64,000 bases of DNA from Candolleomyces eurysporus (lineage: Eukaryota; Basidiomycota; Agaricomycetes; Agaricales; Psathyrellaceae), in the NCBI GenBank assembly GCA_027579435.1, contig JANBPK010000779.1:54601-118600 (forward strand), given 5' to 3'. The position numbers and the translations under genes were made by a program. Below the pieces are notes generated by a model. That model did no database searches. It was given only the letters and a program-made list of their open reading frames with translations, and was not told the origin of the DNA. How positions within the stretch are numbered: position 1 is the stretch's first letter; each line of letters begins with the position of its first letter. This document shows, one piece after another, positions 1 through 64,000 of the stretch.

Positions 1-530
1 AGCCAATCGTGGGCCCAATGATCCTTCCCCCTCCCAGAAGTAATCTCGGTTTCTTGCAAGTGCTCACCGGTCATTCACCGTTCACATGTCTGGTAGTCAG
101 GCTACCATACAGAGACAGCGATCAAAGGTTTATTAACGCAGTCCGGGAGAACAGTTACGAGTATGTCAAGTTAGATGAAGAAACAAGGGAGACCGTTCGT
201 ACGATTCAATATCCGGACATGAAAAACCGGCTCCCGCGAACTTTCTTCGAAGGCGTTTCCGCACAATTCATGGCGGCACAGGTTTTTCTCCTCAGGCCCA
301 AACATCTGACGCAAACTTGTTGAGCTCAAGGAAGTTGAACAACCAGTTTGAATCTCCGCTCGATGCGAGGCTCACGGTGTCGGACTCAGTTCATTGGGGG
401 CTGACCCGGGCGACGGGTATTGTCAAAGTCAAGATCTCAAGATACAAATTGGCTCCTGACAGACGAAGAAATCGTATCAGGAGACCAGCTGTCGAATTCT
501 TCGGCGCCAGAGACGAACGTAGCTGAAGCG
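1..530 (+). CDS. Unrecognised reading frames, possibly the 3' part of a gene starting left of the window
   Basis: Two consecutive + strand frames (to about 320 and 317-526) read through charged sequence such as RDSDQRFINAVRENSYEYV and KLDEETRETVRT. This looks more coding than random, but I recognise no domain and there is no clear start. They may be exons of one gene entering from the left, or chance frames. Positions 530-987 hold nothing I can name; this stretch is probably shared 3' flank of this region and of the transporter that ends at 988. Confidence 0.2.
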
Positions 531-987
531 CCCGCTGTCAATTAGTGGCGCTAATTGGAAAGTTGCTGCCTCTCGCCTGCAATTTTCCAGCAGCCATCTT
601 TGACCTCATATTGGTCACAGAGCTGCAAGGGCTCCGTCGTAGCGTCTGATGCGACTCGCTATCTTCCAATTCAAGTTTCCGCCATCTTGAAGAGTGGCAA
701 TGCCTTCGTCGGCATGTGCAATTGCGAGTCCCAACGGACAGTCGGCATCAGATTGCCTGAAGACCTTTGGAATGGAAGTTTGCAATGAGCTAGCGCTTTT
801 TTTATTATTTTTGAAGTCTGCGGCATCTCGAACAGCTTTTCAAAGTTGACTGTTGAAAGGCAAAGTTCAATTAATTTGCCTTTGTTTGAGATTGTAGATC
901 CAGTAAATTTCAACGCCGCGACTCATCGGAACTCTAAAGTCGAGTAGCTTGAAGCAAGTTTAAAACTATGTATGAACAATACGGGAT

Positions 988-2658
988 TTAGCCCGTTTTT
1001 GCCTTTAGGTCCCTCCAGAGTCCCATAAACAACACGGCGCCAATACCGATGAAGGCGATCTCCAATCCTACATAGTTCAGCATGCCAATCTTCACGCCCG
1101 CTCCACCCCAGATGGCCCCTGTCACGCGTCCGGTGTAGTAGCTGTATTGAATAACCAGCGAGGTTCTACCGTTCCACGAGGGAGGAAGCTGCTTGCTGAG
1201 CAAGCTAACCGGGGCCGTGCTTGCCAAATTGAATCCCAACGCGACTGCCCACCAGCACATAAAGACGCCGGGATACGTGATCCTGTCCGTCCTCAGCAAA
1301 GCCAGGAAGGTGAGGAGTGCCGACAACCCAAGGAACGATCCAAACGCGAGAATGTGACGATCCTGCGTACGCTGCGCGAGGTAGAGATTGAAGAGGAGGA
1401 ATGGGAAAGCTGCGATTCCACCCAAAGCAATAAAGTTGCCCGCTGCGAAGGGTGACCAGTCAAGTTCTGGTGCATCTTGGCCAAATACAGGTAGATTGGA
1501 TTCCCAAGCTCCCAAGATGAAGAAGCACGTCATGGCAAACCAACACATGCATGCCACAACGCCCCACTGCGCCCATGTCATCTCGAATGAATCTGTCGAC
1601 GAGGAATCTTCTTGGTCCTGAGTCACCACAGTTACTTCGCCGTCTTGCTTTTCTTGGGTCTTCTCTCCCAATTTTTGTTGTTGCGTTTGTGAAGAGGTGA
1701 CAGTGGCGGCGGAGTTGGAGGTGCTGCTGCGTTCTTCGTCCTCCATCGGAACATCCTCGAACCACACCGTAACGCAGATCCAAAATAGCGCCCAAACCCC
1801 CGCCATTATCCAGCCAGGACTTGTAAAGCCGTTGAATATACGATTATTGAACCCGATTTTGTATAGAACGCCTCCAACAAAGGGACCAACGCTCATACCA
1901 AGACCTTGGCCCATGACGAGGAGGCTTGCGAGCGTAGTCCGCCTCCGTACTCCAACGATCCGTGCATCGGAGCAATACCGCTTGCAATACATCCAAAACG
2001 TGAACGCAAGACCGCTAACCATTCTCCCGATGAGAATGAGATACAGGAATCCGGCTGGATATGCGCAGGCATAGAGTATGTGGCCTACAATAGATGCGCC
2101 GCAGCTGATGTGAAGGGGCANTTTTATATCCACCTAAAGGAAGGAAGAAAACGCGTTGGCTTTTGCTCTATCCGTCGACAGATCGTGACGTATGATGACG
2201 GACGTACCTCGATCATATCTGAGCATGGGTAAGAGGGCGAGCCCCGAGAAGAGGGTAGGAATACCGATTACTATTCCGGAGAACGTGGATGTTCCTCCCA
2301 AGTAATGTGCATATTCGTGTGATGCGGAAACGATAATGAAGAACGAGATCTGTTTAAGACTTCAGTCCTCTGGACAAAATACAGAGATGATAACACGACG
2401 TACCTGCAGCAGGACATTCGCAGAAACCACAAGAATCAGAGACGCTTTTGGTGGCAGCTTGAGCTCTTCTGCATCCAGGCTGACACGAGCATCCTGGTCA
2501 GCGACACTGCTCGCTGGCGCTGGCAGAGTTCCGGCCTTCGAGGCAGGACTGGCGTTATCTGGCTGCCTGCTCGAGAGCTCGATAGCAGAAGACACTGAGT
2601 CGTGCTCGTGCTCCTGTATTCTTCTAGATTCGCGGACCGACATGGCAGAGGATGGCAA
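988..2658 (-). CDS. Major facilitator superfamily transporter
   Basis: Predicted integral membrane transporter of the major facilitator superfamily, substrate unknown. Three exons read on the minus strand: about 2658-2404 (start MPSSAMSVRESRR, cytoplasmic N-terminus, then first helix ASLILVVSANVLLQ), 2349-2208 (helix 2 region with GGTSTFSGIVIGIPTLFSG) and 2133-988. Both introns begin GTACGT and end in AG. The third exon carries LILIGRMVSGLAFTFW, then RRRTTLASLLVMGQGLGMSVGP and FVGGVLYKIGF, typical of helices 4-5 of MFS drug:H+-antiporter-like and MFSD8-like proteins. An acidic, Ser/Gln-rich central loop (VPMEDEERSS onward) separates the two halves, followed by six further hydrophobic segments, ending LKAKTG. 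Estimated length is about 510 aa, normal for the family. An N at 2121 lies just inside exon 3. The start could instead be the internal ATG five codons downstream (MSVRES). Family assignment is firm; transported substrate is not. Confidence 0.85.
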
Positions 2659-2699
2659 GAAACACCTCGAACATCATCCGAGCAGAGTTTTTTATCTAT

Positions 2700-4560
2700 G
2701 ACTTGCCAGTCGTACCGCGTGCATCGTGTGATGCCCCTGAGTATAGGCCATGCCCGCCGGAACGGGAAGAGGAGCTGGGGCGATGGCTGGAGGGGCAAGC
2801 CAAGTCCGACTGTGTTCCGTGCGCTTTCCGGGCTCAGCGACCGAAGCTCCGCTCCGCTTCTTGATGCCCTTGATTTCACCATGCAGAATTCAGAAAAATA
2901 AATGCTCATGGAGTTCCATGTCGAATTGAATGAAATCGAGCTTGGTGAGCTCCTTTATGAACTGACGAAAAGTACATACGCAGCAGCATTGTGGGGAGGC
3001 CAGGAAGCCTACAGTCGGGGTTTTCGGTCCAGGCCTAGTAAGCAAGATATGAGAAGACGAAATTTGCCTGGAATGACCTTCGCGGTCTTCCGCTTTACGG
3101 CAATCGCAGCTCTCGTGCACATAGTAGACGGTGCCAGGTAACACGAGGTGTCTAACTTTATCTATTCGTGACCAACATGACGAGAGACTGTGGATGAGCG
3201 TCGTTATCGGACTCTCGTAGAATTCCCACTCGCAGTCAAAACAACCCAGGAACCCTAGGCATTGCAGCTGTCTGTTCTCTGTCCCTCAAGAACAGCCGGA
3301 GATCAGGACGCTAGCGCTTAACTTTTCTTTATCTTTCCTTCCGAGTCGGTGACCACCTGCCATGGAATTTATACTCAAAACTTCCAAGGCACCGGCCATT
3401 TATCCACCCCGTTTACTTCATAGCATTCAATTCCCATTTCGCCATCGTGAGGTTTTTTGGCACAATTGCTTCATATTGCCTTCAAACGAAGTACTACTAT
3501 AGAGCTACTCGGCAGTACTTAGTCGAACGTAACTATATCTCGCCCGAATAACCATATGTGCATCGTGTGTCACACTCCGAAAATCGGCGGAGATATAGAC
3601 GAGCGAGGACACCGATGCGGAGCCTCTGTAAATAAGAGAGGATAACTGGCAGAAAGGGAGAATCGGCAGCTAGAACTTCAGCCAACTGAGCGGATCAGAA
3701 GTGCACGAGCATGGCGACAACAGTGGGTGATATCAATACGCGAAAACGTGTATATATAATAGGGAAAAACATCTGGCGACACGCTACGATATAATACGAC
3801 AAAAGCAGAGAACATGTACACGATACTACTAGAAGGGGGCCTACTCCCCGCAGTACGCACGCAGGTGCACCGAGTGGGTAGGGTAGGTAAGATGATTGGG
3901 TGGATAGGTGCATAAAGGTATACGTATACATGCAGGGACAACACACAGAGGACATGAACCAAGGGAAGGACGAGAATAGTTACGGAAACGCTGGTAAGAT
4001 ACGGATGGATGCATGTGCAAAGAGGAAAGTACGAAACGTATATGAAAACAACAACAGCAGAAAGCCGGGATGTTGGACCCCATGGCTGAGAGAGAGAGGC
4101 AGAGAGAAAGAGCGCGATGGTACAATGAAAAGCGAGAGAGAGAGACGGAGATAGGCAGTGATGATCAGGACGGAAAAAAGAGTGGAAAGAAAAGAGAAAT
4201 CTGGATGGGATGGGATGGGATGGAGGAGGAAACAGGAAATGAGAATGGAGGAAAATGGGAGAAGGGGAAGGAGAGAAGCACAATCTAGTCCAACCAAGGA
4301 GACCGATACCGAGACGAGAAGAGAAGGAAATCAACACAAGCCCAAAAAACAAAAAGGCAAGAAAATCGAAGAAAAGAAGAAATCGGAGCGGAAGGGAACT
4401 GAGAGAGAAAGGGAGAAGGAGAAGGAAACAACCACGCGTCAATCCAACGGCGTCATACAAACACATTATCCGCCTGAATCCTTCCACAAAGAAGAAGAAA
4501 CCAAAACGATTCCGGTATCACGAGCAAGAAAGCCACGCTGCATCCTCGTTTGCAATACGC
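2700..4560. other. Intergenic region with purine-rich low-complexity tract
   Basis: No convincing gene. 2700-3300 is the probable upstream region of the MFS gene. About 4080-4440 is a strongly purine-biased stretch on the + strand (gagagaga, gaagaagaaa, gggatgggatggga runs), so its complement is pyrimidine-rich. It lies just past the stop of the WOPR gene and would be transcribed as CU-rich 3' UTR or terminator DNA. The long frames across it encode only low-complexity Arg/Glu/Lys or Ser/Leu/Phe text and are discounted. Confidence 0.5.
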
Positions 4561-4577
4561 AGCACGCACTCGCTCGT

Positions 4578-6062
4578 TCATTTCTGTTCCGTAGTCGGCG
4601 TGATGGGTGCGGTGCTCCCACTAGGTGCCGGAGCCCGCTGAGATAATACAGGTGCTTGAGGCAGCGAAGGCGGTGGTTGCTGTGGTGGGTAGCCCGGGGC
4701 CGGGGGTGGTGCTGGGTACGGCCATCCAGCAGCCGGTGGTCCTGGATTATACGGCGCGTACGACGGGTGAGATTGATGCGGTGGGGGATAATAGTATGAC
4801 ACGGTGGTAGGCGAACGGGAAGAATCTTGAACTGGTGATACCTGTGGCGGTTGGCTAGCCGGGTAGTTGGGATATCCGTATTGTGGCACGACGTGTTGAG
4901 AATTCATAGGCTGTGCTACCGGTGGTGCGTAACCAGGCTGAGGGTACATTGGTGCGTTGACATGAGGAGGATAAGTGGGCGGCGGATGCGGAGGGAAGTA
5001 AGTGTACTGGGAAGGATACGACGAAGGGGCGGCTTGCGTTGTGTTGGGATCGGGCGAGTACAGTTGCGCGGGAGGAGCTGGAGGAATCGAAGAGGTCGAA
5101 GATTGAGGAGTCGAAAGAACAATGGCACCCGATGTGGCCTCTGGAGTGGGTGCAGGCGTTGCAGAGGAAGAAGCAATTGATGGATCGGGATGTTTGGTTT
5201 TCTTTTTTNGGGGGACGAGATTGGTACGGTGCAGACCTCTTTGGGCGTTTGATTGGGTTATCGTGAAGAATGCTCGGAGCAGCTTGATTAGGGTTGCTTG
5301 AGGATGGAGAATCCAATTCGTCTCCCTCGCCACGATAGCGAAGGACGCCATCATGCCCAGCCTCTACTTTCGGCGGATTCCTGAAATGCGTCTTGTCCAG
5401 GTATTCGGCACTGATTTCCAGTGAAGCGAGCTCTGGGAGGGACGACGGCGATCGCAATCGCCCATTCTCAACATCTTCGATCTTGTAATATGAAATTAAA
5501 TGTTGCGCGACGCCTCCAATTGTCAAGGAAAATGTCTTGGGGCCTAGTCAGTCTGAGAAAATCGGGNAAAAAAAATGGTATGCACCTTTTTCATGAGTCC
5601 GTCGGGCTTGAACTTGTAGCTGTTGGTGAGACTGCCCAGAAGGGTGCGTTCCCTATGTTTATCGATGCCTACGCCCGTGACTTCGGATTTGGGCCTGCTG
5701 AGGGTGCCATCCGGCTTCAATATCTCGGAATCGTCGGGTTCAGCGCGAGCGTTGCGATTCCCTCTTTTGTCGGTTTCGCGGTAGAGCAAGAAGTTGCCCA
5801 GTATTCGGCTGGGGCTCCAGAAGAGGCCGTCCGTCCATCGCTTGATGCCGCTTTCATCCTCGTCGAAGACAAAAACAGAACCCGACGTGATCATCTTGCG
5901 CTCTGCATCGACGAGCCGACGGGTGACCCGTGGAATGAGCCCCCTGCGGGCAGCCTCGAGGATGAGAAGAGCGTCGCCGGTGGTTTCGATCCAGCCTGAC
6001 CAGGGAGGCTCCGTCCAGGCGGTGGGTGCCTGCTGGCTGGTGGCCTGGTGGGCCGCGGACAT
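4578..6062 (-). CDS. Gti1/Pac2 family (WOPR domain) transcription regulator
   Basis: Nuclear DNA-binding regulator of the Gti1/Pac2 family (Wor1/Ryp1/Sge1 relatives), known in fungi for control of morphology, development and secondary metabolism. Exon 1 (6062-5586) encodes the first WOPR box: GWIETTGDALLILEAARRG, ERKMITSGSVFVFDEDESG, KRWTDGLFWSPSRILGNF and LTNSYKFKPDGLMKK. A 50 bp intron (donor GTGCAT, acceptor CAAG) joins it to the second box from 5535: TFSLTIGGVAQHLISYYK, then LASLEISAEYLDKTHF and RNPPKVEAGHDG. The remainder is a long Pro/Tyr/Ser/Gln-rich tail ending TPTTEQK, as usual for these proteins. At N5209 the frame changes: upstream reads NPIKRPKRSAPYQSRP, downstream reads KTKHPDPSIASSSATP. 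Both look genuine, so the N probably hides a wrong homopolymer length rather than a real frameshift. A second N (5567) is in the intron. Promoter side is the 1.5 kb gene-free stretch to 7.6 kb. Confidence 0.93.
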
Positions 6063-7560
6063 GGTGGCTGGGCTGCATGGTGGTGGTCAACGACGTTCAT
6101 AGAAGGGAGAGGGAGGGGATATTGGGAACAAGCAATAGAGTTTAGATCCAGACTTAAGGTTGGCTCACCTGGCTGTAGAATTGCGGACTCGAGAAATTTC
6201 TGGGAGCGCTGTGGAGGCGATTTGGACCCCGCTCACGCCAATCTGCCAGTTTGGTTGGCGTGCCGGCGTGCTTTTGCGCGCTTTTCACTCGGTTTTCTCT
6301 AAAATACTATTGAACGCCGTTCGAATACGGTCCTCCAGGCCTCCCAGTCACTGTCAGAGAGATAAAGCACCCAGAAACGAACGAACAACGAGGCGCAGAC
6401 CAGCCAATTTAGAGTTTCCACCTGCCTTGTGGCGCTGACTAAGCTGTTTCCATGTTGTCTCCGCCCACATTTTCGTCCTGCTCATTCTCCGACTAAACGC
6501 ACTTTAAATTTCATTTTCTGCTCGGACCCTGTTTCGTGCCTCTCTCACCGTCAATCGAACCGGGGTACCTGTGCAGCGTCGAGGCCCCAGTTTCTCCGTC
6601 GTTCAGCCATCGGAGTCGCCGCCGCTGCACGATCAGCGGCCAACGCCTCCTTCGACGTCCCCAAGGTCCTCACTGCGAGCGATCACGCCGCTGACCACGC
6701 ATCGCCCCGTGCTCGACGTATGCTCGTGGCCTGTAGCCTTTCTGTTCAGGCAGTGATAACGATATGATCTTCCCACCGAATTCCGATGTCTGCAGAATCG
6801 AGAACAGGGAGACGTCGAATTGTCGTTGAACGTTGAAACGGTTCGACCGACAGTGCAACTGATCTGGTTCACCCGTCTGTATGTTCCCCAATCTATCCCA
6901 CAACTCTCAACATGCCGAAATGCCTCATTTGTCGGTGATCGCCCGCAACCCTTTACGTCGAGCAACGAGGCTTTCCCATTGCCTTCTTCCAAGTATGGAA
7001 GCCCTCACGTACTCAGGAAGGTACAGAAGCTTTCGCGAGTTCGCATTTCCGCTCGGTCGTCGGTTCACGCTGCAGATTAAGAAACTGTCATGTGGACCCC
7101 CAATCTTGATCCATGTCGACCTGTCTATGAAAATTGAAACTTCGCCTGTCCCACGTCGTCCAACATTAGGGACATTTTGGCAGCAGTCAGAGGGAAGAAC
7201 TCTTCAGGAATACGGATGATGATTCCTCCGTCTCACCTCCGTGGCATATTCTGGATTGATACCATCTGTAGAACACTTGGTGCCTTCTTGGTCCTCTGCC
7301 GAGCCCGTCCTCGAATTCTGTTGTCCTTTTAAGATCCCCACAAAGATCGATTTTCGCCGTTATCATCTGCGTTTGTATTGGGGCCTCAGGCTCGGAACGA
7401 CGTAATAGGCAACACAGGCGCCTCGTCTGTATTCAATCCTTACCCCCTCGGTCAATTTAGGGCTTATTCTTATTTATCCAGAGTGGCACGGTGCCTTCAT
7501 TCTCCAGAAGTCCAGACAGGCGCTGTCTTGGCCTAGATTTTTAGCAAAGACACTCAGCTT
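6063..7560. other. Long gene-free interval, likely regulatory
   Basis: About 1.5 kb between the divergently oriented WOPR regulator (start 6062, minus) and the WSC/copper radical oxidase gene (start 7615, plus). Frames here are short and share no recognised motif. Pyrimidine-rich segments occur around 6420-6620. Long upstream regions are common for WOPR regulators, which often control their own transcription; that is inference, not visible here. Confidence 0.4.
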
Positions 7561-7564
7561 TTGC

Positions 7565-7572
7565 TATTTAAA
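7565..7572 (+). promoter_or_regulatory. TATA-like element of the copper radical oxidase gene
   Basis: TATTTAAA lies 43 bp before the proposed start codon at 7615 and is the only TATA-like string in the last 100 bp. The very short implied leader makes this a tentative call. Confidence 0.3.
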
Positions 7573-7614
7573 CTTGGTCGGGAGCACCTTCCTCTTCCCC
7601 AAGCCTCTGGAACA

Positions 7615-10600
7615 ATGTCTCTCTCAAGAGCACTGTCCGTGGCGGTAGCCCTGCCCCTCATTCCTGTAAGCGCCCCACCAACACCCTATACTATTCCTGG
7701 ACCAATCCTGACCTANCCCCCCAATAGTTTTGTCTTGCACTTGACCACGTTCCTTTACACTCCTTCCGCCATCGTCGCCCCACACTCCCTTCAACACTCC
7801 CTGATGGTTGGTCCTCCCGAGGTTGCGTCTCGTACGTACCCTAATTCCTCTGTGGTGTGGCGTCAGTGCAATTTCTCAACTCTCGCACAGTGACAACACC
7901 AATGGCCGTGCGCTCGTTGGCCCTAGCTACAGCAGCGGCGACTCTATGACCATCGAGTCTTGCATTACCTTCTGCAACATTCATGGTATGTCGTTCGCTG
8001 GTGTCGAAAACTCTGTTAGTATTAGCTTTTGCTCTCAACTCTTCGCTGGCGCTGATAAATTTTTGGGTTTAGGGGGAATGCTGTGAGAATACTTCCTTGC
8101 TTCTTTCATTGCCGCAATCACCACTGACCATCGAGAATTCCCGCACACCCTTCGCTCTTCTCTATCTTGACCCACTTGTCACAATTCAGATTGCGGCAAT
8201 ATTCTGAGCGGCGGAGGCGGCACACCTGCACTTCCTACCGAATGCAACGCAACATGCAGTGGGAACTCTCTCCAGCCATGCGGTGGCACAGATCACCTCA
8301 ACCTGTTCTGGAATGGAGCAGATGCTGCTGAACACTCACAGTCCTTCATCGCGAGAGCGTTCGAGGACTGGGATCCCCTCGGCTGTTATAGGTAAGTCCT
8401 GTGCATATTGATTGATCTCCTCTCTCGAACCCCCGACTTCTTTTACTTCTTCCTCTCGCTCTTCGCTACTCTGAGAAGGTCGTAAAACTGATTTCATTTT
8501 TCTCGACCACGCTTCTTCCCACCCTGTCCAACGGCCGACGTCCAACAGTGACAATGTCAACGGACAACGTGTTCTCACCACCGGAATGGCTGTCGAAGGC
8601 CTCGTATCAACCGAAACGTGCACGGCTGCCTGCTTCAATCACGGATTCCGACTCGCAGGCACCGAATATTCTGGGTATGTGGCCTTCTCTGTCCCCCCAA
8701 TTTTGATCTCGAGAAACTAATGATTCCGATGATCTTCGTACTGCTAACTCATCCTTCCGACGCCTGCCACGACCGACCTCGACTACTGCTAACTACTATC
8801 GGGGCGGCTTCTTCTTCTCATTACCACATGCGCTCCAAATTTCCTTTGTGCCGACGATAAATTGTCCCACTAGTGAATGCTGTGAGTACTTTATAAAAAC
8901 CCTCTCTCGACGAAGTCGAGGGGCAGGGAAAAAAAAAATAATTACCAAGTACCGAATGCTGACCCGGCTTCTCCTCTTTCTCCTAGTCTGTGGCCAGGCC
9001 ATCCTCAATGGTGGCGCCCCCGCTCCAGAAGCGGACTGCAACATGGTCTGTGCGGGGAACCCCAACCAGTTCTGTGGAGGACCTAACCGGCTGAACGTTT
9101 ACAACTACACTGGCACTGACCTCCCTGCCGGACCCGGTGGGGGAGGAGGCGGGGGAGGAGACCCTGTGGGCGGGCCAACGCCTGCCACTGACTTGCCGAC
9201 ACCATGGACTTATGGTGGATGCTGGGTGTACGTGTTATCTCCCATCTGCAGTCNTTTTTTTTGGTTGATCGACCTCAACGTATAATTTTAGTGACAACGC
9301 ATTCGGACGCATTGCACCGGTCGAAAAGGGAGGACGGCCTGACCAGACTGTCGCAACCTGTATCGCACAGTGTGCAGCTGACGGTTACACCCTCGCAGGT
9401 ATCGAATATGCAAGTGAGTCACCACCGTACCTTCATTTCTTCCCGAGAATGACACTGACTTCACTTTGTTAAGATGAGTGCTGTAAGCCCTTCAAGTAGT
9501 TGTGAAGTTTGATTGAAAGATCCTAATTTCGGTTCACCTAGTCTGCGGCAATACTCTCGTCCGGGGCGCTGTTCCCGCTGAAGAATCCACTTGCAACATG
9601 GGCTGCGCTGGAAACAATGCGTATGTCCTCTTTCGTTCGCTTTCGTTCCCCCGCATCCTTTCTTACCTTGTGCGGTTAAATAGACAAGCATGTGGTGGCC
9701 CCGCCCGTCTCTCCGTCTACACTTCCACAGGCGAGGTCGTTGCTCTCCCTGTCCCCGTAGCTCAAACGACAGAACTCCCAGGACAATGGGAATACGCTGG
9801 TTGCTTAGTGTAAGTTCATCGTTTTCGTTATCCGCAAACAGCTAGTCGTTCGATCCAATCTGAACCTAACTGACAGCGAGGCCGTTGGCAAGAGGATTCT
9901 CGAACACCAAATCATCTGGCCCACGAACAACTCGGCCATCGCCTGCATGGAGCAATGCGCAAAATTCGGATATACGGCTGCTGGACTCGAGGTACGTAAC
10001 TCTCCGCCCTACCGAATTGATCGTGGTTCTATACTTAACAAATTCAATTGTCTCGTTCTTTCAGTATGGTGAAGAATGCTGTAAGGAACAATCTACCTGC
10101 CTATCCACCCTAAATTAAGGGGGGATTTTCTTGATCGCGACCGGCTAACCTATCGTTCCTTCTAGACTGTGGTGATGAGACGGACGTTGCAGCCGAGAAT
10201 GGTGTATTCGTGCCCGAATCCCAGTGCAATATCCCTTGCCCTGGAGATCCCTTACACATCTGTGGATCTGGGAACAGATTGACCACCTACTTCTGGAACG
10301 GGGTTTTGAATAACTGGAAGCGTCCTGCGAATACCGGCCGATATGAGGTACGTTGTGCTAGTTTACCAAAGGATCTCGCTGACGATCTCTCTTTTTTCTT
10401 TCTTTTCCTTTCCACAGTTCTTCGGTGAGTACATCATGATTGCTAGCCTATCTCCACTGGTCCGTCAGGGTTAGAAGCTGACTATGATTACGACGATACG
10501 TTTGACGTTTTATAGTTCCTGGGTAAGTCTTCTTACATTCGTGGTACAGTGGGGGTCGTCGACTGAGCTTTTGCCATTGTTATCTCTAGCGTCATCATCC

Positions 10601-12417
10601 CCTTGATCGCAACCGTGGGCGTCAACAACAAGGTCACCTTCCTCGAGAAGCACGGAACGGGGTACGCATCTATTCACTGCCTACACGCAAAGAGATCCAG
10701 CATGTCTAATAAACTGCCTCTCTAGATACCCGAACACCACTGGTGCCTACGAGCTCGACATCAGCCTCGCCCACGACTTTTCCCGAGCATGGCGTGAGAT
10801 GCATGTTAAGACTGACGTCTTCTGCGCTGGTAGCGTGATCCTTCCTGACAAGGCGGGTCGTCAAATCAACGTCGGCGGATGGTCGCTCGAGTCAACCTTT
10901 GGCGTGCGTCTGTACACTCCCAACGGTGTTGAAGGCGTCAACTCCACGAATGACTGGGAAGAGAACTACCCCGCACTCAAGCTGCAACGCGGAAGATGGT
11001 ATCCTACGGCAGCGGTTCTCTCTAACGGGACTATCCTCATTATGGGTGGCCAGATTGGAAGTAACGATCGCCCCGAACCGAGTCTGGAGATCTTGCCGAA
11101 ACCAGCTGGTGGTAGTACCGTGGTTCACCTGGATTGGTTGGAGAGGACGGATCCCAATAATTTGTACCCATTCATCGTCATCTTGCCCAGTACTAACATC
11201 TTCGTCGGTATGTTCACATCCGTCCTACTTTCGACGTTCTTTTTTACTGATATGCTCCCGAAGCTTACTACAATGAAGCCCGCATTCTGGACCCTCACAC
11301 CTTCGAAACCATCAAAGTGCTCCCCAATATGCCCGGAGCCGTCAATAACTGTAAGTCTCTTTCTGACACTCGAACTCTTGCCCCATTAATCTATCCCCTG
11401 CCAGTCCTCGGAGGCCGAACATACCCGCTCGAAGGTGCAGCCGTCCCACTTCCACAACACGCTCCTTATAACGACCCTTTGGAAATCCTCGTTTGCGGTG
11501 GTTCTACCAGCGGCGGTGGATTCGCTATTGACAATTGTGTCCGATCTGCTCCTGAGGCCCAAAACCCAGAGTGGATTATCGAGCGCATGGTAAGTCACTT
11601 TCTTAGCTTCTATCGTTTTCGTCTTTGAAGGCTAATGTCGTGCGCCACCCTATCTAGCCTTCCAAGCGTGTTATGCCTTGCATGGTGTCAATGCCCGACG
11701 GTACTGTCATGATCATGAACGGAGCGCTCCATGGCGAGGCTGGGTTCGGTCTGGCCGAAGATCCTAACCTCACCGCAGTCTTGTACAACCCATACGATCC
11801 TGTCGGCTCGCGGTTCTCCATCCTCAACTCCACCATTGTTGCCCGGATGTACCACTCGGAGGCTACGCTGCTTCCTGACGGACGTGTTCTCGTTTCAGGG
11901 TCTGATCCTCAGACCAACTTCCCTGACGATACCCCGCGATATCCACAAGAATTCCGCATTGAAGTTTACGTGCCTCCGTACCTGAGCGAAGGTCGTACGC
12001 AACCGACATACGATTTGCCTCAGCACGATTGGGCATACGGACAAACCTATTCCATCACCAACGTTCACTTGTTCCATGGTACGAGTGCGAATATGAGGGT
12101 GTCTCTCGTCGGCGGTGCGGTCCATTTTTCAACGATCCAATCTATGTGAACTAATCAACCTTTCAATTGTAGCTACTTCGAGTACCCACGGAAACACTAT
12201 GGGAGCGCGAACAATCTTCCCTGCTTTCCAATGCACAGGCTCCACTTGCACCATCACCGCACCTCGCGATGCTGGTGTCTCGCCTCCAGGATGGCACATG
12301 TTGTTCATCTTGGACGGTCCTACGCCCTCTGTCGCGAAATGGGTCCGCATCGGTGGCGACCCCTCTCGGCTCGGTGAATGGCCTGCCCTTCCTGGGTTCA
12401 CCCCTCCGGGCATGTAA
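7615..12417 (+). CDS. Secreted glyoxal-oxidase-like copper radical oxidase with four WSC domains
   Basis: Extracellular copper radical oxidase (glyoxal oxidase family, AA5_1) predicted to oxidise aldehydes or alcohols to give H2O2 for lignocellulose attack. A signal peptide ([17 protein letters not shown]) is followed by four WSC carbohydrate-binding-type domains. Their starts read [23 protein letters not shown] and WEYAGCL, and they end at [23 protein letters not shown] and LTTYFWNG. They are cut by many introns. After [20 protein letters not shown] comes the catalytic domain. Expected copper/cofactor residues are present: Cys of VFCAGS (10823), Tyr of GRWYPT (11000), Tyr-His of [13 protein letters not shown] (11850-11855) and His of PPGWHMLF (12295). 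The protein ends GFTPPGM. The architecture matches the WSC-bearing cro3-cro5 class of Phanerochaete. Two 7-nt microexons connect WSC4 to the catalytic domain. Ns at 7716 and 9254 fall in introns. Confidence 0.92.
10418..10522 (+). other. Pair of 7-nt microexons
   Basis: Exon TTCTTCG (10418-10424) is bounded by ...CCACAG and GTGAGT. Exon TTCCTGG (10516-10522) is bounded by TTTATAG and GTAAGT. The next exon begins at 10590 after TCTCTAG. Joined between the exon ending GRYE and the exon starting at 10590 they give in-frame E-F-F-V-P-G-V-I-I-P-L, which fits the start of a glyoxal oxidase catalytic domain. No other joining of the local GT-AG sites that I tried preserves the frame. Confidence 0.75.
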
Positions 12418-13372
12418 AGACCCTCCCTTTTGGGTCATCCATTCCTTTAATCAACCTCACTCTTTTTCCCAATACCTTTCCTTACTGCTCTTTCTCTCGT
12501 CTATTTATGGATCTACCAATATTTGTATGGAATTAGTTTTGTTTTTGTTTACGACTACTAGTTGTTTACGCTTCCTTTCTTTGACTGCGGACTATCCATG
12601 CTCTGGTTGCTTCAGATCCGGACACTGGCCTTTAAAACCTGGGACACTTCCTCTAATTAGTACTCACTCTCGAAGTATTACGAAAATTAATACAACCTTC
12701 TGTTTCGAATTGTCAGGATCTGATACTGCTTGCTAGCCTTCGTCGTTGACTGACCATGCAAGAATCGTCGATGCTCGGCAGGAGAAACATCTGGGAGGCT
12801 TAATGACTCGTGATGACACGAGCAAAGATTGAGATATTGAGAGCCTGAGCTCTGGTTGGTAGATACATAAGGTCACATAGATCCAGCACGGGGGTGTTTC
12901 AGAGAAACAGTTATCCATCTCAAACTCTGGATCGATCCCATATTTAATAAAGCACTCGCAGAGGAACGAAGCTGGCGTCCCATAAGCAATGCCGAATCAC
13001 CCAGGATCCTGGGCCTCGTCAAAACGCGCATGCTGGTGCGACCGACGAGAATGGGACGGGATGACAGGCCGAAATACTAGCACCTGGCGTCCTTTTCCTA
13101 GAGTGGCGCGAGAGGCGCTTGCTGCTGCTGGGAATTGGAACGACCAAAACTTACCGCAATGATTCAAGCGTTAGTGAGTGGCTGGATGAGGATCAGGAGA
13201 GGGGCTGGGACATAGAAAGTTAGAGAGGACCAAGACAGTCGCAACTCGGTCAAACTTTCTTTCTGTTTGTCTCCTGAAGTCAAAGATCCTGAAAAGCCGA
13301 AAGGGATTGTATTACTTTCGAAACGACAATTGGTAGCAATTGGCACGGAGGTAGTCGAAACTCAAGAGGGAT
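12418..13372. other. Intergenic region between convergent genes
   Basis: About 950 bp between the stop of the copper radical oxidase (+) and the stop of the reductase gene (-). It should hold both 3' UTRs. AT-rich stretches follow the oxidase stop (12430-12720). No motif, repeat or convincing ORF was seen. Confidence 0.4.
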
Positions 13373-14840
13373 CTAATCCAACCGATAAACCAGCTTCTCG
13401 CCAGAAATAGGCCTCAAATGGCCTTCCTGGTGCGCTTCGCCCTGATCCCTCCCATGGATATCTCCACCGCCCAACAAGTAAAATCCGTCGACAGGGACCC
13501 TTTCCAGACCGCCAGGCATCACGCGTACGGGATTTGGCTCGATAGGGAACTTGATCCTTGGATTTCCAGGGGAGCTGTATGAAAGCCATTGGAAGAAGTC
13601 TACGGTCAAAGCGCGCCATTCTGGGGATGCTGGCATCGTTTCACCTGGAAATATATGAGTGAGCAAATTTGTTCTGACCAGGAGTGCAAATTAGAGACTC
13701 GACCCAACGTACTATTGTAGACAACCTCATGCCCCAGTCCAGCCCAAACGGCTCCATAAAGCGGCGTGACGTCCTCCCTCACCCTCTCCTTATTCCATGC
13801 AACCTTTCGAATAACCGCAATCCTCTTCTTCACGCTGTCTGGAGCTTCTTGGAGGAACAAGTCAGATATAATCCCCGTGGTGTCACCTTCACTTATACAG
13901 TCGACAGCATAGTCGATACCACGGCCGCTTAGATCCTTCTTGACCTGATCAGGCCAAGTCGGGTCCCGATAGTCGTACACCTTATCTGCGCCGAGCTTGC
14001 GCAGCTTGTCGAAATTCTTCGGGCTGGATGTTGTGATGACGTTGTACGGTTCTCCGGTAGGCGTGCGCAGGAGTTTCGCGAGTTGGATACTGAAGAGGCC
14101 GAGGGATGTGGCACCGGAGTAGATGAGTATCGTTGGCGGAGAGGTTTTATTTGGANGGGGGGAAGGTGAGTGCGGGGATGGTGGGGAATGGTGAGGGTAT
14201 TTCGAGCCGGATGAAGAGAGCCTACGTGCCGAGTACAGCAAGGCAAGAGAAGGTAAGTATTAACCAGATAGAGCCTAGGATAAGACATTTACTTACCTGA
14301 GCTGCTGTTAAAGCACAAAGCGGGATCGTCGCGGCCTCGTCAAACGAGACGTCGTCCGGGATCCTGATAGCCAAATCCTCTTCGAGGATAGCGTACGTCG
14401 CGAATCCGCCTGGCCTTGGATTACCGGAAGTAGCTGGATGGAACGGATTGTTTATAGCGTCAATTAAGATCTATTGCTGGGAAACCCAAAAGAGTGTGAC
14501 ATACCCCCTTGAAGGAGCCCCGCGACTCTATCACCAACCTTCCACCGGGCAACACCGTCTCCAACCTGGTCAACAGTCCCAGCAACGTCGCTTCCAACGA
14601 CCCGACCTGGTTTATCGACCTGATGGATGGCGTAGAGCGCGTCTACGGGGTTCAGAGCGATGGAATGGACCTTGATCCTGTTTCGCAACTGAGCCATTTA
14701 ACGGAAGGACAAAAAGAAATATCAAGACGTACTCACCGAATTTCGTGAACCCCAGGCTGCGGTACAGGAACAAGTCTAACGATAGCATGCTTTTCAGCGT
14801 CGGTCACAAGCGCTTGCATGGTCTGCGTCTCGTTGGACAT
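13373..14840 (-). CDS. Zinc-type alcohol dehydrogenase / quinone oxidoreductase-like enoyl reductase
   Basis: Predicted NAD(P)H-dependent oxidoreductase of the MDR superfamily, in the quinone oxidoreductase / trans-acting enoyl reductase branch. The start at 14840 (MSNETQTMQALVTDAEKH) leads into the GroES-like domain: VHSIALNPVDALYAIHQV, PGRVVGSDVAGTVDQVG, KWKVGDRV-type motif (ARWKVGDRVAGLLQGG). The Rossmann half has ILIYSGATSLGLFSIQLAK with the nucleotide-binding G-x-T-S-x-G, then LRKLGADKVYDYRDPTW and GIDYAVDCISEGDT. The last exon carries the usual family end, LPVDGFYLLGG-like (RVPVDGFYLLGGGDIHG) and ISGEKLVYRLD. At least four introns interrupt it. N14156 sits in the Pro/Ser-rich segment just before PTILIYSG, probably at an intron edge. 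No structural zinc-binding Cys cluster is visible, as expected for this branch. No polyketide synthase is nearby, so a role as a PKS partner is unsupported here. Confidence 0.88.
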
Positions 14841-15083
14841 TTTGGGGGCGCACCAAGGGACTGTAGATAATGGCTAGCAACCCACAACCCAAAATGCTCT
14901 TATACCTGGTGACACTCCCGCTCAGTCATAGAGTGTATCAGTCAGCAAAGGATTATAATGAGCAATGTCCGAATTCGGGCGGTGATAGCACATAGAGTGG
15001 GAAGTCTAAGCTCGTCTTTCGACTCTAGTGAGACATGGGATTGAGATGACTGGAGGTCGGAAAGGAGAGAACATTTAGCATTC

Positions 15084-15123
15084 TAAAAGACGCGAACTCG
15101 TTTAGTCTGACTACGGGAGACTA
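15084..15123 (+). repeat. Short dispersed repeat, copy 1
   Basis: AAAGACGCGAACTCGTTTAG and the following TCTGACTACGGGAGACTA recur almost exactly on the opposite strand at 60805-60845. Each copy contains the self-complementary pair GTTTAGTCT ... AGACTA(AAC). Each lies within a few hundred bases to 2 kb upstream of an NLR copy. It may be the end of a degraded mobile element. Confidence 0.5.
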
Positions 15124-15312
15124 CTTCTCGCGGCTTCGCCTGAAGATCGTCCCAATTTGGGTTATGCGCCCCTATCACTCGGATGACGTACTGCATTGAT
15201 AGATCAATGATTATCGATTGCCTTCCCCTTTCCTTGAACTGCTACTATCACTTGGACTCACCATCCACTGCGAACTTTTGCAATTCAACACACAAATAAC
15301 CAACCAAAAACA

Positions 15313-18300
15313 ATGTCTGAAACTACGAGAACTCGTGGAGACAACACTGCCGGCAATTCGGAGTGTCCTACCCCGATTCCGTCTCAACCTGCGACGCCTA
15401 TCGGTGCTAGTGGGAGTCAATCTTCGAGCAGGACCCGCCAGTTCTTGACGAAAGCGGAGAAGAAGATCGATAAGAGCGCTAATGCCTTCAAGCGTCTGGT
15501 TGGTTTGAAGGAGAAGGGAGGGGCAGGGGGTCAAGAGGCTGGATCTGGTGGAGGAGGAACTGCCGATGCTGCTGCCGCTTCAGCTGGATTGGGGACTGCC
15601 ACCCCTCGGAGTGAAACTGGTCAAGAACTCGGCGCAACCGGATTTTTGGTTCTTGGCGTTGCGCAAGAGGCCATTGAAGACAGTCCGGCCGCCCCTCCGT
15701 CAACCCCTGGGCAACTCGAGGACTCTGTTCCGCTCGTGACCGGCGAGGCTACCGAATCTTTGACAACGACTACCACTGTCAGTCCTACTCCCGGAACTCC
15801 CGGCCTCGTAGGAGAAGAGATGGGCAGCGATTCAATTCAAGGGCCCACAGTCTCGTCCCCTACCCCAATTGGTCAAGCAGGCGAAGGCGCGGTAGTTTCT
15901 AGCCCATTGTCGGCCTCCTCCAAGAAGACTTGGGCTATTGTCGCGGGTGCTTTGAAGAAGACGCTCTCCGGAGCGATTCCCTTCATTCCGGACCCTTTCA
16001 AAGGCCCCGCTCAGGTGCTTTTGCAGATTTTCAACATCTTCGAAGTAAGTTGACCCGCTCTTTCATTCGTATCACTTGCTAACAACACATAGAAAGCAAA
16101 GTCCAACAGGGAAGAGATGGAGAATCTGAAGCTGCGATGCAACCTTCTCAATGAAAGTTTAGCGCACGCGTTCGAAAGACGACAAGATAGAGGATCGGAT
16201 GAGCTCGGTGAGAGTATTGGCCGTCTCGTGAAGTAAGTCTGAGTTGTTTCTAGCATAGGGGACGTCTGACTGAGTTCAACGCTAGGGGAATACACGATAC
16301 CCTCACAGAACTGATGGCGAACAAATCGACGGGAATCTCTGCGTATGTGTTGGTGGAAGATAATGCCGAAGCTCTGAAGGAAGCGAACCAGAAAATTGAC
16401 CAGGTCTTGCAATGCTTCTGGGTAAGGGCAGTTCGGCTCCTATAATACACGATACTAATGGTTATGCAGCTCGAGAATCTCATCGCTGGTGCATTGGTCC
16501 TGAGTGACGTCCGCCAGACGGTTAAAGATCAAGAAGGGTGGCTGGCGAAGTTTAGTGTTTCTGTTTACAGGCATTTCAAGGTGTGTACTCTCGCGGGCTC
16601 TTCTATTGGTTTTATATTGACAATCGCACTAGAATGCTGCCCTGGATAAATTGAAGCATGTTCCCGGTGCTGCGTACGATTCGCAGGATCTCGCGAAGGT
16701 TGACGTATGTTTCGAAGGCACCCGGACGAAACTCCTGGCTGGCATTGGGCGCTGGATGAGCGACACGGCTGGAAAACCCATCTATGTACTTGATGGTATT
16801 GCCGGGATCGGAAAATCCACTGTGGCCAAAACAGTGGCCCAGCGTGCTGCTGCTATCAACTCTCTTGGGGTTAGCTTCTTCTTTTCCCGCGACCATGCTG
16901 ATCGACAGCAAGCTTCTGGCTTTGTGCATACTATCGCCTATCAGCTTGCTTGCTGTGATCCATCCTATGGGAAAGCTATAGCTACTGCCATTGACGATGC
17001 TCCTGAAAGCCTACACAAGATTATGGCGCAACAGTTCTCAACTTTTGTGGCTGACCCTCTCTATGCCATGCTCAAAAAGAGAACAACTCCTCTGGTTTTT
17101 GTCTTTGATGCTCTTGATGAGTGTGCACAATCAGATGCCTCAGATATTCTGTCTCTCATAATGACCTCTGTTTCTGGATTGCCCAATGTCAAGGTCTTTC
17201 TTACTAGTCGCCCAGAATTGGTGCTCAGGACTAGATATCAAAATACCTCACTGGCCAGCTGCTTTCATCTTCAAGAAATTGAAGCTATGATTGTAGACTC
17301 TGATATTGGTCAATATCTTGACTACCATCTATCTTCCTCCAGTATACAAAGAGTCTTTGAAGGCATGGAATGTGCTTTTTGGGTGCCTGCAAAAGATCAA
17401 AAAGAACAGCTTGTCAAAGTATCAAACAGGCTGTTTATCTTTGCTTCCACTGCTGTAAAGCTAATGTTGGACCCATATGGACCAGGCCCGGAAGAAACCA
17501 TTGGAAGCATCCTGAACCTTGAGCCAGATCAGACTATGATACAGCTCTACAAAAAGGTTCTAGAAATTGTCTCATCTCCACATAGGCCTAAACTCCCAAA
17601 GCAGTGGAAGTCTTGGCTGGCTAGCTTCAAAACAGCTATTGGTACTATTGTCATCCTTCAGTACCCACTCCCACTAAAGGGACTCTCAATGCTTATGGGT
17701 GTAAAGTCTGATAGCTTATCCTCAATTTTGAGGCACATGCACTCTGTTGTTGCACCTTCTGATGATGGGCCTAACCCAACATACAAAATCTACCACAAGT
17801 CATTTCCTGACTTTCTCACAAATGCTGAAATCTGTCCTGAGGAGTTCTGGATTGAAGAGTCAAAGTATCACTTGCATTTGGCCAAATGCTGTCTACAAAC
17901 CATGAATCAGCAGCTTCAATTCAATATCTGCCAGGTATCTCCTGGAGATTGGTACAAGAGTCTTGCTGATCTGCCAAACCTTGACAAAGAAAAGCTAACA
18001 GAAGAACTCAAGTATGCTATCTGTAATTGGGCCACACATTTGGACAGAAGCAACCTAGAGTTCTTTGACAAGGAAACTGAGCAACTGCTTCATAAATTTG
18101 CTACCATACATCTAATGCACTGGTTTGAAGCTTTGGCATATCTTGGGCAGTTGAATACTGCATTCTCAATTATAAAAACAGCTCTAACTATCTTGGTAAG
18201 TAAATTCAAAGTATCTTCAAATGAATAATATTAATTGTTGTCATAGAAAAGCAATAAAAGCAATGACATGCAAAAGGTTCAAAAAATCTTGCAAGATGGC

Positions 18301-19123
18301 CAAAGATTTATTTGGCTTAATGCTAATATCATCAGATTTTCACCACTGCATCTGTTTTGGTCATGCATCCCATTTGCACCTGAGTTGTCAAGCATATATA
18401 ACTTGTATCCAAATAAGGCTGAAGCAACAAAACTTGTAACTGGCAAGCTCAAATCATGGCCATCAGAACTTGCAGTTTTACATGGCCATCAATCCAGTGT
18501 TAGATATGCTGCTTTTTCACCTGATGGACATAGCCTGGCCTCTGCATCCAATGACAAGACAGTGCGGCTGTGGGACAGCCAGACANGGGGCTGTTCTTGC
18601 AACTCTGGAAGGACATCCTAGTGATGTACGCCATGTTGCCTTTTCACCTGATGGACAAAGCTTGGCCTCTGCNTCTNATGNNNNCACAGTGCACCTGTGG
18701 GACAGNCAGACAGGGGCTGCTCTTGCAACCCTGGAAGGACATTTTGATGCAGTAACCCATCTTGCCTTTTCACCTGATGGACACAGGCTGGCTTCTGCAT
18801 CTCATGACAGGACAGTGCGTCTATGGGACAGCCAGTCACACATGCTTGTGGCAGTCATGCATTACAATTCTCCTTTTGGTCTAAACTTCAAAACACCCTT
18901 GCAATTTTACTTATGCTGCACGGATTCCTCAGCTCCTTCTGGATTATACTCTGTTTTATTCAATGCCTCCTCTGTGGAATCATCTACCACTCCACTTTGC
19001 TTGCTTCCTTCAAACTGGAGTGTCACATCTGTTTCTTTCAATTTCCAATTTTCTTTAGCTGTAGTAGGCCTTTCCAATGGACAAGTTCATGTCCTGGATA
19101 TTTCTCATTTTGCTGTTCTTTGA
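15313..19123 (+). CDS. NLR-like NACHT-WD40 protein, copy 1
   Basis: STAND-class receptor-like protein of the fungal NLR type, about 1,185 aa. Exons: 15313-16044, 16093-16232, 16286-16421, 16470-16580, 16633-18195 and 18247-19123. The N-terminus is disordered Ser/Thr/Pro text followed by a helical segment ([54 protein letters not shown]). NACHT follows: P-loop [13 protein letters not shown] near residue 428 and Walker [14 protein letters not shown] near 526. Three clear WD40 repeats (each ...FSPDG...LASAS...TVRLWDSQ) and a degenerate C-terminal blade end the protein. Compared with copies 2 and 3 it has about 120 extra Ser/Thr/Gly/Pro-rich residues in exon 1 and lacks a short LEELETR-like insert before the P-loop. 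N18586 and the N cluster 18673-18706 break the frame inside the near-identical WD repeats and look like assembly uncertainty. Codon use becomes CpG-poor after about 16,960. A role in non-self recognition or cell death is inferred from the class. Confidence 0.88.
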
Positions 19124-19185
19124 GTTCTGTTTTTTTTCTTTCCATGCCATCTAAATGGGTGTTTGGTTGCATCCTTTACACTTGC

Positions 19186-19884
19186 CACAGGGTTTTTGAC
19201 AACATATTTTGAAACTAAATGCATTGAAAATACATGTAACATACACCATATATTTCTAGTGTATTTCACAAAGAATACAGAACAAATTACTAAACTATTA
19301 TGCATCAAAAATGAAGTGCGATCAGTTTGTCTGATAAGGATAAATCAATCCCATGGAACTGGTTTTGACCTGAGGTAGGAGGCGTTGACAGACAGCAAAT
19401 GTCATGTATTACTTCTTCTTTCATCCATTTTGACGCTGAGGAGGAATACAAGTTTTATACACTGAAAATACAAAATATGAGACCATAGAAATGTTGGGCT
19501 ATATGCAATCAAGCAATATGCAAAATAAGAAGACCAGAGATCAATGACAGCAGGAGAAATAAAGAAATAAGTAAAATTTGATATATTTGAAGCCCTTTTT
19601 CTTATTTTTCTACAGTCTCAGAATTCCTGATTTGCCTTTCATTTTTGTGTTTTGTCAAAATGGCTACCCAATTTGGGCGTCACATCTGCTCATGTGATGT
19701 TTGCTGTCTGTCAATGTCCCCTACTTTATAATAGTTCAGTATTTTCTCAGAATTACTTCTAGAAAATGCACACCTTCTGTATTTGCTCTGTATTTTTTTG
19801 TAAAAATACATTAATAACATGTGGTGTATTATCTATGTATAATCTATGTATTTGGATTCAAAATATGAGGTGGAAAACCCTGTG
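19186..19884. mobile_element. Fold-back (long inverted repeat) element
   Basis: Imperfect inverted repeats begin CACAGGGTTTTTGACAAC at 19186 and, read on the minus strand, CACAGGGTTTTCCACCTC from 19884. The arms stay alignable inward for roughly 200 bp (shared CATATTTTGAA, TACACCA, GTATTT, AATACAGA). They close on the matching TTGACAGACAGCAAA at about 19385 and its complement at about 19714. The unmatched centre of about 280 bp has no ORF. This is the shape of a MITE or fold-back transposon. The CAGGG end resembles hAT termini, but I could not find a convincing 8-bp target duplication. It starts 62 bp after the NLR copy 1 stop codon. Confidence 0.65.
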
Positions 19885-20319
19885 TGCAGTCAATCTCAAA
19901 TCAAAACATATGCCAATGCATGAAGATGATGTTCATCTTTATGCCACAGTTGTCACTGTAGATGCTAGACCCATCTCACCAACACCTACTAACAAAGAAT
20001 GGAAGACGAGTGAGCATTGATGTGCAAATCAATCAACTACTTGATAGAAGGTTTGATATATGGCAAATGGCAGTCAGGCCACTTTTTTTCCAAGGCATTT
20101 GACTTGGGTTCATACACTCAGTTTCCAGGCACCAACATGGATGTGCGGCATGTGCAGGAACCAACATCAGCACTGCTGTTTTCTATTGGTCTTTCCCACT
20201 TTCCTTTCTTGGGTTCACCTTAGCAAGTCTCTTCATGCCAGTTTTCTTGTTTCCCTGTCAGAGCGCACAATAAGTAGGGAGGCGAAATGCCTTGGACCAC
20301 TGCCATGCAAAGCAGTGGC

Positions 20320-20380
20320 CACTTCGCACAGGTTCCCTCTTTGTTACTTCAACATTGCTGGTAGTGCTGGTCAAGTCCTG
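20320..20380 (+). pseudogene. Fungalysin fragment (plus strand)
   Basis: The translation FPLCYFNIAGSAGQ corresponds to the fungalysin relic at 61.9 kb (FPLRYFNMAELTAVHR) and to [16 protein letters not shown] of the intact gene at 44.6 kb. It lies in the opposite orientation to the next relic (20459-20745), so the degraded copy here has been rearranged. Confidence 0.5.
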
Positions 20381-20458
20381 ATGCCGGCCAGGTTGATGAT
20401 GCTTTGTTTGTCCCTGGGGCATTCTAGACACTTATCAACACTGCTACCATTACCACTT

Positions 20459-20975
20459 TCACCCTTCCAAAGTCTGGAAGTTGGATGCTGCCTGGGTGAG
20501 CCCATATTGGCAAGTAATATCAAGGACAGCACTGATAGCATTGGCCTTTGCAGAGTTCATGTAGTTAGTAGTTGAAGGCACTTGGGATGTAGGTATAGTC
20601 AAAGACAAGGCCAGAGGTGGAATGCGAGGTGATGCTTTGAAAATGGCAAGAGTATATAGAGTACTACATTGGAGCTGTTCAGACACTGCGGGTAGGGGTA
20701 GGGGAATCACAGGTACCTGGTTAAGTATCAAACATGACCTCATCTTTAAAGGATGTCATATTGCAGAGAATTCTAGTCCAGTGAGGTTGAGTCAGTGAGT
20801 TAGCAGGTACACCCACATAGGGGGTTTGACTGAGTACTGAACAAAGGTGGCAGAAGACAGAAGGGTTGATGTGGAGGTCAGATATGTCGGAAAAGTCCAA
20901 CCAGCCCATCCAATGGTGGTCACATGGCCAGCCCATTTGGCTCTGTGCCAAATGTTGGCAGCTGTTGGCACTCAA
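20459..20975 (-). pseudogene. Fungalysin relic plus its repeated upstream block
   Basis: On the minus strand the translation contains NYMNSAKANAISAVLDITCQ and YGLTQAASNFQ. These match [20 protein letters not shown] and ASFNFQ of the intact fungalysin at 44.6 kb, with the frame degraded. Upstream of it (minus strand, 20975-20745) the block WTRILCNMTSFKDEVMFDT matches GLDFSAI/MTSIQDEVVFDAYPG at 61.1-61.2 kb and related sequence at 35.5 kb. The same short sequence therefore precedes all three fungalysin relics. No catalytic motif remains. CpG dinucleotides are rare. Confidence 0.65.
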
Positions 20976-21359
20976 TCACCAGCTGAGTTCAGTTGATGGC
21001 AACACGGTGCCAGGGCCTGTCCAACAGCGAGGCCACAGCCAGTGCAATGTCTTTGCCTTTGGTGGCAACGCAGACCAGACCAGCATCTGTTGCTGCTGGC
21101 AGCAACGGCCTCCAACAGACAGTTGGAATTTTCTGACAATTAGGCAATACTGGTGGTGGTATCAAGAAAGAATGGGACTCTGAGATCATTGTCTCTCTTT
21201 GCCACCTATTTATGGAACATGTCTTTCAATAACACTGAGTTCTAGCTCCATGGCCAAATTCTCTCCACATCTTTGTCACCACTTGGATACCATTCTCACA
21301 AAAGGACTTTTGTGAACTCACAGAGGAAACAGCTGGCACATTCCTCTGATTCTCACTCA

Positions 21360-22030
21360 ATTCCATTCTTGTAGATGCAAAACAAGTGTTCAAGTGCCTG
21401 GAGACTCCTCAAGCATCACTCTCCATTCATCAAGTTGCCCCTTCCCAGCATCTAGCAACCTCCCTTCCCTGGTGCCACTGCCACTCTCTTATATAACAAA
21501 TGGTTGCCTCACTTCCTACCACCCACTGGAGAGTTCAGCTGGCCTCACCAACAGCATCTTCCTTCCAACTTGGTTCCTTCCTTCTTCTTTTCAAGATGTG
21601 TCGGTGTTGGCACATGTACTTTAAAGCCTCATCTGCCCAATTTCAATCAGTGTTCTTGACCAGCGTGTTGGAGGACACAGTCACAGTTGGTCTTCCTCCA
21701 ATTTGCACCCAGGAGTCCCACTATTGTATGGTACAACTCAAAAAAAAGTGGTATGGATCTGATGGAGCCCCATGGGAATCTATCTATTCTCAGCAATTGC
21801 AGTCTTTTCAGCTCGTTTTATCTCCTGTGTGCCCTCTACTACAAACTCAAACTCAACACTCTGTCACCATTGCAGCTTCAAAAACCACTTGCATTGCTTG
21901 TTTCAAGGAAGGAATTGACCAACCTGGTGTAGGAATGCATGTGCCTGTCATAGCCTTTCCCCACCACCCCCTCCAAAGCCAAAGAAAGATGATGACAACT
22001 GGCTGGTGTATACAGTACTTTGCTTGACTT
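21360..22030 (+). pseudogene. Relic of an F-box-like gene 3' end and its downstream flank
   Basis: The stretch beginning near 21,390 (GTGCCTGGAGACTCCTCAAG, later TCTAGCAACCTCCCTTCCC, TGGTGCCACTGCC) matches the region just after the stop of the F-box-like gene at 33.3-34.3 kb. It continues (21,500-21,900) in parallel with the minus strand of 59,106-58,640. No frame is preserved. Many CG sites of the 58.6 kb copy read TG or CA here, for example GACGTGTCGGCGTTGG against GATGTGTCGGTGTTGG. Confidence 0.65.
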
Positions 22031-22039
22031 TCTCTCCCT

Positions 22040-23400
22040 CTCTTACTCTTTCTTTTTCTCTACCTGTTTTGTGAGCTATGCCACTATGTATATGCTGTTT
22101 CACTGAATGTGCTATGAATTCTAACACAAGGATTGAATACAGCAAATATCCAGGAAATGTCAATGCTCATGATTGATTTCAATCGCAGTGAAGATCTCAA
22201 AGGGAGGGGAAAATCTGCAGAGGACACAGCCGATCAAATGGTTGGTGTCCTTATATGCTTGTTGTCCATCTTTACTGAAAAAACCTGTCAGGGCACCCTG
22301 GTATTTCTCGCCTGAGCCATTGAGAGGGGAGGCCCTTTGAAGCCTCCCCACCCTCCCAACACATGGATCCCTCTGGCTAGACCTGGTCTCCAGGTGGGTG
22401 CTTAGAACAGCATGCACTCCACCACCCCGGCTGTAGCAAGGAATTTGAACAGAAACATGCAATATTTCCACTTTCTTCCGAGAGGAACTACAGTCACCCA
22501 TGGAGACATGAAATCTATCATGACGCCGAGTTGATATGCTTGGGTCGTACCTTGTTATTACCGATCCATATTGGTTTGGGAAATACGATTCTGATGACCC
22601 AAGGATGGACCCGGAATACATTCACAAACGCTTCCAGTGTCTCATCCTGACATTTATCGTTTTGTCGAAGAGAATCTCGCCCAATGCAACCGTGACGAAT
22701 AAAAACAACAAAATAATAATAATAATTTTTTTTTTCGATGCCAGAGGGGCGGCACACGTTTTTNGTCGCTTCAGTGGCCGAAACCCTCATTTTGCTCACA
22801 AATGTACCTGTCCTTTGTCTAGCCTGATTGGAAGCGGAAATGCATCGGAATAACCACTACCTGGAGAGGGAGGGACGCCATGGGGAGAGAGAGGCATCAC
22901 TATGTTGGTGACCATGAGTCTCATTGTTGCGTCTCGCTTGATTAGGTTCAAGAGTGAAAGAGTCATTGTGTCGATTCCCTGCGACCAAACTTGTTTCTAT
23001 CTCATATTCAGCTACTCAACCTATTTTGCTTTCGACCTCCGCTTTCGGTCCCTTCCGGATACTACTCAACACCTTACGGTTACAGCAAAGGCGGTCGGTC
23101 AGTACTGACAATATGGAGGACCGAAGCCATCACTCAAAGTACTAGCCCATAATTCCAATGATTATTGAGCTCCATTACGAAGCCCTGAACCCAATGAGTA
23201 ACAATATAAACGAGAAAAACAGCGTAGTAGTAGGTAATGTTGTCCGTGTATTTTATCCAAAGAGTTTAGAGAAAATGTCCATTGTCCGGAGGCAGCCTAA
23301 AAACAAAGAGCGAGAAAATCAGTTCAACCTGATCGTATCGCCAGACAAACAAATAGCCTCACCTCAATAATTTGACCAGCCGACTCCGACTCATCGCGTC
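22040..23400. other. Gene-free interval
   Basis: A 153-codon minus-strand frame spans 22160-22621 but has no recognised domain and lies mostly in CpG-poor DNA, so I do not call it a gene. From about 22,500 the base composition returns to the CpG-normal host level. N22764 sits after a T run. The rest should include the 3' UTR of the dehydrogenase that ends at 23,408. Confidence 0.35.
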
Positions 23401-23407
23401 ATCCACT

Positions 23408-26039
23408 TCACCACACAAACTCGACCAAAATCCCAACAGAGGCTGCAAAGCCCGCAGCTACGAGGAGAGTTGAGAATGCACGCTGGGAAGAGGACGACTT
23501 CGCTCCCCCATTCCCGGGCCTCAACAAAAACACCTCCCCACTCGTGTCGCTCGAGACATACAGATGGTTCCCCCCATTCCCGAAAGCGAGTCCAACAGGC
23601 CGGAAACATCCACTCCGACACGAATTCTCGCCATTGCTGTTCGACAGGATATCGGTCCAACCTTTTTTGGTGTCCGCAAGGCTTGACGAAGGACTCCATC
23701 CACCCGAAGAGGAGTACCGGCCTTCAAGGGCAACAACTTTGTATCCCTACCCAGTAAATCAGTCAACAAGTCCGAGATCCCAGATGAAATTCGACAGGAA
23801 AGAAGGGCGTGTACACACCTGAGGCGGATTGCGATTCCAACTCCCATGCAAAGCAGCATACACATTATTATCCCCATTCTTCACTCCAAACTTGAGATCC
23901 AATGGGGCAGTATGCGGCGGTAACAGCACAGTCGGCTTGCCCGCGTACGTATCACACCATGCATCGTTATATGTCGAGTTGCTTGGATCCTGGACGAACC
24001 AATCACCAGCTTGTTTTCTCGAGTCGCCGTTGGAAAAGTCTTTGGGCTCCCAGACGGTGTAGCATACTGGGTAGCCGCCGAAGAAGCTTGAGGGTGATGC
24101 GGGTGAGCCAACTGAAAGAGGGAGCGTGAGCGAATACAGGGAGGATGATGTATTAGTGGGAGCAGTGGACGGGCGACGTACGATTGTAGATTTTCTCTGC
24201 AGGGTTGTCCGTGTGTATATCTCTTCGTTCTCCGTTGACGATCCGGTACGCATTATCCATGGAGTTCTCTGAGCACGGGGTAAGGCAATGATAGGATGTG
24301 GAGTTGAATGAAAGGCACGTACCAACGCTGTGAATATTTCCAGCTCTATCTTCCGTGATCCCAACATCGTTTCTAAGGCCGTAACTAAACGGACGATCAG
24401 TAAACAGAAAAGGATATTCGCTGCAGGGAACACGTACCCCATCACCCTCCCATAGGTCCTTAACGAATGTATCTATGTTAGTCGGTGTAGAATACGCAAG
24501 GCCCGGAAACTCACTCGTCAGTGTAGGAAGCCCCATCCGCCGGAAGACTGGTCATGTCAAACACGCGAATTTGGGCAGTTCCACTGTCGGTGCGAATGGA
24601 AGCCTCGTCTATGTTCCCGTTCGAGCCCACACTAACAATAAGGTAGTTGGGGTTTTGACGGGAGATATGGAGAGTTCGGGTGTTGTGGCCTGGATTGTCC
24701 ATCCTAGATGATTAGACGCAGTCAGATTTCCGGTGGCGGAAGGAAGATGATAGGTGGATAAATACCCCGTTACTAGAACCCTTCTATTCGAAGCCGTCAA
24801 CGCATTCGGGTCATAGTCCCAAGACCAGGCAATATCAGACGAGCTAAAACCAATTCGCAATGAGACACTGCAGCATTCAAGACGGACGACGACCCAGGAC
24901 GTACCTCGCTACCAGCCTATTCCCATTCACATCCAACCCATGATTCAAGTTCTCGTCTTCGATAATCACTCTACTGCTCAACACACATCCATCTGAATCC
25001 AGTCTATGCCCCGTCAGACCTTTCCCTCTCTCGATGACCAGCAAATTTCCTTGAGAATCAAGAGCAATGCCTCTAGGCGTTGTCAACGAGCCCAACACAG
25101 CCGTCGCAACCCACCCTGTACCCGTCTTCAACGCAAAGCTCGGGTTTGGAGCGTTGGCACATGCAACCGGATTTCCAGTCGTACCAGACTCTGCTGCAGT
25201 GGCAGTGGGTGTGCCTGCGTCGCCCAAAGGCGGACGCAAAGCTGGTGCAGCCACCAATTGTTCAAGGAAAGTGCTGTATGAATCGGATCTCGCGGCCGAG
25301 ACGTCAAACGCGTGTTGGCCTGCAATGCTGTGTTGAGGAATGGTTGAATCTGCATTGGTGACGTCGGTGGGTTTGGTGGAGCCGTGGGCTGCGTAGCCTA
25401 GCTGGGTGGTGATGCCGCCAGAGCCCCCAGTCCATACCGTGCAATTCTGAGTTGAAAGAGCAGCTTAGTGTGTGTTTTGGCAACGTGTACGCTGAATCAT
25501 ACCTGACAACGATACACGATCCGTTGGTGTGTTCCATTGGCGCCCGACGTACCCAACAGGGTGATTTGCGGGCCTTGCAATCGGCCTGGTGAATCCATTC
25601 GCCTAATACCCAAATCGTCATCCCCTATGCTCGAACTAAGAACAGGAGAACTCACTCGGTACGACGGATAGTAACGAGAGCAGTATGGTTGCTATCCACC
25701 CAACCGATGACAAGCGGGTTCGACCTCATCCCGCCCCCCAGACTATTCCCGATCCATCCCGCTGAGACAGGTGCGGTGAACAGGCCGACAAACTCTCCGG
25801 ACGCACTGGTGGCAGGCGGGAAGAGGTAGCCCCACCCCATATTGAGTTCTTCGTCATAGTACCGTTGGAAGCATATGTCGGTTATGCTATCGCACCACTG
25901 TGAGGCCGCGCCTTGTGCGTTCGAGACCGAGACGGTCAGTCCTATAAGCAGGCTAAGTGGGTCGTTAGATGGACGGGAGCGACGTGTACTGACCTAGCAC
26001 AGTGGCTCCCAAGAGCGGCCACGAGATGGTAGAGAACAT
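23408..26039 (-). CDS. AA8-AA12 cytochrome-quinoprotein pyranose/sorbosone dehydrogenase, GPI-like tail
   Basis: Extracellular PQQ-dependent sugar dehydrogenase fused to a cytochrome b domain, able in principle to pass electrons to LPMOs. The start at 26039 gives a signal peptide (MFSTISWPLLGATVLG-LTVSVSNAQ). The AA8 cytochrome domain follows: WCDSITDICFQRYYDEELN, MGWGYLFPP, GGMRSNPLVIGWVD and RIVYRCQNCTVWTGG. A Thr/Ala/Pro linker leads to the AA12 propeller: LKTGTGWVATAVLG, TTPRGIALDSQGNLLVIERG, LNHGLDVNGNRLVARY, NPGHNTRTLHISRQNPNYLI, SVGSNGN, RPFSYGLRNDVGI, LDLKFGVKNGDNNVYAALHG, SWNRNPPQ and RPVGLAFGNGGNHLYVSSD. The protein ends in a small-residue patch (GGAKSSSSQ) and a hydrophobic run to LVEFVW, which reads as a GPI-attachment signal. 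Characterised Coprinopsis PQQ dehydrogenases instead carry a CBM1. At least eight short introns interrupt it, so exact junctions are approximate. Confidence 0.88.
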
Positions 26040-26319
26040 AGAGTGAGTGAGGGAGTGCCAAGACACTCTGCGCTGATCGTCATGCTTGCTATGATTTCGT
26101 CATGAACAAGAAGCACTGCCAACCTTTCTTGGACTCGGGGCCTTTTGGCTGATCATTTGCCAATCAGTGGCCGTCTAGATCCAATCACTTCGAAGCTCGA
26201 ACAACGTTGAATAGAACAATTTTAAATCGGTGATAATAAATGACCATTATCTACGACCATGAATAGAAATTAAACGTACTAGGAATTCGCATAAAAACTG
26301 CATATGTGTCGCATGTAAC

Positions 26320-26878
26320 TCACTTCTGAGCATGAGGGAGGATATCTTCAACAACAACTTGACAATGATACTTCTCGCCAGCCAACTGCTCTTCAACTTC
26401 ACGTGGCATCGACACTTCCACCAGCCTCCCCCTAACTGCAATATAGACCACATCTCGAATGACCTGAGTAAGCTTTTGAACTCTCTTCAAGGTTGGCCGA
26501 ACCATCAACGATGACTTGGAGGACGAGAACTTCCCTAGTGATTCCGTCGTAGATGAACGCGTCGAAGGAAGATTCTCCATGAGGGCTGTGGTCAGGATAG
26601 TAGAAGTATCCAGTCGTCAACATCTCCGGGAGCTCCGAGAATAAATCGAGTTCGAAGGTCGGGATAGTCGACATCATCGAGATCCAATGAGGGGGACTCG
26701 GAAATAGTCCATTTCGGCAGATATGAAGGTATGAGTTGTACTGGGATTCGACTGTCGAATCCGCGTTCTCGTCCGAGTAGGTCTTGAAATGAACCACCCC
26801 ACCTTCTCCTGAATTTGAGATTGGACGATTCCGGGAACGAACTCGTTGAAGCCTTCGAGCAGGGCGACGGATCAACAA
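26320..26878 (-). pseudogene. Degraded unidentified gene
   Basis: Two overlapping minus-strand frames together make continuous-looking protein: SSFDAFIYDGITREVLVLQV in one, then VIRDVVYIAVRGRLVEVSMP and QVVVEDILPHAQK in the other. They join only with a frameshift near 26,500. The pattern of a variable DxFI-type strand, a VLQ strand and a V-Y-V strand is reminiscent of the PD-(D/E)XK-like C-termini attached to fungal Crinkler and retrotransposon-hot-spot proteins. That resemblance is weak. No start or upstream domain is found. Confidence 0.3.
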
Positions 26879-26879
26879 G

Positions 26880-27767
26880 AAGAAATAGGAGGCGATGGCC
26901 GCGCCTGAGCTAATCTCATCGACGCTATTCCTCCATCTCCTTCCCTTTTGATTTCTCCACTGGACATTTAGAACTCCACACTCATTAGCTTGAAATGTCA
27001 GAAACTACAAGCATCTCCCCAAGGAGCTCCTTCCCGAAGCCTAAGTGACCAGATGTCATCGGAATTGTCGCACAATCTCCGCAATCTCATCGTCAACGTC
27101 TTACCTCTCAAGAGAGTCCCTAGGGGCCTCAAGAATCGTCGTTGCTATTATTGGTAAATTCAAGCCATTCATGTCTCCATTACTCGTGGAGATCACAAAC
27201 TGTTGGATCCCGGTCGAGTTTTGTTATTAATTTTCTCTTCCAGACGTATAGGGAGGCGAGGCCTAAGTGAGACTCATAAACTCTCTTTGATTTCTCATAT
27301 CCTCATCTGGCTCGAACCTGGGCACCGCGAGTGTATCGGTAGCTGCTCCAAATCGTCGACCTAGCCTCCCAATACTGGGTTCGACTGCCATTGCCTGGCT
27401 TCGTCGAGAAATCTGGGTGTTACTCTCCAAATTGCTGGCGGAATGATTACGGGCTTGAGACGTATCAGAAAAAGTTTTCGACAATGCCAAGTGGTTGTGT
27501 TGTGGTGAGGCTGACCTATGCGTGTGTTTGGCCATTGTTTGTCACACGATGACCAACCTGCGATGCATGGCCCTCAATGGCACCCACGCGCGCTTGGTAG
27601 CCACCGACGACGGCACACGACGAGCAAAAGCTGAAGCACAGTGGCGAGGGTGGGATAAAAGGCAGTCAGAGAGCACCCTAGAACTACCCCACCACACCGC
27701 TGCCACAGTCCCTCCTCCCGTCGTATCCCCCCAGCAAGCACTCAGCTTAGTCGTAGTAACTACCCGC
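26880..27767. other. Intergenic region upstream of TFIIS
   Basis: No gene is recognised. A GGGATAAAAGG TATA-like string at about 27,650 lies some 115 bp before the TFIIS start and could be its core promoter. Confidence 0.3.
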
Positions 27768-29001
27768 GATGAGCCCCACAGACGTAGTAGAATTAAAGAA
27801 ATACGTGAAGCGGCTTAATGCTGCTGCCCTTGAATCGAATGAAGAGGTATGTGCGTTACGATTTAGCAGGTCGAAAGCAGTCGTGTATGATATAAAATCC
27901 ATCCCAGGACATTTTGAGCATTTTGGCGATCCTAAAGACCGAATTCAAGATCACAGAGCAAGTCATTAGGGTGAGTGGTTCACGTTCGTTCGTTCGATTT
28001 CTTGTATTAACCTTTTTCTTCCTTCCTTACCGCCATCATCACCATCGCCGTCGTCGCTATCGTCATCGTCCTCCTCTGCCCCTTCTCGCTGCCCCTAGGA
28101 ATCCAAAGTCGGTCTCGCCGTTGGAAAGCTGCGCCAACATGAATCGGCCAAGATCGCTAGCGTAGCCAAAGACCTGGTCAGCAGCTGGAAGTCCGCCGTG
28201 GGCAAGCAGAAGCCCAAGACGCCCGTCAGCGCAACCCCCAAGCCCAACAACACCGCCGGGGCCTCTTCCAAGCCACCTGCTGCGACTGCTGCGGCACCAG
28301 TCCCCCAGAACACAGGAGTTCCGAGGACAGCCAAGAGCGATGGCGTCTCTGTCAACACGGGGGATAAAGTCAGGGATAAGTGCACGGAGCTCGTCTATGA
28401 TTCTCTGGCTTCTGATTCTGGTGCTCGTGCGTATCCATCCTCGTCNTTTTTTCTACCTTGATTTTGGCTGACTGACCCGTCGTGCAGCTACCGACCAAAT
28501 CCTCAAACGAGCTCAAGAAGTCGAGAAAGCGGTATACAAAAACCACAACAACAGCGTCACGGGCGAATACCGCAACAAAATCCGCTCCCTGTTTGTCAAC
28601 CTCAAGGATAAGAACAACCCAGAGCTCCGAGAGGGTGTGGTGTCGGGTGAGATCCTCGCGGAGAAGCTTGTCACTATGACGAGCGAGGAGATGGCGTCCG
28701 AAGAGCAGAAGGCGGCATTGAAGAAGATCAAGGAGGCGAATTTGTTCCATTCGTTCAGTGCGCAGGAGAGTCAGGCGGAGACGGAGGCATTCCAGTGCGG
28801 AAAGTGCAAGCAGGTGAGTGGCTCCTTGTTCTCTTTCTCTCGTTCTCTCTTTGTTCTGACCGGCCGTTTTCCTTTTGCTTTCTTTATTGTGGCGTACAGA
28901 GAAAATGCCGCTACAGACAGGCACAGACGAGAAGCGCCGACGAACCTATGACTACCTTCGTTACCTGCACCGTTTGCGGGAATCGCTGGAAGTTCTCTTA
29001 G
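27768..29001 (+). CDS. DST1: Transcription elongation factor TFIIS
   Basis: RNA polymerase II elongation factor that stimulates transcript cleavage in backtracked complexes. Exons are approximately 27768-27846, 27908-27969, 28100-28424, 28488-28813 and 28900-29001. Domain I is the TFIIS N-terminal helical domain ([37 protein letters not shown]). A Pro/Ala/Thr/Lys linker follows. Domain II is the central Pol II-binding helical domain ([54 protein letters not shown]). Domain III is the zinc ribbon with ligands in FQCGKCKQ and [10 protein letters not shown] and the catalytic acidic hairpin RSADEPMT. It ends KFS. Length is about 300 aa, normal. N28446 is in an intron. The last two exons are the source of three partial copies within the next 6.2 kb. 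Confidence 0.95.
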
Positions 29002-29551
29002 ATTCATACCACTTGTATCATCGTTCCTTCTCCCGTTTCTTTCTTCCTTTCTTCTTGTCAGTACCATCGTCCATCCGCATCCTCAGGTGGACCCATACGT
29101 TCTTGACTCGGATGTAACTAGTACCGGCCACCTCTTTTTGTTCCTGCCCATCCGTCTAATTTATTCTTCGTTTCGCTTCTCTTTTCCTTACATATGAACC
29201 CGACGTACGTTGGGAGAAGTCCACCTTTGATCATTCGAATGAAATTGTCGACGTGCATGAATCCAACCATTCATCATAGACGCAATCTACCTCGCCTACT
29301 GGCTCGAGTACTATTCAAGATGCTCGGGGAGTGGAGACAGCCTGAGGGTCCCAGGTATCTCGCATGTCAAACATCATTATCGTTGTGCCACAGACTCGCT
29401 GGAACCCTCGAGCAGAATTCTCGGCAGTCTTTTGTTTTTCAAGGGAGCAGCGGTGGCACTAGGGAAGGAGGTCGCTAGGTGCTGAGGAGGGGCAACTTGA
29501 TCCATGGCAAGGGGGTACCAGAAGCCGACGAGGTAAAGTCTCTAGGCACTT

Positions 29552-30591
29552 CAGGACTCGGATCGCATCTGCGAGGACGGATTTGAGTGATCGCGGAAGG
29601 GAAGAATAATCGAAGGAACGCCCGTGGATACTCGTACCTTTTGCAACGACTTCCTACGCCGTTCAACGATTTCCTCTGCGAGTTCCCAAAAATCCTTTCC
29701 TGCAGTCCTGCCCATCCACTCGGCCATTCTACCTTGAGGCAAACAACGAAGAGCATACTGATAGCAACTCATATAGTGATTTCCCCCAGGTTTTGCCCAC
29801 CACGCCATGATTGCCCTTGGGTCAACATCGCCGTTGTTGATTGGTTGAGCCTCGTTTTCATTCCTTCGGGAAGGTGATGGGAGCGGTATCCAAATGACGA
29901 AGATGCGGAGAGAGGTTGGGCATAGTGCCAGAATTCCCCTGGCCACCTCAGTGTTCTGCGCGTCGAAGGACGCGTGTTCCACAGACAAGTGGGTGAGGTT
30001 TGAGAGCGAAGAGAGACCATCCCAGTACTTCCACTCATCTTCAGAAGTGTAGAGTATTTCGAGATGAGTGAGGCTCTGGAATATGGGAAGAGAAAAGTCC
30101 ATGCGGCGGCGTCCCTGTGGTAGCAAGTCGACTTTAGCAAAGAGGGAAAGTCGGGAGGGGGACAATAAGTGGGAGGACGAGAAGAGTTCTCGCATTGCAT
30201 CGCTTTCGAAGGAGGGCCCCCAGCTGACAAGCACTCGAACGCCTGTGCATGCTCTGAGGATGCTGATGACTTTCGACTTCATGGAAAGGGTTAATACTGC
30301 CAGAAGCTTGACATGTTGCGCGAAATATTCCGCCGATTTACTGGTATTCGGGTCGGTCAATGTACGATGGAGCGGTTCTATGACCGAATAGCCTAAGAGG
30401 CGAATGCTACGGTAGATGATAGGTTCTACCCTGGAGGCAAGCTATGAGGCGGGGCGGTGGTAGTAGTAGCGCAGAACGACGCACCATGGTCGAACCTGCT
30501 TTGATACAAGAGCGCAGGACAGGCCGTCACCAGCCTCTGCGGCGAGCTCGAAAACAGCACGGGCAATGTCCAGAGGTAGGTCGGAGAACAT
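29552..30591 (-). CDS. F-box-like protein, paralogue A
   Basis: Agaricomycete F-box-like protein of unknown target. The start at 30591 reads MFSDLPLDIARAVFELAAEA, then LSCALVSKQVRPW, which has the Leu-Pro...Ile...Val-Ser pattern of a short F-box. A 55-60 bp intron (donor GTGCGTCG, acceptor CCTCCAG) joins W to VEPIIYRSIRLLGYSVIEPL. The large exon contains the Leu-rich segment LPIFQSLTHLEIL, LSSLSNLTHLSVEHASFD and LCPTSLRIFVIWIP, and ends DFWELAEEIVERRRKSLQK. A last intron precedes a tiny exon coding MRSES. About 310 aa, no premature stops. It is 160 bp head-to-head with the TFIIS relic at 30.7 kb and tail-to-tail with the full TFIIS gene. If the F-box is functional it would recruit SCF ubiquitin ligase; this is inferred. 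Confidence 0.75.
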
Positions 30592-30689
30592 GGTGAGCGA
30601 AGAAATCAAGCTTAATCAAGCACCGCCTTCATTGATTGACCCACACAGAACATCTCGTGAGAGCCCCGTTCGTTGAATTGTCTACATGA

Positions 30690-30912
30690 TCCTTCAACCT
30701 GAAGGATAAGAACAGCCCAGACCTCTGAGACCAAAATCCCGTTTGTTATTATGACGAGTGAGGAGATAACGTCGGAGCTGCAGAAGGCGGTATCGGAGGA
30801 GTAGAAGGCGGCGGCGGAGGATATTAAGGAGGACAATCTGTTCCATTCGTTGAGTGGACAGGAGAGTGAGATGGAGACGGAGGCGTTCCAGTGCGGGAGG
30901 TGCAAGCAGGTG
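30690..30912 (+). pseudogene. Truncated TFIIS 3' copy
   Basis: Reads MTSEEITSELQKAVSEE from 30751, then a stop (TAG) and, in the same frame, AAEDIKEDNLFHSLSGQES and [12 protein letters not shown] up to a GT donor. The second zinc-ribbon exon with the acidic hairpin is deleted: sequence jumps from the intron (TTTGTTCTTCTGG) directly into the TFIIS-type 3' flank at about 31,010. With a stop codon and no second Cys pair it cannot fold a zinc ribbon. Confidence 0.8.
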
Positions 30913-31499
30913 TCCAGCCCCTTCCTCTCTTCCTCTCTCCCTTTCTTTCTTTCAAGTTGAGGGCGGAATGGATTCTGACTCTCCTTTGTTTTTGTTCTTC
31001 TGGTCAGTACCATCATCCATCCATTCTCATCCTCAGGTTGTCCCATACTTTCTTGACTCGGATGTAACTAGTACCGGCCACCTCTTTTTGTTCCAGCCCA
31101 TCCGTCTAATTTATTCTTTGTTTCGCTTCTCTTTTCCTTACAGATAAACCCGACGTACGTTGGGAGAAGGCCACCTTTGTTCATTCAAATGAAATTGTCG
31201 ACGTGCGTGAATCCATCCATTTATCGTATACGCAATTTACCTTGCCTACTAGCCCAAGTACTATTAAGATGCTCGGGGAGTGGAGACAGCCTGAGGGTCC
31301 CAGGTATCTCGCATACGAAACATCATTATCGTTAGGCCACAGACCCGCTGGAACCCTCGAGAAGAATTCTCTGCAAGATCGTTCTACAAGGGAGCGGTGG
31401 CGCCAGGGAAAGAGGTCTCTAGGTGTTGAGGAGGAGGGGCAACTTGATCCATGGCAAGGGATGTTTGAGGCTACCGAGGCAAAGGAGTCTCCAGATACT

Positions 31500-32533
31500 T
31501 CAAGACTCGGATCGCATCTGCAAGAACAAAGTTGAGTGAGTGCAGAAGGAAAGAAGGATCGAAGGAACGCCCGTACCTTTTGCAGCCGCTTCCTACGCCG
31601 TTCAACAATTTCCTCTGCGAACTCCCAAAAATCCTTTCCGGTAGTCTTGCCCATCCACTCGTTCATTCGACCTTCGGAAGAATAACGAAGAGCATATTCG
31701 TAGCGACTCATATATTCATTTCCCCCAGGCTTTCCCCACCACGCCATGATTACCCTTGGGTCAACATCGCCGTTGTTGATCATGGCTGCATGAGCCTCGT
31801 TTTCACCCCCACTGGAAGATGCCCAGGATGGCACCCAAGCGACGAAGATGCGGAGAGAAGTCGGGCATAGTGCCAGGATTCTTCGGGTCCATTCAGTATA
31901 CTGCGCATCGAAAGACATAGGTTCCACAGATAAGTGGGTGAGGTTTGAGAGCGAAGAGAGACCATCCCAGTATTTCCACCCATCTTCAGAAGGACAGAAT
32001 AGTCCGAGATGAGTGAGGCTCTGGAAAATGGGAAGAGAAAAGTCTATGCGGCGACGTCCCTGTGGCAGCAAGTCGGCTTCGGCAAGGATGGAAAGTCGGG
32101 AGGGCGACAAGTAGGAGGACGAGAAGAGTTCTCGCATTGCATCGCGTTGGAAGGAGGGCCCCCAGCTGACTAGGACTCGAACGCCTGTGCATGCTCTGAG
32201 GATGCTGATGACTTTCGACTGCATGGCAAAGGTTGTTACCGCCAGAAACTTGACATGTTGCGCGAAATATTCCGCCGATTTACTGGTATTCGGGTCGGTC
32301 AATGTACGATGGAGCGGTTCTATGACCGAATAGCCTGAGAGGCAAATGCTACGGTAGATGATAGGTTCTGCCCTGGAGGCAAGCTATGAGGCGGGGCGGT
32401 GGTAGTAGTAGCGCAGAACGACGCACCATGATCGAACCTGCTTTGATACAAGAGCGCAGGACAGGCCGTCACCAGCCTCTGCGGCGAGCTCGAAAACAGT
32501 ACGGGCAATGTCCAGAGGTAGGTCGGGGAACAT
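31500..32533 (-). CDS. F-box-like protein, paralogue B
   Basis: Same gene structure as paralogue A. The start at 32533 reads MFPDLPLDIARTVFELAAEA, then a short first intron, the main exon (IIYRSICLSGYSVIEPLHRT, LPIFQSLTHLGLFCPSEDG, LSSLSNLTHLSVEPMSFD, DFWEFAEEIVERRRKRLQK), a last intron and the terminal MRSES exon ending at 31500. No frame break was seen. The 3' flank down to about 31,010 is near-identical to that of paralogue A (29,070-29,320), showing that gene and flank were duplicated together. It differs from A mainly in the polar middle part (SWASSSGGENEAHAAMINNG). Function is inferred only from the F-box-like N-terminus. Confidence 0.75.
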
Positions 32534-32672
32534 GGTGAGGGAAGAAATCAAGCACCGCCTTCATTGATTGACCCACACAGAATCTCGTCAGAGCCGCGAT
32601 CGAATTGACTAGTGGACCATGTCTCGATTCAGGGTGTATGAAGAAAGAAAGGGTAGTATGGGTGGCATAAAT

Positions 32673-33121
32673 CTACGAGAATTTCCAGCGATTCCCGCAA
32701 ACGATACAGGCAACGAAGGTGGTCATAGGTTCGTCAGCGCCCCTAGTCTGCATCTGTAGGTAGCGGCATTTGTTCTGTACGCCACACAACAAAATAAAGG
32801 AGAGTCAGAATCCATTCCACCCTGAACTTGGTAAAAAAAAAAAAGGAAANGAGGAAGAGAGGAGGGGGCCGGCCCNACCTGTTTGCACCTCATGCAGTGG
32901 AACGCCTCCGTCTCCCCGTCTCCCCACGGCTCACTGAGCGAATGGAACAGACTGCCCTCCGTAATCTCCGCCGCTGCCGCCCCCTGCTCCTCCTCCGCCG
33001 CCTTCTGGTCCTCCGCCGCCGCCTTTTGCTCCTCCGATACCGCCTTCTGGTCCTCCGATACCGCCTTCTGCTCTTTCGATACCATCTTCTGCTCCTCCGA
33101 CGTCATCTCCTCACTCGTCAT
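32673..33121 (-). CDS. TFIIS C-terminal mini-gene 1 (linker and zinc ribbon)
   Basis: A small two-exon gene derived from the 3' end of TFIIS. It begins at the Met that lies inside domain II of the parent ([12 protein letters not shown]). It then expands a Glu/Gln/Lys motif ([19 protein letters not shown] and variants, about seven 5-6-residue units) and continues [22 protein letters not shown]. The intron holds two Ns (32850, 32876). Exon 2 reads [20 protein letters not shown] and [13 protein letters not shown], then stop. All four zinc ligands and the Asp-Glu pair of the acidic hairpin are kept. About 114 aa, with no polymerase-binding domain II. The start is 144 bp from the divergent F-box paralogue C. 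Whether it is expressed is unknown, but the preserved frame and ligands argue against simple decay. Confidence 0.6.
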
Positions 33122-33265
33122 AATAACAAACGGGATTCTGGTCTCAGAGGTCTGGTCTGTTCTTATACTTGAGGTTAAATAAAGGACAGTGTGGACAGTT
33201 CGAACGCAGCTAGGTGTTCTGTGTGGGTCAATCAATGAAGGCGGTGCTTGATTTCTTCCCTCACC

Positions 33266-34284
33266 ATGTTCTCCGAACTACCTCAGGACATTGCCCGTAC
33301 TGTTTTTGAGCTTGCCGCAGAGGCTGGTGACGGCCTGTCCTGCGCTCTTGTATCAAAGCAGGTTCAATCATGGTGCGTCGTTCTACGCTACTACTACCAA
33401 CCCCCCANTCTCATACCTTGCCTCCAGGGTAGAACCTATCATCTACCGGAGCGTTTGCCTCTCAGGCTATTCGGTCATAGAACCGCTCCATCGTACATTG
33501 ACAGACCCGAATACCAGTAAACCGGCGGAATATTTTGCGCAACATGTCAAGTTTTTGGCGGTATTAACCTTTGCCATGGAGTCGAAGGTCATCAACATCC
33601 TCAGAGCATGCACAGGCGTTCGAGTACTCGCCAGCTGGGGGCCCTCCTTCGGAAGCGATGCAATGCGAGAATTCTTGTCGTCCTCCTTATCGCCCTCCCG
33701 ACTTTCCATCGTTGCTGAAGCCAACTTGTTGCCACAGGCACGCCGCCGCACAGATTTTTCTCTCCCCATTTTCCAGAGCCTCACCCATCTCGAACTACTC
33801 TGTGTTTCTGAAGATGAGTGGAAGCACTGGGATTGTCTCTCTTCGCTCTCAAACCTCACCCACTTGTCTCTGGATTATGCGACTGTCGATTTGCAGAACA
33901 ATGAAGGGACTAGAAGAGCTCTGGCTCTATGCCCGACTTCTCTTCGCATCTTCGTCATCGGGATTTCGCCCTGGGCATTTTCCAACGGGAATGAAAGCGA
34001 GGCTCAGGCAATCAACAACGGCGATGTTGACCCAAGGGCGATCATGGCGTGCTGGGAAAAGCCTGGGGGAAATGTCCGTATGAGTCGCTATGAATACGCC
34101 CTTTGTTGTTCTTCTCAAGACAGAATGAACGAGTGGATGGGCAAGACTACCGGAAAGGATTTTTGGGAGCTCGCAGAGGAAATCGTTGAGCGGCGTAGGA
34201 AGTGGTTGCAAAAGGTACGAGCGTTCCTTCGATCCTTTCCGCACTCACTCACCTTTTTTCTTGCAGATGCGATCCGACTCTTGA
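33266..34284 (+). CDS. F-box-like protein, paralogue C
   Basis: Plus-strand member of the family. The start reads MFSELPQDIARTVFELAAEA, LSCALVSKQVQSW. The first intron (donor GTGCGTCG, acceptor CCTCCAG) contains N33408. The main exon has VEPIIYRSVCLSGYSVIEPL, LPIFQSLTHLELLCVSEDE, LSSLSNLTHLSLDYATVD, LCPTSLRIFVIGISPWAF and DFWELAEEIVERRRKWLQK. A final intron is followed by MRSDS and a stop at 34284. It is intact. It is inverted relative to A, B and D, and shares a 144 bp gap with TFIIS mini-gene 1 on its left. Downstream flank to about 34,780 is the same TFIIS-type flank as in units A and B. Confidence 0.75.
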
Positions 34285-34835
34285 AGTGCCTGGAGATTCC
34301 TTCGCCTCGGTGGTCTCGGACCCTCATTTCGAACATCACTCAGCATGGATCGAGCCCCCCCNTCCTCAGCACCTAGCGACCTCCTCCCCTGGTGCCACTG
34401 CCGCTCCTCTATAAAACGGAAGATTTTGCAGAGAATTCTGCTTGAGCGTTCTGGCAAGTCTGTGGCCCAAGGATAGCGATCTTTCGTATGCGAGATTCCT
34501 GGGACCGTCGGGCTGTCTCCGACGCCCCACGAGCATCTTGAGCCACTGGGCAAGGTAGACGGCGTATATGATGAATGGATGTACATCGACAATTTCATTT
34601 GAATGAACAAAAGTAGCCTTCTTCCAACGTATGTCGAGTGTATACGTAAGGAAAAAAAAAAAGAAACGAAGAATAAATTAGACGGACGGGCAATAACAAA
34701 AAGAGGTGGCCGGTACTAGTTACATCCGAGTCAAGAACGTATTGGTCCACCTGAGGAGGCGGATGGACGATGGTACTGACAAGAAGAAAGGAAGAAAGAA
34801 ACGGGAGAAGGAACGGCGATACAAGTGGTATGAAT

Positions 34836-35195
34836 CTAAGAGAACTTCCAGCGATTCCCGCAAACGGTGCAGGTAACGAAGGTGGTCATAGGTTCCTCAG
34901 GGCCCCTCGTCTGTGCCTGTCGGTAGCGGGTTTTGTTCTGTACGCCACACAACAAAAACAAAGGAGAGTCAGAATCCATTCTACCTGGAACTTGAAAGAA
35001 AGAAAGGAGGGAGGAAGAGAGGAAGGGGCCGCCCACCTGCTTGCACCTCCCGCACCGGAACGCATCCGTCTCCACCGTACTCTCCTGCACACTCAACGAA
35101 TGGAACAGATTGTCCTCCTTAATATCCTCCGACGCCGCCTTCTGCTCCTCCGATATCGCTTTCTGCTCCTCCGACGTCATCTCTTCACTCGTCAT
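34836..35195 (-). CDS. TFIIS C-terminal mini-gene 2, altered acidic hairpin
   Basis: Second stand-alone TFIIS tail: [49 protein letters not shown], an intron of about 100 bp, then [20 protein letters not shown] and [13 protein letters not shown]. The four zinc-ligand Cys are present and the frame is open, giving about 86 aa. The parent hairpin R-S-A-D-E-P-M-T reads R-G-P-E-E-P-M-T, so the catalytic Asp is replaced by Glu and the preceding Ala by Pro. The upstream side is shared with a fungalysin relic rather than an F-box gene. It may be a young pseudogene or a non-cleaving zinc ribbon. Confidence 0.55.
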   Translation of the reverse strand: MTSEEMTSEEQKAISEEQKAASEDIKEDNLFHSLSVQESTVETDAFRCGRCKQVGGPFLSSSLLSFFQVPGRMDSDSPLFLLCGVQNKTRYRQAQTRGPEEPMTTFVTCTVCGNRWKFS

Positions 35196-35504
35196 AATAA
35201 CAAACGGAATTCTGGTCTCAGAGGTCTGGGTTGTTCTTATCCTTGAGGTTGAACGACCGTGTCCCGTGCTTTCTTGAGACCACCACCAGTCTCGATCATA
35301 CGACCTCCCTTTTCGTTGCGGCCCTTCCATCTAATTTATGCACTGTTCTTTCTGTTCGTTACATCCAAACATACGTACGATGGAAGAAAGCCGCTTTTGT
35401 TTAGTACTCGGTCAAACTGTCTACGCAGATGAATTAATCCATCAGTTACTCTGCATAAGTACCTAATTGAATCGACCTGCTGGATCCCTGAACCGGAATT
35501 CCCT

Positions 35505-36260
35505 GCAACATGACATCTATTACAGACGAGGCCAGGCTCTCTCGAGTTGTCTTCTGATATCTATCCAGGTACCTGTGAGTCCCCTGGCCCTGCCTCAGCG
35601 TCTGAACGGCTCCAATGTCGTACTTTAAGTATGTCCTCTTGCCCTCGTCAAACCATCACCTCGCAGTCGGCCTCCGGTCTTGTCTCCGACTGCCAATATA
35701 AAGTGAACGCTGCAAAGACCAACGCGTTCTACGCCATCAACGCCGTCCACGATATTGCTGACTGATATGGGTTCACAGAGAGGGCGTTCAACTTCCAGAC
35801 CAATAACTTTGGAAAGGGTGCAAGTGGGGGCGATAGGGGTGTTGACGAGCGTCCAGGATGGCCCTCGGACGAACAAAAGCTAGCTTTATTACGCCTTTCG
35901 AGTAGTACGTCTGTTCTTTAAGCCGTAGTTTTTCTGGTGCGAGTGCTGGTCCACGATCTCGCTTTCGAGCGGTCAGTCCTGAACTCGCCGTATGCACGTC
36001 TGGGCCCCCACTGCTACCGCGAGTAGCTTGCTTGCCTCTGCGTCAATTCTGCCTCGCGCTGATCGTGATGGTGTCATAGCCCAATCGCGATGGTTCGTTG
36101 AGCAACGATATCATAGTCCGATTCAAACGCTACCTTTGACTGCAGCGAGGATTCCGAGTCCTTTGTGCAGATCTGGAGGAAGACCTGGCAACCTTTTACC
36201 CCCCCGACTTCTGGGTCAAGAACGCTGGGTAGTCGAAGGCGAACTCGAGATGGGTGAGTG
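35505..36260 (+). pseudogene. Fungalysin relic with repeated upstream block
   Basis: The frame [20 protein letters not shown], then a TGA stop where the intact gene reads YRYGFTE, then AFNFQTNNFGKGAS, matches the intact fungalysin at 44.6 kb. At about 36,080-36,120 SPIAMVR*ATIS-type sequence corresponds to [13 protein letters not shown] but breaks off before the HEMTH motif. The upstream block (TGACATCTATTACAGACGAG, then SASERLQCRTL) is the same as at 61.2 kb and, inverted, at 20.7-20.9 kb. The relic lacks the signal peptide, propeptide and catalytic site. Confidence 0.75.
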
Positions 36261-36463
36261 GGTATATGAGATTTTGTCAATCTCTAACGTACGCACGCCA
36301 CCACAACTCGAAGGAAGAGGGGAAAGTGCAGAAAGGAGCATGAACCCGAGGGAAAGAGGTGTCATCTTTCGTGAGAAGAGCAGGAGGTCAGCCAGTGTCA
36401 GCGATTTGTTTTTGCAAAGGGTGAAGGAAGAAGATTGCTAGGTGCCGAGAAGGAGGGTCAACT

Positions 36464-37513
36464 TAATTCATGGCGAGGGGATAAAGGAGTTTCCCGCCAC
36501 TTCGAGAGTCGGATCGCATCTGCAAAAATGAAGTTGAGTGAGTGCGGAAGACAACTGTTCACTCGAGGTTACTCGTACCTTTTTCGACCACTCCCTACGC
36601 TGTCCAACAATTTCCTCTGCGAGTTCCCAAAAGTTCTTTCCGGTGCTCTTGCCCACCCAGTCCCCCATTGTATCTGCATGAGAACGGTATATGGCATATT
36701 CGTAGTAGCCCAACGGATCTGGTGGAGGGAGGCGTCTGTGGGACGCCATGACCGCCCTTGAATCGACATCTCCCCTATTGATTGCATGCACGTCCTTCCA
36801 ACCCACTTGGGCGGCCTTGGATGCTACCCAAATGACGAGGATACGGAGGGAGGAAGCGTGCAGGGATAGAATGTCTCTAGCCATCTGCGCATAGCCCGAA
36901 GGGTGGAAATGTTCGTAATAAACGGATAAGTGGGTGAGTTTTGGAAGCGAAGAGAGGGCATCCCATTTCCACACATCTTTGGAAGGACAGAATATTAATA
37001 GTTCGAGATGAGTGAGGTTCTGGAAGATGGGAAGAGAAAAGCTCATGATTTCTTGCGACCGGAAGCTGCTCTCGGTGGCTCCTAAAGAGATGGACAGCCG
37101 GGAAGGGCATAATGAGGAGAGTATTGACATTGCATCGCTTCCGCGATAAGCAACCCAGATGGCTAGCACTTGAACACCTGTGCATGCGCACAGAACTTGG
37201 ACGGCTTTGGGCGCCAGATGATCGGTAGATACTGCCAGAACCTTGACATGCTGTGAGAGAAATTCCGCCGGTTTACTGGTATTCGGGTCTGTGAGTGTAC
37301 GATGAAGCAGTTTCACGGTGGTATAGCTTGCGAGGTCAACCCGACGGTAGATGAGAGGCAAGCTATGAGGTGGAGCGGTGGCGGTAGAAAGCGCAGGACG
37401 ACGCACCAGGATCGCACCTGCTTCGAGACAAGAGCGCAGGACGGGCCGTCGCCAGCTCCCACAGCAATCTCAAAAACGATTCGGGCAATGTCCTGAGGGA
37501 GATCGGAGAACAT
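36464..37513 (-). CDS. F-box-like protein, paralogue D
   Basis: The most divergent family member. The start at 37513 reads MFSDLPQDIARIVFEIAVGA, PSCALVSKQVRSW or S-C after splicing. The usual CCTCCAG acceptor is deleted, so the main exon probably begins after CTCATAG (CLPLIYRRVDLASYTTVKL). It goes on with LHRTLTDPNTSKPAEFLSQH, LPIFQNLTHLELLIFCPSKD, LSSLPKLTHLSVYYEHFH and NFWELAEEIVGQRREWSKK. The terminal exon starts MRSDS but, lacking the usual stop, extends to RSGGKLLYPLAMN. Its ATG is 102 bp from the divergent C2H2 gene start. Differences are spread along the whole protein, so it is an older duplicate than A-C. Confidence 0.7.
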
Positions 37514-37615
37514 TGCAAAGGAGGAATCAAACACCGCCAAATTTAGGGCGTCATCAATTGATCTGGCAGAGGCGCGTTGGAATTGTGCAGTGGAATTGTC
37601 TGCCACGTCGCGAAC

Positions 37616-39523
37616 ATGCCCAAGTCGACCGTCTCGGAAGCGCCAACGACGAACAGCGACGAGCAGGTGCTCTGCCAATGGGACGACTGCGGCAGACCGT
37701 TCACGGACCTGCAGGTGCTGGTGGACCATATCCACAATGGTGAGCTTAAAAGGACATTCTGCGGCTGTCACGGATTCTTACTGAGAAGGGCTAAACAGAC
37801 CACATTGGGATGCACAAATCGTCTTATTCGTGCGAGTGGGCAACGTGTGGACGCCGCGGCCTGCCCCAAACCTCCAGATTCGCCCTCATCTCCCACATCC
37901 GTTCGCACACCGGCGAAAAGCCCTTTATCTGTTCCCTCCCTGGTAAGTCCCACTCCTTTGGCCCCCTGCTATCTATGTTCATCGGCCGAACAGAGTGCGA
38001 CAAGTCCTTCACCCGCTCAGACGCCCTTGCAAAGCACATGCGCCAGCAGCACAACATCTCCCCGCCCGCCCCAGGCCGTGGCGGCTCTCGCAAGCGCAAA
38101 CGCGGCGCTGCAGCCGGCGGTGATCCCGCCCCCGACGCACCGACGCCCGCCCCTGTCCCGTCCCCATCATCGACAAACAACACCGCGTTTGCAGGTCCAT
38201 CGGCCACCGGCGGCGGATTCAACACCTTCAAAATCGACTCGTCCATCGTCAGTGCCCCGGGAATACCTCCCCCACCAGCCCCCGTCCCCACACCAGGCTC
38301 CAATAGCTCAGGAGACCCCTTCGATGTCGAGCCGTTCATGCCAGATCTGAATAGGCTGCATGCTGCGACGCGGTCTAACCGGCACCACCACCACCACCAT
38401 CAGAACACGTTCTTCCACCCGAATGTCCATGATGGACCTGGTACGGCCACCAATGGGCACGCGCACCACCATAGGCGCCGCTCGCCCTCGCCTGCTACGC
38501 TCCCCCCACCCACAACATCGACTGCAGCCATGGACGAAGACGATGCGGGATATTCATCCTCGTCTTCAACGTCTTCCTCGAACGATACTCTCCCCAGTCA
38601 TCTCGTGGAGCATTTCGACAGTACCACAGGTCTGGTGATGGGCCGAACCCCGGCAAAAGCCATGTACTTGTGTATGAAGGCCAAGTACCGGCACGCGTTG
38701 GAACAGAATGAGGGGTTGCAGGAGCAATTGAGAGTTATGAAGGCCGAGGGGAAGAAGGAGAGGGAGTTGAAGGAGGAAGTGTTGGATAAAGTCTTGAGGC
38801 GTGTTCTGGGGTGAGAGGAGCCGTATCTACGCCATTTACAACCATGTATTGACTGGTATCATTATCAGGGACGATGCTGAGAGGATTATCCCTCCACCAC
38901 CTCCCAGTTTACACCACCAGCACCATCATCATCATCATCACCACCAGCACCAGCAACACCAGCACCAGCAACATCACCACCATACGCATCACCACCACCA
39001 TAACCATAACCATAACACGAACCATAATCATAGTACCCACCACCAGCACAATCAACCTCATGCACACCAACCACACCGGAGTAACCACCACCCAAACGCC
39101 CATAATAATCCACCGCTCGACCTCCCACCTCTCCCTCCACAATTCGCACCCCCGCGCTCCCGGCACGGACATGCACACGCACCGCCGCCTGGACTACCCC
39201 AAGGTGGTCCGCCGCCGATGACGAGCCTAGGGCCGCCACCACCTCCACCGTCGGGCTCGCATGCTCCTTCAAGAGAGCAGCCCCAGCAGGCGTTTTCTCC
39301 ACCACAGCCGCCGGCGATGCAGCCTATTCAGGTCGTCCACTGGGAGCAGGGGCCGCCGCCGCCGCCGCCTCAGCAGCAGCAGCAAAATCAGCAGGCTCAG
39401 CAGACGGGAGTGCCGGTGGGCCAGCAGCAACAGCAGCATGGGTATGCTCAGGAGTCTCCGCCTCGTCCGCAGCCGGATGGTGGGGGTAGTATTCCCATTG
39501 TTAATGGGTACCCGAGGCCTTGA
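37616..39523 (+). CDS. C2H2 zinc-finger protein (Iec1/PacC-like fingers) with His/Gln-rich tail
   Basis: Nuclear zinc-finger protein. Exons: 37616-37740, about 37791-37941, about 37994-38812 and about 38870-39523, joined at GTGAGC/ACAG, GTAAGT/ACAG and GTGAGA/TCAG. Three GLI/PacC-like C2H2 fingers: CQWDDCGRPFTDLQVLVDHI-H-N-D-H, CEWATCGRRGLPQTSRFALI-S-H, and CSLPECDKSFTRSDALAKHM. A basic patch follows (GGSRKRKRGAA). After a Pro/Ser/Ala-rich middle comes a conserved C-terminal coiled-coil motif, TGLVMGRTPAKAMYLCMKAK, then HALEQNEGLQEQLRVMKAEG. The last exon is an extraordinary His/Gln/Asn/Pro tract. Finger arrangement fits Iec1, the YY1-like C2H2 subunit of the S. pombe INO80 complex, better than a pH-response PacC, but both are possible. 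Divergent from F-box D by 102 bp. Confidence 0.8.
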
Positions 39524-40309
39524 GGGGCGTCGAGTACGAACGGGCAGGGAGGTGCGGGACGGGAGAGAATGAACGAATGGAAGAAAAGGGAGCTTGATGA
39601 GGTTTTCCGGGGGGTTGAGGGCAGAACGTTGGTGTGCCGGTGAGCGTATGTGGGTTATGTGGGCAAGTCAACGGTCGCATTGGTTTTGATTTTCTGACGA
39701 TTGTTATCTTTATCGCGTTTAGTACTGTATTTGCTTTGATACTTGGTCACCGCTACGTTAGTATACTCTTTCATTCGTAACTCCGTCTCCCTCTTATGGG
39801 CTCTTGGCTTGGTCTGGCTGGCATCTGTCTGTCTATCTGTCTGCATCTTTTTCTGGTTTCTTTGTTTGCCTACTTGCTGCTTGGTGTTCCGTATAATCTC
39901 TCTGTACTCTGGTTTCGAGCCCCTTCTCTCTCTCTCTTTTTCTCTTGTTGTACGATTTGCAATGAATGACGTTGGATTGAAGATCATTTCATTGTGAGCC
40001 TCTTGAGGCTAATCTGTCGTTCTTTCAGACACCGAAGACCAGAGAAGTGACGTCATTCGGCTGACAGGATCTCATCGCTTGCCGCCGGTTCCGCTCGAGC
40101 CAGGAAAAGAACAGCGCAGATCATATCCGAGTCGTATCATGATTCATGAATGCCGTAGAGTATAAACCGATAAACAGTGACAGTGAGGTTCTCGGGAGAT
40201 ATTGACATCTCCTGAAAATCCATAAGAGTACGAGACAGGTGTGTAAAATGATAAAAGGAAGAAAAGAAAAGAAGCGTAGCGAAACACGAACGAACAAGCA
40301 CTCCCAAGT
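39524..40309. other. Convergent 3' regions
   Basis: Between the stop of the C2H2 gene (+) and that of the GTPase gene (-). T/C-rich sequence 39,700-39,960 is the likely 3' UTR of the C2H2 gene. No gene or repeat was seen. Confidence 0.4.
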
Positions 40310-42447
40310 TCAGGCCATGAAAGTAAACTGCAACTCCTCCGCATTCTCGTCAACCTGCATCCCCCCTCCTCCCATCATCTCGGCCTTGGCCTTCATCTTC
40401 ATCAACCTCCTCGCCCTCTTCGCGTCCTGCTTCAACGCCTTCCTGCTCAACGGATTGCTTCTCTCCATCCTCGCTAGGACGTGCCCATCAGGCTTGGAAT
40501 CGTAGTCCGGTACGTCTTTATTCTTGCGTTGGCGTTTCGGTTGGCGGGCGGCGTAGTGCGTCTCGTGGTCGAACACACCAGCTCGACCGGTAGAGCGACC
40601 GTCGTCGTTGACCGAGTCTGGTGAGCGAGATCGTTTGACGGGGAGCTTTGGGAGGAGGTCTTCAGATTCCATTGGGATCTCTGTTCTGAGAGGTAAGATT
40701 AATAAGATGGCCTGTACTGGAGAAGAGGGACAATCGCGAACCTACCGATCTTCGTCCATGGCCACCTCAAACACCCCACCCTCTTCGTGTCCGTCCATAG
40801 GGATGTCATCACCCTCACCACCGAAAGCACCAGCATCCGCGGCGCTGAACAGTCCGCCTAGCTCAAAGGGTTTCGAAAAGGAGGTGAGGATCTGCGCTTG
40901 GCCGACTTGTTCGGCCCCTGGTGCGATCGAAGCTGTTCCGGTGGATGTAGACATCGTGGAAGGGATTAGAGAGGGATGAATTTCGGGTGGTGTGGAAAAG
41001 TAAGGGATCTTTTGTTGGTTCCAGTCTTGCAGGACGAAGCGGGCAGCGGCGTTGAGATCTGGGGTTCCGCCCTGCATTGCGCAAGATTCAGTGAGTGTGA
41101 GTATGAGGGAAAGGAGAAGGAGTGGAAAGCGTTACCTTTAGCAGTCGACCGCTTGAGAGTGCGAGCATTGTTAGGAACTCGAGGGTCGATCCGAATTCGG
41201 GGAGATTATAGATCTTCTGAAGAGTCTCTCGCGGTGTTCGGACGAGGATCTCTTCCACTAATTCGGAATGCGAGGGCAAATGAGAATTAAGCTCGAGAGA
41301 AAGAAGAAAGAAGTGCCATACCAACTGCAATGGGATCCTCGACATCCTCAACCTTGACAACGTTGCGCAACAACACACTCCCCTTCTTCGACCCCTTCCC
41401 AGTATCGTAATCGTCGTCATCGAATACGACTCCGGGTGAGTCAATTACCCGCATCCCGCGTTCCAGTTGAACGGATTGCAGATCCTTGGTGTGACCGGCC
41501 TGGGCAGCCACTGCGCAGACCTTGGTACGCTTCAGACTGTTGATAAGACTGCTCTTTCCGACATTGGGGTAGCCGACGACTCCGACGGTAACACTGCCGG
41601 CTTTGGGCTTGTATGCCTTGAGCAGTTTCATGAGAGCGGGAGCAGTACTTGAAGAGATGTTATTCCTCTGATGTTGCGAAGTGGAGAGGAAAGGGAGGGT
41701 CGGCGTTGAGTGTCTTAGGTACTTGAGCCATGCCTGCGCATTGGCTTTGGGAATGAGGTCTGGATGGGTGCTGTTAGCCAAGATGATAGACAAGGGGGAA
41801 ATTATCGAGGACGAACCGATTTTGTTAAGAACAAAAACGAGCTTCTTGCCTTCAGACTCCCTCCTCCTCACTTCTTCCTCGACTAACCGACTTCTGCACC
41901 CTTCCGGATCCCTTGCATCTAGAACCAAGATAATGATATCGCTCTGGTCAATGACTTTGTGCAGGGCTTTCAAATAATATCGTCGAATTTGCTCCTTCGT
42001 CTTGCTTCTCGAAGTTGACGACGACGACGGATCTTCTGAAGTTGAAAAAGGTGGCGCGGACGTGGCATCTGCTTCAGCCGCGAGCATCGCCAGGGTAGAG
42101 AGAGTGGGCTCCGACGCCATGGTCGAATCTGGGTCGAGCTGGCGATCTACCACCTGCGTGCGTGCCACATCGTTAAGACCCTGATAAAAAACAATAGGAT
42201 AAGTTGGTAGACGTACCTCTGGCTTCTTCTGAGCGTTCCTCATCTTGACTTTGAGGTCAGGTAGCTTTGGGACGCCAGGATCCTTCTTCAGTTCTACACA
42301 TAGTGGGATTCAATAAGTTTTTATCCAGCGGATCTTGGTGATTTTTGACAGACTAGTTTTGAGTGGGACATCTTGTTTCCTGTTTTCTGTTCAATATGTC
42401 AGTATCGTGCAGCTCTGCTTATTTGAAAACGTACTTGTTCTTCCCAT
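40310..42447 (-). CDS. NUG1: Nucleostemin/Nug1/Grn1-type nucleolar GTPase
   Basis: Circularly permuted GTPase needed for 60S ribosomal subunit maturation and export. The motif order is that of the YlqF/YawG family: LVLDARDPEGCRS, G4 (KLVFVLNKIG), a linker with LIPKANAQAWLKYLRHSTPT, G1 (VGVVGYPNVGKSSLINSLK), G2/RQ-type VAAQAGHTKDLQSVQLERG, G3 (VIDSPGVVFDDDD), then the C-terminal IYNLPEFGSTLEFLTMLAL and GGTPDLNAAARFVLQDWNQQ. The C-terminal tail is basic and nuclear-signal-like (KLPVKRSRSPDS, QPKRQRKN, KALKQDAKRARRLMKMKAK) and ends LQFTFMA. Several introns interrupt it. The N-terminus is uncertain: an ATG at 42447 (MGRT...) is followed by at least two tiny introns before LKKDPGVPKLPDLKVK, so the first 30-40 residues are provisional. 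G4 reads NKIG rather than the canonical NKxD, though an intron right after may supply the Asp. Confidence 0.9.
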
Positions 42448-42449
42448 TA

Positions 42450-44430
42450 TGTGGTAGAGGTTGAGTTCAGATAGCGAATGGTCGGAGCAAATATGTGTTG
42501 TCTCAAAATATCAATAATTGAAGCGTGGGAATGTGGCCTCGCATTGGCCTCGGCTCCGGCTGGCCACTGTTCTCTTCACCCTCCATCATGAATGTCGACC
42601 TGGCCCATTGGAAGTTCCCTTGAAGAGTCTGAGATTGCTTGCACCGTTTCTGAACTTGTGGTAGAGTCTGGGGCTGGTCTAGCACGCGTCCCTCTGTGGC
42701 CAACATATCGAAGGATCCTGCTATTGTAACCACACTGCATGACTGTTCTGCGCAATCTAGAGCGAACAACCGCGGCTATTCCACCATGCTTTTATGACCT
42801 CATCCTCTAGCTCTCTGATCGCGCTCCTTGCTCATGTTGAAGCCTGATACTTGACGAATATGCCTCGCATCTCTGGCTCTGTCACGCAAAATCCCCGGCA
42901 AAATACAAGTCGGGTCAATTGTAGACGCATTTTGGGGCTCTGGCCGAAGAAAGAATTGAAGCACGACGTCGACGCTCCGAGTCGGAAGAGACGTGGAACC
43001 ATTACCAGCTGCTCGTCATGAAGACCATCCCTTTTTCAGTCGACTTTTGCCTACACAGTTTAGAGAGGCAGCATGTCAACATTATCAATCCACGAGGTGT
43101 CTCGAGTCAGGTAGGTCCCTCCTCAAAGTACAGGTACCGAATTCGAGCGCTCATGCCCCCTGGGTTCACCAGGTGATCAACCTTGCTACACGCAGCATAA
43201 AACGCTCTTCTTTCCATCAATTCTACGTCAAAAACCTTGCTGTCTGCAACTTCTTGTTACCCATTGACTCCAATAAAATCACAAAAAACTCACAGCAAAT
43301 CTAAATTTTCTTACTCATCCACTGAGCATAGTGCCAGATATAATACGAAGTCGTGCACGGTTCGTGCTTTCGTCATCTTCCGCAATTCTTCCAGTTCTCA
43401 CTACTCTCACTACTCACACAGTTGCAGTGTAAAACAGTCTGCATTTAGTAGTTCTCGCTGGTTGCCCTTATGCTCATCGCGTTCAGATGTGGCTCTTCGT
43501 CTCGGCAGGGACCTTCGACCACTCGCGGTGAGAACGTAGCTTATTTGTACAACGCTTCTCATCCTCTCTCAATTCAATTGCGTAGCCATGCGAGCGCAGA
43601 GGCTTCTCGGCTCTTCTCTTCACAATGTCCAGTTGCTGCATGGCTCCGAGTCTCAGCTCAGATTGTGCGGAATAAGCTGTGGATGATAGATATGATGCTG
43701 CAGAGAGCGATCGCTTCTCCGGTGAGTCTCTTACCGCCTTGGCCATCATTATCCGTAGTTGTCGCTAACTTTTCTGATATTAGCCATGGAAAGATAAGTC
43801 ACTGATGCAAGCCTCTCTAACTCTATGGGCTAGCGCGCGCCAAGCATATGTCCTCATTGGCTTTATCGTAAGCTCGAAGTGCTCTGGGGAGACCGGATCA
43901 GTGGCGGAAAGGGAAACATGAGGATATCGGGCTTCTATTCGTGGAAGCGCACTAATGACGCCGCCCAAAAATCGCTGCCTGTTTGAGGAAGTTGCACTCT
44001 CGAGAGGCAGGTTGCACGCAACTCATGATCTTATCTCTCTCCTTGCCTCCACGAATCAGCATCTTGATCAAGTTCTGACTTCTCTGCAGAACACTTCTGT
44101 GCGTTTCGTGGTCCGGTGGCAGTATTGGTACCATCTGTTTCTCATTGACAAGGGAGGACACTGACGAACTGAGGCTTCTGTTCATTAGGCTCCATCGGCA
44201 CGCGAGTGTCTGGCTCTCCTTTGGGACTTTCTGGTTTATCTTTGTGAGTGATGCCGTTACTAGCACCACAAGGTTGGCTAAGAGAAGGATCCTAGGACGG
44301 AATGAGGCGGGGCAGCACTCGGCGGTGTCAAGTATATCCATACAGCACTCGTGCATCTCTTCCAATGTCGACATGCGGCTTATGTGTACGCGCATGGTGT
44401 CTATGGATCACCGCGGTGCCTCCTCGACGA
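42450..44430. other. Two-kilobase interval without a confident gene
   Basis: Short frames only. The most gene-like are on the + strand at 43,590-43,790 (QIVRNKLWMIDMMLQRAIAS, then a GTGAGT donor), 43,787-43,870 (KDKSLMQASLTLWASARQAY) and 43,960-44,160 (FEEVALSRGRLHATHDLISL, NQHLDQVLTSLQN). They could be exons of one small helical protein but no start, stop or family is clear. Confidence 0.25.
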
Positions 44431-44432
44431 GG

Positions 44433-44439
44433 TATAAAA
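44433..44439 (+). promoter_or_regulatory. TATA box of the fungalysin gene
   Basis: TATAAAA, 125 bp before the fungalysin start codon at 44564, in a position and sequence typical of a strong fungal core promoter. Confidence 0.5.
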
Positions 44440-44563
44440 GCTGCCCATATCAACCTTGAAGACGCCCTCTCTTTAGGGGCTCTCAGCTTTCCTCTGTCGC
44501 AGGCAACCCAATCGGTATCCATCGTCACCTCGACCTAACAACAGTGTTCATTCCTCATTCCTC

Positions 44564-46988
44564 ATGGCACCTCTCGGCAAATTGCTTTCATCTGTGTTCC
44601 TTGCCCTTGCATGGGCGTCGGCCACGTCTGCTGCCCCTGGTCCCTTGAAGCCTCACACCCACTCGACCCACCATACCAGGTCGATTGGTACCCGTGGGCT
44701 GCAGGTGGAAATCTACAATCCACCCTCTAGCTTCGAGGTACGCGTGTATCTCGCTTGTTTTGTCGGCTTTCAAGCTTAACACGTCTATTTCATGACATCC
44801 TAGACCTTTGGCGAGGGCCTTGCTCAACCCGAGTCTTTCGCTGGAGGCGGACTGTCCTCTGAGGCCCGTTCGTTCGTGTCGAACAGGTTAAGGGTCGATC
44901 AATCGACCGTCGAGTATCGCTCCGGCTTCGAGGCCGCCCGGGGTACGAGGCACGCCTACGTCAGGCAGCGCGCTGTAAGTTCTCGAGTATTCAATGTGCT
45001 TCTTTGACTCATCAACCATCGATCTTCTTTCTTTATATAGAATGGTATTCCCTTCGCGAACGCTGTCGCAAACGTGGCGTTCAAAGGTAACAGAGTGGTG
45101 ACGTTTGGCTCATCTTTCGTGCGACCTAGTAAGTCTTCTGTTTCAAAGCGCTATAACCTGCGTTTTGCTGAAAGCGGATTTGCAGGCAAGATTGCATCCT
45201 CTACGCCCACTGTCGACATCCAGAGTGTCTTGCCAACAATCGAGGAGCAACTTGAAGGCAAATGGAACAACCATCCAGTCTCGTTGGAGTACCTCGCGAG
45301 GCCCGATGGCACTGCTGCCCTGGCCCACGTCGTTCAAATCCAAAACCTGGAAGCAAACACGTGGTATGAGGCATTTGTCGATGCCCATAGTGGAGAATTG
45401 TTATCCGTGACTGATTTCTCAGCCGAAGCCAGCGTAAGTGAATGCATCTTCCGACTGTTTGCCGCGTCGTCTAAATATGGCGTTGTTGCCTAGTATCGGG
45501 TGTTGCCTCTCACCAAACAAGATCTGCGCGAGGGATTGGAACTTCTCGTCGATCCTCATGATCCTCTTTCTTCTCCGGATGGGTGGCACTCGGGAACTAC
45601 CGTTACTGCGTACGCATTTCCTCTTATATCTACGCTGGTATGTGCTCAATGATTGAACTGACCTGCTGCCTGATTCACAGAGGAAACAATGTTGTGGCGT
45701 ACAAAGGCACCCAAGCTAGCACCACCTCCCAATCTGCCGATGGGCTTGTCTTCGATTACACTTACAATACCGCTGTGGCCCCTGCTCAAGCTCCGAACGT
45801 GGACGCTGCTCGGACAAACGCGTTCTATGCTATCAACACCGTTCATGATATCGCCTATCGATATGGATTTACAGAGGCGTCGTTCAACTTCCAGAACGAC
45901 AACTTTGGAAAGGGAGGCAGTGCAAACGATAGGGTGCTGATGAGCGTGCAAGACAGTTCTGGGACAAATAACGCTAACTTCGCAACCCCTCCCGAGTAAG
46001 TCACCTTGATCGCCCCCTTGTTTGAGATGATCGACTGAGAATGAATTGCAGTGGCCAATCGGGAACGTGCAGGATGTATATTTGGACGACAACATCTGTG
46101 AGTATTAGGCCTAGGAGGCCTTCCTTCGCTTTTCTCCCCGGCCGTGCTAATTGCGTTCGTAATTTATAGCCCAATCGTGACGGTTCACTGAACAACGATA
46201 TCATTGTCCATGAGATGACCCACGGTATCACCAACCGATTGACTGGAGGAGGCACGGCTAGGTGCCTGCAGACCACCGAGTCAAGAGGAATGGGTGAGGG
46301 CTGGTCTGATGCTATGGCCGAGTAAGTCTTTCTTTCCAGCCATAGGGGGTAAATATCGCTGAGACCAGTTTTCGATAGGTGGACTGAGCAAAAGTCGGAA
46401 GTCATCGCGGACTTCGTTCTCGCTCCTTATGTGACCAACAACCCAGCTGGAATCAGAACCCGACCCTATTCGACCAACTCTACGACCAACCCGCTTCGCT
46501 ATTCGAACGTTGCCGGTCAGAGTGTCGTCCACCGTACGTCCCTTCCGCCTGTTCACGGGCTTTACATCGAGCTTAAAATCTTTTGCAGGTATTGGAGAAA
46601 TTTGGGCGAACATCCTTCATAATGTATATGCGGCACTCGTTGGACAGTATGGTTGGTCGCCCGTTGCATTCACCAACATTGACGGGCGCGAAGGCAATAT
46701 CGTCTACGCGCACCTTTTCTTCGACTCCCTCGCTCTCCAGCCTTGCAACCCCACTTGTACGTCTGCTTTTTATCTTGGTCCGCAATCTTACTGACTCTAT
46801 GATGTTTTCTCCTCCCAATTTGTTCTAAACATACAGTCGTGCAAGCCCGAGACGCTTGGATTCAAGCTGACCTTAACCGATACGAAGGCGCCAACAAGTG
46901 CTTGCTGTGGAGGCAATTTGCGAGCAGAGGTCTTGGCGTCAATGCCAGGAACTTTGTCGACGACTTCTCTGTCCCCGATGATTGCTAA
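44564..46988 (+). CDS. Fungalysin, secreted M36 metallopeptidase
   Basis: Secreted zinc endopeptidase of family M36. The signal peptide is [20 protein letters not shown]. The N-terminal FTP/propeptide includes [40 protein letters not shown] and [20 protein letters not shown]. The catalytic domain starts around [19 protein letters not shown] and includes [40 protein letters not shown], the zinc/catalytic motif [15 protein letters not shown] (46209-46223 for HEMTH) and the third-ligand segment [15 protein letters not shown]. It then runs [20 protein letters not shown] and [12 protein letters not shown] to the stop. At least nine short introns interrupt it. All expected catalytic residues are present, and length (about 590-600 aa) is normal for the family. 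It is the only intact member here; three decayed relatives lie at 20.5, 35.5 and 61.2 kb, each next to F-box-related DNA, whereas this one is not. Confidence 0.93.
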
Positions 46989-47284
46989 AAGGTCCGTTGG
47001 GATATCTGGTTCTGGTTCTTGGACTATGTTTGAATCTAGTACACTGTGAAATGTATTTTTATTCGTGAATGAAAGATTGTCTTGTGCAGTAGACAAGCGT
47101 GACACTACCCATAAGCTTAATAACTACGTCTCCTCTCCACCTCCTCATGGACTTCCTCCCGGTTATTCGTCTAGGTAGGCCGTTTTCTATATCACAAGAA
47201 CCGAGGCGCGGGCCGGGATCGGGCATATACGACATCAAGATGCATCGATGACGTCTGTTATCTCGAGCTTGAACCCCAAACACC

Positions 47285-48627
47285 ATGGCCAACCAACTCA
47301 AACGCGTCTCAAAACTTACCATCACCTTCCTCGTCGATAATAACATCGAATGGATGACCAAACTCCCTCCAGGCTTCACCCACGAGCTCAACCAGCACAT
47401 CCCACATTCTCAGCCAGCCAGCGAGGATCAGGGCGGTGTCCCCGTCTTTGATCTAAACGACTTTTGCTGCGGCGCTCATGGATTTGCTGCTTTACTGGAG
47501 ACGGAACCTGCCGTAGATCCAGGAGACGAAGGGGCTGCTACTGCCACTACTAAGAAGGAGTATACACTGTTCGACACCGGACCCGACTACCTCTCCCTTG
47601 TACGCAATATCAAGGCGCTGCAAGTCCCGATTACCAAGATCGACAGAGTCGTGACGTCGCATTGGCACTCTGATCATACAGGTGGCCTTCTCTCGTTCCT
47701 GGAACTCAGGAACAAGTGTATTGAGGAGGGTATTACGACTCCACCGCCCACCGGGACGGCGAAACCTAGCACCGAGAAGATTGACGGTTCTCCGGCCCAG
47801 TGCGTTGTGGATGTGCATCCTTCACGCCCTCATCTGAGAGCAATTGCGCCCCCGCCCACTTGGAAGACTGTCCTATGTGCGCTGCCACTGGATCCTTCAT
47901 TTGAAGAGATCACTGCAGCTGGAGGGATCCTCGAGAGGCGTAAAGATGGGCATACCGTTGCAAACGGAACTGTTTGGATAAGTGGAGAGATCCCACGTGT
48001 GACAGAGTTTGAACAAGGGTTGCTGGGAGGGGCAAGGTGGGTTGAGAAAGGTGAGCCGGGCTGGACGGAGGACAGTGAGATTGGTCCTATCGGAGAGAAT
48101 GCTACGGGACGATGGATTGCTGAGCCTCATCTGATGGATGAGCGGTATGCCGCTGTGGACGTGGAGGGGAAAGGGTTAGTTTTGTTCAGTTCGTGAGTAT
48201 TCCCCTGAGTTGTGGGCTTGAATAGACTTACTTACTGATGCCGATACCATAGCTGTTCTCATGCTGGAATCGTGAACGTTGCAAAAGACGCAGTAAAGGC
48301 CTTTAACCGTCCGATCTATATGGTTCGTTCTGTTAGTGAATTCGAAAACGTGTCCCTCTCTCATTCGATAATTAGGTTGTAGGCGGTCTACATCTCGCCA
48401 GTGCAGACCTGTATCCTCGAATTGACCCAACCGTTTCTTTCTTCTCGACCTCCCTTCGTCCATCACCGACCTACATTCTGCCGATGCATTGCACCGGCTG
48501 GAAGGCCAAGGTAGCTCTGGAGAAGGAGCTAGGAGAGGGTATTGTGCCCACAGGCGCAGGCCATCGCGTTGAGATTCAGGGAAGGCGTGAAGGGGATGGC
48601 ACAATGTGGGTCGAGATTGCGGAGTAG
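47285..48627 (+). CDS. Metallo-beta-lactamase-fold hydrolase
   Basis: Binuclear-metal hydrolase of the metallo-beta-lactamase superfamily, subgroup annotated as 7,8-dihydropterin-6-yl-methyl-beta-D-ribofuranosyl aminobenzene-5'-phosphate synthase-like; true substrate unknown. The first exon from 47285 (MANQLKRVSKLTITFLVDNN) has HGFAALLE, YTLFDTGPDY, the metal-binding VVTSHWHSDHTGG (H-x-H-x-D-H) and WISGEIPRVTEFEQGLLGGA. Later exons give the second His in CSHAGIVNVAKDAV and the closing VVGGLHLASADLYPRIDPTV, LPMHCTGWKAKVALEKELGE, ending MWVEIAE. Three exons with short GT-AG introns near 48,195 and 48,320-48,375. About 400 aa. No secretion signal, so probably cytosolic. Confidence 0.88.
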
Positions 48628-48967
48628 GGATACTACCCATAAGAAAGATCTACCTCTAATGAACCAGGTCCAATGTTGAGCATGCTTTTGCGTCATAATG
48701 AAGGGTCACTGAAAGGCTTGAAGCGGACTTATGACTCAACGTAGGGTGTCACAGCTTCGCGAAATGTGAGAAACTTTGATCAACAGCAAAAGACGATTTC
48801 GAGCTTGAACGAGAGGAACGAAAGTTTCTTGCTGAAGAGGCACAGTAGCTCGCTTGGAGACCGGGTAACGCACTGATGGCTTTTGAGAATCGTCTTCATT
48901 ATCATCCGGAGTCGAATTATATTGGTCTTATTGATACAGTAAAAGAAACTTTGTATCAAATGGTTCA

Positions 48968-49569
48968 TTATCCGCCGACCTATGGGAGAGAAGGTGGTTA
49001 TATAGGGAAGTGTGTAGCAACACCGAAATAACACGTACCTGCATTAAGAACGCGTCGACCTGATCGCCGTCCTCCATCCCAAGCTAGAGACAGATCATCG
49101 TTCAGACACGCTATAGGGTCCCACACAATATGGCACGCACCGTACCGGGGGTATCTTCTTTGCCTACTCGCTGACCCTCGAAGACAAACTTGAAGGTTCC
49201 TGCATAGGTCAAGCGGTAAAGACGCGTCAACCGATTATGGGCGATGGATCGGGAGAGGAACATGGTGTAGATGAGCATACTGAGAGGCCGCAGTTTAATA
49301 GAACGCACCGGGTTCTTTCTGGAATCGTTTCTGCAATATAATTGGTGAGTACCTCGAAGGTGATCGGGCACAACGTGAGTATCTTACCTCGACCACTTCA
49401 AAAATCTTTGCGAACTTCATGTTTGCTTTCACCTTGACTGTTACATCTGATGTATAGGGTGGGTCATCGTTCTCCATTTCCTCGATAAGGCTCTGCACGT
49501 ACGCTGACCCTCATAGGCGATGTTCAGATTGAGTTTTGGCTTGACGTCTTCTTCAGGTTCTTGGGACAT
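48968..49569 (-). CDS. SMT3: SUMO (Smt3), with the C-terminal Gly-Gly directly followed by stop
   Basis: Small ubiquitin-like modifier, 87 aa in five exons. Exon 1 from 49569 reads MSQEPEEDVKPKLNLNIAYE-GQ, then HVTVKVKANMKFAKIFEVVE, KRFQKEPG, TFKFVFEGQRVGKEDTPGT, LGMEDGDQVDAFLMQ, and a last exon of 12 nt (48979-48968) coding V-G-G-stop. All introns are 50-130 bp with GT-AG ends (for example ...CTATGCAG before TFKF, CTCCCATAG before VGG). The beta-grasp core residues and the MEDGD motif are typical. The acidic N-terminal extension is short. Usual SUMO precursors have a few residues after Gly-Gly that a Ulp/SENP protease removes; here none are encoded. The gene is spread over very small exons and is easily missed. 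Divergent from ATG22, with 264 bp between start codons. Confidence 0.88.
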
Positions 49570-49833
49570 GTCGGGGCTGCCGATCCAGCATTAAGCTCGA
49601 GCGCAGCAATATACGCGTAGAAAACTGACATACCTTATGATTACGCGGTCTTGAGGCGTAAAGGGAGGTGAATGGCAGGATGAAAGCCGTAGCTGTGCAA
49701 TGTTGGTGCAATGGGTTGTCCAGATGCAGTGGATCCGTGGGAACCTTTCTCCAATCTCGGCTCAGGGACAATCACCCCGCACTCAGAGGCTTGTTCTGGG
49801 ACCACGACGACGACGTACTGGCAATGATTCTTA

Positions 49834-51921
49834 ATGGTCTTCTCCTCTAATTACCAACGACATCTGTATGGCTGGCTAAGCTATGCATTTGCCAGGTGAG
49901 TGGGCTGAATGTCCTGGAGTTTGAACAAAAACTGATGACGACGTAGCGAAGTCTTCGTTGTTGTATCGCTAACACTCTTCCTCCCAATATGCCTCGAACA
50001 ATTCGCTCGAGATAATGGCTTTTTTCTGCCTGACAAGACCATCCCATGTGTAGCAAAAACTGCCGTTTCGAGGCCCATTGGAGCGCCGGAAGCACGATGC
50101 GTTGTGAAGTTGGGCTGGGTATGGGTTGATACTGCCAGCTTTAGGTGCGTCGTATCAGGTCCAAGGTCTTTGGTAACGAAAAGACTGATTTCTGACCGAA
50201 TAGTCTATACGTCTACTCTATCTCTGTTGCTCTGCAGGCTCTGACTGTGATTTCGATGGGAGGAATCGCGGACCATCGTACGTTGTCCGTTAGGCCTGTC
50301 GTACCTCGGCTTACGTCTCCATTTAGCACCACACCGAAAGCGCCTTCTGGTATTCTTCGCCCTTCTTGGATCGCTCTCAGCTACCCTCTTCCTCCTCCTA
50401 CCATCCTCTTCCCCTATATGGCCCATATCAGCTCTCTTTGCCATGTGTTCGAACGTAGGCTTCGGCGCGTCTATCGTCGCAATGAATGCCTACCTCCCAT
50501 CGCTAGCTAAAGAAGCCCCGGAGGTCTCTGAACTCGGAGAGCGGCTACTGAAGCTACAGGGCAAACAGAAGACTATCCGGCGCGATTACAATTCCCAGTC
50601 CGACCATCGTGATTCCTCAGAACCCCTCCTGGCATCATCATCATCTTCACTACCAGTCAGTCCTTCCGATGACGCTCTCCATACCCTTCAGACCGAATAC
50701 GACGCGACCCTCTCCGCAACTACTGCGCGTATATCATCCCATGGCATCGCTTTCGGGTACATTGCCGGTATCGTCCTCCTTGTTGTAGCGTTGATCCCGG
50801 TCAACATGCTCCAAGGCAGCACTTGGGCTCTCAGAGTGGCCATCGGGCTGAGTGGGATATGGTGGGCAACTGGAACGTTGCCTGCAGCCATCTGGCTACC
50901 TTCCGCAGTCGAAACATCCTCATCCAGCGAGGTTGATGCAGAGGCGGAAGAGTGGGGCCCCTCGCAGCCTCGCATCGGTACGGATGGGGATTGGAGCATG
51001 GGCAGGGAAATTGTGCGTGCTTGGGTTAGACTCGGGAACATGCTTCGGTGGTCGGAGGTTCAGAAACTCAAGAACACATTCAAATATCTCGCTGCCTGGT
51101 TCCTTCTTTCGGACGGTGAGCACTCTCTTCATATTTTGGTGGTTCATCTCTTATTCTTCATGCAGGCTTCACAACAATGACATCGACGGCTCTCTTATTC
51201 GCCAAAACTTCACTCTCTATGCCGTCATCTTCTCTCATCCTTGTCGGGATCCTGACGCCGCTATCTGGAATTATCGGCTCGCTACTATGGCCACGGCTTC
51301 AGCGGAAGCTCGGTTGGAGCAACCTCAAGATCCTTGTTCTCCTTGTTGTGCTCGCCAGCCTTATTCCAGCATATGGCTGCCTTGGATTCTTCTTTGAAAG
51401 CCGCCACACATCTGACAGTCCTGAGGCTCTCGGAGTGGAGATCAAATTTGGTGGGCTGACAACTCCTGGGGAAATGTTTGGGTTGGCTGTTGTCTTTGGT
51501 AGGTTCTACCTCACAGTCATGCATTGCGTGATGTAGCTGACAATTCCCGTCATTTAGGATCCGTGTATGGAGCCTTTCAAGGTTATGCTCGCGCGTTCTA
51601 TGCAGAACTCATACCACCAGGCGAGGAAGCTCGGTGGTACGGGTTGTTTTCAATAACGGACAAGGTGGGTAATTTTGTGACCATGCATCCTGTTAGTGTT
51701 CACTGCTAAATGGTGCATTTTAGTCATCGTCTTTCGTTGGACCACTCATTGTTGGCTTGATCGCCGATACCACTGGGAACATCCGTTATGCTTTCTTCTT
51801 TCTGGTATTGATGATCTGGGCCGCGCTTCCAATCCTGCTTGCAGTTGATGTGCAGGTAGGTCGGGTGGATGCAAGAAATTATCAGTATCATAGTAGAGGG
51901 CGCAGTGATGATGAGATGTAA
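49834..51921 (+). CDS. ATG22: Atg22-type vacuolar efflux protein
   Basis: Vacuolar membrane protein of the MFS-like Atg22 family, exporting amino acids from the vacuole after autophagic breakdown. The proposed start at 49834 reads MVFSSNYQRHLYGWLSYAFA and continues across the first intron as SEVFVVVSLTLFLPICLEQF, ARDNGFFLPDK. Later exons: SLYVYSISVALQALTVISMG, FAMCSNVGFGASIVAMNAYL, a polar central loop with KTIRRDYNSQSDHRDSSEPL, GIAFGYIAGIVLLVVALIPV, KYLAAWFLLSDGFTTMTSTA, LILVGILTPLSGIIGSLLWP, GSVYGAFQGYARAFYAELIP and GLFSITDKSSSFVGPLIVGL. It ends GRSDDEM. The helices, the WFLLSDG signature and the loop match the family. Six or more introns. Upstream frames around 49,670-49,800 could hold an extra 5' exon, so the start is provisional. 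Confidence 0.9.
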
Positions 51922-52173
51922 ATGTTTTCTCGTAGATTGTCTTTTCAAATATACCCTTTCTCCTTTGCTGTCCATATGTCCCAGATTTGTGGATGGTGAA
52001 ACAAAAATCTTGTTGCATCTCTTAAGGCTTACCTTTAAATAAAAGAAGGAAATATTTGTGTAAAGTGGGTGTCCGGGCCTCTGCAAGGTCCATAGATTCC
52101 AATTCAAAATTGACTATAATTACAGAATATCAAACCAGATAGCTAAATCAAAGAAAATAGAAATCAACAGGGT

Positions 52174-55100
52174 TTAAGCAACAGAGAAACGGGAAATATC
52201 AAGAGTATAAACTTGGCCATCTCTAAGGACTACTGCAGCTGAAGTAAATGTAGAATTAAATGAAACAAATGTGACATTCCAGTTTGGAGGGAACAAGCAA
52301 ATTGGAGTAGCACAAAATTTCACAAAGGAATTGGTAAATTGAACACAGTATAATCCAGAAGGAAAGGAGGAGGCTTGGGAATATGTGTAAAAAAGCAAGG
52401 GTGTTTTGGGGTTGAGACCAAAAAAATACATGTGCTGCAAAGTTACTAAGAGAGTATGTGTCTGACTGTCCCAGAGGCACACTGTGTTGGAGTCCTGAGA
52501 TGCAGAGGCTAGCTTTTGTCCATCAGGTAAAAAGGCAACATGGGATAATGGATAAGGTCCTTCCAAAGTTGCAACAGCAGCCCCTGTCTGGCTGTCCCAC
52601 AGGCGCACTGTCCTATCATAGGATGCAGAGGCTAGCCTCTGTCCATCAGGTGAAAAAGTAACATGGNTTCACTCGAGCAAAATGACCTTTCAGAGTTGCA
52701 AGAGCAGTCCCTGTCTGGCTGTCCCACAGGTACACTCTGTTTTCTTTAGTTGCAGAGGCCAGCNTCTGTCCATCAGGTGAAAAGGNAACATGCATCACTG
52801 CAGAAGAATGTCCTTCCAGAGTTGTAAGAGTGGCCCCTGTTTGGCTGTCCCATAGGCGCACTGTTGTGTCATCAGATGCAGAAGCCAGCCTGTGTCCATC
52901 AGGTGAAAAGGCAACATGGGTTACTGCATCAGAATGCCCCTCTAGAGTTGCAAGAGCAGCCCCTGTTTGGCTCTTCCACAGGCGCACTGTGTTGTCCCAA
53001 GATGCAGAGGCCAGTCTTTGTCCATTAGGAGAAATTGCAACACATCTCACTGATTGTTGATGACCACGCAAAACTGCAAGTTCTAGTGGCCATGATTGAG
53101 CCCTGCCAGTTCCAGGTTTCACCCCTTTAGCGGTATTTGCATACAAGTTATGTATCCTTGATAACTCAGGTGCAAATGGGATGCATGACCAAAACAGATG
53201 CAGTGGTGACCATTTGATGATACTGACATTAAGCAAGATAAATCTTTGGCCATCTTCCAATGTTTTTTCAACCTCTTCTGTGTCATTAGTTTCATTACTT
53301 TTCTAGGATAGCAGTTAATATTATCCATTTATAAATCCTTTGAATTTGCTTACCAAGGTTGTCAATGCTGCCTGCATAATTGAGAATGCAGCATCCAATT
53401 GCCCAAGATATGCTAAAGCTTCAAACCAGTGCATTAGATGCACAGTAGCAAACTGTTTAAGCAGTTGTTGGGATTCTTGGTCAAGGAACACAAGGTTGCT
53501 TCTGCCTAAATGTGTAGCCCAGTTACAGGCAGCATACTTTAGCTCTTCAGTTAGCTTTTCTTTGTTGAGTTTAGGCAGATTGGCAAGCCCCTTGTACTGA
53601 TCTGCAATAGGCACTTGGCAGATATTGAAGCAAAGTTGTTGATTCATAGTTTCCAAACAGCATTTGGCTAATTGCAGGTGATGTTTTGACTCTTCAATCC
53701 AGAACTCCTGAGGACAGACATCAGCATTGGTGACAAAGTCAGGAAATGACTTGTGGTGAATTTTATATGCTGGATTAGGCCCATCATCCAAAGGTGCCAA
53801 AACTGAGTGCATGTTGCTTAAAATTAGCTCCAAGTCTGATGATCCCAGTTGCAGAAGCTTTTCTAGTGCTCCAATAGAGACAGGGTACTGAAGAACAATG
53901 GTAGCACCAACAGCAGTTTGAAAATTGGCCAGCCACAAGTCCCAATCTTTGGATGGCCTGAGAATGTCTGTAGGTGTTGCAATCTCAAGAACCTTCTGAT
54001 AGAGCTTGACCATTCCTTGCTTTGGCTCCAAAGCCAAGATGCTATTCAGGGCTTTTTCTGGACCCAGTCCCTGGCAGCTTAATATAAGCTTCAAAGCAGT
54101 AGAGGCAAAAATGAACAGCCTGCTAGATACACTAACAAGCTGTTCTTTTTGAGGCTTTTTAGGTACCCAAGAATTCCATTTGGTGCCCTTAAACACTTTT
54201 TGAATGTTTGAAGGGGACAGATGGTAATCTAGATACAACCAAATGTCTGAGTCTACAATCAGTGCTTCAATGTCTTGAAGATGAAAGTAGTTAGCCAATG
54301 AAGTGCTTTGGTATTCAACCCTGAGCACCAGTTCTGGCCGAGTAGTGAGAAACACCTTGACATTGGGCAATTGGGAGACACAGGTTATAATGAGAGATAG
54401 GATATCTGACCCATCTGGCTGTGCACACTCATCCAGAGCATCAAACACAAAAACAAGAGGAGTTACTCTTTGCTTCAGCATGCCATTGAGAGGCTCAGCC
54501 ACAAGAGTACAGAACTGATGTGTCATGACCTTGTGTAGGCTATCAGGATGATCATCAATGGCAGTAGCAATAGCCTTTCCATAGGATGCATCACAGCAAG
54601 CAAGCTGATATGCAATAGTATGCACAAAGCCAGCAGCTTGCTGCCGATCAGCATGATCCCGAGAGAAAAAGAAGGTAGCCCCAAGAGAGTTGATAGCAGC
54701 AGCGCGCTGGGCCACTGTCTTAGCCACGGTAGATTTCCCAATCCCAGCAATACCATCAAGGACATAGATAGGCTTCCTAGTCTCCAGTTCTTCCAGAGCG
54801 GTGTTACTCATCCAGCGCCCAATTCCAGCCAGAAGCTTCACCCGGGTGCCTTCAAAGCATGGGTTGACCTTTGCAAGTTCGTGTGAGTCATATGCTGCAC
54901 CAGGAACATGCTTCAATTTATCCAGGGTGGTAGACTATCACAATTAATCATCATTGTCAATACGAAATCGGTGCAAGAGTCTGCCAGTGTACGCACTTTG
55001 AAATGGTTGTCAATAGTTGCACAGAGTCTCATCATCCACCCTTCTTGGTCTTTGACTGTCTGGCGAACGTCACTCAGGACAAGAACGCCTGCAATGAGAT

Positions 55101-55921
55101 TCTCAATCTAAACCATAAAATCACCATTAGCCGCCACAATTTCGAGAATAGAAGCCCGTTTACCCAAAAACATTGCAAGATTTGATCCATTTTCTGGTTG
55201 GCATCCTTTATGACTTCAGAGTTATCCTCCACCATCACATACGCAGCTATTCCCGTCGAATATTTCACCACCGTGGCCAGAAAGGTATCGTGTATTCCCC
55301 TAGCGTTAACCTCGGTCAGATGTTCCCCGAGCTTGACACAAAAAATTAGACATACTTGACGAGGCGGCCGATACTCTCTTTCAGCTCAGCCGACAGTAAC
55401 CTCTCATCTTGCCCTTTGATCACATTTACAATACTCTCGTTGAGGAGGACACAACGCGCCTTCAAATCCCCCATTTCTTCTTTGTTTGATTTCGCTTGCT
55501 GTACATCGTTAGCAAAGGTTATGAGTTGAAAGGCAGACCAACCTACCTCGAAGACGTCAATAATCTTCAAAAGAGCTTCAGCGGGGCCTTTGAACGGACC
55601 CGGGATGAACGGAACAGCTCCCGCAAGAGTCATTTTCAAAGCTCCCACAACAATGGCCCAGGTTTTGTCAGTAGAGGCCGCGGTAGAGGCTCCCGAAGCC
55701 TCACGGCTTCCCGTTCCCTTCTCCTTCGGCCTGGCCAGACGTCTGAGGGCATCGATACCCTTATCAATCTTCTTCTCCGCTTTGGCCAAGAACCGGCGGG
55801 TCCCGCTCGAAGGTCGACTCTCACTAGCACCGACGGGCGTCGCAGTTCGAGACGGAATCGGGGTATTACGCTCCGAATCGCCGGCGGTGTTGCCTCCATG
55901 AGTTTCCGTAGCTCCAGACAT
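52174..55921 (-). CDS. NLR-like NACHT-WD40 protein, copy 2
   Basis: Paralogue of the gene at 15.3 kb with the same exon plan. The start at 55921 reads MSGATETHGGNTAGDSERNT; the helical segment has KTWAIVVGALKMTLAGAVPF and FKGPAEALLKIIDVFE, then QAKSNKEEMGDLKARCVLLN. The NACHT exon (about 54,930-53,355) has [20 protein letters not shown] and [20 protein letters not shown]. It carries the ALEELETRKPIY insert shared with copy 3. Five WD40 repeats are visible (FSPDG...[18 protein letters not shown] and variants), more than in copy 1, followed by the family C-terminal blade ending LDISRFSVA. Ns at 52667, 52764 and 52786 interrupt the repeat region; the frame slips at 52667 by assembly doubt. N55971 lies 50 bp before the start. 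From about 54,680 to 52,150 the sequence is CpG-poor, as in copy 1. Confidence 0.88.
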
Positions 55922-56029
55922 TGTGTTTTCTCGATTGGAAAGTTGAGTTGAATCGCAAGGGTTCGCAGTGNATGATAAGTCCAAGTGGTGGTAGCGGTTC
56001 GGAGAGGAGAAAGAGGCAATCGACAAGCA

Positions 56030-57140
56030 TCAATGGTGTGTGAGAGCCCGCTCGAGACCTCGTGACCTTCAACTCGAAAATTGGGACGGATATTCAGGCG
56101 AAAAGAGAACAAGTAGTCCATCCAGCAAAAGGAGATCGATATATCTCGTAACAACGTGACCCGTAAGAATACATACACACATGAAGGACGTTGACGAGAA
56201 CTGCACGGCGGACGCACAAGAAGAACAGAAAATTCCTAGCATTTATATAAAGACCCCTACTCGCAAACGCCCTCCACAACGAGCACCTGTTCGCACCGCC
56301 GCGGCGGTTTTTATTAGCCTGAACCTAGGCGTGAAGGGCTTGTGCGACTTTCCAATCGGAAATGAAAAGGAAGAATAGAATGATCACCCGGTTAGTAATG
56401 GGTCAAGAAAGCCGAAAAGTAGAGGGCGACGTACAAGTGGGGTTGCACGGCTGCAGAGCCAAAGAGTCGAAGAAAGATGAGCGAAGATTATGTCGCCTCT
56501 AGGGTCATCGGGATTGAATGCCGCAAGGGAGAAGCCGTACCAGCCCACAAGTGCAGCCTAGGCGGTGTGCAGCCCACTCACCGGTGCCTCGCAAAGAACG
56601 GAAGACGGGTCAGCATCGATGTACGAGTCAACCGACTGCTCAAAAGAAGATCCGACATACGGTGGAGGGTAGTCGGCCCAGCAAAGTTGTAGCAACGAAG
56701 AGGATACCAATGGGGTTGTTGGCGACATATTCAACAAAGACGTAATTCTGAATGGTCGCGGACTCCTGCTAGCCAGAAGAGAAACCTCATACGGTGAGGT
56801 CGGAGCTGAACGCTGAACATTTGCTCCGTTCTCAGCAATTTGTTGCTGACGCTACGTCGGTCGGTGCCTGCGCATACCTATCCTTACGCTGCTGGGCTCC
56901 TGTGCCGATTTTGCGTTCAGGATATGTGCTTTCTTCAAGCCAGTCATGCCGGTAATTTGCTCCTTGGACAGCCAATCTATAATCCATAATATTGTCAGTA
57001 TTAAATTGCATGGGCCTTGACGCTCCTTCCAACATTGAACAGCGACATCCGTTTCGAGGTTGACGTTCCCCAAGTGGCATCAAAGCTCGGGTACATAGCA
57101 GTTGAGACACCACCAGCGATATATTGGATCAGGTACGAGC
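56030..57140. other. Upstream region of NLR copy 2, no gene seen
   Basis: The 100 bp next to the NLR start (positions 55,922-56,050, minus strand) are nearly the same as the DNA before NLR copy 3 (62,590-62,714), including CTCTCACxCA, TTGCCTCTTTCTCCTCTCC and CTTGGACTTATCAT. Farther out, 56,050-57,140 has only short frames. Confidence 0.45.
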
Positions 57141-57143
57141 TCT

Positions 57144-57960
57144 TCAAATATCGAGCTTGCTGTTGGGTAGCTCCTGCCCTGCGACTGAGGACGCGAAGAC
57201 GAAGGTGACGGAGGCGGCGCACGAAACCTGAGCAACCCTCAACGTGACTTCGAGCTCCATCGAAGGTGCGATTGGTGGTGTTGGGAAAGAGGAGAAACTT
57301 TCACAAGGACTGGTGCTTGATGAAAAGTTGAGAGAGAGAGCTTGCGGAAGTGGGTGTATCGAGGGAGGGTTATTTGGGGGGTCGGTAGAGTATCGGTTCA
57401 TACGAGAGGAAGGAAGGGAAAGATATAATTAGCGGCGCAACTCACAAGACAGATAAAGAAAAAAAGAGAGAGAGGAGAGAAAGTCGAGCAAATACACACC
57501 TCTTCCATCCCAGGCATCAGCGCCATCTTCGTTGTGAACGAAACTCGAAACTCTTCCAACCCTCTCCAGCCTCCTCCCTGCCCTCCCTTTTCCACGTCAT
57601 TCCCACTCCCATTATTCTTTACTATTACTGTAATCTTCAGTGTCCCAGACCTCAAAATCGCGGCAACGGCACCCAGCACCTTCTCCGCCGTCCTCTTATC
57701 CACATTCTCACCAAACTGCACTCTAAGCTTCGTCACCGACCCACGAAGGGAAGCCATAACAGTGTCAGGCCTCAACCCCGTAGAGAGCGTCGTGCTAATA
57801 TTCAAATACACATTGTGCGAACACCTTGTTGAATGGTTCGTATGACTGGTCGTATTGGTATCCGGCAGGGAGATTGCCGACGATGCCACTGAAAACTCGG
57901 CGGGAAGAGGTGCAAAGGAAGGTTGGAGGAGGGTCAAGACAGCCAATGTAGCGTGGAGAG
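57144..57960 (-). CDS. Possible uncharacterised gene
   Basis: A minus-strand frame (57,946 to about 57,500) reads NISTTLSTGLRPDTVMASLR, GSVTKLRVQFGENVDKRTAE, KVLGAVAAILRSGTLKITVI and LEEFRVSFTTKMALMPGMEE. It stops at a plausible GTGTGT donor at 57,499. A second frame after it (57,401-57,144) gives SMELEVTLRVAQVSCAASVT. The first segment looks like real protein with beta-strand periodicity, but no family is recognised and neither start nor end can be fixed. More minus-strand frames at 59,640-60,529 (SVKRLLENVLVPAMRRYQSS; IVLVGDLGHSDFLRQFTDSL) could be upstream exons of the same or another gene; a TGA separates them. Confidence 0.25.
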
Positions 57961-58639
57961 TCGTCAGCGAGGGAAGGAGGGTACGAGAGCCAAGTAAGGG
58001 GTGTCATACGGCGGGGCTGACCGGTGAGATGGGGCGGAAGTTGGGGAGGTATGGTGAGAGAGGTGTTGTCGTCATCGACCGACTGCCGCTACGACCATTC
58101 AGCGGAGCCTGGAGGAGGTGGACTGAGTGTCTCGGCTTATGCTGGTGAATAGGCGGTGTTGAATCTTGGGGTTGATTGGGAGCCTCGTTGGTGGTATCAT
58201 CCAACCTCGGGAACTTGAGACGTTGATGTGGCCGTCGAGCCAAGCGAACAGGCCCAATATCTCTTCTACGGACATCTTGGAACATAAGGGTGAGACTGCG
58301 AAGCCCAAAGGCGGCGTACCGCGCAAGGAGGGATTGGTCGAAATCGGGAAGGATTAATTGATGAGGCTCGACATGCGTTGGTATGCGAGTGCAAATGTTG
58401 CAGCCAACAAGCTGTTCATAAGCTCGTCTTCATCTCGAGGTCTTCGAACGTGTACACCGGCCCGTCTTAACTATCTTTCTTTCGCTTGGGAGGGATGGGA
58501 TGGGAAGGGGAAAGGGAGAAAGGCTACGCGTGGCATAGGCATTCCCGCACCAGGTCGGCCAAATCTCTTTAGGCAAGCAACGTGAGCAGTTTCTAAAGCT
58601 GCAGGGGAGACAGAGTGTCGAGTTCGAGCTTGTAATAAA

Positions 58640-59106
58640 GGTTAGCGCGACACGCGGAGCAAAACGGGCGCGATAGCGGGCACAGGGAGATGAAACGAGC
58701 TGTAAAGACTGCAGTTGCTGAGGATAGATGGATTCCCATGGGGGTCCATCGGAACCATAGTGCCATTTTCGAGTTGTAGCGTAGAAAGGTGGGACTCCTG
58801 CGACCGTGTCCCCGACACCTGTATCAAGAACGCTGGTTGAAATTGGCAGATAAGGTTTCTTGAATATCTAAGGTATGGCTGCCAACGCCGACACGTCTTG
58901 AAAAGAAGTAGGAAGGAAGGAACCGAGCTGGAGGGAAGGTGCCGGCGGTGAGGCCAGCTGACCTCTCCAGTGGGTGGTATTTGTTTATAAGGGAGCGTCT
59001 TCATGAATCATGAGGAGGGGCAACTTGATATCCATGGTGAGCGATGCTTGAGGAGTCTTCACGCACTTGGAGACTCGGATCGCATCTGCAAGAACGAAAT
59101 TGAATG
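58640..59106 (-). pseudogene. F-box-like gene 3' end and downstream flank
   Basis: On the minus strand it begins with the F-box family's last-intron acceptor and terminal exon (TTCTTGCAG then ATGCGATCCGAGTCTC). It continues through GCCCCTCCTCATG, CCACCCACTGGAGAG and CGGCGTTGGCAG-type sequence that aligns with 21,390-21,850. Only the tail of the gene is present. This copy keeps CpG sites that are TG or CA in the 21 kb copy. Confidence 0.65.
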
Positions 59107-60804
59107 CCAGGGAGGATCAAACGCATCAACATGATCACCTCCCAGTTCTTCCGCTCCGCCCATGATTTCTTCTATTTCCCTTCTATGGCTCTTTTCCCTC
59201 TGCTCTATATCTATTCTTCATCACCATTGTCATTCACATTGCAGAACGCTTTCACCACCCGCGGTCCCTGTTTTCGAGCCTATCTGTACGTGGATCACAT
59301 TTCCCTTTGAATCCCATATGTACAGTAAAATAGTGCATCGTTTGCAGCTGGTTGATTTTTGGATCTACGCATAACAACCGGCAAAGTCACTTGTACACCA
59401 GCTCCCTACTTGTTCTGTCCTATTCCACTGTATGGCCGCCGCCGCATCGACCTCTCGCCGCGCCACCTTCAAGAGTCAAACTATTACTATTCTGCGCGTT
59501 CTTGCACGCCGTGTAGAGTGGGGGTGGAGGAGAATGCTGAGGGTCAAGACATCCCAATCCTTGCGTATGCCGATGCCACAATCTGCACGAATTGAACGCT
59601 AAGAGGAGCCCGGGGCGTAAACAGTAAACTTAGTGAAAGTCCTATCCTCGCACTTGCTTAGCCTGCCTGCACAGATACGCGGCAGCAAAAGGAAGTGCAG
59701 ATGTGGAGGATAGGCCATGGGCCTGAAACGACCACCAGCTGCCCCACCGTTCTGATACGAAGCCTGGTGACCTCGAATCGTTGTCCCAAGGGTGTGGAAG
59801 CGCATACGAGTTGTATTCCGACCATGGTAGAGCAAAGAGGAACAATGTTGGAAAGTTTCTCGACCGATCGCGGAGTGGAGAGATTATTGGATGCGGGAAC
59901 GTGTCATTTAAAGGGTCGGGAAGGGTCGAAGAGGGCAGGACGGGGTGTTGGGCATCGTGATCCGGCGGTTGGTATGGAAATGGGAGGGTCGAAGGGGCGA
60001 GTGTGAAGCAAGTATAGGTGAGTGCGGAGTGAGATGGATGGGACTGTGCATTACGACCTAATTGTGGTGTTTGTCGATGGTGGTCTCCTCTGCTTTGGGG
60101 GCGTCGGCAGAAGCGATGCAGCCCTATGCCAACGACTTGAATGTCTAGGCCAGCGCAGTCGGATTGGCAATTTACATTGGAGAGGGAATCCGTGAATTGT
60201 CGCAAGAAATCCGAGTGACCGAGGTCGCCGACCAGCACAATCTGAGTTCCATCTCCCCCTCATGATAACTCGATGCGAACGGAAGAGGGGGATGATTGAT
60301 AACGTCGCATCGCTGGTACAAGGACGTTTTCGAGGAGACGCTTGACCGAGCTCCTGAAACAGGTCACCCCGCTTCGGTTGATGACGGTGTAGGTTTGTGT
60401 TGCATTGGATAATCGCAGGAAGAGGTCGATGTTGGGGTTCAATTTGTTTTCGTGACGATGCGTCGAAGGGTGCCCTTGGTGATCGACACTGATTGTGAGG
60501 GTTGTCGAGGGGAGGGGACTGTGATACATGGATCGAAAACGGAATTACAGGGTAAGAGGTGAATCGACTTACCGGGGAGCATTCATTCCTCTTGCATTGG
60601 GAGTGGCCTTGACCTGAGCGATAATCTTGGCACTCGTCCTAGAGGCCGGTCGTCTGCCTTGAATAGTTGTCTTGGGCCATTCGAGCAGGGATTAGGGAAG
60701 AAGTCGTACTTGCCTATTAATATTGTCGTGCGACGAGGGGATTTGAGTGGCTGAGTGACTGGGAGGGGTACTCTATCTCCCTAGCGAAGTGATGGAATCG
60801 GGCC

Positions 60805-60845
60805 CGTTTAGTCTCCCGTAATCAGACTAAACGAGTTCGTGTCTT
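60805..60845 (-). repeat. Short dispersed repeat, copy 2
   Basis: Minus-strand match to 15084-15123 (AGACACGAACTCGTTTAGTC then TGATTACGGGAGACTA). Immediately after it on the + strand lie an F-box fragment and a fungalysin relic, so it may mark one end of the inserted or duplicated block. Confidence 0.5.
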
Positions 60846-60884
60846 CTGGATGTTGAATCCAACACTCACATGTATACCGTACTA

Positions 60885-60935
60885 TACGTCGTTCGACGAT
60901 TTTCTCTGCGAGTTCCCAAGGTCGGATCCAAATGC
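60885..60935 (-). pseudogene. Fragment of an F-box-like gene
   Basis: The string TTCGACGATTTTCTCTGCGA-GTTCCCAAG equals, on the minus strand, the W-E-L-A-E-x-I-V-E codons that close the main exon of F-box paralogues A-D. Only about 40-50 bp is recognisable before the shared fungalysin-upstream block begins (TTGATACCACCACCAG, about 60,975). Confidence 0.5.
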
Positions 60936-61157
60936 GGAGGGAGCTTGTCCCACGGTCCTGTCTTTTCTCTCTCTTGATACCACCACCAGCATCGGTTGTC
61001 CTTCCGTCTTCTTTTTATCACATTCAAACATGCCTACGTCGGAAGAATGCCATCCCCGCTCAGTACTCAATCGAAAAGCCTACATAGGTGAATCAATCCA
61101 TTTGCATGCATACCTAGCTCAAGGACTCGACCCGACTGGACTAGATTTCTCTGCAAT

Positions 61158-62460
61158 ATGACATCCATTCAAGACGAGGTCGTGTTTGATGCTTATCCAG
61201 GCCTACCCCTGCCCCCAGCTTCTGAAAGGCTTCAACATAGTACTCTATATACTCTTGCCCTCGTCAAAGCATCACCTCGCATTCCGCCCCCGGCCTCGTC
61301 TTCGATTATATCTACAACATATCCCAAGCGCCTTCGACTACTAACAATATCACCTACTGATATGGGTTCATCGAGCTGGTGTTCTACTTCCAGACTTTGT
61401 AAAGGGTGGAAGTGGGAACGATAGGCCCGGGGACGAACAAAGCTAACTTTGCTACATCTTCCGAGTACGTCTGGCTTTTCAAGCTGTGACTTTTCTGTGC
61501 AAGTGCTGATATACGATCTCTCTAGTGGTCAATCGTGAACCCACCTATGTAGGCCGGTTGTGAGTAGCTTGCCCCTGCATTAATTCTACCACTTGGCGCT
61601 AATCATAATGGTATGCGTAGCCCAATTGCGATGGATTGTTGAGCAACGATATCATCGTCTACGAGATGACCCACGGTATCACTAGCTGAGTGGAGGTCCC
61701 GGGCACTGAAACCCCCGAGATTGATGAGGATTGGTCTGATGCTCCCGCCGAGTGAGTTGCTACACTTTCTTCTCTTGCCATTTCTTTGTTGACGTTGATG
61801 TGACGCTTCGCAGATGGTCTCGACCATCCAGGACTACGTCCTTGCTGACTACGTCGCCAACGACCCCGCTGTTATCAGGACTCAACTAGCAATACCGCTG
61901 TCGTTCCCTCTTCGTTACTTCAACATGGCCGAGCTGACTGCCGTCCACCGTGTGTCGAACCTTCTATTGAGCAGTAGGTCGACTCGCACATCGATGCTGA
62001 CTCGTCTCCCGTTCTTCGTTAGTAGCTTTGGGTGAGATCCGGGCTGACGTGCTGCACATCTTGTACGCCGCACGTGTGGGCTTGTACGGCTTCTCCCCTG
62101 CTGCGTTCACCAATCTCGATGGTCGTAAAGGTGACATCGTCAATGCTCACCTTTCTTCAACTCTTGGCTCTTTAGCCTTGCAGCCCCACTTGTACCGCCC
62201 TCTTCTTTTCGGCTTTCTTGACCTCCTTACTAACCGGGCGCTCATCTTCTATTTTTCCTTTTTCTTTTCGACTGCATAATTGTACAAGTCCTTGAAGGCC
62301 GGATTCAGGCTCAAAATAACGCTATGGAGGTGCGAATATGCGGTTGTAAAGGGCGTTGGCGAGTAGGGTCTTGGTGCAAACGCTAGGAATCTTCTGTTCC
62401 TTTTGGACGTCCGCCGTGCAGTTTTGTCAACGTCTTGTCGCCCCCTTCAGTCGCTAAATT
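61158..62460 (+). pseudogene. Fungalysin relic, the longest of three
   Basis: It starts with the shared block MTSIQDEVVFDAYPG and SERLQHSTLYTLALVKASPR, then broken frames that follow the intact gene: LSNDIIVYEMTHGITS then stop (HEMTH has become YEMTH), EIDEDWSDAPAE for [64 protein letters not shown] and FTNLDGRKGDIVNAHL. The first zinc-ligand His is replaced, there are several stops, and the C-terminal exon is frame-broken (about 62,280-62,460). The order is collinear with the functional gene, so it derives from a full or half-length duplicate with introns retained. Confidence 0.8.
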
Positions 62461-62714
62461 TGTGTGTATTCTTACAGGCCGTATCGCTAAAATATATCTC
62501 AGTCTGGATGAACTTGTTCTCTTTTCGCCTGATTATCCGTTCCAATTTTTGAGTTAAGCGCCCAGGTCACGAGGCTCCGAGCGGGCTCTCACGCACAGCA
62601 CTGATGATCACCGATTGCCTCTTTCTCCTCTCCTTGAACCGCTACCATCACTTGGACTTATCATCCACTGCGAAATCTTGCGATTCAACTCAACTTTCCA
62701 ATCGAGCAAACACA

Positions 62715-64000
62715 ATGTCTGAAGCTACGGAAACTCATGGAGGCAACACCGCCGGCGATTCAGAGCGCAATACCCCGATTCCGTCTCGCACTGCGACACC
62801 CGTCGATGCCAGTGGGAGTCGACCTTCAAGCGGACCCCGCCGGTTCTTGGCCAAGGTGGAGAAGAAGATCGATAAGACTATCGATGTCTTCAAGCGTAAA
62901 GTTGGGCGACAGGAGAAGGGAACGGGAAGTCATCGGGCTTCGGAAGCCTCCACCACGGCCTCCACTGGCAAAACCTGGGCCATTGTTGCGCAGGCTTTGA
63001 AAATGACTCTTTCGGGCGCTGTTCCGTTCATCCCGGATCCGTTCAAAGGCCCCGCTGAGGCTCTTTTGAAGATGATCGACGTCTTCGAGGTAGGTCGGTT
63101 TGCCCTTCAATCCGTATCCCTTGCTGACGACACATAGCAAGCGAAATCGAACAAAGAAGAAATGGAGGATCTGAAGGCGCGTTGTGGTCTCCTCAATGAG
63201 AGTATAGTGAATGCGATTAAAGGGCAAGACGAGAGGTTACTGTCGGCTGAGCTGAAAGAGAGTATTGGCCGCCTGGTCGAGTACGTCTGATTTCGTGTCA
63301 AGCTCGGGAAATGTCTGACAGAGGTTAACGCTAGGGGAATACACGATACATTTCTGGCTACGGTGGTGGAGTATTCGACGGGAATGGCTGCGTATGTGAT
63401 GATAGAGGATAACTCTGAGGTCGTAAAGCAAGCCAACCAAAAAATGGATCAGATCTTGCAATGTTTCTGGGTAAATACGCTTCAATTCTTTAAATTGTGG
63501 TGGCTAATGGTGATGTTATGATGTAGATCGAGAATCTCATTGCAGGTGCTCTCGTCCTGAGTGACGTTCGCCAGACAGTCAAAGACCAAGAAGGGTGGAT
63601 GATGAGACTCTGTGCTACCATCGACAACCATTTCAAAGTGCGTATTCTGGTAGACTCTCCCTTTGGTATTTTATTGACAATCTGATCAATTGTGACAGTC
63701 TGCCACCCTGGATAAATTGAAGCATGTTCCTGGTGCAGCATATGACTCGCATGAGCTCGCAAAGGTCAACTCATGCTTTGAAGGCACGCGGGTGAAGCTC
63801 CTGGCTGGCATTGGCCGCTGGATGAGCAACACCGCCTTGGAAGAACAGGAAACTAGGAAACCCATCTATGTCCTTGATGGTATTGCTGGGATTGGAAAAT
63901 CTACCGTGGCCAAGACAGTGGCCCAGCGTGCTGCTGCTATCAACTCTCTTGGGGCTACCTTCTTCTTTTCGCGGGACCATGCTGATCGACAGGCATGCTG
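62715..64000 (+). CDS. NLR-like NACHT-WD40 protein, copy 3 (cut by window edge)
   Basis: The start MSEATETHGGNTAGDSERNT is nearly the same as copy 2; helical segment KTWAIVAQALKMTLSGAVPF, FKGPAEALLKMIDVFE; then QAKSNKEEMEDLKARCGLLN, AYVMIEDNSEVVKQANQKMD and [20 protein letters not shown]. The NACHT exon begins [20 protein letters not shown] and reaches the P-loop [20 protein letters not shown] at about 63,880 before the window ends. Exon borders are identical to copies 1 and 2. All of the visible part is CpG-normal; whether the downstream part is CpG-poor as in the other copies cannot be seen. It is 6.8 kb from copy 2, the two starting back to back. Confidence 0.88.

What the first reader, a model, noticed from the sequence alone, without database searches (positions are those of the whole stretch)
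15313..64000. Three-copy NLR-like family with a shared N-terminal helical domain
Copies at 15.3, 52.2-55.9 and 62.7 kb share exon plan, P-loop, Walker B and promoter-proximal DNA. The domain before NACHT (KTW-I-V--ALK-TL-GA-PFIP-PFKGP then a Leu-rich helical stretch with N-E-E---L) recalls the four-helix cell-death bundles (MLKL-NTD/HeLo-like) found on other fungal NLRs. I infer, but cannot prove, that it is an executioner domain. Copy 1 alone has about 120 extra Ser/Thr/Gly-rich residues in this region, and repeat number differs between copies, both signs of rapid diversification.
Basis: partly seen in the sequence, partly recalled or inferred. Interest (0 to 1): 0.75.

Follow-up and report, generated by a model that had tools for sequence, protein, structure and literature searches.

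The report
Mushroom immune receptors, large MLKL-like family
Three genes in this stretch of a mushroom genome belong to a large family of immune-type receptors whose front end looks distantly like known cell-killing domains; the type is known, but this branch has so far been seen only in one genus and carries traces of selection for recognising changing targets.

Summary
The window is the end of a 118.6-kb contig of Candolleomyces eurysporus (Agaricales). The three NACHT-WD40 genes are real: shared exon plan, GT-AG introns of 48-62 nt, P-loop, related upstream DNA. They are not a three-copy family: the exon-3 segment of the N-terminal domain occurs at 79 or more loci in the genome, five on this contig. 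Copy 3 is cut by the contig end; Ns break the WD40 frames of copies 1 and 2. The domain gives weak but recurring Pfam MLKL_N matches (7 of 24 members, best E 2.7e-5, none over the cut-off; copy 2's domain gave none). Two AlphaFold runs failed (pLDDT 46 and 50), so the fold is not shown. Best reading: an expansion, seen only in Candolleomyces, of basidiomycete MLKL-like (BaMLKL) NLRs that kill the cell on non-self recognition. Added here: WD40 repeats vary most at positions matching the Podospora het-d/het-e sites; a conserved N-terminal peptide and basic amphipathic helix precede a linker of 16-197 residues; about 150 bp upstream of the ATG are more alike between paralogs than silent sites. 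The long linker of copy 1 is common in the family.

The parts
15148..15312 (+). copy 1: conserved upstream block (about 165 bp before the ATG)
   Evidence: mean pairwise identity 0.80-0.92 per 30-bp bin from -150 to -1 over 20 paralog loci; 15150-15312 finds 21 genome places, itself included, all upstream of family loci
15313..15516 (+). copy 1: conserved N-terminal peptide and basic amphipathic helix (residues 1-68)
15517..15921 (+). copy 1: low-complexity linker, 135 residues
   Evidence: residues
15922..16580 (+). copy 1: MLKL-like N-terminal domain, spread over exons 1-4
   Evidence: exons 15313-16044, 16093-16232, 16286-16421, 16470-16580; MLKL_N E 0.0082, 16.1 bits, cut-off 27
16633..18195 (+). 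copy 1: NACHT exon (P-loop at 16795-16818)
   Evidence: NPHP3_N here, E 1.8e-26
18247..19123 (+). copy 1: WD40 exon, three repeats as assembled, then a C-terminal tail; Ns, one at a frame change
55922..56086 (-). copy 2: conserved upstream block (one N at 55971)
55718..55921 (-). copy 2: N-terminal peptide and amphipathic helix
54997..55669 (-). copy 2: MLKL-like N-terminal domain, spread over exons 1-4
   Evidence: exons 55921-55547, 55498-55356, 55299-55164, 55107-54997; assigned by similarity to copy 1, no Pfam match of its own
53354..54934 (-). copy 2: NACHT exon (P-loop at 54754-54731)
   Evidence: NPHP3_N E 2.1e-23, NACHT E 6.8e-10
52174..53302 (-). copy 2: WD40 exon, five repeats as assembled, then tail; Ns at 52667 (frame change), 52764, 52786
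62550..62714 (+). copy 3: conserved upstream block
62715..62918 (+). copy 3: N-terminal peptide and amphipathic helix
62967..63637 (+). copy 3: MLKL-like N-terminal domain, spread over exons 1-4
   Evidence: exons 62715-63089, 63138-63280, 63335-63470, 63527-63637; by similarity
63699..64000 (+). copy 3: start of the NACHT exon (P-loop at 63879-63902), cut by the contig end

Best explanation
The three genes encode tripartite NOD-like receptors of the basidiomycete MLKL-like (BaMLKL) type with NACHT and WD40, members of a large family so far seen only in Candolleomyces. Proposed mechanism: the WD40 propeller is the sensor, its top loops contacting a variable partner (non-self or pathogen-altered self); binding lets the NACHT ATPase oligomerise; this clusters the N-terminal helical domains, which insert into or permeabilise a membrane and kill the cell. 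A conserved basic amphipathic helix near the N-terminus may hold the receptor at anionic membrane, with a low-complexity linker of 16-197 residues as tether. Shown here: architecture, family size, purifying selection on domain and NACHT between the copies, variation concentrated at the sensor loops. Inferred: membrane action, cell death, the tether role, the ligand.
For: Gene models and architecture. MLKL_N matches: copy 1 E 0.0082; 7 of 24 pieces, best E 2.7e-5 in the sister subfamily; 3 of 6 whole proteins, P0062 3.8e-4, P0064 9.9e-4, P0040 0.044; 0 of 3 reversed controls. In the five matches printed the profile part is much the same (from position 4-13 to 101-109 of 142). In copy 1 and in the sister protein the match begins within the second predicted helix, leaving one helix before it, as described for BaMLKL (sections read); helix order from low-confidence models. 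dN/dS between copies 0.16-0.20 in the domain, 0.04-0.21 in NACHT. WD40: in 20 N-free units the five most variable of 38 positions (31, 15, 12, 33, 13) all fall among six that correspond to Podospora hypervariable sites, hypergeometric 1.2e-5 for this register; pN/pS 1.53 at the five, 0.48 at the 32 positions outside the six. The spacing 13-15-31-33 equals that of codons 7-9-25-27 reported under positive selection in Podospora (passages).
Against: No MLKL_N match reaches 27 bits; 17 of 24 pieces have none at E<=1; copy 2's domain alone has none; an unrelated family matched as many members. HMM-HMM with one MLKL_N protein of this genome: score 22.3 against 12.5 +/- 2.3 for 100 shuffles (maximum 21.8), but probability 3.6%, and shuffles of a SesA-like control reached 28.3, so such a score can arise by chance; the SesA-like protein itself equalled its shuffles. 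Profile searches of solved structures gave no E below 0.2. Structure models too poor to use (pLDDT 45.6, 49.8); their PDB searches gave no match at E<=0.001 and no MLKL or HeLo entry among the 50 rows printed of 61 and of 151. At the five WD40 sites the ranges over 60 bootstraps overlap (pN 0.40-0.52, pS 0.18-0.45), and 6 of the 20 units come from one locus, L012. No expression, interaction or death data.
Confidence: 0.6

Rival explanations
1. The N-terminal domain is a Goodbye-like or other helical signalling/oligomerisation domain, related to the MLKL bundle but not an executioner; it passes the signal to a separate effector.
For: The domain does not begin the protein: 84 residues precede it in copies 2 and 3, 203 in copy 1, about 310 at most in the tree rows. 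In the literature an extra N-terminal helix marks BaMLKL and a longer extension marks Goodbye-likes, whose death activity is unproven.
Against: The profile that recurs is MLKL_N; no Goodbye, NACHT_N or HeLo profile appears for the first member or among the 25 families printed (of 25, of 29).
Confidence: 0.25
2. A helical domain of unknown, genus-specific origin; the MLKL_N matches reflect helix composition.
For: All homologs that bear an organism name are Candolleomyces (39 of 39; 9 of the 9 so named among 22; 5 of 5); matches are below cut-off; fold prediction failed.
Against: E 2.7e-5 against 24,736 families (24 pieces were scanned), much the same profile part in several subfamilies, reversed sequences do not match.
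Confidence: 0.12
3. Decaying paralogs: the broken WD40 frames are real and many copies are pseudogenes.
For: Frame breaks in the WD40 exons of copies 1 and 2 and of several paralogs, some with no N in the stretch read (L013, L017, L026).
Against: dN/dS far below 1 in domain and NACHT; N-free paralogs with open WD40 exons and a like C-terminal tail exist (L019, L022, L024, L027); in copies 1 and 2 the frame changes lie at Ns.
Confidence: 0.1

Closest known systems
BaMLKL NLRs of Basidiomycota (Wojciechowski et al. 2022, PMC9815663; sections 12 and 28 and passages seen)
   Same: MLKL-related helical domain with one extra helix in front, N-terminal to a NACHT
   Different: Pfam match below threshold; long N-terminal extension with a conserved peptide and amphipathic helix, not mentioned in the parts read; whether these proteins were in that study was not checked, nor how often BaMLKL goes with WD40
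Podospora anserina HNWD genes het-d, het-e, het-r (PMC1805685 and PMC12222747, passages seen)
   Same: NACHT and WD40 repeats of 42 residues; variation concentrated at loop positions of the same spacing; arrays that short reads assemble badly
   Different: the N-terminal domain there is HET (TIR-related); strong within-gene homogenisation of repeats is not shown here
HET-S/HELLP HeLo domains and the MLKL four-helix bundle
   Same: proposed mode of action
   Different: no match to a solved structure of these obtained here

Membership tests
Fungal NLR (NACHT-WD40) | NACHT with P-loop and Walker B | tested here: met
   copies 1 and 2; copy 3 cut before Walker B
Fungal NLR (NACHT-WD40) | C-terminal WD40 repeats | tested here: met
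   copy 2 WD40 E 5.1e-28; copy 1 repeats; copy 3 not readable
BaMLKL / MLKL_N | profile match to MLKL_N at the curated cut-off | tested here: not met
   best 24.1 bits against 27; copy 1 16.1 bits; copy 2 none
BaMLKL / MLKL_N | sub-threshold match repeated over members | tested here: met
   7 of 24, best E 2.7e-5; 4 of 20 (tied with an unrelated family); 0 of 3 reversed controls
BaMLKL / MLKL_N | four-helix bundle with an extra helix in front (hG) | tested here: inconclusive
   helix order agrees, pLDDT 45.6 and 49.8
BaMLKL / MLKL_N | membrane targeting and cell death | not testable with these tools
   needs experiment
WD40 allorecognition NLR of the het-d/het-e type | repeats over 85% identical within a gene (threshold of PMC4986451, passage, on amino acids) | tested here: inconclusive
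   mean DNA identity 0.80 over 18 within-gene pairs, but 15 of these come from one locus, L012; 0.86 over 172 between-gene pairs
WD40 allorecognition NLR of the het-d/het-e type | hypervariable top-loop positions with a non-synonymous excess | tested here: inconclusive
   positions coincide; pN/pS 1.53 but bootstrap ranges overlap
WD40 allorecognition NLR of the het-d/het-e type | polymorphism between strains and an incompatibility phenotype | not testable with these tools
   one genome only

The most novel reading that the evidence does not exclude
A genus-limited receptor arsenal in which the MLKL-like killer domain is tethered by a linker of evolving length to its own N-terminal membrane-binding helix, and in which a shared upstream element keeps the paralogs under one regulatory switch while their WD40 sensor loops diversify: a mushroom counterpart of the het-d/het-e allorecognition repertoire, built on an MLKL-like instead of a HET effector.
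Probability: 0.25. Interest if true: 0.65.

Novelty: new member of a known kind. Interest (0 to 1): 0.42.

Why it matters
Somatic incompatibility and intracellular immunity of mushrooms are less understood than those of ascomycetes (a listed abstract, PMC8229728, says models of incompatibility rest on ascomycetes). A large family with an MLKL-like front end, variable sensor loops and a common upstream block gives concrete candidates: loops to resequence between strains, a domain to test for killing, an element to test for co-regulation.

Tried and rejected
Structure prediction of the domain (alignments of 20 and 24 rows, led by copy 1's domain and by a sister-subfamily member, P0063) gave pLDDT 45.6 and 49.8; PDB fold searches on these models were run for the record and are not used as evidence for the reading. 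Sequence searches of solved structures gave only chance-level matches. SesA as the family: one genome match below cut-off at another place, HMM-HMM score equal to shuffles. Gene conversion of the coding 5' end, suspected from the low dS of copies 1-2 there (0.21), is not supported over 190 locus pairs: silent divergence 0.295 there against 0.246-0.365 in three other segments. Domain-only proteins (P0040-P0047) as free executioners: P0042-P0044 seem to end in read-through of the intron after the domain, so gene-model error is as likely; left open. The MLKL_N gene on C1144 is a different protein; I saw no NACHT in the 3.8 kb read, but only 320 residues were scanned. Rfam and tRNA scans of the window were empty.
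Full report
Identity and place. The window is G000:C1060:54601-118600, the last 64 kb of a 118,600-bp contig of a 65.9-Mb assembly. A database protein on a contig of that length, named as from Candolleomyces eurysporus, is identical to copy 1 over nearly all of its 532 residues (P0018). The species is in Psathyrellaceae, Agaricales. The window end is the contig end, so copy 3 is cut technically.

Gene structure. Copy 1: 15313-16044, 16093-16232, 16286-16421, 16470-16580, 16633-18195, 18247-19123 (+). Copy 2: 55921-55547, 55498-55356, 55299-55164, 55107-54997, 54934-53354, 53302-52174 (-). Copy 3: 62715-63089, 63138-63280, 63335-63470, 63527-63637, 63699-64000 and beyond (+). All introns are GT..AG, 48-62 nt. 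Pfam finds WD40, NPHP3_N and NACHT in copy 2. Ns at 18586-18706 and 52667-52786 lie in the WD40 arrays; those at 18586 and 52667 go with a frame change. Exon 6 differs by exactly 252 nt, two repeats, between copies 1 and 2. N-free paralogs also differ by 42-residue steps: 178 residues from the first repeat to the stop in L024 and L027, 220 in L019 and L022. Repeat-number variation in the family is therefore likely, but the numbers for the window copies wait for long reads.

Family size. The NACHT exon of copy 1 gives 44 matching rows in the genome, itself included, some loci giving two rows. An exon-3 query of 45 residues (a blend) gives 86 rows, 79 of them separate loci at E <= 2.4e-7; five are on this contig (15965, 27511, 70887, 109764, 117936). 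Some may be alleles kept as separate contigs; this was not resolved. NPHP3_N alone has 1340 first-look candidates; only 150 were scored, all over the cut-off. In the protein database the domain search gave 39 NLRs, 24 from C. eurysporus and 15 from C. aberdarensis, and 22 short proteins, 9 with an organism name, all Candolleomyces. A sister-subfamily search gave five, four from C. eurysporus and one from C. efflorescens, a species absent from the first 39. The tool needs shared 5-residue words, so distant genera can be missed.

The N-terminal domain. Pieces of 20 members: MLKL_N in 4, best E 0.0082, which is copy 1; RNR-II_ins_dom, unrelated, also in 4. Pieces of 24 members, overlapping that set and including the sister subfamily: MLKL_N in 7, best E 2.7e-5, profile positions 4-108 of 142; next family in 3. 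Whole proteins: P0062 3.8e-4, P0064 9.9e-4, P0040 0.044; P0065, P0066 and P0035 none at E<=0.1. Copy 2's domain: none at E<=1. Three reversed members: no MLKL_N. None over the curated cut-off. HMM-HMM against an MLKL_N protein of the same genome (L031, MLKL_N E 6.1e-9) scored 22.3, above all 100 shuffles of that protein, but with probability 3.6%, and shuffles of another helical protein reached 28.3. In copy 1 and P0063 the match starts after the PFKGP or PIPG turn and leaves one predicted helix in front, which fits the description of BaMLKL with helix hG (PMC9815663, sections 12 and 28 read, passages). Structure predictions were poor and cannot decide. I call it MLKL-like by sequence trend, not a proven member.

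Selection. Between copies, dN/dS is 0.16-0.20 in the domain, 0.04-0.21 in NACHT and 0.37-1.05 in the first 68 codons. WD40 repeats: 37 units were found by a strict pattern; I kept 20 from 12 loci, dropping units with N and, after seeing them, first repeats and diverged types. These 20 vary most at positions 31, 15, 12, 33, 13, where codon-pair differences are nearly all non-synonymous (173 to 1 at position 31). Averaged over mutational paths pN/pS is 1.53 at these five and 0.48 at the 32 positions outside the six Podospora-equivalent sites. In a looser set of 47 units, which mixes repeat types, pN exceeds pS only slightly at positions 12, 13, 15 and 31 and not at 33, and other positions vary too. 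Podospora repeats have selected codons 7, 9, 25, 27 flanking constrained codons 8 and 26 (PMC1805685, passages), or high dN/dS at 10, 11, 12, 14, 30, 32, 39 in a later numbering (PMC12222747, passages). The spacing 2-16-2 fits 13, 15, 31, 33 here, with V14 and D32 conserved (19 of 20 each). The register was set by this spacing, so the hypergeometric 1.2e-5 should be discounted by the number of possible shifts. Within-gene unit identity (0.80, 18 pairs) lies below that between genes (0.86, 172 pairs), but 15 of the 18 pairs are from L012, so homogenisation is not decided.

N-terminal module and linker. Before the domain lies a conserved stretch, M[SA]E.T...NTPIPSRAATP then a basic helix. Over 20 rows of the window's clade mean identity is 0.65 in the N-terminal stretch, 0.49 in the linker (aligned residues only) and 0.76 in the domain; between the two clades 0.41, 0.17 and 0.54. 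Of 46 sequences beginning M[SA] (the only ones tested), 42 have an 18-residue window with a hydrophobic moment above 300 shuffles at p<=0.05; in three of these (P0032, P0043, P0052) the window lies in the domain itself, and copy 1 is counted twice, as P0018 too; P0027, P0029, P0030 and P0040 fail. Linker lengths run from 16 to 197 (20 rows). On the tree of 39 rows the change between long and short N-terminal parts is forced at least four times by well-supported branches. The sister subfamily has another N-terminus. That the helix binds membrane is inference.

Upstream block. In the 20 of 22 loci where the ATG was found, the 150 bp before it are 0.80-0.92 identical by 30-bp bins, falling to 0.64 and 0.49 further out (alignment). 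Silent-site divergence over 20 loci, 19 of them the same, is 0.25-0.37 (one row there, L012, rests on a permissive match), so the non-coding block is more conserved than silent sites. Copy 1's block finds 21 places in the genome, itself included; compared by eye, all 21 lie upstream of, and on the strand of, family loci, 0.6-1.2 kb from exon 3, once 2.6 kb. A shared promoter and leader under constraint is the simplest reading; conversion restricted to it is not excluded. These loci were picked by NACHT similarity to copy 1, so this describes the window's clade.

Verdict. Real, well-formed NLR genes; a large family seen only in Candolleomyces rather than three copies; effector identity likely but unproven; sensor variation of the het-d/het-e type suggested. 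Literature searches used; none of the titles listed there deals with NLRs of Candolleomyces, which is a statement about these searches only.

Noticed in passing
window 28700-37540: A second local gene family: four copies of an LASRVEPIIYRS...LHRTLTDPNTSK-type protein in tandem and inverted repeats of 67-90% identity.
   Followed up: no
window 54634-56703 and 61907-64000: Copies 2 and 3 form a head-to-head inverted duplication of 2.1 kb at 83% identity.
   Followed up: partly
L031:663-3467 (G000:C1144): An open frame of 935 residues carrying the one MLKL_N match that a whole-genome scan found, over the cut-off; no NACHT seen in the stretch read.
   Followed up: partly
whole genome G000: 1340 first-look candidates for NPHP3_N in six frames (150 scored), which hints at a very large NLR repertoire or at separately assembled alleles.
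   Followed up: no
L012 (G000:C1174:33723-41322): A paralog with at least nine WD40 units and its upstream block about 2.6 kb before exon 3, against 0.6-1.2 kb in the other 20.
   Followed up: no
P0042, P0043, P0044: Annotated short proteins that seem to end in read-through of the intron after the domain; intron retention would give a domain-only protein, but gene-model error is as likely.
   Followed up: no
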